Below are positions 1 to 64,000 of a DNA stretch of 64,000 nucleotides, piece after piece (within the stretch, counting starts at the first letter, position 1; every line of letters starts with the position of its first letter). The notes below the pieces were generated by a model. It made no database searches. It was given only the letters and a program-made list of their open reading frames with translations, and had not been told where the DNA came from. This DNA comes from Macrocystis pyrifera (Eukaryota > Sar > Phaeophyceae > Laminariales > Laminariaceae): contig JASSKH010000006.1 of the NCBI GenBank assembly GCA_031763025.1, forward strand, positions 12,397,979 to 12,461,978, read 5' to 3'. The position numbers and the translations under genes are program-made.

Positions 1-302
1 ATAGAGGCAGCACATTTCCGCCGAAATATTTTCTGAATGACGGGGTTCCTTAACCCTTTTAGTACCGCAGTCCCGATTTGGGACAAATCACTTAGAATTA
101 GAGTGGTTTGTCCCCAAATCGGGACTGCGGTACAAAAGGTTAACCTAAACTCGTCGGAACGCCAATCTTGTATCGAAAAAAAAACCGTTTTGTACACTTG
201 GGCCATGCATGGGATATTTATCGGGATGCAATTTGATTTTTGCTGACGTCAGTTTTCGGGTTAAATAGGTATGGAGCTCCTTAAGGTCAAGTACGGAGCC
301 TC

Positions 303-921
303 AGAAAAATTAGGGTGAACCTCTATCGTAGAACGCCTCGACGACTTTGTAAAGCACGCCTCTCACTGCGTGAGCTAGGCAACCAGGGTACCGTTTTTTT
401 TTAATGGATATATTCTTTTGGCGGTCACCACGACTGGCGGTCGAGTTAGATCCTCTTTGCGCGGGGTGGAGAACCTTAACTCCGCACGAGGCGGATGATC
501 GTATCACGCTCTGTGTACCTGGTACTGGTATACGGTAAGGCACCCACGGGGCAGTTACATTGTACCCCCATTGCTGTCTCTGGAAGTGGCCACACCCGAA
601 AAACAAGAAAAATTCATTGACGCTGTCACCCACCCGTATGCAAGAAAATCCGCCTCAAAACCGGTTCTTAGTACTCGAAGGATGTATGTAGCCCACCCTT
701 CATGCGACTCGCCCAACACCTCACGGCGCTTCGCCTTGGTGCAAGCAAAACGTCTTCCTGGTCGGTGAAAACCCGACGTGCTCCGTCCCGGCATTGTAGG
801 GACGCGAGGGTCCATGCTCATACGACTACGGCCATGCATGATAAATAGTGCTCCGTCTCGAAAGGGATGCGTGGTCAATGGTCAAATGACTAAAGGCAAG
901 CAACAAACGAGTACGCTCCCG

Positions 922-967
<46 letters not shown>
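303..967 (+). mobile_element. SINE1 copy a, with LINE-derived 3' tail and poly(C)
   Basis: The core shared with other copies runs from CATTGCTGTCTCTGGAAGTG (569) through the ACCGACCAGG-type block (here ggtcggtgaaaacccgac) to CGACTACGGCCATGCATGAT. It then continues into the LINE 3' tail (TCTCGAAAGGGATGCG, GTCAATGGTCAAATGACTAA), GAGTACG and a 46-base C run at 922-967. The 5' part (303-568) resembles 29360-29600 and 38220-38400 read on the other strand. The exact 5' end is uncertain. Confidence 0.7.
922..967 (+). repeat. Poly(C) tract of 46 bases
   Basis: An uninterrupted C run that forms the tail of SINE1 copy a. Confidence 0.97.
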
Positions 968-968
<1 letters not shown>

Positions 969-969
969 C

Positions 970-1084
970 CCGTAGTAAAAAACAGTTGACAAGACCGCAC
1001 TTGTCACACAGTTAGCAGTTTCGGTCACTATCAAACGTTTTCCTTCTTTCAACGTACGATAAGAAACGAAAAAACACTTCTACG
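970..1084. other. Unique spacer, nothing recognised
   Basis: Between the SINE1 poly-C tail and the SINE2 fragment; 1300-1914 is likewise without a supported gene (ORF frames short and stop-rich). Confidence 0.5.
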
Positions 1085-1300
1085 TTCCCTTTTCTCAGGA
1101 AATGCCGTGGGGTCGCAAGTAAGAGGCTTGTCCCCTCTTCCCTGTGTCCTCCCCTTCATTCTTATCGCGCATACTGTACGTAGGGTTCATTCAGCATTCC
1201 CACTGCTCGACGATTGTCATCGTTTTTTTTTTTTTTTCTCACCTCACGCTCTCAAGCTCTCCGCCATGAGAACAAGGCACACACATTACGTACATAGATG
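1085..1300 (-). mobile_element. Diverged SINE2 fragment
   Basis: Contains TTATCGCGCATACTGTACG, TTCAGCATTCCCACTGCTCG and CTCACGCTCTC in the same order as the 22785 copy, but with many differences and a T run. Confidence 0.45.
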
Positions 1301-1914
1301 GCAAGGTGGAGTTTTTTGTTTGGTTTTGGGAACCCGCCGGGCTCCGATCCCCGGCCGTGATACGCTATTAATATCAGCCTCATCGGAAATATATTGTACC
1401 TGGCAGTGTACTTTCGTGCATATTGTGGCCGTCAAAACGTACCGTATATTTCCGATCAGGCACGTGGGTAGTTTTCGAGGTTTCGACTATTGAGACAACC
1501 GGGGGCGACCGGCTTACTATTACTACAGTACATACCAGTACAAATCAAAGGGGGTAACAGGTGGGGCGCTGCAATCGAAACAAAAGGCGGCGATCAGCAC
1601 ACCGGCAGGTGCGTAACCAGTGAGGGTTCGCCCAAAGTTCAATCGCTCTCTCTCTCTGACAACTAATGATGAGCAGACCGCCATACGGGTATATTGTCAG
1701 CCGAACAAGCCGCCGTACCCGGGAAACCCACTATACTACTTCAAGTAACCGCACGAGATGTTCTCGCCTTCCACTGACGGAGGAATGGCTTCTTCTCTAG
1801 ACTTGATTGACATCACCGTCATCGTCGAACGCACTAACGATCGAATCTTAATTTTCTGACGATGATGATGTCGAATGCACGTATTGATCGTGCGTCCAGC
1901 TGAGAAATCTTCCA

Positions 1915-2645
1915 CACCTCGGACAGACAGATCACGATCGATCTGTCTACAGATAGATCATCTAGTTACTAACCGGCCGTTGTGAGAGGTTGTGCAGGAT
2001 CTGTCTATCTGTATAGTACAGATCCAACCCAGGAAAAATGTGCTATTCATAGATCATGCAGATCATTCCGCCGCTCCCGGCAACATTAGCTTGTAAGTAC
2101 ACCAGACTATGCAGGTCAGGACCCCCCCTATCTGTCCTCAAGTATCTATTATTAATAGACCAGCAACATGAACTACTGTACAACTATTGTACGTGGTAGA
2201 TCATACTATCCAGGCCAGGACCTTCTCTGCCCAGAAATATCTAGACCATGAAGTAGTGGGCAGCGGCCATCTGTCCAATTTTCTGATGACCGGGCGATGT
2301 TGTGGGAATGATTCACACGTCGTACAGGTAGATCATCTACAGATAGATGATGTACAGATATATCATCTACAGATAGGTCATCCATAGATAGATCATCTAC
2401 AGATAAACGATCTACAGATAGAGCATCTAGATCCTAACCTGCCGTTATGAGATGTCGTGTAGGATCTGAGCAGTACATATCCGACCCAAGAAACATGTCT
2501 TCGTAGATCATGCAGATAGTACGGCTCCCGTCCGGCGGCAACATGAGCTAGATCATACACACCAGGAACAGATAATTTATCTACCCTGAAGGATCTAGAT
2601 CATCAACTGCGGAAATCGATGATCTGTGCATGATCTGTCCGAGGT
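1915..2645. repeat. GATCTACAGATA-type repeat domain (family D)
   Basis: Many short iterations of GATCATCTACAGATA (2325-2420) lie between two larger direct repeats that share GCCGTTGTGAGAGGTTGTGC, AGGATCTG and CAACATGAGCTA-like blocks (about 1975-2130 and 2440-2560). No ORF of note. Confidence 0.7.
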
Positions 2646-3147
2646 GTGGTACGCTCATCATGTACCTGGTTTACGGTTTAAGCGTCACAACATCACAACC
2701 AGATCAATGACAGGGTGTTTGTTCCTCACCCTACCGTAGCTCAATCGCACTCGAAAACTCAAAACCGATCACCATCCAGCCGGCAATCAACTCACGAAAG
2801 ACATCAATCAGCCTCCAAACCCTGCCTCGGCCGTATGGGGGTAAGAACAGCAGAAAGAAATGCTCATGTGTCCGGGAAACCCCTAAAATATTTTAATCGC
2901 CATCGCCACGACCCAGCCGACCCAGCCGAATCCACGCGGATATACAATCGCAACGTTTACTAATAATACTACTACAGCTCTTGAACGAACCTGAAGCAAG
3001 AGTCTTATCGTTGTCCAGACCAGGCACTATAAATACGAACACCTACCTATATACCAGGTGCGCAGCGGAAACGCCAGATCGTCAATCTGTCGACGCTATC
3101 CAAAGATAACCGCTCCCCGTGACGACGATGAGGTATGACAGGCCGCC

Positions 3148-3234
3148 ACTGCCCCAGGCCTCGCCCTTCCTGATATACTGCCCCAGGCCTCGCCCTTCCT
3201 GATATACTGCCCCAGGCCTCGCCCTTCCTGATAT
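3148..3234. repeat. 29-bp direct repeat, three units
   Basis: Three perfect consecutive units containing CCCCAGGCCTCGCCCTTCCT. The length is not a multiple of three, so it is unlikely to encode a peptide repeat. Confidence 0.9.
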
Positions 3235-4305
3235 GCATTACGGCAGAACAAGAAGCCCAACCCACCCAACCCTCCTGCTGGCAATATTTTCCAAGCTGAT
3301 ATATAGACAACGGGGAGGAGAGTGCGAAAAAACGCAGAGCGACGCGTCTCTATGGAAATCTTTCGTCCTCGAGCCCTCTCCAAATCCACCGTTGTCCACT
3401 TGTGTGTACAGATAACGTACACCCACCTCATTTCGGAAACGAAAGAAAAAAAAAAACAGCTCTGAAAATGCCTCAGGGGGTGTGCTGCTGTCTTGCGTGA
3501 TGCCAATACTGTAGGTACAGCCCCCCCGCCCCCCGCCCCCGGGCACAAAAAGGACAGAAAAAAATAATTCGTAAGGATGCAAGCAAAATCAAACAAGCTA
3601 ACACCTGACGCCCCCATGCTCCACGCTCTGCTTCAACAGAGTCCCCAATACAACACCGACCGCAAACAGAGTGAGTGTACAACACCCAACGCGGCGTGTG
3701 TTGGGGCCACCGTTGAAAAAAAAAAACAAAAAAAAGTCTTCTTCCTTGAGCCCATCGTACGCACCAAGCTTTCAATCAAATCAAGCAAAGTGGCTTTTAA
3801 GCAGCTCAAGATGCTCACGATACATTTGCTGGAAAAACTGAAAAACTGAAAAAGGGGGGCATCTGCACTGCGGCAGTATTTTTTTAGCTGTAACGGTTCG
3901 GAAGGGGCCCGTCCGTGGTCGCAAGCAAGACCGACTGAGCGTTCTGAACGCGGGGGGAAAAAAGGCCGGGGGGGGGACGTGCAAGACAAGGCCGTCGTTA
4001 TCCCTTGAGCACGCACCCAGAGGAACTGCTTTCCAAGGCCACCGTTATTCCCTGAGCAAGCACCTAGAGGAACAGCCTTCTTTCAAGGGCATCACAGCAG
4101 TGTCACGATGCACGGTTGCAAGCACGAGCACGATGGCGAAGGACTCCTTACGCGTGTGTATAACAGCGTCACTTCACGCGACGGTCATACAATGAGCCGC
4201 CTTTCTGTTGTCTTCTCCTCATACCGAAGCACGCCAAAACACCCAACACTACCATCACCAACTAGGACGGACCACGGGAGCGAGAGACACACACATACAT
4301 ATGAA

Positions 4306-4425
4306 TAAAGAGCGAGGGGGGGGGGAAGAGTGGGCGGGGGGGGGGTGGGGGTGGGGGGGGGGGGGGAGAGAGAGCACGAAGAAAGACACAGACAGGCAGA
4401 CAGACAGGCAGACAGACGGACAAGG
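4306..4425. repeat. G-rich tract followed by (CAGA/CAGG)n
   Basis: Interrupted G runs (4317-4366), then GACAGGCAGACAGACAGGCA-type tetranucleotide repeats. Confidence 0.85.
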
Positions 4426-4672
4426 GCAGCACGGCGCATCGCACAAAGGGTCAACGGAGGAATCAACGTGTGTCAGACGAAACTTATGCAGTAGACAAGC
4501 GTTGTGGTTTGTTACTCATCCCCATCATCATAATAAGAATATAAAATAGTACTGTAGTAGTTTCAGTACAAAGGTTAGTCGGATATCAGGTATTCCCGTT
4601 GCGTTCAGCACGTAGGTTAGTCGGAAACGCAGTACTTGTGCTCTCCTTGGATTATGCCCCTAGTTACAGGAG

Positions 4673-4791
4673 TTATTACGGGGGTCCATAGTTAATAGGA
4701 CCTATGGTACACACAAAAACCTATGTATTTACCTACTCTTGCTAACAATATTTGGTCCTATTTACTATGGCCCCCCGTACTAGCATATATG
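4673..4791 (+). mobile_element. MITE-A copy 1
   Basis: About 110 bp with TIRs of about 27 bp beginning TTACGGGGG(A/T)CCATAGT, flanked by TA. The internal A/T-rich core (ctatatatttacctatttttactaa type) fixes its orientation as forward. Confidence 0.85.
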
Positions 4792-5484
4792 CTGAAGGAT
4801 GGCGTCACGATAGGATTCTAAGGCTTGCTCACACTTATCAATGGGTGTTTCTTGTTGGCAGGCCCGCACTGTCTGTCACTTTGACCGGGAAAATAGTCAC
4901 CATTTGGACTTTGATGTGAAAATCAAACGTACGTTATATTCTCGGTCAGAGTGGTATAAATCAAGAAGTAAACTTGGATGATTTGAGAACCCCTCCCCCC
5001 CCCCGGACCAAATCCACACCGTAACAGATAGAAACCCCCGTGTCCTTGGGGGGAAGTCACCTCCAACATTGAAAAAAAAAAAAGCCCGCCTATCATACGT
5101 ACAGAAACATAATACCAGAGGTACTGCTGTAAATACCCCAGGGTAGGATATGTCCGTGCACTTCCGAACAGAAAAAAAGCCCGCACGTCGTGCGATAAAC
5201 TACCACGTACGCAGGGGGAGGACGAAAAAATAAACCGGTGTATTTTTTCGACACCCTACTTCGTATTCAACCATTTCCGATGAGTCAGACAGGGCAGGGG
5301 ACAGGGGATTTATACTATTCGGTAAAAAAAAAACGACAAAAAATCTTGAAAAAAAAAAAAAAAAACGCGACTATTTCATTCGTTTTGTTCGTCTGCAGTA
5401 GAAATCCCACCTCAATGGTTGGTTTTTTTTGTAACCGCTTCTATGACCTTACGAATGCGACGTCGTTTTCTCTTATTTTCCACC

Positions 5485-5592
5485 CGGGTGGTAACGGTTT
5501 TCACCACGCGCATGGAAACGGTTTTTACCAGCCGGGTGGTAACGGTTTGCCAGCCGGGTGGTGACGGTTTTTACTACCCGGGTGGTAACTAT
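5485..5592. repeat. CCGGGTGGTAACGGTTT tandem repeat
   Basis: Five imperfect units of 20-24 bp containing CCGGGTGGTAACGGTTT. The following 5619-5735 region has GTATCACCCGGGGGTA and its inverted form TACCGGGGGGTGTGATAC at its ends, a possible small fold-back element. Confidence 0.75.
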
Positions 5593-6204
5593 TCTAAATT
5601 CCGATCGACCAACCGCTTTGTATCACCCGGGGGTACGTTTGTATGCGACACCCCCCACGGTACACCAACCACCCCGGTGATAACAAATTCTGAAAATAAA
5701 TAAATAAATAATTACCGGGGGGTGTGATACATACCTTCGTACGTATGTACAAGGCGCTTCGCTCCGCGGGCGGCCTACGCCGCCCGCTACGCTCGCTCAG
5801 GAAGGAAAAAGTACATCAAATTATGCGAAGCGGGCAGAGGTCCATGATTGAATATTCTTTTTTCATGATCCCTGTAGCTGCAAACTGACGATTTGATAAC
5901 GCCAAGAGTCCCGCCGCCATGCTTCAGGAGAAAACAGCTCGGACGCCACATATGCTTCGCGTCGCGGGCGGTTTTCCGCTACGCCCGCTGACATGTCGTA
6001 CATACGTACATACCCCAGGTAGGGTACATATTTTCTTCTTTCGACATGCTCTGTGTCTGTACTCGTATGTACGAAATACAAAGCACAGCACGACACAGCA
6101 ACACAGCAACAACAATGAAAATGAAACCGAAAATATTTGAAAGAAAAAAATCCCGTCCCCTTCCGTATAATAATTTCCTGCCTGATTGGAACACCTTACA
6201 CCAG

Positions 6205-6447
6205 TCAAAAAGAAAAAAATGAAAAAAAGAAAAAAAAATCAAGCAGCAGAGCTTCTCTCTCAGCCTCGTACGCCGCCCGCCGCTCTCGCGACCATCTCGC
6301 CACCGATTCAGTCCGGGTAAAGCTTTCCTCCCTCTCTTCCAAAGTGAGCCCCGTCGCCCGCCTCGCGTGAAGCCCGGTGCTCACCGTGGACCTCGACGCA
6401 AGCTCGACAATGTTGGTGCTCATTCGGGGTACCTCCCTCTTGCGACT
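6205..6447 (-). CDS. Candidate exon, Arg/Glu-rich (possibly C-terminal part of the JTB-like gene)
   Basis: The minus frame reads MSTNIVELASRSTVSTGL followed by LTLEEREESFTRTESVARW and an Arg/Glu-rich helix. Third positions are G/C-rich, unlike the T-rich flanks. A possible acceptor (gtcgcaag) lies near 6447; no clear donor follows and the frame runs into a poly-T tract. It could be the cytosolic end of the JTB-like protein, but no membrane segment connects them. Confidence 0.3.
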   Translation of the reverse strand, partial: SRKREVPRMSTNIVELASRSTVSTGLHARRATGLTLEEREESFTRTESVARWSRERRAAYEAEREALLLDFFFFFSFFSF

Positions 6448-6951
6448 TTCAGCCCGGTCGCAAAAATAAGCACCGCTTGAATATTATCTTACAATCTCGA
6501 ACGACCCTTAAATACTCGTACGTACTCTATCAAAAATCACAAATGGAGGTCAGACAGAGCCTATTGATGCATCCCTCGTATCTCGAGGCACACGCGATGC
6601 CTAGGCACGAAAGCGGCGACCGCGCTCCTTGTAACTCCCCCTCTACCCGCCAGCATCCGCTGACACCCGCGACGGTGCCGGGTTCGCCCGCGCAACCGTG
6701 CTCGGAGTACACGCACGCACACGAAACGAAGCAAGAAAAAAAAGGAAAGAAGGACTGAAAGTACGACCAGAAATGGAGAAAACAAAGACCCGCTGGAACG
6801 GTCCGGCAAGTAATAAAAGGAGGCGATTTCCAAGTGGGAGCTCTGAGAGGCCAGGGATGTACCAACCGAGCACGCTCAGAGACTGAGATATCTATAAGTA
6901 GTTCTATTGTGAGTATGTATGTATGTATGGGTGTAAGTCTTTGGAACTCAC

Positions 6952-8436
6952 CCAAAAATGCACCAGCTCTCGGATGTCGTCCTCCTCTGCGTGCAAGCAA
7001 GACCGGTACTTGACCGAGCTACCCATGTCTGCAACAATGCCTCCGCCGTCTACGCGCCCGGCCGGCCCCTCCGCCCCCCCATCCACCAACGCTGGGGAAG
7101 AGCCCGTCGGGTCTACAACACACCGGACCTGAGGGGAAAAAAAGGGCGGTACAAAAGAGGCGACGACGACATGGAACGGAGTGGGGGGGGGGGGGGGGGG
7201 GGGGGGGTGTGCTCATGTCAGAAGAGGCGGTGGAACGGGGGGAGGGAGGGGGATACTCATGCCATGCGTGGTCGTAGTCGTATGACCATAGACCCTCGCA
7301 TCCCTACAATACCGGGATGGAGCACGTTGGTGTTTCACCGACCAGGCAGCTATTGCTTGCTGGCACCAAGCGCGAAGCGAAACGTGAGGTGTCGAGCGAG
7401 TCGCAATGGAGGGTGAGCGGCATCCTAGCAAGAACCGTTTTGTGAGGTGGGGTTTCTTGCATACGAAGGGGGCGAGGGGGAGGGGGAGGGGGAGGGGGAG
7501 GGGGCACCGGTCGGTGAGCAAGGAACACCTTCGACTCGCGCCCATGCGAAACCGGACGTATATAGTGTTGTCGGAAAGAAAACAAAGACTGTAGGTCTGC
7601 GCGGAGGCCGTCGGGACATAACAAACAAACGAGGACGAGTCAAGTCTCTACGTCTGTGCAACGTGCACCCACCGAATAGAAAACGTCTGCTGTACGCCAC
7701 CACCCACCCACCCGCAACACGTGCCTTCGCCAAAATAAAAAAAACAGTCGTACGTATACAGGTGAAGCAGTCGACTTCCACCACCAAAGACAAACGCAGG
7801 ACGATATAAAACCATCACCACCCACGAAGCGATCGCTCTCGAAATAAGCATGGCACGTCCAACCTCCCCCCCCCCCCCCCCCCCCCCCCGTTCCGGCATT
7901 GTGGGGATGCTAGGGTCTATGTTCTTACGACCACGGCCATGCACAACATGAGTACCCCCCCCCCGCCCCCAGGACCATACAAATAATTGCCACCCGCGAA
8001 GCGATCGCCCTCGACACAATCATTGCACCCCCCCCCCCCCACCTGCCCCCCTCCGTGATCCCAGGGTTCTCACCTCCTGTCGCCTTCCCGTCTCCTTGCA
8101 ATAAGACAGCCCCAGTTCGCTCCTCTCGCACGAGACGCACGGCCCAGTCGGCGTGCACTCAGGTTCACTCTGCCTACCGTGCAGCGCCTCGTCATCATTG
8201 TCGTGCCAGTGCACCGTCAAGACCGCGTCCGAACCGTCATTAGTTTCGCCGCCGCCGCTGCCATCCACATCCCCGCCTTGCGATCCCCCCACACCGCCAG
8301 CGCCTTGGCTGGCGTTTTTTCGGCCATTGCTCGCGCCCCCCGTCCCCCGTCCCCCGCCAATGGAGGCCTCCTCACTTCTTTCGCTTATCGCCGTATCGCC
8401 ATGCCTACCGTCAGTGTCGTCGCGGCGCTCCAGCAC
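6952..8436 (-). CDS. JTB-like membrane protein, two candidate exons
   Basis: Two minus-strand exons are supported. The first runs from about 8436 to 8074 and is Gly/Ser-rich, then CVSCERSELGLSYCKETGRR, ending at GAG|gtgagaac. The second is 7091-6952 and encodes SSVKYRSCLHAEEDDIRELV, ending at TGG|gtgagt after the acceptor ctcttccccag. The order C-x2-C, C-x2-TG, then [FY][KR]SC with an acidic stretch is that of the JTB (jumping translocation breakpoint) family, small type-I membrane proteins with a cysteine-rich lumenal domain. Phases of these two exons do not match at the obvious acceptor, so a small exon or an internal acceptor (gcggag) is needed. The signal peptide exon upstream and the transmembrane exon downstream were not found. 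A possible downstream exon is listed at 6205-6447. A SINE1 copy lies between the two exons. Confidence 0.45.
7183..7450 (-). mobile_element. SINE1 copy b
   Basis: The minus-strand core matches copies a, c and d (read on +: CGTAGTCGTATGACCATAGA, CCCTCGCATCCCTACAAT). Its tail contains two C-rich stretches, each preceded by catgag-type sequence, ending in a run of 25 C (G at 7183-7207). It lies 95 bp upstream of the 7091 exon in sense orientation. Confidence 0.7.
7466..7505 (+). repeat. (GGGGGA)n simple repeat
   Basis: About six units of GGGGGA/GGGGGC next to SINE1 copy b. Confidence 0.85.
7861..7946 (+). mobile_element. SINE1 3' fragment preceded by poly(C)
   Basis: Only the last 55 bp of SINE1 (TTCCGGCATTGTGGGGATG to CACGGCCATGCACAACATG, then AGTAC and poly-C) remain, placed directly after another C run at 7866-7889. 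Confidence 0.55.
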
Positions 8437-8501
8437 ACTTTCTCTGGCACTCGGCCCATCCCCCCCCCCCCCCCGCCCGCCCCGCCCGTTAACACCACCT
8501 A

Positions 8502-8887
8502 CTACTTGTGGTCGCTGCTTCTTGACCCGCTTCGCTTTCCTATGCCTGCCCCTCTCTTCGCCTTCTTCGCCGCCGCTACCGCTGCCGCTCCCTCCGCGGT
8601 CGGCATCTTAGCCGGCTTAACAGGCTCTTCCTCTTTCGCGGCGCGCTCCACGATCTCGACCTTCTCAAGCGCAACGGCAGTGGCATTAGTCGCGCTCTCC
8701 TCAGACCCGCCGCTTGCGTCGACGGAGCGAGATCGTATGCGGTGGTGGTGCTCTTTTTTGCGCGGCGGCTGTTCGGCGGCCGCAGGAGGGGCCGCCTCCG
8801 CCCCCGCCCCCGCTCCAGATACCGCCTGCTCCGCAAGTACCTCTTCCTCTTCGGAGGGCGGAGTTCCAGCCTGGTCTCTGTGAGAAG
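8502..8887 (-). CDS. Terminal exon of an unrecognised Ala/Glu/Lys-rich protein
   Basis: The minus exon begins after the acceptor ccttctcacag and runs in frame to TAG at about 8502. It encodes a charged low-complexity sequence (EEEEVLAEQAVS, PPRKKEHHHRIRSRS, VALEKVEIVERAAKEEEP, then a Lys/Ala/Ser-rich end). GC-rich codon use contrasts with neighbouring DNA. No domain is recognised. It ends 66 bp upstream of the frame used for the first JTB-like exon, so it may be the 3' end of a separate upstream gene or, if the stop is spliced out, an earlier part of the same one. Confidence 0.35.
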
Positions 8888-8999
8888 GCTGGACGAGCGC
8901 ACAGCACCACATGCCGCAAAAACAAACAAGCAGGTGCAGGACGACGCCGCGGCGGCGCGGCGAGAGGGGGTCAGAAGGGCACCAGGGTATAAGGAGGGG

Positions 9000-9078
9000 G
9001 GGGGGCGTACTCATTCGATGCTTGCCTTAAGTCATTTGACCATTGACTACGCATCCCTTTCGAGACGGAGCAATGGGG
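9000..9078 (-). mobile_element. LINE 3'-tail fragment
   Basis: Only the last 70 bp of the LINE (TCTCGAAAGGGATGCG, then GGTCAAATGACTTAAGGC, then GAGTACG and poly-C on the minus strand) are present. Another G-run follows at 9086-9105. Confidence 0.6.
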
Positions 9079-9105
9079 GAGTGGCGGGGGGGGGGGGGGG
9101 GGGGG

Positions 9106-10201
9106 GCGACACGGATAGAGTAGCTCTAGCTCAAATAATAATAATAGGAGCATCTCGCGCAGCCGGAAAATTAGTGACCATCGTCAGCTCCAGCTCGTGC
9201 AACGTTGGTTGATCAGGAGAGTTTAGATAATCATATAGCCTGTACCGTATCACATGGGTGATTAGACAACACAGATACGCTCGGGGCAAATTTCCTAGCC
9301 GTCTTTCTCCAAACCATCCCTCAACCCTTCTACAGCAAGTAGCACTGCTGCAGTCCCGTTTAGGCGACGACTCCCTCAAATTTGCAAGTGGCTTGTCCCC
9401 AAAACCGGACCGCAACACCAAAACGGTAAGTGGCTTGTCTCGAAAACGCGGCTGCAGTACCGAAAGGGTTATAAGGTTGGGGCACACACAAAAACGAAAA
9501 TGATGGCTTGGAAAACAACGTCCACGGGCTCTTTCCATAGGCTATCTGTTGTATCTATCGCTCGGCCTTTGCACCTTCTCCATTGTCGAGAAAGTCAGCT
9601 TCGAAGCAGGCACGAGGCGGTGTGTTATCCTACCACACCTGTCTTACAGCGTGCGTGTGAACCTCGGTCGGCGGTCGTAAGAACCTGGCTTCAGCCAGCT
9701 GGCATTCGGCCGTAAGACTACTCCCCGAAGCCCCAAAGAGGCTCTGCGAACGTCGGCGGACATTCTGCATAACTCCCCGGAGTTCATAGTACCTGGTAGG
9801 TGAGTATAGATCACGGGGCGGGTGTGTGTAACGGACGATATACTGCTGCTGGATGTCACTGCTGTTGCCGCTGCTATGAGGCATCTATCGCACACAGCGG
9901 TGTACCAAGAACGATTCGCAATATGTCGCAGCATCTCTTAAAAGTGGTGTTCATCGGAGTGAACATTTCGCCGAGGTGCGAACTGCTGTACGAGCTTACC
10001 AACCCACCTGGTATTCGAGAAAATGGTTAGCACCACAGCAGGGGTGTACGAGACAAAAAAAAAATAGGGGGCCAAATGCCACGTAACCAATGGTCGATCG
10101 GTTCTGATTGGCATAGGCGGACGCTTACTGCTGTAGGCTTGTTTCTGGTTCTATCTTTCTATTCGTCTCGTAGAACAGAGAAAGCAAGCAGGAGAGACTA
10201 C
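9106..10201. other. No supported gene
   Basis: Several 60-135 codon frames on both strands overlap one another. 9350-9470 has two diverged copies of AAGTGGCTTGTC(C/T)C with 'tgcagtcccg' blocks similar to 60-130 and 17700-17790 (GGGACAAAC / GTGGTTTGTCC inverted pairs), probably remains of a small repeat. Confidence 0.4.
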
Positions 10202-10313
10202 TATTACGGGGGACCATAGTAAATAGGATCTACGGTACACACAAAAACCTATATATCTATCTATTTTTTTTCTTAACAATATTTGGTCCTATTTACTTTG
10301 GTCCTCCGTAATA
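10202..10313 (+). mobile_element. MITE-A copy 2
   Basis: Forward copy; the right TIR has a T for G change (cctccgtaa). TA on both sides. Confidence 0.85.
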
Positions 10314-10712
10314 CAGCAGCAGTTGTAGTGACTGGTGACCCTCAGCTATTTTCTCGAATAATGTGCTAAGTAAGCTACGCTTCGCTTCATCCATCTCGCT
10401 CGGGTGCTTCAGCGATGCTCACCAGAACCAAAAACTGCTCCTCCTCTCGACCCGTCTATTAATACCTGGTAGGCCTTAAGGACAGCACTCACTCACGTTT
10501 TTGGGGACAAACTACTTGGAATTGGAGTTAGATTTACCTCTCTGTGCAGCGAGTGCAGTACAGTCACTTATTTTTTCAATCTAAAAGGGTTGACCCGTTC
10601 GGGAGTTCATTTACTCGACTCCCTGTTACCCGATGTAATACAAGAGAGAAAAACTGGCGACGAAAAAATGAACATCACAGCAGCATTGGCCACTTCATTG
10701 TTGGAGAGTTTT

Positions 10713-10822
10713 TCTGGGCTGTTCACGGGTCGGGCCAAACCTCGCGGGTCAGGCCCGGTCGGGTATATAGGGTAAGGGTGACCTGACCCGACCCGCGGGT
10801 CGGGTCACGACCCGTGAAGACC
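10713..10822. repeat. GGGTC/GACCC palindrome cluster
   Basis: Overlapping inverted repeats, among them GACCCGACCCGCGGGTCGGG, followed by gtcacgacccgtg. No gene nearby on which to place a regulatory role. Confidence 0.65.
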
Positions 10823-10965
10823 TATGGAAATGTTTACAAACCGAACACAATACATACGTACGAGGTGTACATATACACCATTTTGTTTAATTTTGTTTGT
10901 GTATTGTTTTTCATCTCATTCATCATCTTCGTCCTTCTTTCTCTTCCCTCCTGCTATATATTATT

Positions 10966-11074
10966 ATTACGGGGGACTATAGTAAACAGGACCTACGGTA
11001 CACACAAAACCCTATATATTTACCTATTACTACTAAAAATATTTGGTCCTATTAACTATGGTCCCCCCTAATAG
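10966..11074 (+). mobile_element. MITE-A copy 3
   Basis: Forward copy; the right TIR end is degraded (cccccctaa). Confidence 0.85.
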
Positions 11075-11371
11075 TCGTCGCTCCCAACCGGTGTAACACA
11101 ACAGGCTCTTCTCCGCCCTCGCTCTCCACTGCGGCACGTGCCTTGCGTCTTTATCGCGAGAAGGGTCCAACCCCTTTCTTCCCTCGTTGACTTGCGTCTA
11201 GCAATATTAACAGTCGAACAACCTGAATGAAACACGGGCTCAGCATGATGTGATACTGCTAAAAACCCGGTATAATCCAGACACCAGGTAGGAAATCGTA
11301 GGCGCAAGTATTATTAGTTGATACAGCTGAAGCAGTAAGATCGGCATTGACATGAACAAAGTACACCTACC

Positions 11372-11590
11372 GTTACGGGGGACCATAGTTAATAATAGGA
11401 CCCACGGTACACACAAAAACCTATAGAATTTACCCATTTTTACTATTACGGGGGTCCATAGCTAATAGGACCTATGGTATACATAAAAGCCAATCTATTT
11501 ACCTATTTTTACTAACAAAATTTGGTCCCGTTAACTATGGACCCCCGTAATAACAATATTTGGTCCTATTTACTATGCCCCCCCGTAATG
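11372..11590 (+). mobile_element. MITE-A copy 4, interrupted by copy 5
   Basis: Forward copy split at tttttacta / taacaatattt by a second MITE-A. Rejoining across the insert restores the usual core with one TA, so the insert duplicated TA. Confidence 0.9.
11444..11550 (+). mobile_element. MITE-A copy 5, nested in copy 4
   Basis: Forward copy with complete TIRs. Its TIRs (tccatag/ctatgga) represent a slightly different subgroup from its host (accatag). Confidence 0.9.
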
Positions 11591-12822
11591 GTATTCACGT
11601 ATAGCAACATTTCGGCACTTGGTTTCAGCAAGATACAGACGCCCACACCAATACATTTCAAGGGATTGGATGGAGGCTTTTTGACTGAAAGGGTGAAGGC
11701 ATCTTGTCATGCTCGAATCCTCAAAACACGAGGCCCAGAGCGCACGAAGGCCGTGATGAAAAATGGCTAAAAGAGTTCGAGAAAAACAATGACTCGAGAC
11801 TCTCCTATGAAATAGAAAAATATATATGTTGCGATGGGCGTGACCGCGGAGGTCCAAGTTTTTCATGCAGATGTTCAATTTGCATTATTTTTTGGGAATT
11901 CGGGACCCTACATATTGATAGGAACATCTCATGTCAATTTCACATATTACGAGATACCAGGTTAACGTTTGAGCAATTTCATCCCGCCCTCCAGCCCTCT
12001 GCACCAGCTCGCCTACAGATCTGCCAGTGCAGGCATGAAACTTGTATATACTTATTTCATGTCCGCATCGGGGATGCACCGGCTTCGCATTTGAGCATGA
12101 AAAACACCAACATGTGAAAGCTTTAGCCTGTACTGCTGTAGTCTCACATTTGTCAAGGGACATGTTTTCATTTTTTCCTCCACCGTCACGCCAAGATTGG
12201 TGTAGGCGTCTGTGAATGTTCTTCACATTAGCCTGTTCCATCAGCACCCCGCACACCCGGTGTCCCTGCCGATTCATCCTTTTCAGATCTCAAGACCAGT
12301 GGCCACGAACTATGATACGAGACAAGAGACAACAAAAATAATCACACATCGCAACAAGGCCAAGCGTACAGGATACACGCTATAATACTACATCTCGGCT
12401 TCTCCACGTTGTTCAAATCTCCCATCTACCATCTTCGCCTTTTAGTTGTCCTGCTCCCTCCCTATCAATAGTTGCGACTCAGATGCCGGGCCACGTAGCA
12501 GGCCTCGCCTCTCCCCCCCTCTCTCCCTTACGGTTCAGGCCTTGTGGCATTTTTTTTTTTCGCGAGAAGACGTCGTCAGCCCTTTCTCTCCTCGTCCACT
12601 CGCGTCCAAGTTCTCTGTACAGAGTACAGGACACAAACCAAGAACTAGGATGGTAAGAAACGCAGGCCGATATCCCCCCAAAATATACGGAAGATTCCAC
12701 GCTGCGCCCCCGCTGCAAAAACCAGAAAGACCCCTTACCCCCTCCTCTTGGGGAAGCCCCGACGCCTTCGGGCCGCCCTGCTGCTCGCCCTTCGACCGTC
12801 ACGGTTACAGCAGTATGCTATT
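11591..12822. other. No supported gene
   Basis: Frames of 100-220 codons exist on both strands (for example 12446-13117 +), but they cross MITE-A copy 6 and show no domain or splice signals. Confidence 0.4.
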
Positions 12823-12934
12823 ATTACTGGGGACCATAGTAAACAGGACGTACGGTACACACAAAAAACCTATAAATTTACCTATTTTTACTGACAGTAT
12901 TTGGTCCTATTTACCATGGCCCTCCGGAATAATA
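12823..12934 (+). mobile_element. MITE-A copy 6
   Basis: Forward copy with diverged TIRs (ttactggggacc; ccctccggaat). Confidence 0.8.
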
Positions 12935-13069
12935 GCAAGCAGCAACACCTTCCAGCCTCATAACGCTACGAAAGTGAGCACCTTTTCCGAAAAAAAAAGA
13001 AAAGAAATCGGCTCGATTCCTGCCCCCGCGAAAATAGGGATGAGTGCAACTAGTCACATCTCCGATAGA

Positions 13070-14095
13070 TCGTCGACAGGTCATCTACAGATCAGATATA
13101 CCATTCGTACATCATGATCTAGATACTCCGGGGCAGATAGTCTAGAGTCTTGGGTAGTAGTAGCTCATGATGATTTAGGGTGGGAGCCGTCTATCCTGCA
13201 TCAGCTAATGTAGGGCATGTTTCTTGGGTTGGGTATGTACTGCACAGATCCTGCACAGCAACTCATAGATCGCGGCAGTTGGGATCTACAAGGTAAACGA
13301 TCTAGAGATGATCTACACTATAGATCATCTACAGATAGATGGTGATGTCCGAGATGTACAAGCGCAGAATACTACAGTAGGAAGAGCCCAGCAGACGAAA
13401 ACAAAACCAGGAATTGCAAAAAAATGCCGTTGTACAGTAGTAACCCCACAATGGGGAACAGACGAGTTGACACCCAGACGGCTATCTCAAAAACCCGATA
13501 CCACTCCGTCCCTAAATGTTACTGCAAGTTGTAAAATAGCATTCAATCAAAACGATCATTATAGCTCGAGACAGAGTAGTATACCGTAAACAGCGGTCAG
13601 TTCGCGCAGAGGTAGGTGTGCGTGCGATCGTTTGTTTCAGCGCTCGCTTTCTCTCTCTCAACAGTACCAATTAGGGCGCTACTTAAGTCGAACATTTATA
13701 TTGTCGGAACGCTCTCGAGCAGATATTTCCGAAAACACCCAAGGCTGTTCTTCGGTACTGGCAACCTTCCACACCTCGGACAGATATATCATCTACAGAT
13801 AGATCATCTACAGATAGACCATCTACATCTACAGATAGATAGTCTACAGGTAGATCATGTAGTTCCTCGCCTGCCGTTGTGAGAGGTTGTGCATGATCTG
13901 CCTTATAGGGAAGATCCAACCCAGGAAACACGTGTGATAGATCAATGCGGGTTACACGGATCCCACCCGGCAACATGAGCTACATCAGTAGATAATACAA
14001 GATGGAACAGATAGATCCATCTGCTTTGAAACATCTACGGTAGATCATCAAGCATCAACAACAGAGACGATCTATCTCATCTGTCCGAGATGAGC
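13070..14095. repeat. Second family D domain
   Basis: Same building blocks as 1915-2645, partly inverted: GATCATCTACAGATAGA iterations at 13785-13860, TGCCGTTGTGAGAGGTTGTG at 13872 and CCCGGCAACATGAGCTACAT at 13966. 13190-13275 carries the block in the opposite sense. Confidence 0.65.
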
Positions 14096-14261
14096 AACCC
14101 TCCCGTTCTGTGAAAATCGAGCGCAGCAAAAACCATCGCACCTCTGCCCCTGTGGGCACTCAACGCTCCTATCAACGGTACTCTCTACCAGAAACTTTGC
14201 TTCCAATCACCATGCTTGCCATATACAACGCGATGCCCCACAATGGGAAACAGAGGCCGCA

Positions 14262-14550
14262 GGGGGGGTGTACTCGATAGGAGATGAACTCGATCTCATG
14301 CATGGCCGTAGCCGTATGACCATAGGCCCTCGCATCCCTACAATGCCGGGACGGGGCATGTCGGGTTTTCACCGACCAGGCAGACATTGCTTGCACCAAG
14401 CGCGAAGCGCCGTGGCGTGTTGGACGAGTCGCATGAAGGGTGAGCTGCATCCTATTAATACTAAGAACCGCTTGTGACGCGGACTTGCATATGGATGACA
14501 GCTTCAATGAGTTAATTTAATTTCCGGTGCAGCCACTTCCAGATATAGCA
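14262..14550 (-). mobile_element. SINE1 copy c
   Basis: Minus orientation; the poly-C end corresponds to G at 14262-14268. It shares the core CTCATGCATGGCCGTAGCCG, CATCCCTACAATGCCGGGAC and the distal AGCTTCAATGAGTTAATTTA block with copy d. Confidence 0.7.
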
Positions 14551-16139
14551 AAAAGGGCGCAGCAGGGGGGGGGGGGGGGTGACAACAAGGGGGGTGATAC
14601 CGCAAGCCACGATCATTGGCCCATTCTGACGCTTTCAGGCAGCTGCCAGGGGGGCGAGAACAAGGGGGGTGATGCCGCCTGATTCTTGTGTTCAACGTGA
14701 AACTCCTCGTCGGCAGGCGCTGCTGTCGGTGGCAGGGCTGGCGCTGGTGCGTTCAGGGAGCCTGGCGCTGGCGCTGCTGACGCTGCTGCCGCTGCCGGAG
14801 AGTTTGGCGCTGCTGCTGCTTCTGCCGGGGCTTGAGGCGCGACGAGCTGTGCCGGGACCGCTGGCGCAGGACTTGTTGCTGTGGCTGGCGTGGCACGAGT
14901 TGCCGTCGCTGGTTCATCTAGCGCTGCTGCCGGAGCTCGAGGCGCAGGTGTTGCAGGGGGTGGTTTGCGGATGGACGACGAACATAGCGATTGGTGTCCC
15001 GCTCATGGCTAGAGACGCGCCAGCAGACCGTGTCGGGGCAGCCTCAGCCGGCGTCTCAGGGGCCACAGCCCTGTTCTGGCCACGGAAAACAGGCCACCCG
15101 TGCGGGAGGGCTCCGCGCCTGTTCGATGTTGTCGTCGTTCTCCATCATGTGCGTCGCCGAAAAAAGTAACGGCACGATCAATACAGCACAGCAGTACTTT
15201 TGAGTGGGGCCCCCCGGGGATAATATTTTTCATGTTTGGAAGGCGTATCGGCCCAAGGGGGATGATCTCTAACGTAACCTGGTGATAACTTGCCTTTTTG
15301 CATCCCCGGGGGTGGTTTCCTGTGGGGTGGTATGATATCTAAGAGAAGACTCGACCTACGTACAGCCGCATCTTTCGGCCGCCCGGCGTTTTTATGGAAG
15401 AACGCCACCAAAACACGCGCCGGAGCCGCGTGACTGCCCCTGGCGACCTCGAACCCACCACAGGGTTGGGGTTCGGGTTCGGGTTCGGGTTAGGGTCAGG
15501 CTTGCGGCTGTTCTGGGTTCACTGCTGTGCAAGGTTGAAATTGACCACACACGTCCTGCATAAAGTTAGAGAAGGGTGATATCTCACCATACCTACCTAC
15601 TGCTGTAGTATATACTATTAAGGGTAGTGCGGCGATCGGGGTTTGGTGAAAATCTTTCATCCCATCATTTTTAGTAAACTTGTTTTGGTGTGGTCAAGCA
15701 ATGAATGTGTGTGCTTGAGCAGAATACAGGCTAGGAGTACGAGTCAGCGCAAAAGAAAAATAGTCATATATTACATATACATAGAGCCCAGCCGCACGAG
15801 CTTTTTTTCTTTCGAGTCATTTATCATGACATCTTTTTCATTTTCAGCATTTCAAGCAATTTCATCAGCGGTCGCAGGCCGTCGTCAGCTCCCATGGTTG
15901 ATGGTTCGTTTAGAGCAGTCAGTTGGTTGGCCCTTCTGCCTTTGCCGCCAGAAATTGTTATTTTGTTTCTCAATTATCTGGGCCATGACCCTAAAAAATC
16001 GCCCATAGGGCTGCACGGCTTGTTTTTCTTTGTTTCTTTCATTTTTTTTTTTTTTTTTCCCCCCATCTGTTACGGAATGCGCATGTCGTGCCTGTCGTGT
16101 CCAAACGATGACATAGCATTTTTATTTTTTTTTGATCAT
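14551..16139. other. Mostly unassigned, with one GC-rich low-complexity block
   Basis: 14690-15170 is GC-rich with GCGCTGG-type repeats. The plus frame is Leu/Ala-rich and the minus frames Ala/Pro/Ser-rich, so it could be an eroded exon on either strand. 15470-15500 is a short (TTCGGG)n run. Confidence 0.35.
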
Positions 16140-16455
16140 CACTTTTACTTTCCAGCCTAATTCGTAGGAGGATTTACCCTCAGCGATCTTCTGGACAAGC
16201 CGTGGTCACAGGTGTCGTCCCTTCTCCCCCCCCCGGTACGTGCCTTTAGTTTTTATCGCGCATAGGGTTCAGCATTCCCACTACTCGTCGATTTTCATCG
16301 AATGTACAGCTAACTCACGCTGTCGCGCTTTCCGCTGATCAATTTTATGCAAGAAAAAGTCCCTACGAGCATGCACTCGATGAGACTCGAACTCACGACA
16401 TTGATCTTGGTAGGCTCGCGGACCACCTACCAAGCCACCGGGGACGCCGGCACTG
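16140..16455 (-). mobile_element. SINE2 copy with tRNA-like head
   Basis: Read on minus, it starts with a tRNA-like region of about 75 nt: TGGCTTGGTAGG resembles box A and GTGAGTTCGAGTCTCAT is a good T-arm/box B. A body shared with copies at 22785, 27335 and 28140 follows, then an A-rich 3' end (gatcaaaaaaaaat). The acceptor stem does not pair, so this is not a functional tRNA. Confidence 0.7.
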
Positions 16456-16617
16456 CATTGTCTAGTCTACTCTGCTTGACTGCATAAAAACAATGTATTA
16501 ATATTAATAGTGTCTGCGTCTCGTAGTTATGTGACCACAGAGCCAAGTCGTTGTACAGCAGTGTATACTGCTGTACTGCTGCTGTATCTCTCTATTATTA
16601 ATAATAAGATAGAAGAA

Positions 16618-16710
16618 TAGGCACGGACACTGGTTGTGCTGGACGTCGACGGGTAGATAGAACGGTTTAATGAGAACAACACACACCAGTATGTACTTCA
16701 ACCACACTGC
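16618..16710 (+). repeat. Family C dispersed repeat, copy 1
   Basis: About 80 bp sharing CACGGACACTGG, GGGTAGATAGAACGGTTTAA and ACAACACACA with three other places. The nature of the element is unknown. Confidence 0.5.
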
Positions 16711-17188
16711 TTGCCGCTTCATGCTACCGGCACTTGGCACTGACTGGTCTGTGCGCACGCACTGCCACTGGCGCTTGCCCAAGCAAGTTCTCAAGCAAGG
16801 GGTCAGGGAAATATAATACCTGGTACCTGGTATATCATACAGCAGCAGCAGTAGTACGCACCAGGCCGAGAAGCATTGCGTGTAATACCCTAAACGGTTG
16901 TCAGGTACCTTATCAGATACGCACATCGATTGACAAACATGAGCATTCAAAAAGCGAGCAAGCGAGCACAAGGCACACGCTGCACGCTCGGTACTGCCTG
17001 GAGTCATATTAATAGTACGGCGGTACGGTACTTCAGTTGCGAAGGGTATTCCTCAACCCTACGTAGATATATACCTGGTACGTACGAAAACCTCTCCCTA
17101 GACCCTAAGACCAGAGGGTTTGTATCTGGTACCAGGTATATATATATAAATGTAAATATTTGGCCTTACCAGGTACCATGGTATACCG

Positions 17189-17433
17189 TCCGTATCACAC
17201 TAGGGTGATAAGATAACACACCCCCTCGGACGATTTTCAAGGCTGGGTTTCTCGCCAACGGGGAGGGCGTACTGAGTACGACCAGCGATAGGTCTATATA
17301 TGCAACCTTCTCGACGAAATCTTTCCAAAACCACCATTTTCGTGGTGTGTGCCCCCCATGTTTTGGAGGAAACCCGGTCTGAAATTCGTCCCTCGGGGGG
17401 TTTGTTATCTTATCACCCAGGGTGATACGGTAT
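17189..17433. mobile_element. Fold-back element with long TIRs
   Basis: The left end (TATCACACTAGGGTGATAAG, ATAACACACCCC) and right end (reverse complement TATCACCCTGGGTGATAAG, ATAACAAACCCC) pair over roughly 60 bp, with a unique middle. Related sequence occurs at 61499-61730. Non-coding MITE-like element. Confidence 0.6.
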
Positions 17434-17547
17434 ACGGTATACAGCAGTCAGGATACTCGTATAAGCAGCATGTGCTTGTTTGCTTTCGTATTATTTTACA
17501 CAAATTTGTTTTGGGTTCTTGTACGTATCCCCAATCTCTCTAGATAA

Positions 17548-17640
17548 AGGTATGAGGACGGACACTGGGTGTACTGATGAAGCTGGGTAGAAGGACGATT
17601 GAATGTGAAGGCAACACACACATCACACTGCTGTGGACAT
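17548..17640 (+). repeat. Family C dispersed repeat, copy 2
   Basis: Contains GACGGACACTGGGTGTACTG, GGGTAGAAGGACG and GGCAACACACACATC. Confidence 0.5.
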
Positions 17641-19634
17641 CTGGTGTGCTTCGTTGCGCTTTTGTAGTCGTGGTCGATTGGCGGGAAGAAAAAATAAATC
17701 ACTCCTTTTAGTTTCTTCAGTACTGCACTCCCGTTTTGGGGACAAACCATGTGAATTGTGAGTGGTTTGTCCTAACAACAGGACTGCATGCCTAAATCCT
17801 TTAGTTGACGTTCTGATGCCGGACAGAAACCATTAGACGAAGAAGCCATATAGAAGAAGGCATGTATGTACGAGTACGTCGTTTGCTGTCGTTATGGCTT
17901 GTCAATACAATAGTACCCGTCACGCCGCGTGAAGGGCTATCTGGTGCCTGCTGGTATAATCGATAGACGAGCATTCAAACAGCGAACAAGTGAGCACAAG
18001 GAACAGACACTTTAATATGCCAGGTTTCACTTTAACCTGGTATTCGGATTTGCCGGGGGTGTTTCATACCCCTACGCGCTTGCGAAGTATGAAGGCTTCT
18101 CTCAAGACCCGGAGAGCATAGGGTACTTAATCTTCGGGGCCTCTAAATTACCGGGTACAGAACCTGGTACCAGGTACGTACCGCCGTATCAATAGAATGG
18201 TACAGCAGTCACGTCTATTGGGCGCCTATATAGGTGTACCCCCTAGCCATGTCGCTGGCCGAGGCAAATGCCTTTTCTATAGGTAGTGGGAAGCCTGGAG
18301 CCTTCGTAGTTTTTACCGTAGTTCGTATGGTGGCAATTATTGCATATTAATAGCGGGAGACGAAGCTCTCAGACGATAGTCGCAGCTACAGCTGTGAGCT
18401 TATATTGCCATCCTCGTATATAATAAGCATCGCCATGTGTTATAGCAGGAGCATGGCAGCAGCAGACCTAACACATCGACAAAACTGTCGCGGGCTGGAT
18501 AGCATACCTGAAGAGAAGGAGAGCGGGTGCGGTAAAAAAACATCACCACTCACCATTATTGCTGATTCCCCGCAAGACCGAGTAAAGCGCTCGCCAGCGA
18601 TGGCTATTGCCCCAAGTTCGCGCAGTTCAGAAGGCCTGTGTGCAATGTCAGCCCGTTGCGTTTTGCAAGTGGGTGCGAGGTGGTCACTGATCCCTGATCT
18701 GATGGCTTACCGGGGTAGTTGGATCGTGTCCCCAAATAAACATGCGTTTGGTGTGTACCTCCCGTGTTTCCGAAAATCGTGCGGAGTGCCGAGTGCGGAA
18801 TCTTGCGCACAGAGGGAACGGAGAGAGTGCTGCTGACGAGAGGCTCAAATTCCATCTTCGTGAGTGTTCCCCCTGTCTTCGTGTATATGTCCAGCTGGCG
18901 TTGAACCTCATAACCCCCTTTGCTTCGCTTGCACTCGGTTGTTGTCTGCGTTGAAAAAACATCTCTCCGTTTTCTTGTGCTTTGGATTACTGGTGTCTGT
19001 CTTCTGGCCGGTATTGGCGACGATAGAGACGCCCTCTGCGGGTGTGTACCAGGTGTACCGTTACTCGGGCCAACATGGAACGCCAACAGAGTCGAGGCAC
19101 TGATGTACTTCATGTTCGAATCAACCCAGAGGGAGACATTGATGATCTATCATGTCAGCTAGAGTTGCAATGCAGTTGCAAACCTGCTGTACACCAAAAC
19201 TCGTAGTATATACTGCTCTACCTTCGAAAGTTAGGATCTCTCCGTCTCTGCGGCAAAGAGGGGACGTTTTCGATGAACCCCAGGAGACTGCAACACGAAC
19301 AACTTTTGTGTTTGCCCCATTCGCTTCTTGTTGGTCTTTCTTTCGACGCCCCTTGCCTTTTCGTGGTCTTGTACGTTCATATGCAGTTTTACGGTAGTAG
19401 TAGTTCTGTCCCTTTGTCCAGGCCCATCGTGCGACGCAGATTACACCAGATTTGGCCAATCTACTACTGTAGTCTTACTCACGCAACAGGTACCGGTACA
19501 CAGGTACAGCAGCAGTCACAGTACCATACGCTCGGTACCAGGGTATACACATACTCGCCGTACATGACAGGGTGTTACTCGTCGCGCACCCATGTGCTTT
19601 GCCGATTCCGGTGCAAAGACATGCATCACGTGTG
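17641..19634. other. No supported gene
   Basis: The longest frame is 19113-18604 (-), 169 codons, without recognised domain. The flanks are rich in TACCTGGTA-type short palindromes, which recur across the window. Confidence 0.35.
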
Positions 19635-19925
19635 AGAGCTAGAGGTGTTACCCGATGAGTACCGTCTAGAGCGGGTCGGGTACCCGCCAACTTTGTGACA
19701 TAAATCCCCGGCTACTCGCGAGTATTGACGGCTATTTTGGGCGAGTACCTTTGGGTACCCGGTTCGCAGCCGGGTACCCGTCCATCACTCGGGTACCTGT
19801 CCAACAGCCGGGTAGCACCCAGGGCCCGAATACTCGGCGAATATGAGATTGCTACGCGTACCCGTGGCGGGTATTAGCTTGGCGGGTAATTTTCGCGAGT
19901 ACCCGGGTAATTGGCGAAAGGGGAA
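19635..19925. repeat. GGGTACCCG palindrome-rich region upstream of DAD1
   Basis: About ten copies of GGGTACCC(G) or half-sites GGGTAC/CGGGTA within 290 bp, ending 280 bp upstream of the DAD1 start codon. It may be a degenerate satellite or a cluster of palindromic protein-binding sites. Confidence 0.6.
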
Positions 19926-20206
19926 GTCCTCCAAAGTATGAATATATGGAGCAGAAAGGAAGGGATTGGGTTCCCCAAGCATTCTCAAGTCTGATACCAC
20001 TGCACTGGTGATCCCATCTATAGCAGATAGTGATGAGCTCCGACAGCTTTTCCGATGCTGTTTTTCTTACATCTGGCGTATTTTTCCAAACATAATATAT
20101 TCGATCCTCTGTTTTTGTGTTGTGGATGCTACATTCCAGCAGGCACGCCCTCAGAACAGCAAGGCCATCATTGGCTGTGGCCAAAAACACCTCAACTGCT
20201 GCCACG

Positions 20207-21961
20207 ATGGCGACGACCACACAGACGGCGGAAGGCCGGGGGGGGGCGGGGAAGGGGGAGCAGGATCCTAGCGCATGGCAGGCGCTCGGCGATGTGGCGA
20301 AGGTGCTCGACTCGAACTACCGGAAACACACGCCTGCAAGACTGAGGATGTTGGATATGTTCCTCGTCTTCGTTTTCTCTACCGGCGTTCTTCAGGTGGG
20401 GACAGGGTTTTTGGCTGGCGGTGTTTTCGCAATGCAAAACGGGTCTTCGTCCGGTAGCGAAAGTGTTTAGTGCTTGCAACATGTGTCCAATCTTGAGGTT
20501 TTTGGGCGGTGTTTTCGCGATGCAAAGCGGGGTCTTCGTCTGGTTCCCAAAGTGCTTTCGGGCGCATGCATGTGTCCAATCTTGAAGGATCAAGCTTCTG
20601 CGGTAGTGATATATTTATTTTATAAGTGCGGCAGGAGTTGCAGCAGGCGTTTGAGGAAAATTTGATACGTCCCCACGAGTTCGACGACATGAACCTTCCT
20701 GCAGGCGGCAGTCGCGGTTCCACTCAACCTGCAGTACGAGAGAAAACACACGTTTCATTCACTCAGCAAACCAAGCGGCTGGTACAGCAGTAGTTGACTG
20801 CTGTTATGACCCGCGTTCTCGTCGGCTCCACTCCTTTTTGTATGACTCGCGTACTCGTACGAGTATGTAGAACCTATCCGTTCACTATAAATGTTGACGG
20901 GGGACCTTTATAGTAAATAGGACCAAATATTGTTAGTAAAAATAGGTAAATATATAGGTTTTTATCTATACCATAGGTCCTATAAACAATGGACCCCTGT
21001 AACAGCAGTGCTAAACGATCCCCAGTAACGCGGATGTAGTTCTAACCCGTACCCTTTCATTGCTCGAACAACACTCCAACTCTGAATGTAAAAAGTTTTT
21101 GATCAAAACTCTACTGCAGTTTATTTAGTTGCATGTGTAAGGTAACAGATTGCTATTACGGGGGTCCATAGTTAACAGGACCTATGGTGTACATAAAAAC
21201 CCATATATATGCCTATTTTTACTCACAAAATTTGGTCCCGTTAACTATGGACCCCCGTAATAGGTGTCTACCACGTGTATTTTCCCATCGGGAACATGAA
21301 GTGTATGTCCCACGACCACCGAGCCGAGTAGCCAGCCGCCCGCTCGTCGGATGCGTGCTCCCGTATGAAGCTAAGACAGTTACTTCCATGCGTGCTAGAC
21401 CTTCGTCACGCTCCAGGCCGCCTCGTTTCTCCCAGCCGTCCTCATTGTTGGTGTTCAGTGTTATTTCGGGGGAACATAGAGGGGTTATCAGAACCAGATA
21501 CGGTGTGTAAGCATTGAGCGATGCCCATTGATAGTTTTTGGGTCAATCGTGGGTTCTAACCAAGATAGGCCTTCCGTGTTATGTTCTTTTGTATTACTGC
21601 GGGGGATTACAATCAGAACCAACTAAGGTGTGTAAACATGGGGGCATACCTGTTTTTGGGGGTAGAGGCAATTTCGCAGTGTTGGGGCCTGAAAATTCGT
21701 GACGTAGGCCAATCACACACACCAAAACCAACCAAATTTGTGACAAAATTCGTACGCTGGTTGGATGATGACTTGCTGAACCTAGCTTGTCAATTCCGCC
21801 GCCCATCGCAGCACGGCATAGCGCCTGCAGCAGAAGCACCTCACGGCAGATAGGAAGCTCTCGATGGAAGAAGCACATCTGACGACCGCGCAGCAAGCAA
21901 GCCGCACTATCGCTCGTGTGATGCCACCAGACAACCCCAAGACTCGAGACAGACACAGATC

Positions 21962-22010
<49 letters not shown>

Positions 22011-22743
22011 AGGAAGAAGAGTGCGATGGCAAACTTGACAAGCGGTTGAGAGCGAGAACCAAAAACTCCGAAACGTATAAAAAGCCAGAGGCAGAGCCAC
22101 CTCGACACCCCGACAGCAAGCACATGCATCTACTGTTGGAACTCGTACGATCACGGGGACTAGCTATGTCGTTGCTGCTGTTATTGCAGCGTGTTTGCGG
22201 TCGGTTAGTGTCGTAAAGAGAGTGCCTACTCCCCCAAATCCGAACGTCGATTGGCGAGAAGAGACGGGGGAGGGGCTTTGGGAAGAGCGTGGCGGAATTG
22301 TAAGGACCGTTGGGGCATAAATATGAAGACCAAACGGTCGTTACATTATTGCATCAGCATTGCACGTGCGTATCATTCGGCGTCGTGGATGGCTGGGGCC
22401 ATTTATAAGTATCCCACATGCTCCGACGAATTGAGGTGATTTAAATGCCTGTGATGTAGCTCTACACAAGATCTTTCGAATGTGGCTATTTTCACGGCGA
22501 GGTTCCGACTCGTACAGCGCTCGTGGTGGCGTCGCAGCAGAGAGCACATACATGCACATGCACCGGCAACAACACAAAACTCGAAAACTTTAGCGACCCG
22601 TATCGAGAATGCCTGCGCAAGCCTGGGAAATGTTTCCCTCTCCTTTTTTCGCCTCCCCCAGGCCCCACTAATCAAAAATTGCCGTCAATCGTGGGTTCTG
22701 ATTACTATGATATGCCACCCCGTAATTTGTATTTCTGTGGGGG

Positions 22744-22774
<31 letters not shown>

Positions 22775-25261
22775 CTTATCCCTCACTTTTACTTTCCAGC
22801 CCACTCGTAGGAGGTTTTACCCTCGACGATCTTCTGGACAAGCCGTGGTCACAGGTGTCGTCCCTTCTCCCCCCCGGTACGTGCCTTTATTTTTTGTCGC
22901 GCATAGGGTTGTTCAGCATTCCCACTGCTCGTCGATTTTCATCGAATAATGTAGCCAACTCACGCTTTCGCGCTTTCCGCTTGTCAATTTTTTATGCAAG
23001 AAAAAGTCCCTATGAGCATGCACTCGGTATAGAGTAATCAGAACCCAATATGGTGTGTAAATATAATAGGGGAAATAAAAGGCTTTCCTTCGGAGTGGGT
23101 GTTACGTCGTCATAGCCCAAAGCCAACCAAACTAAATGTTTTTTTTGTAAGAAACGGTGAAGGATGTAATAATCGCGTTTATTTATGAATGTAATGTGAA
23201 ACGTAAGATCCGGTGACGCAAGAGTAAGAATGACATTCGTCTGATAATAAGAAAAACATATTTCATCAGTGCGGGGAGAGAGTGGAGTAGTGCATGGCAT
23301 GTGGATGATTTACAACATACAGGCTGTTGTTTAAAGGAAGGTTTGGGACAGGAGGGAAAGCAGCAGTGCCGGCAACGATAACGGTTATGGAAATGTTGTA
23401 TAGTTGCTGGGCGGCCGCGATTTCGATGTAGCCAGCATAGGAGTTTGGATGAGACATGATATGTATATAGTCTTCCAGGCTGCTGTAGTAACGAGGCAGG
23501 AGGCCCAGAATGTGGATATGTTCGCTGTTGAACCCGTTGGGTATGTGTAGGAAGAAATAATCGTGATTTTGGGAAATGTGGGAAACAATTTGTTTCCCTT
23601 CGTTCGTCCTGGATGGCGACAATCTGCTTGGCGTACTGCTTCGGACTTCCGCGAAGCCCTGGAGCAGGCGAAATGGAAGGGAGTCTTCTTGCGCTTGATG
23701 ATGATGTCTCCGTCTTTGATGGTGGAGTCCGTCAGGCGGCAGTTGTAGCACTTGCCACCGACCTGGTCGAAGTAAACATAGGGTGCGCGGGGCGGGAGTG
23801 GCGTGCAGGGAATGGCGGGGGAGGGGGAAGAGGGGGGGGGGGGGGGGGGCAGAGTTCATTATTTGTACTGATTTACAGCGGCACAACAGCAGTACGTAAT
23901 CGCTTGCTATACGACGACAGCAGCAGCAGCAGAAGCAGCAAGTACGTGCGTAAAACGCAGCAGGAAAAAAACGGCCAAAATATTTTTTTAATGTACCAAA
24001 ACGACCATTTGGGTGCAAAAAACGACCCAAGAAAAACAGTAATCCGAATACATACGAACAATCAGTGGATATTGAGGCAGCATTAGCAGTAATAGCAGCA
24101 GCAGCAGCAGCAACGGCTTCGAACAGTGGTTGCGGCAGCATTAGCAGCATTAGCAGCAGCAGAAGCAGCAATGGATCGCCGCAGCGTTGGCAGCAGTAGC
24201 AGCATAGCAACGATATGAAAAAAAAGAAGAAAAAAGTATGTACCCTGGAATGCCGCGACCGCAAAAACTACGGAATTTCATTGGCGAAACAAAAAATATG
24301 TACACACAAATGACCAGCATGATGTACACGGCAACAACGCAGCAGCAGCAGCAGCAGCACCAGCATAGCAGCGATATGAAAAGAACGAAGCCCAAAACGA
24401 GAAAAAGCAGTACGTACGCAAAATGCAGCAGCAAAATGACCAAAATATTTTCTTCAGGTACCAAAATGACCATTTAGGTACAAAAACGATCAAGAAAAAC
24501 AACGATCCGAGTACATACGAACATTCAGTGAACACTGCGGCAGCATTAGCATTAGCAGCAGCAGCAGCAGAAGCAGCAACGGATCGCCGCAACGTTGGCT
24601 GCAGCAGCAGCATAGCAACGATATGAAAAGAAAGAAGAAAAAAAACATGTGCCCTGGTCTGCCGCAATCGCAAAACTTACGGAATTTCATTGACGATACA
24701 GAAATATGTACACACGCACAAGTGTAATAGACACACAAATCATGTCCAGCATGATGTACGGCAACAACGCAGCAGCGCCACAAAACGACCAAGAAACACA
24801 ATTATTATCCGAGTACATACGAACATTCAGTGAATATTGCGGCAGCACTAGCAGCAGCAGCAGAAGCAGAAGCAGCAACGGATCGCCGCAGTGTTAGCAA
24901 CAGCAGCAGCAGCATAGCAACGATATGCAAAGAAGGAAGAAAAAAAGTACGTACCCCGAGGCCGTCCGAAAAGTATTTTTGGTACCTCACTATAGACCCA
25001 CCCCCGCATGCTGTACGGCAACAACGCAGCAGCAGCATAGCAACAATACGAAAAGAACCAAGCTAGAAAAAGTAGTACGTACGCAAAATGCAGGAGCAAA
25101 ACGACCAAAATATTTTTTTTTACGTATCAAAAGAACCATTTGGGTACAAAAACGACCAACAAAAACAGTAATCCGAGTACATACGAACATTCAGTGAATA
25201 TTGCGGCAGCATTAGCAGCAGCAGAAGCTGCAACGAATCGCCACAGTGTTGGCAGCAGCGT

Positions 25262-25302
<41 letters not shown>

Positions 25303-25389
25303 CAATTACGCAGCAGCAGCACTACAGCAGCAGCAAGTGCACAAGAGCAGCAGCAGGTGCACAGCAGCAGCGCTCGTGGCGTGGCGCTG

Positions 25390-25428
<39 letters not shown>

Positions 25429-28400
25429 GAAAACGAGCAAAAGGAGTATAAGTAGGGTCACCAAAACATGTACATGTACACACAGAAACCGTGTCTACCG
25501 AAAATGCACCACAGTAGCAGCAGCACTCACGTCGTTCGGTGCAGCGGTGACGGTGACAGCTGAATCCTCCATTCCTTCGTTCACGTCCCGGAAACAGTTG
25601 TGAATATATATGCGCTTCTCGTGCACTGCTGTGTAAAAGAGGAGCCGACGCGACGCACGAAGGGGAAAGAACGAGCATGGATGAGTCCAAAAAATAAACG
25701 CTTTGAGGTAGGTTTGTATGCACAAAGGCAATTGAAAACCCCCAAAAAACGTACTGGCAACAGACAGCATGCAACAATAGACCTAAGACACTCACCACCG
25801 TCAGCAATCTCGAGGGAGTACGAGACAGTCCCTTCCTTGATCGGGCGAGCACAGAACTCGCAGTCGATTGCCCAGTACAGGATGATCCCGCCACCAGCGC
25901 ACGTGAGATCCTTGCAAGTGGCGAAGGCCACATTTTTGCCACCAGGCGCGGAGTTCTTGACCAAGTAAGTAAGTGCTGGTCCGTGCACCGCTCGCAAACA
26001 ACAGCCGGCACCAGGTCGACCTTTGTCGTTGCCGCTCTCTCGCCAGAGTGCGAGGACCACGCGCCTCTCGACGAGGGGGAGGTGAGCTTAGGGGGCGTGG
26101 AGAAGGGACAGGCGGGGGTTGCAGCACCCAGCAGGTTCGCCACCGACAGCAGCAGCTTGGCCGCCGACAGCTGCACCTATATATGCCGTTCGTCGAAGAC
26201 GAGACGCCTCTTTTAGGCGCCGTGCGAAGAGCTGTCTATTGGTTGGCAGTTTGCGAAGAAGAAAGAAGGAAGGTTGTTTGGCTGTTTGGCTGTTTCAAAG
26301 GAGAAGGGCTGTTCGCGAAGGGCTGTCTATCAGTTGGTCTGTTTGCCAAGAGCTAGCAAGTGACACCGACCCCAAAAATCGGAATCATAGTTGTATTTAT
26401 ATGGTTTCAAGTCTATGTGGGTTCTGATTACTATTCCGGGAGAAAATAGTAAATAGGACCTACAGAACACACAAAAACCTATATACTTCGCTATTTTTAC
26501 TAACTTCATTTGGTCCTGTTTACTATGCCCCCCCGTGTCGTGTACTACTTACTGCAAGCGGGATTATAGTAATCAGAACCAAACAAAGTGTGTAAACATG
26601 CGGGGAATATCTGGTTTCAAGGTCCTATGTGGGTTCTGATTACTGTGCCAACGAGGTGTTACGTATTTATGTATTACCGCGGGGGAATATAGTAATCAGA
26701 ACCGAATAAGGTGTGTAAACATACGGGGGAATATATGGTTTGAAGTCTATGTGGGTTCTGATTACTACTGTATTCCCTCCCCGTAATATCAGGTATGTAT
26801 TTATGTGTTTCTGCGGGGGAATGTAGTGGTCAGAACCTAACAAGGTGTGTAAACATGGGGGTATACCTGTTTCTTGGGTCCATCGTGGGTTCTGATTATA
26901 TTGGTTGTGATTCGGAGATCGACATGGATTTATCGTAGACTGCTGAGGAGTTCTATATGGATGATGGCTTTTGTGGTGTGGCGAAGAGGGTCCGTCGGAA
27001 TCAGTGGTAGAGATTATGTTTCCCCCCATTGTGCGCTGGTACGGTGTCGTGGAAGCATCTATCTTTGTACTACTGTATTATTAATAATAAATAATGTCCC
27101 ATCTGTGTGTTTTCCTGTCAGCTGCGTGAGCTCCTTCCTCTTGAGCGTTTTCGACTGATACCTGTCCGAGCCTAAGGCCCTTCCAGTAGATTATTATGAT
27201 ATGCCTCCCGTATTATGTATTACTGCGGGGGTTTATTACGACGGAAATCCTTGATGACCAAAAGTATTATGCGCAGACACCCTATGATTACTTCTCTGCG
27301 CGGTACAGAGATCTCCTGTCAATTAGTCTGTCGTGTACATTGTATTCGATGAAAATCGACGAGCAGTCGGGATTGCTGAAGCCTCTGCGCGATAAAAATG
27401 AAGGCACGTACCCAGGGAGGAGAAATGACTACACCTGACCGGTGACCACGGCATGTCCAGTTTCTGGAAGCTGGACAGCAGTAAAAGTGAGATAGAGCCG
27501 CCTCTCTACGTCCACGAGTATTTGTAAATGAGGCGCGCACACGTTCGATCTGATTAAAGACCCGCCTGCTGGGATGCCGTCTATATTGGTGAAGGAAGCT
27601 GAGAATAGCGCTCAAATTCATTTAATCGAGGGCAATAATAATCATGTAGGTACTGCGGGGGATTCCAGCAATCAGAATACGGTGAAAAAACGCAGAAGGA
27701 TACCTGTTTTTTTGGTCCATCCTGGGTTCTGATTATGATGGTATGATACACCATACCAATACGTCCCTTGTCATAACATGTTCCTCTGTCCGCGTGCTGC
27801 TGACCGTCTCGCTCTACCGCTTGCCCGTCCCCCGCCGCAGTTCGTATACTGCATGCTGGTCGGGTCGTTCCCTTTCAACTCCTTCTTGGCGGGGTTTTCG
27901 TCCACCGTGGGGGCGTTCGTGTTGGCAGGTATAACCAGCACTTTTTTTGTTGTTATCACGGCCCTCCTCGGCCCCGTTACCGTTCTTGCCCGCTCTACGT
28001 ATGCTTATTATTACGGGGGACCATAGTAAATCGGACCAAATTTTGTTAGTAGAAATATGGAAATATATAGGTTTTTGTGTGTACTGTAGGTCCCATTTAC
28101 TATGGCCCCCCGTAATAGTAGTACCAGGTATGTGTTTTTTTTTGTCATGACTATTACTTTCCAACTCGACTCTAACAATAGGAGGTTTTTCGTTTTACCG
28201 CCGGCGAGACTTCTGAAAAGAAGACCGTGGTCACCGGTGCTCCCCCCTCCCCCCCCCGGTACATGCCTTCTTTTTTATCTCGCACAGGATTTTCCTTCGC
28301 GATATTTTTTTTGGTTTTGTCTGTCTCACAGTCTTTTGGTCACATCGTTTGTACCTGTTTTACATTAGGTTCAACAATAAAGACGGACACTGGGTGTACT

Positions 28401-30520
28401 GGTGCAGTTGGGTGCAAACAGAACGACTTAATATGAGGACGACACACAAAAGACAACGAGGTTCACTTCATTCAGCGTTTCCGTTGCTCATAGTTTTCGA
28501 TCGAACTTTTGCGTCAGCAAGCGCTCTTAAGTACCATACCAAATACTGTATTCACTCTCCGCGCGGGCGGGCTATATACTTGGTTGCTCTTGCTACACAC
28601 CAGTACGTTTTATCTATACACCACTTTGGTTATGGTGGCGGTGGTTGGGGCGGGGGCGGGGGGGGACTCGTCCGAGCTCTGGAAGTACTTTCGTCTTGTC
28701 GAGAAGGATTTTACGTCGGCATTAGCAGTATTGGCGTGGGTTGATATTCCCCTGCAGCGTGGATAGCTAAGGTGCCTTATTATTTCTTGCTCAATATTCA
28801 ACATCTCACCCGAATCTTGACTTGGAAGAAGTTGGTTCGCGCTACCCGACCAACAACAGGCCTAAAACAAATATACTATTACGGGGGTCCATAGTTAATA
28901 GGACCTATGGTATACATAAAAATCTATATATTTACCTATTTTTACTAACAATATTTGGTCCTATTTACTATGGTCCCCCGTAATAGTCAAGGGTACACGG
29001 GAAAAAAAAAAAAAAAAAACGGCACTCCACTTTTTTTTTTAGTCCCAGACAGGGGAGCGGGGGTGTACGCGATAGGAGAGATGTGCTCGATCTCATGCAT
29101 GGCCGTAGTCGTATGACCATAGACCCTCGCATCCCTACAATGCCGGGACGGAGCATGTCGGGTTTTCACCGACCAGGCAGACATTGCTTGCACCACGCGC
29201 GAAGCGCCGTGAGGTGTCCGGCGAGTCGCATGAAGGGTGAGCTGCATCCTCTACTCAGAACCGCTTGTGAGGCTGACTTGCATATGGCTGACAGCTTCAA
29301 TGAGTTAATTTATTTTCCGGTTTACGTAGCCACTTCCAGAGACAGCAATGAGAGTACTATATAACTGCCTCTTGGGTGCCATACCATAAACACTATGTGA
29401 TACGTTCATTCCCACTTGTGTGGAGTACGTAAAGGTTGTTCCCCTGGCACAAATGATCTATCGCTCGAAAACCAGCTGTGACCGACCGCCAAAAAAAAAA
29501 AAAGAAGCGGTGCCCTGGTTGTCTAGCTCAAGTAGTGAGCGGCATGTTTTACTGTGTCGTTGCCAACCGACGCCAACCCAACCTTTATATAATATGGGGT
29601 ATACTAACATAAAGTAAACAAAAACTGAAGAAAGACATGGTTTTATATAATTTCCGCCAAAAATCCCAACCAGCTACCCCGTAGATCGTTCTCATTCAAT
29701 TCCGACATGGTGGCGAGTGTGGCTCTGTTATCTCTTTTTTTCGTGTGCTCTACTATTACGGGTGTCTATAGTTAATAGGACCTACGGTAGGCACAAAAAA
29801 CCTATATATTTACCTAATTATACTAACAATATTTGGTCCTATTTACTATCGTCCCCCGTAATAATAACATTAGTAGTATTAATAGTAAAGTACCATACTA
29901 ACCGGTATAAAAAATTACCTCAGAAGGCAAAAAAAAAATGCAACGCCTATATGCGGTAGGATAAGCCTGAATCAGAGACCATCCTCAAGGGGAGAAGAAG
30001 TATTTCGATATCCATTATCTGCTGTTGCTGTGCTGACACACTCGACTCACGAACTTGCGGTTGCTGTGCTCATGCGCTCGCCCGACCAAACTGCGGTACG
30101 TACCGGAATGTTGCTGTTGCTCGTACAGCTGTGTGTGCCCCCGCCGCGCCTCCCGCCGGCAATTTTTGCTGAAATTAGCGCGCACCCATTTCTTGCCGAA
30201 ATTTCCCCACAAACTGCTGTCTGTTGCTGTGCTGAGTTTCACTGCAACCAACCTCTCGCCGTCCGTTTGTTTTTTCGATTTTTTTGCTGATTGTTCCGGC
30301 CACGTCTTTGCCGATATTTTTTCCTCCGGGGGCTGTTTGGTTTTCTGCGTGGAATATATGCACGCACGCTCTTTTGAATAAAGTGTCGTTGAGAATGCAG
30401 GTGATGGAGGCGAGCGAGAACGGGGGCGTCGTTAGTGGCCGGTCGCTGGAGCGATGCTTTGCGGAGTACGTGGTGTGCAACATGGTGCTGTTCTTAGTGG
30501 TGATGAACTTCATGGGCTGA
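20207..30520 (+). CDS. DAD1: DAD1/OST2, oligosaccharyltransferase subunit (3 exons)
   Basis: Exons 20207-20395, 27841-27928 and 30384-30520 join in phase (63 codons; 88 nt ending phase 1; 137 nt ending TGA) to give 137 aa. Seen: exon 1 ends [20 protein letters not shown], exon 2 carries [20 protein letters not shown], and exon 3 ends [10 protein letters not shown]; these are the DAD1 signatures in the right order, with three hydrophobic segments. Known: DAD1/Ost2 is a small integral ER-membrane subunit of the oligosaccharyltransferase that transfers the glycan to Asn in nascent proteins. The protein is somewhat longer than the usual 113-119 aa because of a Gly/Thr-rich N-terminus. Donors are CAG|gtgggg and GCAG|gtataa; acceptors are ccgccgcag and ttgaataaag. 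Intron 1 is 7.4 kb and holds an opposite-strand gene, two MITE-A copies upstream of it and a third near its 3' part, most of family B and a CAG-rich array. Intron 2 is 2.5 kb with MITEs and SINEs. The start ATG is the first in frame and matches the family N-terminus. Confidence 0.96.
20407..20588 (+). repeat. 91-bp tandem duplication just inside DAD1 intron 1
   Basis: Two adjacent units (20407-20497, 20498-20588) share TTTTTGG, GCGGTGTTTTCGC, ATGCAAA and ATGTGTCCAATCTTGA. The first begins 12 bp after the exon 1 donor. Confidence 0.85.
20894..21003 (-). mobile_element. MITE-A copy 7, in DAD1 intron 1
   Basis: Reverse orientation (ggaccaaatattgttagt near the left end). The left TIR carries an insertion (gacctttatagt). 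Confidence 0.8.
21155..21263 (+). mobile_element. MITE-A copy 8, in DAD1 intron 1
   Basis: Forward copy of the same subgroup as nested copy 5 (tccatagttaacaggacc; ggtcccgttaactatgga). The TIRs are essentially perfect, suggesting recent movement. Confidence 0.88.
21458..21582 (+). mobile_element. Family B element, copy 1
   Basis: Short element with termini of the form TTACnGCGGGGG...TAATCAGAACC and GGTTCTGATTA...CCCCGTAAT and the internal block AGGTGTGTAAACAT. This copy is diverged (tatttcgggggaacatag; gggttctaacc). Confidence 0.55.
21593..22726 (+). mobile_element. Family B element, split or long copy
   Basis: An intact left end (TTACTGCGGGGGATTACAAT at 21594) and an intact right end (GTGGGTTCTGATTACTATGA... 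ending CCCCGTAAT at 22726) lie 1.1 kb apart, whereas other copies are about 100 bp. The interior holds a (CAG)16 run and no recognised gene. It is either a longer member or a short copy interrupted by other DNA. Confidence 0.5.
21962..22009 (+). repeat. (CAG)16 microsatellite
   Basis: A perfect trinucleotide run between the two ends of the split family B element. No supported coding frame. Confidence 0.95.
22785..23030 (-). mobile_element. SINE2 copy without head, in DAD1 intron 1
   Basis: It matches the body of the 16140-16455 copy over about 240 bp (for example CTTCTGGACAAGCCGTGGTC, TCGTCGATTTTCATCGAAT). It stops at the edge of the tRNA-like head. A T run of about 29 at 22746-22774 corresponds to its A-rich tail. 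Confidence 0.75.
23271..26176 (-). CDS. OTU-like cysteine peptidase gene, partial model, nested in DAD1 intron 1
   Basis: The clearest exon is about 23602-23271 (minus, stop TGA near 23271). It encodes [58 protein letters not shown] and HAMHYSTL. This is the C-terminal half of an OTU fold, including the helix before the conserved glycine and the catalytic-His strand. The catalytic Asp/Cys part is not seen. Upstream on the same strand, about 23745-23640 encodes a CYNC...FHFAC zinc-finger-like stretch, and about 25960-25796 encodes [11 protein letters not shown]; the latter ends at a good donor (GGTG|gtgagtg). A further exon may start with ATG at 26176, with a hydrophobic [17 protein letters not shown] start. 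It joins in phase to the 25960 exon through a very short intron ending ggtcaag. The link between zinc-finger and OTU parts is not resolved, because phases conflict; they may be separate genes. Known: OTU proteases remove ubiquitin. The array at 23880-25450 lies in the supposed intron. Confidence 0.55.
23880..25450. repeat. CAG-rich compound minisatellite, 300-460 bp units
   Basis: Four long units each repeat the order ACCAAAATATTTT, AAAACGA, GTACATACGAACATTCAGTG, gcggcagcattagcag, CAACGGATCGCCGCA, CATAGCAACGATATG. The GTACATACGAACA blocks start near 24049, 24509, 24811 and 25176. Within and after them are CAG/CAA runs, the longest at 25267-25297 and 25391-25424. Confidence 0.88.
26386..26432 (+). 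mobile_element. Family B right-end fragment
   Basis: Only the right half (GGTTTCAAGTCTATGTGGGT, TCTGATTACTA) survives, directly against MITE-A copy 9. Confidence 0.5.
26431..26538 (+). mobile_element. MITE-A copy 9, in DAD1 intron 1
   Basis: Diverged forward copy (ttccgggagaaaatag; tgcccccccgtg) abutting a family B right end. Confidence 0.7.
26556..26655 (+). mobile_element. Family B copy
   Basis: Near-complete (ATAGTAATCAGAACCAAACA, AGTGTGTAAACATGCGG, GTGGGTTCTGATTACTG). Confidence 0.65.
26674..26790 (+). mobile_element. Family B copy, complete
   Basis: Both ends are present (ATTACCGCGGGGGAATATAG; TATTCCCTCCCCGTAAT) with TIRs of about 30 bp. Best reference copy. Confidence 0.72.
26808..26906 (+). 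mobile_element. Family B copy
   Basis: Contains TGCGGGGGAATGTAGTGGTC, AGGTGTGTAAACATGGGGG and CATCGTGGGTTCTGATTA; the right terminus is lost. Confidence 0.65.
27189..27234 (+). mobile_element. Family B end fragments, back to back
   Basis: A right end (TTATGATATGCCTCCCGTAT) is followed at once by a left end (GTATTACTGCGGGGG), as if two copies were joined by deletion. Confidence 0.5.
27335..27495 (+). mobile_element. SINE2 fragment, in DAD1 intron 1
   Basis: Plus-orientation body fragment (TTCGATGAAAATCGACGAGC, GCGATAAAAATGAAGGCACG, TGACCACGGCATGTCCAG), diverged from the other copies. Confidence 0.6.
27652..27750 (+). mobile_element. Family B copy
   Basis: Contains TACTGCGGGGGATTCCAGCA, ATCAGAATACGGTG and CATCCTGGGTTCTGATTATG, 90 bp upstream of DAD1 exon 2. 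Confidence 0.6.
28009..28118 (-). mobile_element. MITE-A copy 10, in DAD1 intron 2
   Basis: Reverse copy with near-perfect TIRs, 80 bp downstream of the DAD1 exon 2 donor. Confidence 0.87.
28138..28330 (-). mobile_element. SINE2 fragment, in DAD1 intron 2
   Basis: Shares the ATTACTTTCCAACTCGACTC, GACCGTGGTCACCGGTG and CCCGGTACATGCC blocks with the other SINE2 copies. It immediately follows a MITE-A copy. Confidence 0.6.
28380..28455 (+). repeat. Family C dispersed repeat, copy 3
   Basis: Contains GACGGACACTGGGTGTACTG, AGAACGACTTAATATGAGGA and CGACACACAAAAG. Confidence 0.5.
28876..28985 (+). mobile_element. MITE-A copy 11, in DAD1 intron 2
   Basis: Forward copy with intact TIRs. Confidence 0.87.
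29035..29600 (-). mobile_element. SINE1 copy d (longest), in DAD1 intron 2
   Basis: Nearly full-length, antisense to DAD1. It is alignable with copy e over both the core and the 5' region that includes CCAGCTGTGACCGACCG and GTCTAGCTCAAGTA. The tail end is AGTACG/AC followed by C-rich sequence at 29050. Confidence 0.7.
29753..29864 (+). mobile_element. MITE-A copy 12, in DAD1 intron 2
   Basis: Forward copy; small changes in the left TIR (ttacgggtgtctatag). Confidence 0.83.
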
Positions 30521-32084
30521 ATTTTATTTTACGGAAAATTGACAGAACAAAAAGAAAACGTCAGCCGTCTCTTGGGTTTATCCCGGCAGAGGTCGATACG
30601 ATGCCCGATGCTGCAAGCTGCGTGATAAACGTCGGTCGCGCCTCGAGTGGAATGGAGAAATGCCGACGTCGTTTGGATGGAGGAATGCCGACGTCGTTTA
30701 GGGGGAAAGAGCGCGCAATAGATAGCATGCGGATCGGTGTGACAACCCGTTGTTATCCCCCCGTTCAGCTGCGGGGGGGAGGGGTTCTTTACGGGCTTCT
30801 CGCGTTCATGCCGAGGGTTTCCCGGGGATGGAAAGGAGAAGGAGGGGCCGGAGGGGGATAAGGACTGCTCGCATTCATACCGTGATCTCGTTCTCTTTGA
30901 AGATGGGGTTTTCGGGGATGGAAAGGGGGCGGTGGGGGGGGGGGGGCTTCTCGTAGTCATACCGCGGCTTTGATCTTTTTCATTTTTCGTGGGGGGTTTC
31001 CGGATATGGAAGGGGGCATTAGGGGGGGGCGGGGGGGGGGGGGGGGGCACGGGATTCTCTCTCTCATATTATTCCGCGATTTCGTTCATTTTGAGGATGA
31101 AATTTTCACAAGTGGAACGGGGAAGGAGGAGGCGAGGCTTTCTGTGTGGATCCTTGGTGTGAATTGGTGGTGGTTGTTGTTTTTTTTTTTTTTTTTTTTC
31201 GGGGAGCAAGAGCAACCATTGCCGCGTCCTGCCGCGTACCTGGTACCATACTGCTGTAGATCGTTTGCACTCGATACAATCGCAGACAAGCGCGGGGTGT
31301 GCGTGGCCGCTTGCTCTTCGAGGGAAGGTCAGCCGCACCGCTACTGCGCGCTGTAGTCGTCGTCATGCGTCCCCGCCTTGCGCGTGCGCGAGTTGGGTTC
31401 CTGTAGGCTTTGCTGTCTCCTTCCGGTGGCGCTTGCGGTGTATTGGGTACGGTACTGCAGGAATAATCCCGTCGGGGCTCGGACAGAGCGACCGAAACCA
31501 TGACAATTTTTTTTTGGTGTGTTACCATCCGCGTAGGAGCTACAGAGCAACGTGAGCGCCCAGTTCTACGGGCAGAAACATGTTGCGTCCGTGCCGTACG
31601 ACTCCTTGCATTCAACCATTGTAACTCAAGACACGGATTTGTGTTGTCCCTCAAATCACTCAGTGGCCTTCTTTATAATCATCGGTTTTCCTCCCTGAAC
31701 TCCCAAGAGAAGTCGAGAGTGGACAAACAAAAATGGTGGGCTTTCTGTATAGACTTGTTCTGTACACCGCACCGCGTCTGACTGCAGTCGACCCGTATTT
31801 GAACAATTTCCATGTTGCTAGGCGGAAAAAGCCCACATTTACCACCGTTTTTGATGCTCTGGCTGTGCATGTTGAGTACCTCAGCACGACGCGGTTACAG
31901 GTGGCGCGTTTTCCATCGATGGGAGAAAGAGCGAAAAGCACGGAACGGGTGTCATCCAGGGATTTTCCACCAATCGGAACACTCCGATTAAAAGTTCCCT
32001 AGGTTTACATAGGGTTATCTAGAAGCAAAATTAAAAACTTACCATCACGAAAAAATGACCAACAACGGTACACCAGTGATTTTT
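30521..32084. other. DAD1 3' flank, no supported gene
   Basis: Contains four diverged G-rich blocks (30770-31050: GGGGTTTTCGGGGATGGAAA-like units), probable tandem repeats, a T run at 31180-31200, and short frames on both strands at 31500-32000 without domains. Confidence 0.4.
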
Positions 32085-32370
32085 TTGCCAGTTTACGGTG
32101 CAAAAAATTGAAACTACAGGAAATCAGGGTACACTAGACCCAAGTTAGATGACGTTTTCTGTCAAGGTATACCGTTTTATGGCAAAACGTTCATGTCCGT
32201 CCGTCCACGTCGCAAAAAATGACAAAAAAAAAACGGTACACCATTGTATGTTTGCTAATTTACGGCACGGAATAGTAAAACGAGGTGGTCGGGGCACACC
32301 AAACCCAAGTTATATGACGTTTTCTGTCAAGGTATACCGTTTTCTGATAAAAAAGCAATGTCCCGGTATA
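32085..32370 (+). repeat. 162-bp tandem duplication
   Basis: The block CCCAAGTTAGATGACGTTTT, CTGTCAAGGTATACCGTTTT at 32139 recurs at 32301; flanking poly-A-rich blocks repeat too. Confidence 0.75.
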
Positions 32371-32499
32371 GCTTAAAATTACCAGCTGATATTTACGAAC
32401 AAAAACTGCGTTCGTGAATACATGTGCCTTCTTGTACTCGTGTTCATATCACTCTGGACAATGGACACAACAATAGTCTACTGCTTCGACAATAGAAGA

Positions 32500-34959
32500 G
32501 GGGGGGGGGGGGGCGTACTCATTTGTTGCTTGCCTTAGTCATTTGACCATTGACCACGCATCCCTTTCGAGACGGAGCACCGTTCCTACTCTTAATAGAG
32601 ACACCTCCAACGATTGGGCGCTCATTTCGTTGTTTCCATATATTACATAGAAACTTTTTGCTAATCCTATCCCCTTCCTGGCTGGCCGCCTGTGGCTACC
32701 ATCTATCTCCTAGGATAGCGATCGTTTTTTTGCTGCTATTCAGTGTATCAAACTCCTCCATGTCACATTCGTCTATTTCCTTCACCTCCTCTCCTAGCAC
32801 ATCCCGTTCCTCCTGGTATATTTCACATTCTCATACTATGTGAGTTCTACTCTGTATTGTTTTGCCACACGGGCACATCTGTACATCTAATTCCTCCTCC
32901 CGGGTACTGGTATACCTCTTTCTTCTTTCTGGCAGGTCCAGGTCCCCTACACGAAAGCGCAGTTTCAGCGTTTTCGCGAAGTCCATTGGGCCATGCAAAT
33001 ACGTTTTCATTCCTATTCCTTCCCTCCTTCCCTCAATCCCCGTATATCTATAAGTGTTTTTCCGATTCCACCTTGTTTCTTAGCGCTAGCCTTTCCCTTC
33101 TTTCTATCCTTTCTTCTACTTCTGCCTGCCTTGTATCTCCCAAACTTCCCGGCGGACATCATCTCTTCTTGGTTTCCCCCTATATCCTTCCATACTTTCT
33201 CAACTACGTCATCCCACCTTATTCCAGCTCGCCCTTTTGTTATTTTTTTCCCATACAGCTCTATCAACTAAGGCGGGCAACCTCTTTTTTAGCATGTTCC
33301 TTGCTTCATATTGCCAGTTCAACTTTATCATGTCTCTATTTGTCTTGAGTGGGTGCATTCCCAGTTCTTCTTAATGTATTACTAGTGGTACTTGAGCATC
33401 TTGGGGTTTTTTTTAGCTGCTGTCATTTTGTACTGTTTCCAACTGTTTTACGGGTTTCGCGTTCCCTTCCCATACTTCTCCTGCATATTCTAGCTTTGGT
33501 ACTATCACATTCATCAGGATACATCTCTTAATCCTAGTGTCAAGGTGCGAGTCTGTTAAGATCGCATCCATCTTGCCTACTTGTGCCTTACCCTTTCCTA
33601 TTACTTTTGCTATGTGTGTATCCCAAGAGCAGTATTTTGAGATCTATACGCCAAGGTATGTATACTGGTCTACGATCGGCAATTCATCTTCTCCCCACTT
33701 CCAACTGAAATTTACCGGGTTTACCATATCTTCGTTACTATTACTGCGCAATTCTTGACGTTCGCCGTCACCCTCCATTTGCTGGTGTATTCTAGGGCCT
33801 TCTCTATTTGTTTCTGCAATCCTTTGGGTGTTTCTGGTATCCCCACGAAGCCATCCGCAAACATCAATCCCGACACCGTATCTTCCCCTACCGTGACTCC
33901 CCGCCTTGCTGCCTTGACAGCTACTATCAGGTCGTCAATATGTGTATCTTGAATAGGTCAGGTGACAATATACATCCCTGTACAACTCCATGTAAAATAT
34001 CAACATATGTCGATATTTCCCCTTCCAGCATCAATGCACTTCTCGCATATTCCGTCATCTTTTTCATCATTCTCCACATCTTTCCTCTGATTCCTATTTC
34101 CCACAGTTTTTTCCACAATCCATTTCTCCATACTGTGTCGTAGGCTTTTGGCACATCTAAAAATAGACAGTACATTATTAGCCGCGCGTCTTTCCTACCT
34201 CGAATAATCCTACCTAAGGTGTACACATGGTCTACGCAGCTACGGTTTGGCCTAAACCCTGCTTGCCCTTCGCTTATTTTGTTTTCCTTCTCCATCATCG
34301 TTCCCATTCTATCGTTCAAGATCTTACAAAATGTGCTGCCTACTGTGCTCAGTAGCGTTATCCCTCTATAGTTCCCCGGGTCAGCCTTGTCTCCTTTCTT
34401 GAATAAGTTTACTACTACTCCTTCTCTCCACCTCCTAGGTGCGTACTCGTTTTGCCATATCCAGTTATACAACATAACCATCATGGTAAGCATTCCTTCT
34501 CCCCAGTACTTCATAAATTCATTCACTATTTGGTCTGCCCCTGCTGTCTTTATATTCTTAAGTTTAGCTACACGCTTTTTTATTTCCTCCCTTGTGAACT
34601 CTCTCCGTAACCCTCCCGAACCACTGTCCTCCCTTTCGGGTTATCTACGTTCGCCTCAGCCCACGCGTTGATTTCCTTTTCGAATTCTGCGTCGAACGTT
34701 TCGTTGGCTGTGGTTGTTCTTAGCTGACGGCAATGCTTTACAAGTATTTCCCTTTTCCCCGTCGAACTACTAACCATTTACCGTTCTGTGCTCTTAGAAG
34801 AGGTATTCCCGTGTCTGCCTCTCCTGCTTGTTTGCCAAGTGTCCCTTTTGTCCCTACCCACATCTGCTTCATCCCGCCCTCAAAGCCTTCATTCGTTTTG
34901 TTTACTACATCTTTCCATATCCCTTTCTTCTTCTCTACCATCTCTTTTATTTTCTTTCT
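32500..34959 (-). mobile_element. LINE retrotransposon, 5'-truncated and inactive
   Basis: The minus strand encodes a non-LTR reverse transcriptase: 34526-33927 carries ADPGNYRGITLLSTVGSTF, EGQAGFRPNRSCVDHV, FLDVPKAYDTVW and GVVQGCILSP. After a frame break, the catalytic box reads SGLMFADGF, with Gly in place of the second Asp. A further break precedes the C-terminal CPCG..H..EC zinc motif near 32850, itself cut by a TGA. Upstream frames (34941-34580) are the start of the ORF, also shifted. The 3' end is ATGAGTACG followed by about 14 C (on +, G at 32500-32513). Imperfect 12-bp target duplications acaatagaagag/acaatagacgag lie at 32489-32500 and 34960-34971. Confidence 0.9.
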
Positions 34960-34978
34960 ACAATAGACGAGGGGGGGA

Positions 34979-35388
34979 ATCTATCGATGTATATTGTCTG
35001 CGACAATACGTTGTGGAAGGTATCTATCGATAGATATTGTCGGCGACAATAGACTCGTGATATTGTCGATCGATGGACATAGTCGAACACAATAGATGGT
35101 GAACCGCGTCCATCGATGGCCATTGCAGGCCACAATAGATTGTTCGAGATGCCGATCGATGGCCATTGCCGGCCACGATAGATTGTGCGAGATGTCTATC
35201 GATAGCCATCGCTGGCCACAATAGATTGTGCGAGAGGTCTATCGACGGCCATTACCGACCACAATGGATTGTGCGAGATGTCTATCGGTGGCCATTGCCG
35301 GCCGCAATAGATTGTGCGAGATGTCTATCGATGACCATTGCCGGCCACAATAGATTGTACAAGCTAGCCATCGATAGCCATCTCGAGG
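34979..35388. repeat. 43-bp satellite array
   Basis: About nine units of 43 bp with consensus TCTATCGATGGCCATTGCCG, GCCACAATAGATTGTGCGAG. The most regular units are at 35160-35370 and it decays toward the LINE. The LINE appears to have inserted at an ACAATAGA site at its edge. Confidence 0.88.
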
Positions 35389-36118
35389 ATATTTTGCACT
35401 CATCCCACGATATGCGCGAGGCAATAGTCTATTTTGGGAGCGCGGCCAATAATCTGTTGTGGATGGCGATGGTCAGTGTTGGACACAATCGCGTACCCGA
35501 TTTTCCTAATCGGACTTCGTTGAGAGTCGATATTGTGACACGACAGGAGGTTGTGAGAGTGGCGCTCGCGTTCAGTTTTAGCTTTTATTTCCATCTTCTT
35601 GGCATCGTGTGTGTGCAGGGTGAGCTCTAGTGATCGTATTGCCTGGTAGAACGTCTGAGATTGAACAAAGAGCTGTAGGATCAAAATGCGCCACTCGCTA
35701 GCCTGCCTACAGAAAACACGAACATCACCTCCTGCGCTAGTGGATCACCCTCTGCAATTTTACAGGTGTGTGCATACTACTTGTGTTTTTCATATACCAA
35801 GAGCAGAAGAGACCAAGAACATGTACGATAGTGAGACTCACCAAGAAACACTTATGCACTCATGTGCGGGTTTAACCCAAATATTTCGAACAAAGAAGTC
35901 CTGGGTTCGAGTTCCGCCAGACGTCGTATTTCCGCTTTTTCTGCCGTGGGTATAAACTGGGAAATCAAGTGGAGAGAACCACGACGAAAGAAACACGACT
36001 AGGGAGGGGGGCCATATAAAGGAAAAAACCAGGCGCTGGTTGGGGGCTTGATCAACCCCGGAGGATGTTATCGGCGGGAGGTCGTATCGGGCCCAAAGGT
36101 GCTTCTTTCGTTTGAAAT
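35389..36118. other. No supported gene
   Basis: Between the 43-bp satellite and the tRNA-like inverted repeat. Holds the isolated T-arm-like block at 35900. Confidence 0.4.
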
Positions 36119-36185
36119 ATAAAGGATAGACCACCGAGCTACACAGTCAGCCGCTGACTGTGTAGCTCAGTGGTCTATCCTTTAT
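36119..36185. repeat. 33-bp inverted repeat with tRNA box-A-like arms
   Basis: Arms 36119-36151 and 36153-36185 are complementary apart from one position, separated by one base. Each arm contains TGTGTAGCTC(A/G)GTGGTC, a box-A-like D-arm sequence. A matching T-arm-like block (CTGGGTTCGAGTTCCGCC) lies at 35900-35917. Not a functional tRNA. Confidence 0.8.
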
Positions 36186-36189
36186 AAAC

Positions 36190-39100
36190 GAACAGAGGCC
36201 CCCTTCTCTCGAACCGTACTCCACAGACAACCCGTAGTCTTCCACAACAAGACCGAGCCCGGACTGCTTCAGATACTCTGCACGTACGTCCCCAAACAAC
36301 GAAACGGAGAACGCGTCAAGCATACAACAACAGCCACGAGCACAACCGATTTGAGTACCGCGCGCCGCACTTTCCTGGGGACACCTCATCAACGCTGACG
36401 TGAACTTACATGCCTCTCGCTGGCACTTCGTTCGGATAAAACAACCAACCAAATAACTAGTGCGCGCATATACGAATGCGACTGTAAGAGAGTAATCGGT
36501 CCAGGTGACTGTTTATAGTAACCATGTAAGACAAACCACGTGAGCTCACCTTCAACGTGGCTTCCGGGATGGCAGTGCGGGGTGGGCAAAGACACGATGA
36601 CGGTCCCCGGGGGGTGCAACACCTCCCTGCAGATGTGGTACAGAAGATTGTTCAGGCGGTCTGAGGAGGGAGTGTTGTCCTGAAGTAAGATGGTCCTGGT
36701 TGCTGTGGCTGAAGGAGATGAAGATCAACATGGCACGCCTCTGGACCTTGATGTTCGAAATGTCTTTCTCAGGGGAGTCCGTACTCAGCGGCATGACCGT
36801 TCGTTGGGGTTAACCACAGATATTTTCCAAAAAACTACTCAGAAAAAAGTGGGCTTTTCGCTGTGATCGTTTCGTGCCCAATCTGTCGCTATGACAGCGT
36901 TCAAACGTATGTTTTTATTACTGCTGCTTTGATGTCTAATGTTCTCTGTCTCGCAGTTCATGACCACAGGGCTTGTGGCTCTCCAGTAGGAGGAGACAAA
37001 ATCAGCACTGGCATCAGAAGTACTGTAGGTCGAAGGGGACACATTCCTGATTGAACTAAAAGGGAAGACAAACAAGCTCAACATCAATCCGCAAGTGTTG
37101 TTGTTGTCACTACACGAGTTTTCGTGAGTACTTCACGTTCGGGCGTTTGGTGTTACCTTGCAGTCTCGGGCGCGCCACAAATAGCACACGGAACAAAGGT
37201 GTCGCCGTCATCGTTCTCGCTGCCGTCCTCGTCGTCGCCTTCGTCGTCGTCGTCGCCCACGTCGTCGCCCTTGCCTTTGCCCTTGCCGCCGCCCTTACCC
37301 TTCTTAGCACGAGGGGGTGTAGGGGGGACTACTCGAAGCTTGAGAGCGTTGACGGTGTTCTCGGCATCCTCACACCGCTTGCCATATGCCTCTAGAAACG
37401 GTCTCAGGCTGGCGTCACTTTGAAGTCCCTGACAAACGCAGGAAGACACCATGATAAACGGAACGGCAACGAAAGGGGTTCAGGCGTTAGAGCGAAGAAC
37501 AGAGACGTGGGCCTTAATACGTGTTCGTCCACGAAGAGAGTTAAGGTGTTGGTGGTTTGAATATCCCGCATGCCAAAGATCATCGTGGCGAATATTTCCT
37601 TAGAAAACCGACGCGACCGCGTTCGAACGTGACACAGGTGGGGCGCGGACTCACTGAACGGAGTTGAACAAGTGGCTTCGCTCGAACCGTTTCGGCGTCA
37701 CCATCGTCGAGTTCTGGTGCATGCGCCTGAATCCCTCTCTGCATTTTTTGTAGCTCAATCTCCACGCGCTGCTGGTGAGGCTTGATGTAGTTCGCGTAGT
37801 GGCCAGGTTCCCCGAACGCGAATTTGTTGATGACGCTGGTGCGGCGGGTAATGGTTCAGGTGATTTTGTCAGAAGGTTGAGTGGTTCGCAAGGAGGCGTT
37901 CAGGGAGACGCATGCGCAGACGAGAATGGGGGAGGGGGGGCAGGTTGTTCTCGTTTTTTTTGGCATGGCCGTAATCGTATGGCTACAGACCCTCCTATCG
38001 CTACAATGCCGGGACAGAGCACGTCTGCTTTTCACCGAGCAGGCAGACAAATGCTTGCACCAACCGCGAAGCACCGTGAGGTGTTCGGCTATTCGCATGA
38101 AGTATAAACTGCATCCTACCAAGAGGCGCTTGCGAGGGGGACTTGCTTAAGGATGGCAGCGTTACCGAGTTGCTTGTTTTTTCGGCGTGGCAACTTCCAG
38201 AGACAGCAATGAGAGTACTATATAATGGGCTCGTGGGCGCGTTATCGAAGTAAAGGTTCTGCACCCCACACACACATGATCTAACTCAACCGCCAGCTGT
38301 GACCGACCGTCAAAACAAATAAAACGGCACCCTGTCGGTCTAGCTCAAGTACTTAACGGCATATTATACGGTGTCGTTGTACACCAGCGCCAACCCCACC
38401 TATGTTTACATATGTAGGGGGGGGGGTACGCCCCAGAATCTAGCAGGGTGTTTTCTTAAAAAATGGGGAAGGGCAAAAAGAACGAGTGACCCTCTGCCTG
38501 AACGGCTGGAAAATTCGCGATACATACTGGACAAGCCATCAAGTACACCAACACACATACATATATACATACATACATACATACATACATACATACATAC
38601 ATACATACATACATACATACATACATACATACATACATACATACATACATACATACATACATACATACATACATACATACATACATACATACATACATAC
38701 ATACATACATACATACATACATACATACATACATACATACATACATACATACATACATACATACATACATACATACATACATACATACATACATACATAC
38801 ATACATACATACATACATACATACATACATACATACATACATACATACATACATACATACATACATACATACATACATACATACATACATACATACATAC
38901 ATACATACATACATACATACATACATACATACATACATACATACATACATACATACATACATACATACATACATACATACATACATACATACATACATAC
39001 ATACATACATACATACATACATACATACATACATACATACATACATACATACATACATACATACATACATACATACATACATACATACATACATACACAT

Positions 39101-41246
39101 ACATACATACATACATACATACATACATACATACATACATACATACATACATACATACATACATACATACATACATACATACATACATACATACATACAT
39201 ACATACATACATACATACATACATACATACATACATACATACATACATACATACATACATACATACATACATACATACATACATACATACATACATACAT
39301 ACATACATACATACATACATACATACATACATACATACATACATACATACATACATACATACATACATACATACATACATACATACATACATACATACAT
39401 ACATACATACATACATACATACATACATACATACATACATACATACATACATACATACATACATACATACATACATACATACATACATACATACATACAT
39501 ACATACATACATACATACATACATACATACATACATACATACATACATACATACATACATACATACATACATACATACATACATACTGTTGACCACTCTT
39601 CCTTAGGCACGATGAACTCGATGCCACGGAGCCACTTTGCGACGTCCTCCGCCTGCTTCAAAATTGGCGCGATTTCAACCTTTCCCGCGCCATTCTTGGG
39701 GTACCTGCCTAAACCTTACTAACGAACGACGAATAGACTTCGTGCGTTTAGGGTCCAATACGGAGTTACGTTGTTGACATCATCACAATAAATATGCGCA
39801 CGGGTGGAAGTAGAAGCTGCTCCATCTCTTACCACGAACCACTGTGCTTATTATTGCTCTTTCGAAAGGTGGTTACCGGTCAGTCTTATTTCAGTATGAC
39901 GTCGTAATTGCTCACATGAACGGTAGAAGACGACAGTCAAGACTGGCTATAAAACATGCGTACTGTGCCAACGGTTTAGCGGACCAGTTTTCTGCTTCGA
40001 GTGCATCTGCTCATACCACGGCGAGCGTTGGGGGGTTTGGTCATTCAAACTACCGGACCATAATTTCGAGATGCTTCAAAGGCTCTGGCGTCAGCTGTCG
40101 GAATACGGGATCGTGCAGAAATTTCTTGGTCATGCGCTCGAATCCGGGCACCGCCTGTTCTGTCATGGTCCTCAGCGACTGCAGAGCTTCCGAGCTGCAC
40201 GCTCTGATGAGTTCAAGCCATTGGCGCAGCGAAGTGTCGCTTGGTGGTGATCCAACCTGAAATTCGCAAACAATACAGGTTGTTTTAACTACAGAGGTCA
40301 TCAATGTTGAATGCCAACTAGTTTAGTGTACAGGGAATGGACAACACGTGGGCTCCCCCATCTTGGTGAACATCTATCAACAGATATAGAGCAAAGCGAC
40401 AGTCGGCGTAGTCGTGGTGAAGTATGTTGGAGGCTTGGACCTTGAAACAGTCTGTCGTCGCGGATATGCCGTTCTGGGGCATTTACGCCCCGGTTTTCGC
40501 CGTGGGTCTGGTGGCGGGGTGGCGGGGGGAGGGGGGGAGGGGCGCAGGGGGACACTGATTTCTCGCACCGCTTCTGTTCGTACTTTCAGCGGCGCGATCG
40601 CGGAATGTCGTAGACGACGCAATCCTACAGTAGCTTAAAACTTCCTAGGTTGGGTTGTCGGGCGCAAGCCGTCGCCCGTTCACTGTGTCGCTAGATTGCC
40701 CGCTCGGTCGGTCGGTCGGTGGCTCTATTCCGAAGTATGCCAAAACGTCCGACAAACCCCTGCAGAACAACGGTATGCGTCGTATAGGTATCTCATTTCG
40801 TCAACAAGCGATAATGTGGAGATGTTTTGCACAGGAGGCATGTACTGTACCTGACACTCACTATAGTATACACATTTTACCTTGTACTTTTAGTAGTGCA
40901 TCCTCATGTAGGCTTGGTGGCAAGGCGCCGTCCTAGCACACTACCCATCATACTCTAATAACATACATAGATATATGTAGGTCTTCCCTATTGGGTAGGC
41001 AGACACCGACAACAGAACGAAAAAAAAAGCATTCGTCGCCGTACATCGTATATATACACATCGTCAGTATACAACCACATACGCTCACTCTCTTCCAACA
41101 GGCTTTCAAATCCGCGCATTTGACCACTTTCTTGCGTCGGGGGCCCGCACCCCACTGGCGCTCGACCTCCGAAATCATCGTGGAGAAGAAGAACAACGGG
41201 TCGTAGGTTGTGCGCTTCGCATGTGTCTCCTGTACGACGTTGCATG
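36190..41246 (-). CDS. Unrecognised multi-exon gene
   Basis: Minus-strand exons supported by splice sites and codon use are 41246-41089 (ends CWKR at AGA|gtgagc), 40256-40054 (acceptor atttcag; TSLRQWLELIRA; donor CCG|gtagtt), 39704-39587 (QAEDVAKWLRGIEFIVPKEE; donor ACA|gtatgt), 37835-37655 (KFAFGEPGHYANYIKPHQQR; donor TCA|gtgagt), 37428-37157 (acidic/Gly-Lys low complexity then CAICGAPETA; donor AAG|gtaaca), 36695-36550 (VLHPPGTVIVSLPTPHCHPG; donor GAAG|gtgagc) and 36394 to about 36190 (GLGLVVEDYGLSVEYGS). The first three join in phase with each other and so do the last four. The step from 39587 to 37835 is out of phase, so an exon is missing or these are two genes. I do not recognise the family. 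The intron at 39586 begins with the 1-kb (GTAT)n array; the intron before 37835 carries a SINE1. Confidence 0.6.
37926..38400 (-). mobile_element. SINE1 copy e
   Basis: Minus orientation with a C-rich tail (G-rich at 37928-37940 on +). Core and 5' region match copy d, including CCAGCTGTGACCGACCG and GTCTAGCTCAAGTACTTAA. It lies in sense orientation 90 bp upstream of the exon at 37835. Confidence 0.7.
38558..39586. repeat. (CATA)n / (GTAT)n array, 1.03 kb
   Basis: More than 250 tetranucleotide units with a single 2-bp phase shift at about 39096. Long ORFs in all frames here are artefacts. On the minus strand it reads (GTAT)n and starts exactly at the exon donor at 39587. Confidence 0.98.
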
Positions 41247-41852
41247 CTGTGGAGCACCGAAACAAACCAAAGAAACAACGCATGTCAGCCACTTATATCA
41301 CAGCATAAATAATTATACATGTCGTACGAAGCAGACAAAACAACGCATGTATCACAGCATAACTATACATGTCGTACGAAGCAGACAAGAATATCGTGAC
41401 CCAGCTAACAGCCAGTGCCATAACACCTCTCTCCACCATACACAGCGTATGTATGTACTGCACCTAAATTCAATGTTCGCACTTGGTGCCCTTGTCTTTT
41501 TTGTGAGATAGCGCCGTTTGCTGGGAGAAGCGCCTTGCATGTATCATACAACATACAAGGGGGGCTTCGCCGCGGCGGGCCAACGCCCGCCTGCGGCTCT
41601 GCGCATACCCGTCGTGGCTAAGGGCGTACCGGTGTGCAACTCGTGACTGTGAATGCGACAGTACCGCCAAGGGGTGCATTGAAAAAAACGATTTTGAGTG
41701 AAGAGAAAGAAAACGCTAGAAAACAAACATTGCCATCCGCCATCTGGCCCAACAACGCATTACTCGTTCGTATACAGCAGCAAGCAGTACTACAAAGTAC
41801 TACGGACGAGACGCTCGGCGTCCGTACTGTATACTTCCTTTACAGATAGATA

Positions 41853-41963
41853 CTATTACGGGGGGCCATAGTAAATAGGACCAAATATTGATAGTAAAAT
41901 TATGGAAATATATGGGTGTTTGTCTGCACCGTAGGTCCTGTTAACTATGGTCCCCCGTAATAA
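41853..41963 (-). mobile_element. MITE-A copy 14
   Basis: Reverse copy with intact TIRs, about 600 bp beyond the 5'-most exon of the unrecognised gene (41246). Confidence 0.87.
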
Positions 41964-42026
41964 ACAATTAGTTGAGCGGCAGTCGATCGAGTTAATCAAC
42001 AGTACGAAGCGCCGGCGATTACGTTA

Positions 42027-42443
42027 GTGCAGCAAGTTCAGCAAGTTCAGCAGCAGCAGCAGCAGCAGCATAGCGTACAGGCACATATCGTACGAAAATT
42101 ACGCTGGCACGAGACCTCCGCCGAGACGCCATACAAATGTCAATTGCGAGACGGTACTCGTACAGCTTCCGAAGCAGATGGATCCGTCTTGCAGCTTGAC
42201 TTGCACAATAACCACATGCTTACACGGGGATCAGCAGCAAAAACGTATCGCAGACAAAGCAGCAGCACTAGCTGCAGAACAAAACAGCAGCAGTACATAG
42301 CAGTAGCACCAGGGCAGGGAACAGCGGCAGCAGCAGCAATAGCACATCATGCGCGTCCGAGGCTGCCCCTGGCACAACAGTCGGGGCAGGGGAGCCCGGT
42401 GACGCACGAGGAGGAAGAAGAAGCACGTCGTACCTTGTCGTAA
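42027..42443 (+). other. Gln-rich ORF over CAG microsatellites, doubtful
   Basis: 138-codon frame with (CAG)n at 42047-42070 and several short CAG clusters. The middle (VRKLRWHETSAETPYKCQL) is not obviously low complexity, but no splice-linked neighbours or known domain were found. Confidence 0.2.
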
Positions 42444-43157
42444 CCGGTACATGCTCATGACTTTAATTTTTGCTTGGTGGTTACGCGATAAAAAAGAGAA
42501 ACGCCTTCACAATACAACCGAAATTCCACACCCCATGTGATACTGGTGCCCAATGGCAATGACGAGTATACTCCTCCCCATTGACATTGCTGGTGCCAAA
42601 TGGGAAAGAACTCCCCATTGATGGCAATCATTGCCATTGCTGCTGCCTGCTGCGTGTAAACAAAAAACAAAATCGTAGACAACGTTTGTATCTCCACCAC
42701 TGTACCGCTCCTCCCGCGGCGTAGATTCATCCGATTCGGTCGAAACCAAAGACCCCGTCTACTCTGCCGCACGGAGCCTGGTCGCCTGGCGTGCACAGCA
42801 GCCGGAGAGGTTCGTACCGTTCGTTTCCCGACCATGTGCTATAGCCTACGAATCTCAACATGTTCACGCAAAACTCGTGCTTTCACAAGTAAAATAGCCC
42901 AAATCGGAATTTTGACACTCGTTTCTGGAACGCCCAACCCTCAATGCATAAGAAACGGCGGAGCATGAGACCGGCCACCCCAGCCCATATTCCCCGCACT
43001 CTTGCCGCCATGATCTGTCGAAAGCCGCCGAGGATTCGGCCTCTCACGTTTCGGCCAAAGAAAACGTCTAATCTGGGTGCTGACATCGAAAACAGAATGT
43101 TTTACCGTCACGAGCGAGCAGAGATATCGGTTGACGGCGCATTTGCCCCTTGGCAGG

Positions 43158-43545
43158 CAGCCGTCAAGGACATCCCAATGCTTAAAACTATTACATTTCA
43201 GGAGAGGGTTTGCCGGGTCAAAGGTAGGCCTGACGGGGCAAAGGTAGGCCGTCAACCAAACTCTTTGGCCACGAGACTGTTGTAAATCAAGTATCGACTA
43301 CTCAACTCGTCCAACCCACAGCTGATGTTTTTATAAAAAGCTTCTGCAAGAAACGAGCACAGCACACCCGGCCACAGCTGTCAAGGACATCCCAATGGTA
43401 AAAACTATAATATTTTGGAAGAGGGTTTGACGGGCCAAGAGTAGGCCTGACGCGGCAAAGGTGTGCCGACAACCAAACTCTTTGGCCACGAGACTGTCAT
43501 AAATCAAGTATCGACCACTCAACTGGTCCCACTCACAGATGACGT
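43158..43545. repeat. Tandem duplication of about 170 bp
   Basis: 43158-43325 and 43374-43544 share GTCAAGGACATCCCAATG, GAGGGTTTG, CAACCAAACTCTTTGGCCAC and AAATCAAGTATCGAC. Offset 216 bp. Confidence 0.85.
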
Positions 43546-45088
43546 ATTCACACCCGGCCAGCCGGGAGTCAGGGCACGGCGCAAGCACGCTCGAGGCGGC
43601 CCCCGACACAGTCGGGGTTGGGGATCACGATGAGGCAGTTTCGTCCCGTGAGGTGAACCTCATCTCGGGTTAGCACGAACAACGCCAAAAAATACGCCTA
43701 AAAACGCGCTGAGGAGCGCTGAGAGCACAGGGCCAACAGTATCGTATATCCACATCTATAATTTAAACATACATGCAGACAACAACTCGTGCGAGGTGTA
43801 ACCCGTCTCCAACGCAACAAGTCCACATCACAACCCCCAGATTTCCTATACAATACGTTTCGTACACGTTCGATCTTGCACATGGGACACACTTTCCTTG
43901 TATACAAGCAAATACGTACCATACAGCAGTATTGTATGCGCGTACAATACTCCTCCTGCATGACCCAGTACTCGTTTAGTGGACGTACGTGTTTTACTAC
44001 TACTACTTACCACTACTGCAGTTTGTTTTATCCTACTGCTTGCTGTGTACATGCTTCAGAAGCTGCTGCTGACCTTTGGTTGCCGTGAGCTTTGGCCGCG
44101 ACCGACATATATATATATATATACATGCTTCTTCAGGTTGTCGCGACGGCAGATACCTAAGCGACAGAGAGGAATAGCACCACCACCACAACAAGCAGCT
44201 TCGTAGCTGCTGCTCCTGAGCAGCAGCTCCTCTGAGGAGTAGCATAGCTGCCGCCTGCCGCTGACTGGGCAGATTTTTTTTTTTTTTGCGGCTAGCTGCT
44301 TCAGCTGCTGAGCTTTGGCCGACATGAGCAGCTACAGAGAGATCCACCACCACAGCAAGTAGCTGCTGTCGTCGCGATCACAGACAACTGGCCGAGATTA
44401 CCTGGTACCTACTACTGGCACGATGGTGATAGCTTCCGACAGGCCGACTGAAGTTATATGACATTTATTTATTTGCTTCATAATTGAAAGACAATGCTAA
44501 TAGGCTTGAAAGAGTCAGAATAATTATTTCCAAGAAATAAAAGGCCGACGACGACAAAAGAGTTTAACGGCCCACGACAACAACGGCCTACAACAACAAA
44601 GGACGACAGACAACCTACCCTTCTACACCAGGTCGAAACAAGACTACAACAGTGATACTACTAACGCCTCCATACCCACAACCGACGCGGCACCTTTTTT
44701 GCATCCAAGCATAGGTCTCATAGCGTTCGGGTTCGGGTCGGGTGGTCAGCGTCTACTGCTGTATAAGCATGCCTGGTATCTCCTGCTGCTATCACTTCTT
44801 TCTTCTGAAAACCCACGCAATGAAAAACAATTGGCGTCAACAACAGCAGTATCTTCAAACAAGTAAAATTCTACCTAGCAAGTATCTACGTCGCGAGAGG
44901 ATTTCCATACCTCCAAGTTCAACCTTGTATTAAATGGTACACCTAGGGAACAGCAGGGCAACCCTTGCCCCGCTCCACAATATTTATGACCTATCAGAAC
45001 ACGCCCATTACAAGCGTTGAGACCATTCTGAAGACTGCGAACACGAAATCCTTTTCTCGCTATTTACAGCTGTACGAAACCTACTGTT

Positions 45089-45340
45089 TTATCGAAGGTA
45101 ACAATTGTTAGACCTTATCGAGGTAGGGGCAGTTCGTTCTCTCACGAAAGCGACGCTCTTCGCGTTCACGCAAATCAGACGGCACCCTTTTATTATCTTC
45201 CTCCACGACATCCTCAGCGTCACCATTGAGAAGTTTGCGTTCGCGTGTATACGCAGCCTCTCGGACTTCGCGATTTTTGCCCTCCCTGTTGTCAAAAATT
45301 GCACGTCCCCCGGCGCAGATATCAACCCTCCTTTCGTCAC
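45089..45340 (-). CDS. Doubtful minus-strand coding fragment
   Basis: The frame reads LISAPGDVQFLTTGRAKIAK and MVTLRMSWRKIIKGCRLICV without repeats and could be an exon or an old transposon piece. The plus strand is open too (45105-45638). No splice partner was identified. Confidence 0.2.
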   Translation of the reverse strand: MTKGGLISAPGDVQFLTTGRAKIAKSERLRIHANANFSMVTLRMSWRKIIKGCRLICVNAKSVAFVRERTAPTSIRSNNCYLR

Positions 45341-45529
45341 ACCCCCTCGCCCACCTTCAATGAAAACCGTGCTACCACCTGCCCAACAGTTACGAGCGCC
45401 AGTAATTGTTTTACGACTCGACCAATGGTTGACAGTTCAAACCACTTCAATAATGACTCCTCTGTACGGCTTGATCCCTAGATTTTTCCAGGCGTTCGGG
45501 GTAAGGGGTCAGAGTTTGAAAGTCAGGGA

Positions 45530-45880
45530 TGTTTCGACCGTGTTATATTTCAACCTCATTATCGAGTTAGGGTATAAAGTCAAGTATCCGAGGTATATGC
45601 TTCAACCGTGTTGTCTTTCAACCATGTTGTCAAGATAGGGTTCAAGTACATTTCAACCGTTTTGTCTTTCAACCATTTTGTCGAGATATGTAGCGTTCGA
45701 CTATATTCATCCGTGATCTCCTTTTAATCTGCCATTTTGTCGAGTTATGATTTTAAAATCATGTGCCGTGATAGAATGTCAACCATTTAGTCGAGTTGTG
45801 GTTCAAAATCAAGTACCGTATCGTGATATATGTCAACCGAGTTGCCTTCCAACCCTTTTTGTCGAAATAGGGCTTAGTCG
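45530..45880. repeat. TTTCAACC-TTTTGTCGAG degenerate tandem repeat
   Basis: Some eight imperfect units built on TTTCAACCATTTTGTCGAG with variable spacing, downstream of the CpcT/CpeT-like stop codon. Confidence 0.6.
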
Positions 45881-45974
45881 AAGGCATATAAAACCTTATT
45901 ATCCTTCAATCGTGTATTGAAGCTGGGCCAAGCAAGATCTCTATACAGTCCTCGCGAGCGCCAGCGTGCCGTCG

Positions 45975-48900
45975 CTAGCTGGCACCTTTTGTGTCATCAC
46001 CACCATCACCACCACCAACCCCGGCGATAGAATCACTAGGTCGGGGCGCGGGTGGACCAAACCTCTGACCGGGAGTAACTCCAATGGCGGTCATTTTTTG
46101 CGCGTACATTTCCTTCGTCCTAAACTCTGCCCCAAGGGTCCATCCCAACGGCCCAGCAGCGACAACTCTCCGCATTTTGTACGGCACGCCTCGCTGGTTG
46201 CCGTACACGAACCCCCCCTCCCTGTCGAAGCCGCGGTCGTTCACCCACAAGTGGTCTGGCCAGACCTTGAGGTCGTCCTTGACGAGGATCTCCAGCCCGT
46301 CGACGTTCTGCGACTTGATCCACGTCCCGTTGTCATCTTCCCCCATCAGCCCCAAGAAAGGCACCCCCACCCCCTCTTCCGCTGGCGCTGCTCCCGAGGA
46401 GGCTGCTGCGTTACCGCCATCCAACCCACCAGCAAGTCCACCATCAGCATCGCCTTTACTGCCACTGGTGGTTGCACTGCTGCCTCGGCTCCAGTATACT
46501 TCGCAGCCGATGATGCGCTCGACAACGCTATCCTCATGCTCATCGCATTCTGTTCTAGTTGCCCCATCGTTGCTGCGCTGGGCGCTCTCCTTTTCCTGTC
46601 CGAGCTGCTGCTGTTGTTGCTGCTGCTGCGGGGGGGCATCGTTACCCCAGTCGAACGAGGTGAGGTCGTACCCTTGAGCCCGAAGGCGGCTTTCGACGGC
46701 AGGGAAAAGCCTCCATAACCTCATCGTGGCGCCGCCCCTCGCCCCCTGTGCGTTCCACACGCACGCGGACGGGAACACCAACGGGAGCGCGCGGGGGGGG
46801 GGGGGGGGGGTACTCGACATTATGCATGACCACAGTAGTACTACAATACCCTAGGTGGTACTCAACGAGAAGATTAACGTGTGAGTGATTGCGTGGGCGG
46901 CCCATCGTTGCTGTGCGTGTCCTCCACGTCAAACCGTTAGTTTTTACCCATCGGCATTCAGCACGTCCAGTGTCCGTGCCGATTCTTGAACCCTAGAGAG
47001 ATACAAGTTCTGTGGTCACAAGTCCGAGCGAGACAGAGAAAATACATGAAAATAAATACGATCGCGAATGCAGCAAGGAGTTTTGTTTTGCGCGACGACG
47101 ACGACGACGACGACACGAGGAAAAATCAAATCTGGCTATTTTTCGGCGCACACAAGAATCCGTCGTCTGCTTCTTGCTTGGCTTGCTCGTGACGACGGAC
47201 AGAGCAAGAACGGCGAGCGGTCGCCACTCGTGTATACTCCGTGCACGTTTTGCAAGATGCAGGAGACCACGTAGTGAGCGAACGTGGAAGGCGGTCGAGG
47301 GAGTGAATCGATCCAAGAGCAGCCGATCGTATTTTCTTCGTCTTCGTCGGGATGCTCGACGCCGGCAGAAGGAGGAGGAGGTGTATCGTTCGCTCTCCCC
47401 CCCCCCCCCTCCGTGACAATACGGCTACGGCCATGCATGACATGAGTACCCCCCCCCCCGAAATGTTGGAGGTTGTCTCTGATAGGAGTAGGAGCGATGT
47501 TCCGTCTCGAAAGGATGCGTGGTCAATGGTCAAATGACTAAGGTAAGCAGCAAATAGCAAATGGGTAGACGAACTGAGATGTACCCACTTGAGACACGGT
47601 GAGGCGATAAAGTTGAAATGGCAATATAAAGTAAGGAACATGCCAAAAAAAGAGGTTGCCAGCCATAGCTGATAAAGTTGTAGGGAGAAAGTAACTAGAG
47701 GGCGAGCTGGAATAAGGTGGGATAGCGTAGTCGAGGAAGAATGGAAGGATATAGGAGGAAACAAAGAAAGATGCTGTCCACATAGAGAAGTTCGGGGGGT
47801 ACTAGACAGCAGTAAAATAAAAGATAGAAAAAAAGGGGAAAGGCTAGAGCCAAGAAATAAGGTGAACCGGGAGAAACATTTAGAGATTTACGGGGGGCTA
47901 AGAGAAGGAATAGGAACGGAATCGTATTTACACGGCCCAATGAACTTGGGGAAAACGCTGAAACTGCGAGTTCGTAAAAGGGACCTGGATCTGCCAGAAA
48001 GAAGAAAGAGGTATACCAGTGACCAGAAGGAGGAGGAAGTAGGTGCACAGATGTGCCTTTATGGCAAAGCAGTTGAGAGTAAAACTCGCAGAGTGGGAGA
48101 ATGTAAAATATGCAAGGAGGAACGAGATGTGTTAGAGGAAATGAGGAAAACAGACGAATGTGACATGGAGAATTTTGGTGCACTGGATAGTAGTGAGCGA
48201 ACGATCGCTATCCTAGGAGAGAGATGGTGGCCACAGGCGGCGAAACAGGAAAAGGATGGCAGCGCCAATTAGAAATTCGCTCCAACTCTCACCGAGCATG
48301 CATGGAAGCTGTAGAGGCGATACCGAAACACTACGTTGGCGTCGCCGTTGAAGTAGTACTTAGCCGCTACCACGACCAGGGGACGGTCAGCCGCTGTCCC
48401 CTCCTCCTCTCCCCCGTCACCCTCGCCGCCACTGATACCACCCTGCCCGAAAGCGACCTGAGGAGGAACTTGATTAGCGTCCAACACTTTTAAGCTGCAG
48501 TGGATGTGCTCGTGCCCTCCGCCTGGGCCTGGGGGCATGCCGGCCTTGCGATCCTCGATCACCTTGCACGGATTAAAAAAAGTAAATGGTCAAAAAAAGG
48601 TAAATATGGTCACCCTTCGCACAAGTGAAGGGTACACATAGTCACCTTTCGCCCAAAAGCTGGTATACTTCGTCACCCTTCACTCGAAAACAGGTATACC
48701 TGGTCACCCTTTGACCAAAAACAGGTACAACCTGGTCGCGTGCCCAAAAGAAAATACCTGGTACACCTCATCACGCCCAAAAACAGGCAATGTACGCCTA
48801 CCGCATATAACAGCATAACAGACCCCATCTTGCACGTACCAACGGGGTGGCCATTATTCTCAAATCCTAAACGACCTCTCGAGCTGTCACCCGGGGTACG

Positions 48901-50335
48901 GTGTATATCACACATCCGGAGGCCTGAGGTAGGGCTTATCTTTACGGGCGGGGAGGACGACGACGACTCGACTATTGAAGAAGTGGCCGGGGGTGGTGGG
49001 GGGCTTCGGAAAATGTCGTTGTGGACTAATGCTGCCAACTACCTTATGTCTATGAACGGATGCGTTTGGTAGCCCGGTATGGGATCTAGCGAGCATACTT
49101 TCGGAGCACAAACATGTTGTGCCGACGGCTGCGGTTGAAAACATTGTTTTAAAGTCGTTCGCAGCATGTGTTTCTTCGCAAGTCTTTCCTACTTTATGAT
49201 TGGCTTGAATTCAATTTGGTATACTTTCCGGTGATATTTTATTGGTTGACGATTTACATTTATTGCCAGTTTTCCTGCTTGTTCATGCGCTCATCATGCG
49301 TTACGGTACCGGAAGTTCGGTACACCTAGGAATATATCGGTAGTACAGTACGGTAGGTAGTGTACTCCGTGTCAGAAGGGGACATCGGCTACGATTGGCT
49401 ACCATCCTCGGGTTGAAATAACATTTGACTACCATCAGGGTCCTAGCTGCATGTGATATCATCAATAAAAAATAGCTTGCAGATCAAATCGCGCGAAAAG
49501 CGGTACTCACACCGCTTTGAGGTGTGCCACGACACCCCCTTGTTATCTCATCCCTTACTATCACGCGCCTTGGTGCCTGCCCGGGGTGCGGCAGCTAAAA
49601 TTTTCTGCAATTGGTGTTATCACACCCCATACTACCACAGTCCTTGTTGCCTATCTAAAGTGTGACGACAAAAACTTGCAACCACCGCTATCACCCCCCC
49701 CCCCCCGACTGCCTGGAATATGTCAGTAACGCTACGAAGTTCGTAACCACTGTCATCACACCCCTACAGTATACCCCCGGGGGTGGTGAATAATCTGAAG
49801 CCCCAAAAACGACCACCCACTTAAACACCGGGGGTACTGTGTATACCATACCCGGTGATATATGGCAGCATACCGGCATCATAGTCACCCTGCCCCCAAA
49901 CAACAGGCACAGCAGTTTGGATGTTTGGATACAAACATGCTCTCAAGTCTCGTAGAAAACACAAAGCACCGGCAACGGAATCTGGCGGTTACACGGATCC
50001 CACGCGGCAACATGAGCTACTACAGTACTACGGAGACCATAGTAAATACGACCTACGGTACAGATAAAAACTATATATTTACCTATTTTTACCAACAATA
50101 TTTGATCCTATTAACTATGGTCCCCCGTAATAGTAGATCATACAGATCAGGAATGCATCTGCATATCTGCTCTGAAAAAAACTATCTTATCAAGTGAGAA
50201 TCGATGACTTGTTCGAGATGATGATATTTGCCACTTGCCACACACCTGATCGTAGTTATCGAACTCTCCTTGGAAACACTCGAGCAAGTCGCGAATCACT
50301 GCCTCGGGAGCTTCGCTGACAGCTGCTCCAAGTCC

Positions 50336-50386
<51 letters not shown>

Positions 50387-50422
50387 CCGGCCGTCGGTGT
50401 TGTTGCGCCTGCAGTGTTGCAT
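45975..50422 (-). CDS. CpcT/CpeT-family (phycobilin lyase-like) protein, 3 exons
   Basis: Read on the minus strand, exons are 50422-50246, 48562-48293 (270 nt) and 46745-45975 (771 nt with TAG), all phase 0. Junctions are CAG|gtgtgt, cgtgcaag|GTG, TCG|gtgag and acgcacag|GGG. Motifs in family order are GEFDNYDQ, HEHIHC, KYYFNGD, YRLYSFHA, MRLWRL, IGCEVYWSR, LWVNDRGF and YGNQRGVPYKMRR. Known: CpcT/CpeT proteins attach phycobilins to phycobiliproteins in cyanobacteria and red algae; stramenopile homologues persist although phycobilisomes are absent, so chromophore binding here is inference. Insertions relative to cyanobacterial forms are a Ser run of about 15 near the N-terminus (from a CAG repeat in exon 1), a Gly/Glu insert in exon 2, and a Gln run plus Gly/Ala insert in exon 3. 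The start is uncertain: 50422 is one in-frame ATG, another lies at 50572, and an acceptor (ctgcag) sits just inside. Intron 1 holds MITE-A copy 13; intron 2 holds a LINE piece and a SINE1 tail. Confidence 0.88.
46793..46842 (-). mobile_element. SINE1 3' tail fragment before CpcT/CpeT-like exon 3
   Basis: On the minus strand, a GGTCATGCATAATGTCGAGT block is followed by AC and 18 C (46793-46810). Only the tail survives; it ends 47 bp upstream of the exon 3 acceptor. Confidence 0.5.
46880..46988 (-). repeat. Family C dispersed repeat, copy 4
   Basis: Reverse complement of the family C block (GCACGGACACTGGACGTGCT, AACGGTTTGACGTGGAGGAC), in CpcT/CpeT-like intron 2. Confidence 0.45.
47398..47459 (+). 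mobile_element. SINE1 tail fragment
   Basis: A C run at 47398-47410, then ACGGCTACGGCCATGCATGA, CATGAGTAC and a second C run, directly followed by the LINE 3' tail at 47463. Confidence 0.55.
47463..48268 (+). mobile_element. Second LINE copy, partial and rearranged
   Basis: 47572-48268 matches the 3' coding part of the 32500-34959 LINE in the opposite window orientation (shared frames such as KICKEERDVLEE and TIAILGERWWPQAAKQE). The LINE 3' tail, from the Gly-Gly-like GTTGGAGGT block to the AATGGTCAAATGACTAAGG block, lies upstream at 47463-47555 instead of downstream. It sits antisense in intron 2 of the CpcT/CpeT-like gene and ends about 20 bp from the exon 2 donor. Confidence 0.75.
48595..48790. 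repeat. 36-40 bp tandem repeat in CpcT/CpeT-like intron 1
   Basis: About five units built on GGTCACCCTTC and CAAAAACAGGTATACCTGG, starting about 30 bp upstream of exon 2 (in gene orientation). Confidence 0.75.
48800..50023. other. CpcT/CpeT-like intron 1 interior
   Basis: Several blocks ending in TATCACCCCC or GTGATA with CCCCGGGGG motifs (49500-49870) resemble the fold-back family at 17189. No exon recognised. Confidence 0.4.
50024..50133 (+). mobile_element. MITE-A copy 13, in CpcT/CpeT-like intron 1
   Basis: Forward copy; the left TIR is shortened (ctacggagaccatag), the right intact. Confidence 0.82.
50337..50383. repeat. (CTG)15, coding polyserine of the CpcT/CpeT-like exon 1
   Basis: A perfect trinucleotide run which, on the minus strand in the gene frame, reads AGC and gives about 15 Ser between DGRG and GLGAAVSEAP. 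Confidence 0.85.
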
Positions 50423-51442
50423 TCGCGGTTTGTGATCAAGGTACTTGACAGATGCTGCTGTACTGCTGATACTTGCTTCGTACCAGTATGCCAGTATACC
50501 AGTAGAGTGGTACATGACACTAAGAAAACGGGCTACGAGAAAAGCAGGCTGAGATTTACATGAAAACAACAAATTCGGCAGCTGTTATGCTGGAGTTACT
50601 CTACCTACGATAGAGTAGAACACACCCACTCTCAACTAAGAAATCTAGGCTGGACTCGCTTTTTCTGTTTCTTGTTCGTGTGCTGTACTGCGCCTTGCGC
50701 AAGATTTAGGTATCAGATCATATGTACGCAGCAGGTAGAAGAGCCCCAGACTCCAAGGGCAGCAATGCAGACACACCGGACGGAACGCGTTGCCGTCGAT
50801 GAGACAAAACGCCCTCATACCAGACCTGCTGTTCGCCAACCTCTACATCCTGCGGTATAAATATCCTATAAAACACCCCAGGCTCATCTATAACGTATTG
50901 CCATTCTCGAATGTCTCCCGCCGCCGAGGGCTTTCTCGCGCGGTTTCTTCACCGGGGCGCGCCCCGGCCTCGGTCCTAGCGGCCGGCGCCGCCGACACGC
51001 TCGAGCGGCGCCGCACGCGCTCGCACGAGGCCTCGACGACGGAATCTACGAAGGGTATCTCCGCAATATTCGGGCCTTTCCTGCCCTCTCAGCGGTACGA
51101 GCATCAAACAGTAACAAGTACGAAGTGCTCGTCATTCTGTATATCTTCGTGCCATTTCATTTGACTTCGTGACGACTTCGCGTGAGTTCGTTTGATTATG
51201 CAGTGATTTCGGGTAATTCGTTTGATTTTGTGCAGGTTTCGAGTAGTTTTTTTCTAAGATTTTGTGGTTTTTCGTTGCGATCTCGTGGGATTTCGACTAA
51301 AATTGTGTGACTTTGTGTGATTATCTTTATGGTATTGCGTGTGATGTTGTGTTCCTTTGCGCGAGCCTTTCGATTTCGTGGGGATTTTGTGTGAATTCGA
51401 GTGAGCTATCATACTACTATGTACCGAATCAACTTTTTTCAG

Positions 51443-51595
51443 GAGTACTTTTACTTTTCTCCCCGGATCGCGGATCTTTTCTCGCGCTCTCGGCTGCGCG
51501 ACACGCTGAGGGCCCACGTGTACACCACGGCGCAAATGCAAGTCCTGGCCGAGGTTCGTGGTGCGTCCTCTGGGCCTTCGAAGTCACGTATTTCG
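51443..51595 (+). CDS. Single internal exon of an unrecognised gene
   Basis: A 153-nt (51-codon, phase 0) exon is bounded by the strong acceptor aacttttttcag and the strong donor TTTCG|gtaagt. It encodes EYFYFSPRIADLFSRSRLRD and AHVYTTAQMQVLAEVRG. Partner exons could not be fixed; GC-rich coding-like sequence at 50920-51055 may be an upstream exon. The gene lies divergently from the CpcT/CpeT-like gene and upstream of the pogo-like element. Confidence 0.5.
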
Positions 51596-52513
51596 GTAAG
51601 TAACTACGGGAGCCATTCCGACCTGCTAGAGCCAAGCAGGGCGATGGAAACCCCACAATTTTAAATATTTTGCTCTTCTGCTGGCTGCTGCTGTATCATG
51701 TTTAATCACACCGTCCCTCGAGCGCTCTACAACGAGGCAGCCACGGAACAGCAGCAGTCGCACACCAAGCTCTTCCTTTTGTGACGGCCGCGGACGGCGC
51801 ACTTGTGTATGTACGTGGGTGGGCCGTGATTCCTGTCGACCTAGGAAGCAGGAACGAGCACATACACAATCGTATCAAAAAGGTGTAATACATCGGATCC
51901 TGGGCAGCGAGCAGGACGACGATACGAACCCACACTTCCTCGGTATTTCATAAGCAACCCCGCAGCCACGGTTGTATGCACTACAACAGCAGTAGCAAGC
52001 GGTACAACAGCACAATTCAGTATTCGTATGTATGCGTGTGCGTTCATCAGGAGATACAACATTAGTACCTACCTGGTACATCTTTTATCTCTTATTTTAT
52101 TTGCTTTCCTCTTGTCTTTCGTTCTTTCTTTCTTTCTGTTTTATTTTTCGAACCCTCTTCGTGCTTTTTTCTTCCTTTTTTTTTCGAGTGTACATGTAAT
52201 ACCACGGATATGTTCCTGGTGTTACAGTGGGGGTCCCTCAATAAGGCGGTCTGAGTAAGGCGGTATCCCGATAGAAGGCGCTCAAAATCGCTTGGCACGA
52301 CTGGAACCCGCAGTAAGGCGATCACCGCATTATTGAGGGATGATCCCTTAGTAGGGTGGTCTACCGCCTTACTTAGGGCGGTCTTGGCCTCGACATCTGC
52401 ACATACACCCTCCACCAGCTCTCGCACAGCAGGGCGTACCGCCCAGCAGGACACACCAGTACATGCCATCCCACCAGAGCACACCCCTACCGCTGGAGCA
52501 GTAGAGGCGCACG

Positions 52514-52735
52514 ATGCCCTCTGCAGCAGGTGAACTGTGCACTATTCCAAGCCTCACACTAGAGCCCCCTGACGGCCATTCTTGTAGTGGAGGGTGTGGT
52601 GGCCGGCTTCACGGTCGTTGTGGCGAGTTGGAGGAACCAGATGGTAACAACCCAATGCACCGCATCTGTCACGGGTGCACTGCTGCCAAGTCCTCCACGA
52701 ACGACGTCGTGAAAGCCCCCACGGGCAAGCGCTAA
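52514..52735 (+). CDS. Cys-rich zinc-binding-like ORF inside the pogo-like element
   Basis: Seventy-three codons from ATG to TAA. The centre reads HSCSGGCGGRLHGRCGE and then MHRICHGC, a C-x3-C...H-x3-C...H-x3-C-x2-C pattern suggestive of a zinc-binding module. It may be a DNA- or chromatin-binding part of the transposase, or its own small protein. It lies upstream of the helix-turn-helix frame, with a change of frame between them, so an intron or mutation separates the two. Confidence 0.4.
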   Translation: MPSAAGELCTIPSLTLEPPDGHSCSGGCGGRLHGRCGELEEPDGNNPMHRICHGCTAAKSSTNDVVKAPTGKR

Positions 52736-52754
52736 AGCTCAGACAAGGAGGGCC

Positions 52755-53616
52755 GTGGCGCAGAAAGAACCGTGGAAGAGCGCGGAATCTGGTTTAGGAA
52801 ATACGGATAAAAGCACGTCTCGCGCGCGGCTTACTCTGGACCAAACGCTTGAGGTCCTGCAACTGCTTGATCAGGGAGCTACTCACAACACGATAGCAGG
52901 CCGTTTGAAGTGTGTGTTGCGCACGGTTTCCCGTGTTCAGGAGGAGAGGCGGCTCCTCTACCACCCAGGTGCTGGGTCAAAGCTAAAATACTGCTGCTGG
53001 AGACGGAGGCTGCGCTCACGGCAGCCCACGGCCAGACCGTTCCAAGGACCCTGCGGTTGAGCAGGAATAAATGCTCAACAACGCGAGCTCACGTGTGCGC
53101 CAGGCAGATGAACAGGGGTCGCCCGTCACTTACACGAAGATGGTCGGTTTGTTGGCGGACCTGAACATCATCCCGGGAGAGTGCGCCGATGAAGCCGCCA
53201 TCGAAGCAGCTCAGGTTTGGGCGACAGTGGAGGACCAGGAGGATGTCGTCGAAGCTATGCGGTTAGATGCGGTGGACGAGATGACGGAGCAGTTGGAAGG
53301 CACTGACGTGGGGGGCGTGGAGTCCACTGATGACGAGAAGGAGGACGGCGACAATAAGATGACGGGGAGCGGGGGCACCATGCCGCCGCCTTACGCTGAG
53401 GTTTCCGCGAGCTTTGGCCTCCAGGAGAGGGCAGCAGAGGAGGGCGGCAATGACAACGCCACCTTCCACCTGCAGAAGGCCAGGATGGTGTTCATCGAAG
53501 CGCATGCGTCCAAGCCAGTGCAGCAGGCGGACATAAGGGTTTTTTCTAGACCCAAGGTGGGGACGGGGGGTAGCGCAGCAGAGTTGTGCAGCATGGTTCC
53601 GGTGTCGTGTTTCTGA
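52755..53616 (+). pseudogene. Transposase remnant: helix-turn-helix plus acidic C-terminus
   Basis: 52755-53060 encodes LTLDQTLEVLQLLDQGATHN and then TIAGRLKCVLRTVSRVQEER, a psq/CENP-B-type helix-turn-helix typical of pogo transposases. The frame then degrades. 53071-53616 is a different frame with EDVVEAMRLDAVDEMTEQLE and an acidic tail, as seen at transposase C-termini. The intervening DDE domain is missing. The first frame lacks an ATG at its 5' end (GTG at 52755). Confidence 0.5.
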
Positions 53617-54081
53617 TGTAGCTACAGTACAGTAGTGCTGTACTGTTTTGGATTGGTGCAACTACAGCAGCAAAGTGTAGGCAGTAGGCGGTGCTAAGAG
53701 TAGTCTCAGCATGGCACCAGAGTCAGTTGTTTTCAATCATGTTAAAAATATATTGCGTCAACTCTGCTGTGACAATAATATAATATTTCCAACAGGTCTC
53801 CAATCTTATCAGGTACCAGGTATACATCTGCGCTCTCGTTACCCACGGGAGCCCATTTCCGTCCCTTTTCGTTGCAGCGCTCTGTTAGGTTAATAGCTAT
53901 TATACTGTAGAGTACAACACAAATGAAGGATTTCCCTCATTATGGCGGTAACCGCCTTACTGAGGTAATCCCACACCCTCAATAAGGCTGCAACCGCTTT
54001 ATTCAAGAGTAAGGTGGCTGCCCGCAATAAGGCGGTCACAGCGCTCTGGCACACCACCGCCTTATTGAGGGACCCCCACTG

Positions 54082-55911
54082 TATTCGGTTGCAAGTGATA
54101 CGGGATGGTATAGCACAGCTCGTTGGTACCGTTTCCCTTATGGACCGGTATAATACTGCCGTGCGCGCTATTTCGTACCTCGTACTCGTGCTTGCCTTCT
54201 CCCATCGAGATGCGTTTTTGTTACAGCCTGTTTTGCGACCACATGCAGGATTTCAGCGAAGTGAGCTGATGTGGGAATATCATCACATTCAATTCATGTT
54301 CACAATTCAACGTACAATTTTAAAAGTAAGCACACGTGGTCGAACCTCGTCCTGCCACACAGCAATACAGCGGCATTCGGAGTCAATACGTACAGTAGGG
54401 ACGCCTGATGATGATGTTGCTCCCCCTTTTAAACTTGCGACACCGCCCCAGGATTTCAAGTCAACCACATCCCGAAGGGGAACCTTGTATTTGTACCTGG
54501 TACGCAAGTTATGTACAGCAGTAGCAGCAGCAGCAGCTGTGTTCGAACCTTTCTGTAGTACGGAAGTACTGCTGTACGCATGTACAGCAGCAGCAGCAGC
54601 AGCAGCTGTGTAGCAGCCGCAGCAGGTCACCAGCAGTAGGCTTTCAGACTTTGGCGTGTGAGTCATCGCATCTTCAATATTCTCCCGTTTATTTATTCAT
54701 TGGACCGCGTTCGGGTCGGCAAATCGCCACCATCAGCTTCATCCGTTCTTGACACATGTTTATCAACCACAATCTGCCATCTACAACAGTACGGTATACA
54801 CAATACCAGTATCGCAGCAGTCGCAGCAGTCACTCTCATTCTGCGTTGGGGGGATGGAGATCCGAGCACTCTCTACTCCCAACTAATGTGTCTGACCTCC
54901 ATCTTTCACCACGACGCTGCTACTATTAATAAAAAACATGACGGTATACTACTGCTGTAACTGCTGTAGCGCAAGTCTGCGACCGGCGGCCGTCCAGACG
55001 GCCAGCGAAACCCCCTTTTATACAACATAGAACAATCACTCAGCAAGCGCCCCGTAAAAGTACTATCATGTCGAGTGTATTATATACGTGTACTCTGTAT
55101 GTATGAGCCCGACACAGATTGCAGCACAGGCAAACGCACTTGCATACTGCTGTTGCAGCGTCGCTCCACCACAGGCAGGCACCCAAACTACAGGAGCGGT
55201 ACGTAAAAGTTACGTGGTACAGCAGTACAACAATTTAGGCGTGGTTGAAAAGCTGGACCCACCTTTTTAGAGAAGCTTGAACCTACAGTCCACGAGTTTA
55301 GCAGGCCGGTTGAAGGCATTAGCCATGCTAGTAGGATCAATGTCCGCATCGAGTGTTTCCCTTCGATCGCCTTTACTCAGCCCGCGAACATGTGCTGTGT
55401 GCCAGCGTGCCAGTGCCAGAGTGCGAGTTGCTTGGGGACGAGGTGACCTAATCTACATCATGGAATCACCTCGATTGTCACAGACAAGAAAAATCATGAA
55501 CGTTATCTACTCATTCGGAAACCGATGCACTGGGGGACGTATGCAATCTCCAACTTGGTGAGGTCGATTGCAGCATTACAGCCATCTTGTGGGCTCGTGG
55601 GCAGTAGGTTGGTGTCCCGGTGGGAAAACTTTCGGGGTTGTTTATGGGTGGGTGCCGGTGGGTCACATCATCAGGGGTGGAAACTTGAATACTTGAAAAC
55701 GGTTGAAACCGTTTTTTTACTCCCCCTTCGACGTATAGCCAACATGCAACATGAAACTCCGTAAATGCGGGACAATAGAGCGACAATGAGAATGTCATTC
55801 TCATTGACGAGCGGTATTGCGATCGAAGACAGCGTCGTCTGTAGTCTACGTGGACGAAGGAAAAGAGGGCCACAGGCCAAACAACTAACGAGTAATCGAT
55901 AAAACGCAATC
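54082..55911. other. Between the pogo-like element and AIM24
   Basis: 54239-54332 (acceptor catgcag, frame MWEYHHIQFMFTIQR, donor AAAA|gtaagc) is a weak exon candidate on +. 54515-54612 holds CAG runs. The last 150 bp before the AIM24 ATG show no clear TATA box. Confidence 0.35.
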
Positions 55912-58900
55912 ATGTCGGCGAGGGGGGTAGCGATGTCGACAAACAAGTATGTTGCGCTGCGGAGCGTCAAGGCAGGAGTATCACCCATAATCGGGGGCAC
56001 TGCTACTACTGCTACGACTACTACTGCTACGGGCAGCCGAGTTGCTCTGTCTCGTTGGGCCAGGCCTTCGCAGGCTGCAAGACGCACGGTAAGAGCAATG
56101 GCGTCGAGGGTGAAGCCGATCTTGTCGTGGGACAGCTCCAGCAATCCTAAGCCGAGCATTGAAGGCGTGGTGGATGCAACAACGCCGAATAGTCCACCAA
56201 TCGATGCGGAGCCGGACCACCTTGCCCACGCCAAGCCCATAGACTTCGACATGGCATCGAAGATCGATGGGCAAGAGTCCCAGATGGTGTCCTTTGAACT
56301 CGAGCCGGGGCAGGTCATAAGGGTGAGAAGACGACGAACCGCTCTTTTGCTCCCGGACCATTTCGTCGCTGTCATTAATAACCGATCATATGTGTCGCTG
56401 GAGGTATGGTGTGGATGCTTGCTGTACTGCTGTGCTGTGCTGTTGTCGCTGGTGTTGCGTGCTGCTGCGTCCACGTTACTACTAATACTGCAGTTTACCT
56501 GTTCGTAGTGTAGATTACTTGCACGTAAGGAGCCCGACCGCGCGCGCGCGCGTGCGCCGCCGCCGCTGCTGCTGCTGCTGCTTCAGCTGCTGCCGCATAC
56601 CAGAGGGTATGTGACAGCCTTTCTTTTTTCATGTGCTTGTGTGCCACAGGCAGGTACGTATCAGTACTGGAGAAGACCCCCGGTTCGACTCGACGCCTGT
56701 GCAACTTTACTTAGGATGTATTTACTTTGCCTTTGGTAGCGCGGAGTACGCGCCAGAGTACGCGCCAGATTTTCCGGCTGGGTACAGGACGGCACGACTT
56801 GACCCAAACAAACAAGGAGCACTACTCGCGGAAGTCAAGGGGAGTCTCTTGCTTCGCGCTCCGAGGATCTCTAGTGGCTTGTAGCTCTCGCCAAAGACCT
56901 GTTGTCCCCACCGGCCAAACAACATGTAAAGAACAACAACAAAGGGCCCCCTAAATTTTGGGCGACCGCGTAGATGAGCATGAATACATGCCGCCTACAT
57001 CAGCATGAATATGTGCCAGGTACAGCTACCTGGTGGTAGTTAGCCACTTTTCAGCTACCCTAGTGCCAGTATTCGGGATTGGAGGCCCCTGATACACCAA
57101 GGTCCCTTATCAGAGTTGGCACCTGCCCCTTACAGTCAACAGCAGTGGGCAAGAAAGGTGGGCAGTGGGCACAAATTTTGACGTCTCTTATATAGGTACC
57201 AAGTTCCCCTATAAAGGGGTCCGCTGTTGGGGCTACTAGTAATAGGTACCTACTCGTACGGTACTTCTGCTGTATGCCGATGCCGAGCGCAGCGGTAGAG
57301 CCAAGTGCCCTCGTCGACGTTCCTCCATAGAGGGGAAGGTGTGAGAAGGGGAGGGGGGAGGAGGAGGAGGAGGAGGAGGAGGAGGAGGAGGAGGAGGAGG
57401 AGAGAGAGGAAGATAACTCGTCGTGGCCAAAACTTTTGGTTTGTGTATCACGGGGGGTGCACGCACAGGAGACAACGCAACGCCTCGCGCTCTGTACTGC
57501 ATTGTAGTACGTACAGCGTACTGGTACCGCATGTCGAGGGAGGAGAACGTGTCCGTCCGGACACCTCGTGTCTAGTATCGACTCTTTTTTTCGTTTATCG
57601 GTATCGTTTCAAAATCGATATCGAGTCGTTCGATATGATATCGGTTTCGATTTTTCGTGTATAGGTATCGTATTGATATCGATATCGAACGAATCGATAC
57701 CGTACCAATATCGATATTGATACGTTCGATATATATCAATATTCGTCATGGTCAGGCGGAGGCAGGAAACCTTGTGTTTATGGAGGACGGCATCGAGATG
57801 GATACCAGCACCGGTGGTGGAGCCAGCAGCATGTTCAGAAGGTCAGCGGTTGTGCATGTTTATGGTGTCCATACTTTTGATTTTCCGATGGTTGTGATTA
57901 TTTCATGGTCTGTCCTAAAGGGTGTGATGTTTGATTCTATGATGAATACATGCTAGCTTGATAGTTCGACGGGTTTATTGATCCTATTCGTATGATTTTC
58001 ACGGTTTCGTTTGAACGATGTGATGCTGGATGGTTTGGTTATACGATATGAGGTTCGATTGTTCATTGATTTGGCTTTGACGCCAGCAGTACGTTCCCGA
58101 AGGTACGCGGTCAGATGGTTTCGATAGTTTCGATAATCCGATACTTTGATTGTTTTATGATTTTTATTTTGACACCAGCGGCATGTTCCGAAAGTAAGCA
58201 GTCGGACTGTCCGATGGTTGGTTTCGATGATCAGATTGTTTTGATTGGTTGATGGTTTGCTTTTAACGGTGTGATCTTTGATGGCGCAATGTGATGGCCT
58301 GAAAGCTAGATGGTCCAATAGTTCGAGGACGCGATGGTTCGACCATTCGTTACGTTTGATAGTTCGAGCATGAGACGTTTTGATTAGCGCCTGACATAAT
58401 TTCGCGTCGGTGTAAGGGAGGGGAGTTAGAGAGCCGAGAGCGGGCAGAGTTAATTACTCCACCCGGGGACGATAGGGTCCCATCCCCGGAACGAAAACCC
58501 CTCCATGAATCTACAATTTCAACAACCCGCCGGAGACGAAAATTGAGTGTGTCTAGCGGTAGAGGAACCGTTGGTGTAGGATGGTGGAAAAGCAGAGCAG
58601 GGCGCGCAACCGGTGATGTACGGTAGCGTTTTCTATCCCCTCACCACCAGAGACAGACAGACAGAGTAAAGGTTCCCCCCGCCCCCCCTCGTCCCCCAAC
58701 ACACGCAAGGAGGGGATGTGCTCATGTCATGCATGGCCATAGTCGCATGACCGTTGACCCTCGCTACATTAGGAGGGTGGAGGCCGGGGGGGTACTCATA
58801 TCATGCATGGCCGTAGTCGTATGACCGGGGGGCGTACTCTCTTGTTGCTTTCCTTAGGTATTTGACCGTTGACTTACGAGACGTATGTACGCAAGATGCA

Positions 58901-61900
58901 AGGGGGGGTAAACATAGCGAGGAGGGGGGGGTCATACATGGAGCTGGAGGGTCATATCTTCAAGGGGGGATTAATATGTTTAAAGGGTTTCATGTGTGAA
59001 AACGAGAGTCCATATTTTGGGGAAGCTCATGAATCGCTGTATTCTTTTCGGCTCCTTTTTTTCGGCAATGGTACCCCCCCCCACCCCCCCCCCCCCCATG
59101 TTAATTTCATTCGCCACTGTTGCCTACGTGCAAGAATGTGCGCACAAGCTGCCTGAGTCCGCCTCACAAACGGTTTTTTGGTAGGATGCAGCTCGTCGTC
59201 CACGCGACTAACCCAACACCTCCCGTTTCGTTTCGCTCTTGGTGCAAGCAATCAATATCTGCTGCTTGGTCGGTGAAAACCCGACGCGCTCCGTCCCGGC
59301 ATTGTGGGGATGCGAGGGTATATGGCCATACGACTACGGTCAGGCATGATACCGAGTACATGGCGTTACGACCACGGCCATGCATGATAATGAGTACACC
59401 CCCCTCCCCCCGCCATCCCTATACCTAACCGCCTCTTTCGCGTTTCAACCAGGGTTATCACGGGCCAGAACATGCTCGTGACGGACTACACAAACAGCCC
59501 CCCCCCGCCCCCCCTCCCTATATCTAAACGCCTCCTTCGCATTTCGACCAGGATTATCACGGGCCAGAATAAATTCGTGACGGACTACACGAACGGCCCC
59601 CTCCCCGCCATCCCTCTACCTAACCGCCTCTTTTCGCGTTTCTGCCAGGGTTATCACGGGCCAGAACATGTTTGTGACGGACTACGTGAACAAGGGGGAC
59701 TGGAACAGCAAGGTTGGTCTAGGTACTGACGTTCCGAGCAAGATTATCAGGCTGTCCCTCGCGGCCTACGGAGGAGAAATCATATGCCAGAGGGGTGCGT
59801 TTCTGGCAGGGAGCCACACCATCGACATACAGGTGATGTATGTACATCCTTCATGAGGTCATACGAAACCCGAGCCTAACTGTCGTACGCCCGATGGAAG
59901 AACCATACACACGCGGCTTGTAAAGACGAGTTTCGAGGAGTTTCGAGGAAAAATCACAGCTGAAGTTTTTTTTTTTTTTTTAATGTTTTTTTGTTTCTAT
60001 TACTCCTCGTTTTGCGACTATTTATTTACACGTCGGGCAGATGGCATGCCTTTTCTTATCGATCTCCTTCTCCGAGAGATCAGATCTGTGCTGATCGACT
60101 TTTGGGACGGATCAGATCTCTACTGATCGATATTCTCAGGCAGGCCAGATCTCTACAGACAGATCGATCTGTTCGGGCAGATCAGATCTCTACAGACAGA
60201 TCGATCTGTCCGCACATATCAGATTTAATTAAGCTGATCGATTTTTTCGGACAGATCAGATCTCTACAGATCGATATGCTTAGACAGATCAGATATCTAC
60301 AGACAGATCGATCTGTTTGGACAGTTTATCAGATCTGTGCCAATCGATTTGTTCGGGCAGATCAGATCCCTATAGATAAACCTGTTTGAACATATCAGAT
60401 CTGTGCTGATCGATTTGTTAGGACGTATTACTGTAGATGTGTGCATACGTATCTGTTCTAACAGATCAGATCCCTGCAGATCGGTCTGCTCCATCTTTTT
60501 GACAAATATTGTCATAGGATCGGTGCATCCTTGATTGGTTGACCAAAATGGTTGACTGGTTGATTTGGTTGGTTGGTTGGTTGGTTGATTGTTCGGTTCT
60601 TTGTTCGGCTGATTGGTTGACTGATTGAATGATTCGCACCTCTGACAGATGATGATCTAGATGATCGATGATCTAGTTCCGCATCTTCCGTTGCGAAAGG
60701 TTGTGGAGGATCTGCATAGTACAGATCCCACCCGACTAAATGAGCGATATCATACCATATTGATATTGGATCTGCCCTGAAGTATCTAGATGATTGGTTG
60801 AGTGATTGGTTTCGTTGGTTGATTGATTGATTGATTGATTGATTGATCGATTCGTTGGTTTGATTGCTTGGTTGGTTAGCGATTGATCGCTTGTTTGATT
60901 GAAATTTTAACTCACCCTCACCATGAAGTTAACCTTTTCTCGCTCGCCCGCATTTTCGACTCCCATATCCTCCGGGCGCAGACGGAGTTCACAAAGATGC
61001 TGGCCGGGTTCTTCGGGGGCGAGGGGTTTGTACTCCAGCGCCTCACGGGCAAGGGCGACGCGTTTGTCAAGGCCAGGTAACACCGCGCCCCACCCCCACC
61101 CCCACCCCCACCGCCACCACGCAACAAAAAACGAAAGCAAACCCACACCGCACCGCACCCACCGCACCGCACCCACCGCACCGCACCTCGCCACATCTCA
61201 CCACACCGCACTAAAGTGTACAGCTCTGACCTCATATATTAGGAGCGTCTAGAGGCTACTCTGAAGACGAAGCGGTGCTTATATTTCCGGTCAGAGTGGT
61301 GTGTAACTCGGAAGGTAACACATCACCCCCTGGGCCCTTTGTTTTAGCCGAGTTTGATCAAAACCATGCCTTCAAGGGGCACGCACACGCAACGAAAATG
61401 GTACGGCAGCTTGGGAAACGATCTCAAACGAGGCATTTCCATATAAAGAGAGGCATGCATCGCTCGGCGTTGGCACTCTCTCTCTCCCCGAGGGGGGTGT
61501 GTTAGTTTATCACCCTAGTGTGGTAGTGTTGTAGTGTTATTCATGCACACACAACGAAAATGAATTGGCAGCTTGGGGAACGATCTCATCGAGGTGTCTC
61601 CATATATAGAGAGGCATGCATCGCTCGGCGTTGGCACTCTCCCCTAGGGTGTGTTATACTATCACCCTAGTGTGTTATTGTACTATAATGTTATATGGTA
61701 TATGTGATAAGATAACACACCACACCACACCCCATGTCCTACTACGTACGAGGAGTTCGGTGGAGTTTCGCTCTTTGGGCAAGAGCTGCTGTCGTTCCCT
61801 TTCGCCGCTCGAGCGGTTTCAGTTTCTTGCCTATCCTTCTATAGCGACCAAATAAATCAACATCAGGTACTGTGTGTACTACGGGCTTACCTTCAGCGGT

Positions 61901-63958
61901 CTATGTTAAAAGTGATAGCTGCCAAGCAGTACGGCTAAAGTGATATAAACCGGCGTCGTGCTCCGCGCTTGTCGGGGGTGCCCTTGCGTCAGCTGGAGTG
62001 CATTTCCTCCCTCCCTCGCCCCCTCCTCCTTCCCCCCAATAACTTATTATGAAAACTCTTTCTCTCGTGAGGTGATATTGGGTTTTAGTGTGGGAATGTG
62101 AGACTGGGTTTCAGTAGTATTCGGAGGCGGTGCATATCCGGCGATGTAGACAAGAAAGGTCAGCCGCTCACGCCAGGATGTACCTGACACGGAGACTGGC
62201 TCTCGCCTGCCGTGGTAAGAGAACTAACGTACGTACGTATGGGTGAGTATTATGAGCAAGACTGGTGTTGGGCTGACTATTCTGTGATAGCGAAGACTGT
62301 TGCTGTAGAGAATAGCACTGCTATTAATGGCAGGAGGACTGACTGCTTGAAGACTAGTCGAGTGCGGAGCCAATAGCAGAGAATGTTTCCCGAGAGAGCG
62401 ACAGTCTAGAGAGAATGTCGGTAGTCAGGCTTGTCGATCATTGGCCAAAATAGCAGAGACAGATGCGAGTAATATATATCAGAGTATGAGCAAGGTAATG
62501 ACTCTTGTAGATGAACACATTGAAGCTTTTGGGTAGAACTACCGACAGGAGGGACTATCTGAGGATGCCCCTTCCTGTTTAGTCCGATTCTTGCCTCTCA
62601 TCACGATGGGATCAATACACGAAAACTTCTCCTTCATCTCTTTCTCGTTGATCTGGACCACTGCGTGTCTGCCTGTTCGAACCATCATCTAAACTCTGGA
62701 GGCTACCCATCCAGTCTAAAGAGTGTGACAGTTTCAATAATTGTTATCCTTTCACTCGTTGTCGGCTGTCCTCCAATTCAGCGGGGGAGCTGATGAAGGG
62801 AGAGGGCTTGCACGTCGGCTGAAGCTTGTTTCCTCCCCCCCCCCCCCCCCCCCCCCGCGCCCGGCCCCCCCCCTCCTGCCCTCCATTTGTTTTCATGCAA
62901 ACCGTGTTTCGTTGTCAGCGGTCCGCTGATTCGGCGGGAGCTGATGGAGGGAGAAAGCTTGCGCGTCAGCTCCGGCAGCGTGGTGGCTTTCGCGACCACT
63001 GTGGAATACGACGTGCAGACGATTCCCGGCTTCAAGAACGTGGTGTTCGGGGGAGAAGGCTTGTTCATCACCAACCTCACAGGGTGAGAGACTGAGAACA
63101 TGCTTTTTTGTTTTATTTTTAGTAATCTCTTACTCGTATACGCATACCCTGGTATATATTTTTTGTTTATTTATTTTTTGGTGTGCTCTTGTTTTCAGAG
63201 TTTTTTTTTTTTTTTTTTTTCTCGAGCATTCATTTTTTTTTTTGCTTTTTCACTGTTTTTGTTTTTCCTGTTTGTTGTGTCCTTGTTTTGTTTCGTTTTT
63301 GGTTTTATCTCTTCCTGTTTCGCGTCTGATGCTTCCCTTTGCTTTCGAGGGTAGAGAGAAACAGGAAGAGATGCCGATATATTTTTCATGTCCCTCGGAG
63401 TCAGAAAACAGTTTGTCGACTCTCGTATGGGTACCAGACAACTATATTGCGGGTGGTCGACTTTTTACGGTATGTGCTCTAACGGCACTTAACGATAGTG
63501 CCGTTGAGACGGAGCGCGTGGGGTGGTCGGCCTCAAGACAAATATTCTCGGGGTGCCCGGGAGGGGAAGAGGAGTACAAGACGAAGGGGTGTTACATCGC
63601 TGGGCATAGCATTACATCAAATGACATGAACGTGACGTGACGTGACATGTGTATTCCCCCATTCTCAACCCCACTACCCTACCCTCCTAACCCTCCCCGT
63701 GCCCCCCCTCCCTCCCTCCCTGGCCCCCATAATACCGCCTCCGTGCAACGCAACCAAAGCCCTGGGATGGTTTTCCTGCAGGGGTTACCGTTCGACCGAA
63801 TGGTGGATCAGATTGCTCGCCGTATCCCGGGTAACCGGGGTGGTGGGGGATTGCCTTTTGGCTTCGGGGGTGGGGGGGGCGGAGGGGGCGGGGGGGGGCT
63901 GAGAACGGGGGTGAGGGGGTGGCGACAGCGACGGCGGCGGCGACGGGGGGGAAGGTGA
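55912..63958 (+). CDS. AIM24-family protein (6 exons, 379 aa)
   Basis: Exons 55912-56322, 57756-57841, 59649-59832, 60982-61076, 62919-63083 and 63760-63958 join with consistent phases (0, 2, 0, 2, 2) at GT-AG sites. Seen in order: an Arg/Ser/Ala-rich N-terminus almost free of acidic residues (about residues 1-70, like a mitochondrial presequence), VSFELEPGQVIR, AEAGNLVFMEDGIEM, KIIRLSLAAYGGEIICQRGA, GFFGGEGFVLQRLTG, NVVFGGEGLFITNLTG and LPFDRMVDQIARRI, then a Gly-rich tail. These are the repeats and invariant glycines of the AIM24 (DUF124, TRAP-like fold) family. Known: yeast Aim24 is a mitochondrial inner-membrane protein affecting MICOS stability and respiratory growth; bacterial relatives are poorly characterised. 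Oddities: the 5' junctions of exon 3 and exon 5 have extra upstream copies (see findings). The C-terminus after the Gly run reads into Arg-rich sequence in a G-rich tract, so the final 20 or so residues are uncertain. Confidence 0.93.
57353..57411. repeat. (GGA)n microsatellite in AIM24 intron 1
   Basis: About 17 GGA units followed by gagagag. Confidence 0.95.
58715..58876 (-). mobile_element. SINE1/LINE tail fragments
   Basis: Two short SINE1 pieces (58725-58760 and 58795-58828, each with CATGCATGGCC and GTATGACC/GCATGACC) are followed by a LINE tail piece (58838-58875), all reading minus with G runs at their ends. Confidence 0.5.
59127..59418 (+). mobile_element. SINE1 copy f, in AIM24 intron 2
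   Basis: Sense to AIM24. The core is present (CACAAACGG, GGTCGGTGAAAACCCGAC, CATTGTGGGGATGCGAGG), with an extra partial repeat of the CACGGCCATGCATGATAATG block. The tail GAGTACAC plus C-rich sequence ends about 32 bp before the first of three exon 3-like acceptors. Confidence 0.7.
59420..59700 (+). repeat. Triplicated acceptor plus exon 3 start in AIM24
   Basis: Three units of about 97-100 bp share CCTAACCGCCTCTTTCGCGT, a pyrimidine stretch ending in CCAG, GGTTATCACGGGCCAGAACA and GTGACGGACTAC. Acceptors end at 59450, 59549 and 59648. Units 1 and 2 run into C-rich sequence; only the third continues as the real exon. Confidence 0.9.
60068..60500. repeat. CAGATCTCTACAGA tandem repeat in AIM24 intron 3
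   Basis: About eleven degenerate units of 33-38 bp built on GGACAGATCAGATCTCTACA and GATCGATCTGTT. The motif resembles family D; a family D block (CTTCCGTTGCGAAAGGTTGT, GTACAGATCCCACCCG) follows at 60670-60745. Confidence 0.8.
60562..60895. repeat. (GATT/GGTT)n simple-sequence stretches
   Basis: TTGGTTGGTTGGTTGG and TTGATTGATTGATTGATTGA tracts in AIM24 intron 3, interrupted by the family D block. Confidence 0.8.
61085..61212. repeat. (CCCCCA)n and (CACCGCACCG)n simple repeats
   Basis: In AIM24 intron 4, directly after the exon 4 donor. Confidence 0.85.
61379..61690 (+). repeat. Tandem duplication of about 163 bp in AIM24 intron 4
   Basis: Both units contain CACGCAACGAAAATG-like sequence, GGCATGCATCGCTCGGCGTT, GGCACTCTC and ATCACCCTAGTGTG. 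Confidence 0.85.
62756..62860 (+). repeat. Degenerate duplicate of the AIM24 exon 5 start
   Basis: 62757-62825 matches 62909-62976 (acceptor region CGTTGTC, then GGGGAGCTGATGAAGGGAGA against GGGAGCTGATGGAGGGAGA, then GCTTG and CGTC). The duplicate's AG acceptor has become GG, and TGA stops its frame. A C-rich tract (62836-62880) separates it from the real exon. Confidence 0.8.
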
Positions 63959-64000
63959 TCAGCATTTCTCGTAGTACCTTAAAAAAACGCTTTGGTTTTT

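Follow-up and report, generated by a model that had tools for sequence, protein, structure and literature searches.

RTEX-N1_Ec32 of Ectocarpus is a non-autonomous, LINE-dependent element of about 600 bp with thousands of copies; according to the available part of its description, no other single family in that brown alga is as abundant (PMC12477816). Its 3' end is common with autonomous LINEs, the origin of its 5' part is given there as unknown and no Pol III promoter has been proven (PMC12477816). In this study, we analysed a 64,000-nt stretch of Macrocystis pyrifera DNA (the window), sampled loci (L numbers) and the 537-Mb, 223-contig genome assembly, in which the element SINE1, about 500 bp in length, has copies in the thousands. 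As far as that description goes, RTEX-N1_Ec32 is the nearest published relative of SINE1. Unlike SINE1, it is presented in the available part of the account with no mention of poly(C) tails, C-tract targets or splice-site proximity (PMC12477816). Both elements are short, have thousands of copies and carry a LINE-type 3' end, a likeness at the level of description.

Non-LTR retrotransposons that target microsatellites were reportedly treated by Kojima and Fujiwara in 2004. Examples named in the available part of one account are Togen, which targets (TG)n, and some HERO families (PMC4640811). SINE1 is like these described elements in its target-specific insertion into one simple repeat. Unlike them, it targets a C homopolymer and is itself non-autonomous, with a likely LINE partner, and its targets cluster at intron ends. 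Within the searches made, we found no literature on C-tract targeting with a consequence for splice sites, and none on brown-algal polypyrimidine tracts at splice sites or on SINEs with a poly(C) tail.

In antisense Alu exonisation, the poly-T tail acts as a polypyrimidine tract and the acceptor is located inside the antisense element. SINE1 is similar in that a retroelement tail adjoins an acceptor; however, the acceptors beside SINE1 lie in host sequence beyond the element, and donors too have copies next to them. Introners are short mobile elements tied to splice sites. SINE1 is also a short mobile element linked with splice sites, but its copies are found nested inside other repeats and far from sampled exons as well. 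Since the splice sites are outside the nine SINE1 copies near sampled exons, the idea that SINE1 is an introner, an element that provides a new intron with its splice sites, was rejected. SINE1 is a variation on the known simple-repeat-targeting and LINE-dependent elements.

Selection usually purges transposons from the neighbourhood of exons. Mammalian transposons are described, in the part of the source available, as greatly under-represented near exons (PMC3088655). In contrast, copies of the SINE1 family are over-represented, and oriented one way, where a splice site is within about 110 nt. The cause appears to be the target C-tract, which is already in introns and outlasts the insertion. 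In the intron-rich brown algae, a retroelement could in this way load introns beside splice sites at little cost, a route that is open to testing. Tempting as it is, a role in splicing should not be deduced from the mere position of a tail next to a splice site.

SINE1 and its LINE partner

The 5' starts of SINE1 copies are scattered and their 3' ends are concentrated, that is, a constant 3' end is combined with variable 5' truncation. The window contains a decayed LINE (Table 1), in which RVT_1 was the sole Pfam domain found at E <= 0.1 in three minus-strand frames of the 32.5-37.2 kb region, and a restriction-like or APE endonuclease was not among the matches. Its 3' UTR ends with AAATGAGTACG-(C)14. 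SINE1 3' ends match the last ~70 bp of this LINE at about 78-82%, and both end with GAGTAC-(C)n; direct alignment of the LINE with one window copy of SINE1 was modest (score 26 vs a shuffle maximum of 23). By the 3' end common with an RT-encoding LINE and by the variable 5' truncation, SINE1 can be classed as a putative LINE-dependent non-autonomous element, and this LINE is its likely mobilising partner.

With respect to the strict definition of a SINE, no Pol III-derived head (tRNA-, 5S- or 7SL-like) was found in SINE1. An Rfam search of one full-length copy (window 29040-29640) was negative even at a cut-off of E = 1, and no tRNA genes were found in the window. An internal T-run is present in full-length copies. 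Because both flanks are C-runs, a target-site duplication is not separable from the tract itself.

SINE1 copies and candidate splice sites in the window

The first-pass annotation had reported four SINE1 tails with their orientations, and all of them are present (Table 1). It had assigned an acceptor to each tail. The AG at 37836 was confirmed together with its tail; of the other three, that at 7092 is ambiguous, that at 59450 is a decoy produced by duplication, and that at 46746 lacks support. The exon after AG 37836 is an open frame only and gave no Pfam match. At 7092, the C-run is as reported, but a second AG ending at 7129 (TTTTTTTCCCCTCAG, exon from 7128), which is in the same frame and 54 nt from the SINE1 tail, has a better pyrimidine stretch. 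The minus-strand gene at 7092/7129 gave no Pfam match, with all three minus-strand frames of 2.5-7.2 kb covered, and has no homology support. The 5' flank of the SINE1 copy facing these acceptors is a (CCCCCT)n tract.

The tail assigned to 46746 is real, and the ORF downstream of it encodes a CpeT/CpcT protein (PF06206, E=2.7e-6). The acceptor at 46746, however, is unsupported, because its AG lacks an evident pyrimidine tract apart from the SINE1 tail and a search for another CpeT exon at E <= 0.1 on the minus strand of 46.8-50.4 kb was negative. For the acceptor placed at 59450, an AG is indeed present, ending at 59452, but it belongs to the first unit of a tandem triplication (Table 1) and is not in the AIM24 frame (PF01987, E=7.8e-11); only the third acceptor (AG 59648, exon from 59649) leads into that frame. 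A further copy at 7888-7970 (+) had been left out of the list of tails near splice sites. Opposite its tail, at 8073 on the minus strand, is a possible donor (GGAG/GTGAGA), proposed from sequence only.

Table 1. SINE1 copies, LINE sequences and candidate acceptors in the window
Feature	Position	Strand	Remarks
SINE1 copy	341..844	+	followed by LINE 3' end and long C-run (about 922-967)
Two candidate acceptors, minus-strand gene	7092..7130	-	AG ends 7129 and 7092, one common reading frame
SINE1 copy, 5'-truncated	7181..7465	-	C-run tail 7183-7207; faces acceptor 7129 or 7092
SINE1 copy, 5'-truncated, flanked by two C-tracts	7888..7970	+	antisense to minus-strand gene
SINE1 copy	14266..14551	-	C-runs at both ends
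SINE1 copy, full-length	29061..29610	-	5' flank with only four consecutive C
Decayed LINE with reverse-transcriptase domain	32503..34700	-	RVT_1 E=7.9e-18; 5' end not located
SINE1 copy, near full-length	37926..38425	-	C-run at 5' end, C-rich tail ~37928, acceptor AG 37836
SINE1 3'-end fragment, diverged	46781..46870	-	C18 tail 46793-46810; upstream of CpeT ORF
Piece of 3' end of LINE 32503..34700	47465..47559	+	adjoins SINE1 3'-end fragment at about 47419-47459
SINE1 copy, 3' end partly duplicated	59131..59411	+	tail 59398-59411
Tandem triplication of C-run, acceptor and exon start	59399..59693	+	AGs 59452, 59551, 59648

Placement around exons and the target tract

Exons of one protein family were sampled: 63 loci out of 150 WD40 matches listed, composed of 23 of the 30 loci of a first set and 40 added loci; a few of the 63 overlap at the edges. 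Before the count, L056-L060 were removed as copies of the L055 gene, and L043 and L053 because each is a second match in a locus already included. A score served to call the splice sites, with three set by hand (L064, L087 and L105). Within 110 nt of a splice site there were nine tail-facing SINE1 copies and no head-facing copy. Random placement within the same loci, conditional on the surviving copies, gave an expectation of 2.1 tail-facing copies (p=1e-4). The earlier claim of non-random placement near splice sites is thus supported in the sampled WD40 loci. Purely automatic splice-site calls again gave nine and zero, and without splice-site calling 10 tail-facing and 2 head-facing copies were found within 300 nt of the protein match. 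At 111-250 nt from splice sites, the counts were one and two, respectively.

The nine copies are composed of four sense copies before acceptors and five antisense copies after donors. Their bodies are 3-103 nt from the splice sites, which are all outside the copies. At donors the tail reads as a G-run, and the claim that placement is specific to acceptors was therefore not borne out. The placement rule is that the tail faces the exon, not that the tail is a polypyrimidine tract. Genome-wide, an antisense donor motif occurred about 15-75 nt beyond the SINE1 end 32 times at 8300 anchors, compared with 10 times at 315-375 nt and 16 times for a permuted motif near the end (p=0.0005 and 0.015). An acceptor motif occurred near the tail 76 and 62 times (overlapping bins) vs 39 times far from it, but this test is weak and confounded, because the C-rich tail itself supplies pyrimidines.

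A run of at least six C was found 5-35 nt upstream of 1978 of 2569 reverse-strand full-length SINE1 5' ends genome-wide (77%), as compared with 5% of random 53-nt windows of the sampled sequences, these windows being the control used for the genome-wide figure. In the sampled junction set (87 initial copies minus 10 poly-T false hits, leaving 77), 48 copies had such a C-run in the 5' flank, while equivalent runs of G, A and T were found at 0, 1 and 2 copies. It was present at 40/66 truncated and 8/11 full-length sampled copies. The examined 5' flank lacked it at 23% of full-length copies genome-wide and at 29/77 sampled copies; among the nine near-exon copies, six had a 5'-end C-run and three did not (L052, L078 and L105). 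Two empty sites, which are other copies of dispersed host repeats and not alleles, both carry a C7 tract. That of the L028 copy is TTGCAACCCCCCCTCTACCC (elsewhere in L028, and in L025), and a five-C version of it occurs in the window; that of the L018 copy is CTTCTCCCCCCCGGTACG (window, L022 and L008). By its insertions in one kind of simple repeat, C-tracts, SINE1 can be regarded as a probable simple-repeat-targeting element.

Independently of SINE1, acceptors are preceded by C-runs and donors are followed by G-runs at the intron ends. In the WD40 loci, 47 near-exon C-tracts (within 150 nt) face the exon and five face away, and in the 40 loci without detected SINE1 the counts are 33 and 5 within 250 nt of the match.

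Explanations for the tail-facing placement

We favour, with a probability of roughly 0.78, the explanation that SINE1 goes into pre-existing C-tracts by the LINE machinery and that the asymmetric intron ends yield the tail-facing copies. SINE1 would be mobilised by a LINE with the common 3' end ...GAGTAC-(C)n. The LINE protein may nick the G-strand, where the C-ended RNA would anneal. Insertion into an existing tract, with the C-strand along the sense direction of the element, would usually leave C-tract on both sides, and most copies do have a C-tract at either end. Because C (or G) runs at kelp intron ends are the targets, SINE1 tails would face exons on both sides: just before acceptors if the copy is sense, just after donors if it is antisense. 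Much of the tail beside a splice site would then be target tract and not a splice-making tract brought by SINE1, and retention of the tract beside the splice site may make the insertion tolerable. A role in splicing is not needed to account for the placement of the tails.

Conversely, the element might have made the asymmetry, if the runs of C and G at intron ends stem from old SINE/LINE insertions of which, after decay of the body, only the tail is left. Of the 47 near-exon tracts facing the exon, 9 do retain a SINE/LINE 3' end that can be recognised, and in L092 a run of 72 C follows a SINE/LINE end. However, no such end could be recognised on 38 of the 47 (short-motif match below 70%), occupancy by SINE1/LINE 3' ends far from exons is similar (21/149; Fisher p=0.49, low power), and the two empty sites were C-tracts before insertion. 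We consider this origin of the runs unlikely. Doubtful to a like degree is a more elaborate proposal building on tract insertion, in which kelp introns pair a G-run after the donor with a C-run before the acceptor (or, outward-facing, across exons), LINE and SINE1 have evolved to use these tracts as safe harbours, and the inverted tail pairs that they multiply have effects on how introns are defined, on exon skipping or on circular RNA.

The first-pass annotation had proposed that the poly(C) tail is a ready-made polypyrimidine tract. The tail could also provide branch-site context, and insertions before acceptors would then be retained by selection on splicing. The four sites on which the proposal was based are all sense, and in L055, L087 and the window tail 59398-59411 the C-run stops about 33-46 nt short of the AG, the sequence from there toward the AG being still rich in C. 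Nevertheless, since antisense copies are equally common, and equally close, on the donor side, the proposal is not supported and was rejected as the main cause. Some acceptors have a nearer pyrimidine stretch of their own (window 7129 and L078), and near-exon occupancy is not clearly above that elsewhere. We regard it as very unlikely that splicing selection placed these tails.

It is just as improbable that SINE1 inserts at random and selection purges the copies with the 5' part toward the exon, a form of the selection against insertions in other positions that the first-pass annotation had alternatively suggested: the absence of head-facing copies within 110 nt agrees with it, as does the orientation bias of under-represented mammalian elements near exons in the available part of that survey (PMC3088655), but the excess of tail-facing copies over random would require stronger purging deep in introns than beside splice sites, the C-runs show the same asymmetry in loci without detected SINE1, and purging is not needed because occupancy is alike near and far, at low power, and SINE1 enters pre-existing C-tracts. 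Apart from SINE1, LINE 3' ends are also tail-facing where the exon is no more than 200 nt away (L048, L064 and L092), and a LINE end in L062 is head-facing at 255 nt.

C-tracts as the probable target of SINE1 insertion

SINE1, a short mobile element ending in a C-run tail, inserts into C-tracts. On the reverse strand genome-wide, a run of at least six C lies 5-35 nt upstream of the full-length SINE1 5' end in 1978 of 2569 cases (77%; only C-runs were scored); the forward-strand count (13,448) was left out because overlapping starts inflate it. By comparison, random 53-nt windows of the examined sequences have such a run in 5% of cases. Among examined copies, the 5' flank holds C≥6 in 48/77 and G≥6 in 0/77, and truncated copies are similar (C≥6 in 40/66). 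Two insertions (loci L028 and L018) have empty counterparts where the host repeat occurs elsewhere, and both of these are C7 tracts. C-runs as long as 24 to 72 bases adjoin SINE1 or LINE 3' ends at window positions 7866-7889 and about 922-967 and at locus L092, which suggests tract growth after insertion.

Genome-wide counts refer to the assembly that contains the window, 223 contigs totalling 537,376,219 bases. For giant kelp (Macrocystis pyrifera) the published genome comprises 537 Mb in 35 scaffolds and 188 contigs, the largest of 26 Mb, and 50.37% GC (PMC10498591); the window has 49.7%. The words SINE and intron are absent from that paper's main text. The 3'-end 22-mer of SINE1, CATACGACYACGGCCATGCATG, occurs 11,400 times (5671 + 5729), and its reversed-sequence control 0 times. 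The copies listed terminate in ...GATANNGAGTACA or a variant of it, followed by a C-rich or C-run tail. Copies start at scattered 5' positions, and about a dozen in the sequences examined have a common full-length start about 500 bp upstream.

The window contains a decayed LINE whose 3' UTR terminates in AAATGAGTACG-(C)14. Over its last ~70 bp, SINE1 3' ends match it at about 78-82%, and one direct pairwise alignment of the two elements was weaker than these matches. Truncated ends of this LINE are also a common repeat, with a tail identical in kind. A tRNA search of the window found none, and an Rfam search with one full-length SINE1 copy found no relative. Since no such relative turned up and its 3' end is in common with an RVT_1-bearing LINE, SINE1 is best called a LINE-dependent non-autonomous element rather than a strictly defined SINE. 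RTEX-N1_Ec32 of Ectocarpus is likewise such an element, of ~600 bp and >6000 copies, and its 3' end is conserved in RTE-X LINEs as well (PMC12477816).

C flanks most copies on both sides, 5' truncation is variable, the 3' end is shared with a LINE that bears a reverse transcriptase, and at the empty sites the tract came first. On this basis, the enzyme of this LINE would open the G-strand of a C-tract, and the C-ended RNA would then prime there. Where the tract persists beside a splice site, the insertion may be tolerable. A Pfam search of the decayed LINE copy (32.5-37.2 kb, minus strand) found no endonuclease.

Placement of SINE1 beside splice sites

Exons were sampled by WD40 protein matches (at least 150 matches): 23 of 30 loci after removal of duplicates and 40 added loci, giving 63 loci with 29 SINE1 copies. 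Nine copies lie no more than 110 nt from a splice site, and all nine direct their tail toward the exon, whereas 2.1 tail-facing copies are expected if placement in the same loci is random (p = 1e-4, 20,000 draws). At 111-250 nt there were 1 tail-facing and 2 head-facing copies, and beyond 250 nt 11 and 6. Fully automatic splice-site calls again gave 9 versus 0 near sites (L064 enters and L087 leaves), and distance to the protein match, with no splice-site calling, gave 10 versus 2 within 300 nt. LINE 3' ends within 200 nt of exons are likewise tail-facing (L048, L064, L092); that in L062 is head-facing at 255 nt. The first-pass annotation had proposed that the tail could serve as a ready-made polypyrimidine tract before acceptors. 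Non-random placement of tails holds in the WD40 sample, but its restriction to acceptors does not, because five of the nine copies are antisense after donors.

Genome-wide motif counts agree with this placement, with limits. With 8300 anchors, the antisense donor motif occurs 32 times at about 15-75 nt beyond the SINE1 end versus 10 times at 315-375 nt (p = 0.0005), and a permuted motif 16 times in the near bin (p = 0.015). The acceptor motif occurs 76 times at 20-80 nt and 62 times in the overlapping 55-115 nt bin versus 39 times far away, near counts that the C-rich tail inflates.

Intron ends provide C-tracts oriented as the SINE1 target. In WD40 loci, 47 runs within 150 nt are either C≥6 preceding an acceptor or G≥6 following a donor, and 5 have the opposite arrangement; in 40 loci without detected SINE1 the asymmetry was 33 versus 5, counted up to 250 nt from the match. 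Six of the nine near-exon copies have a 5' C-run (not those in L052, L078 and L105). Tracts bear a SINE1 or LINE end in 9/47 cases near exons and 21/149 far from them (p = 0.49). Because SINE1 inserts into C-tracts, intron-end tracts are so oriented and occupancy is similar near and far, tract supply can account for placement at splice sites.

Microsatellite-targeting non-LTR elements are known, such as Togen in (TG)n and some HERO (PMC4640811), and near mammalian exons TEs are greatly under-represented (PMC3088655). In the literature searched, we met no precedent for a C-homopolymer target whose supply across the genome places a retroelement by splice sites with its tail to the exon on both sides.

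One WD40 gene is repeated over small contigs (L055-L060 on C22, C49, C116, C154, C188 and C55; also C77 and C117), as either unresolved duplicates or real amplification; SINE1 precedes its acceptor in 6/6 of the loci L055-L060.

Sites and repeats in the window

Four sense SINE1 tails had been placed before acceptors at 7092, 37836, 46746 and 59450, and the sequence bears out their positions and orientation. The acceptors fared less evenly. Besides 7092 there is a same-frame candidate, 7129, 54 nt from the tail and with a better pyrimidine stretch. The exon at 37.8 kb is only an open frame, with no Pfam match. The ORF at 46.7 kb is CpeT/CpcT, but its acceptor found no support. At 59.4 kb the acceptor occurs in three tandem copies, of which AG 59452 is the first. 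It lies off the AIM24 frame, which is entered only from the third acceptor, 59648; splicing at either of the first two would cause a frame shift.

A further SINE1 copy, missing from the earlier list, directs its tail toward a possible minus-strand donor. Provided that both splice sites are correct, 7130-8073 would be an intron with a SINE1 tail facing each of its exons. One exon in L064 has a sense SINE1 upstream and an antisense LINE 3' end downstream. Both are inverted-repeat layouts that, from their arrangement, could loop the intron or the exon.

Coordinates of features in the window and near-exon SINE1 copies in WD40 loci
Feature	Position or loci	Strand	Remark
SINE1 copy	7888-7970	plus	possible donor 8073
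Decayed LINE	34700-32503	minus	RVT_1, E=7.9e-18
AIM24 C-run, acceptor and exon start, tandem triplication	59399-59693		steps 99 and 97 bp
MITE-like repeat, ~110-120 bp (ATAGTAAATAGGACC...)	4670-4782, 10961-11073, 11440-11552, 21150-21262, 28873-28985, 28005-28120, 41850-41963	both orientations	
SINE1 before acceptors, ≤110 nt	L055, L073, L078, L087	sense	n=4
SINE1 after donors, ≤110 nt	L050, L052, L086, L093, L105	antisense	n=5

Brown algae are not known to have phycobilisomes; the CpeT/CpcT-family match spans 45978-46726. Near the 38-kb SINE1 copy, ~1 kb of ACATACAT-type repeat (38544-39600) is open in several frames. The MITE-like family was grouped at 10 places in the window, some only 61-64% alike.
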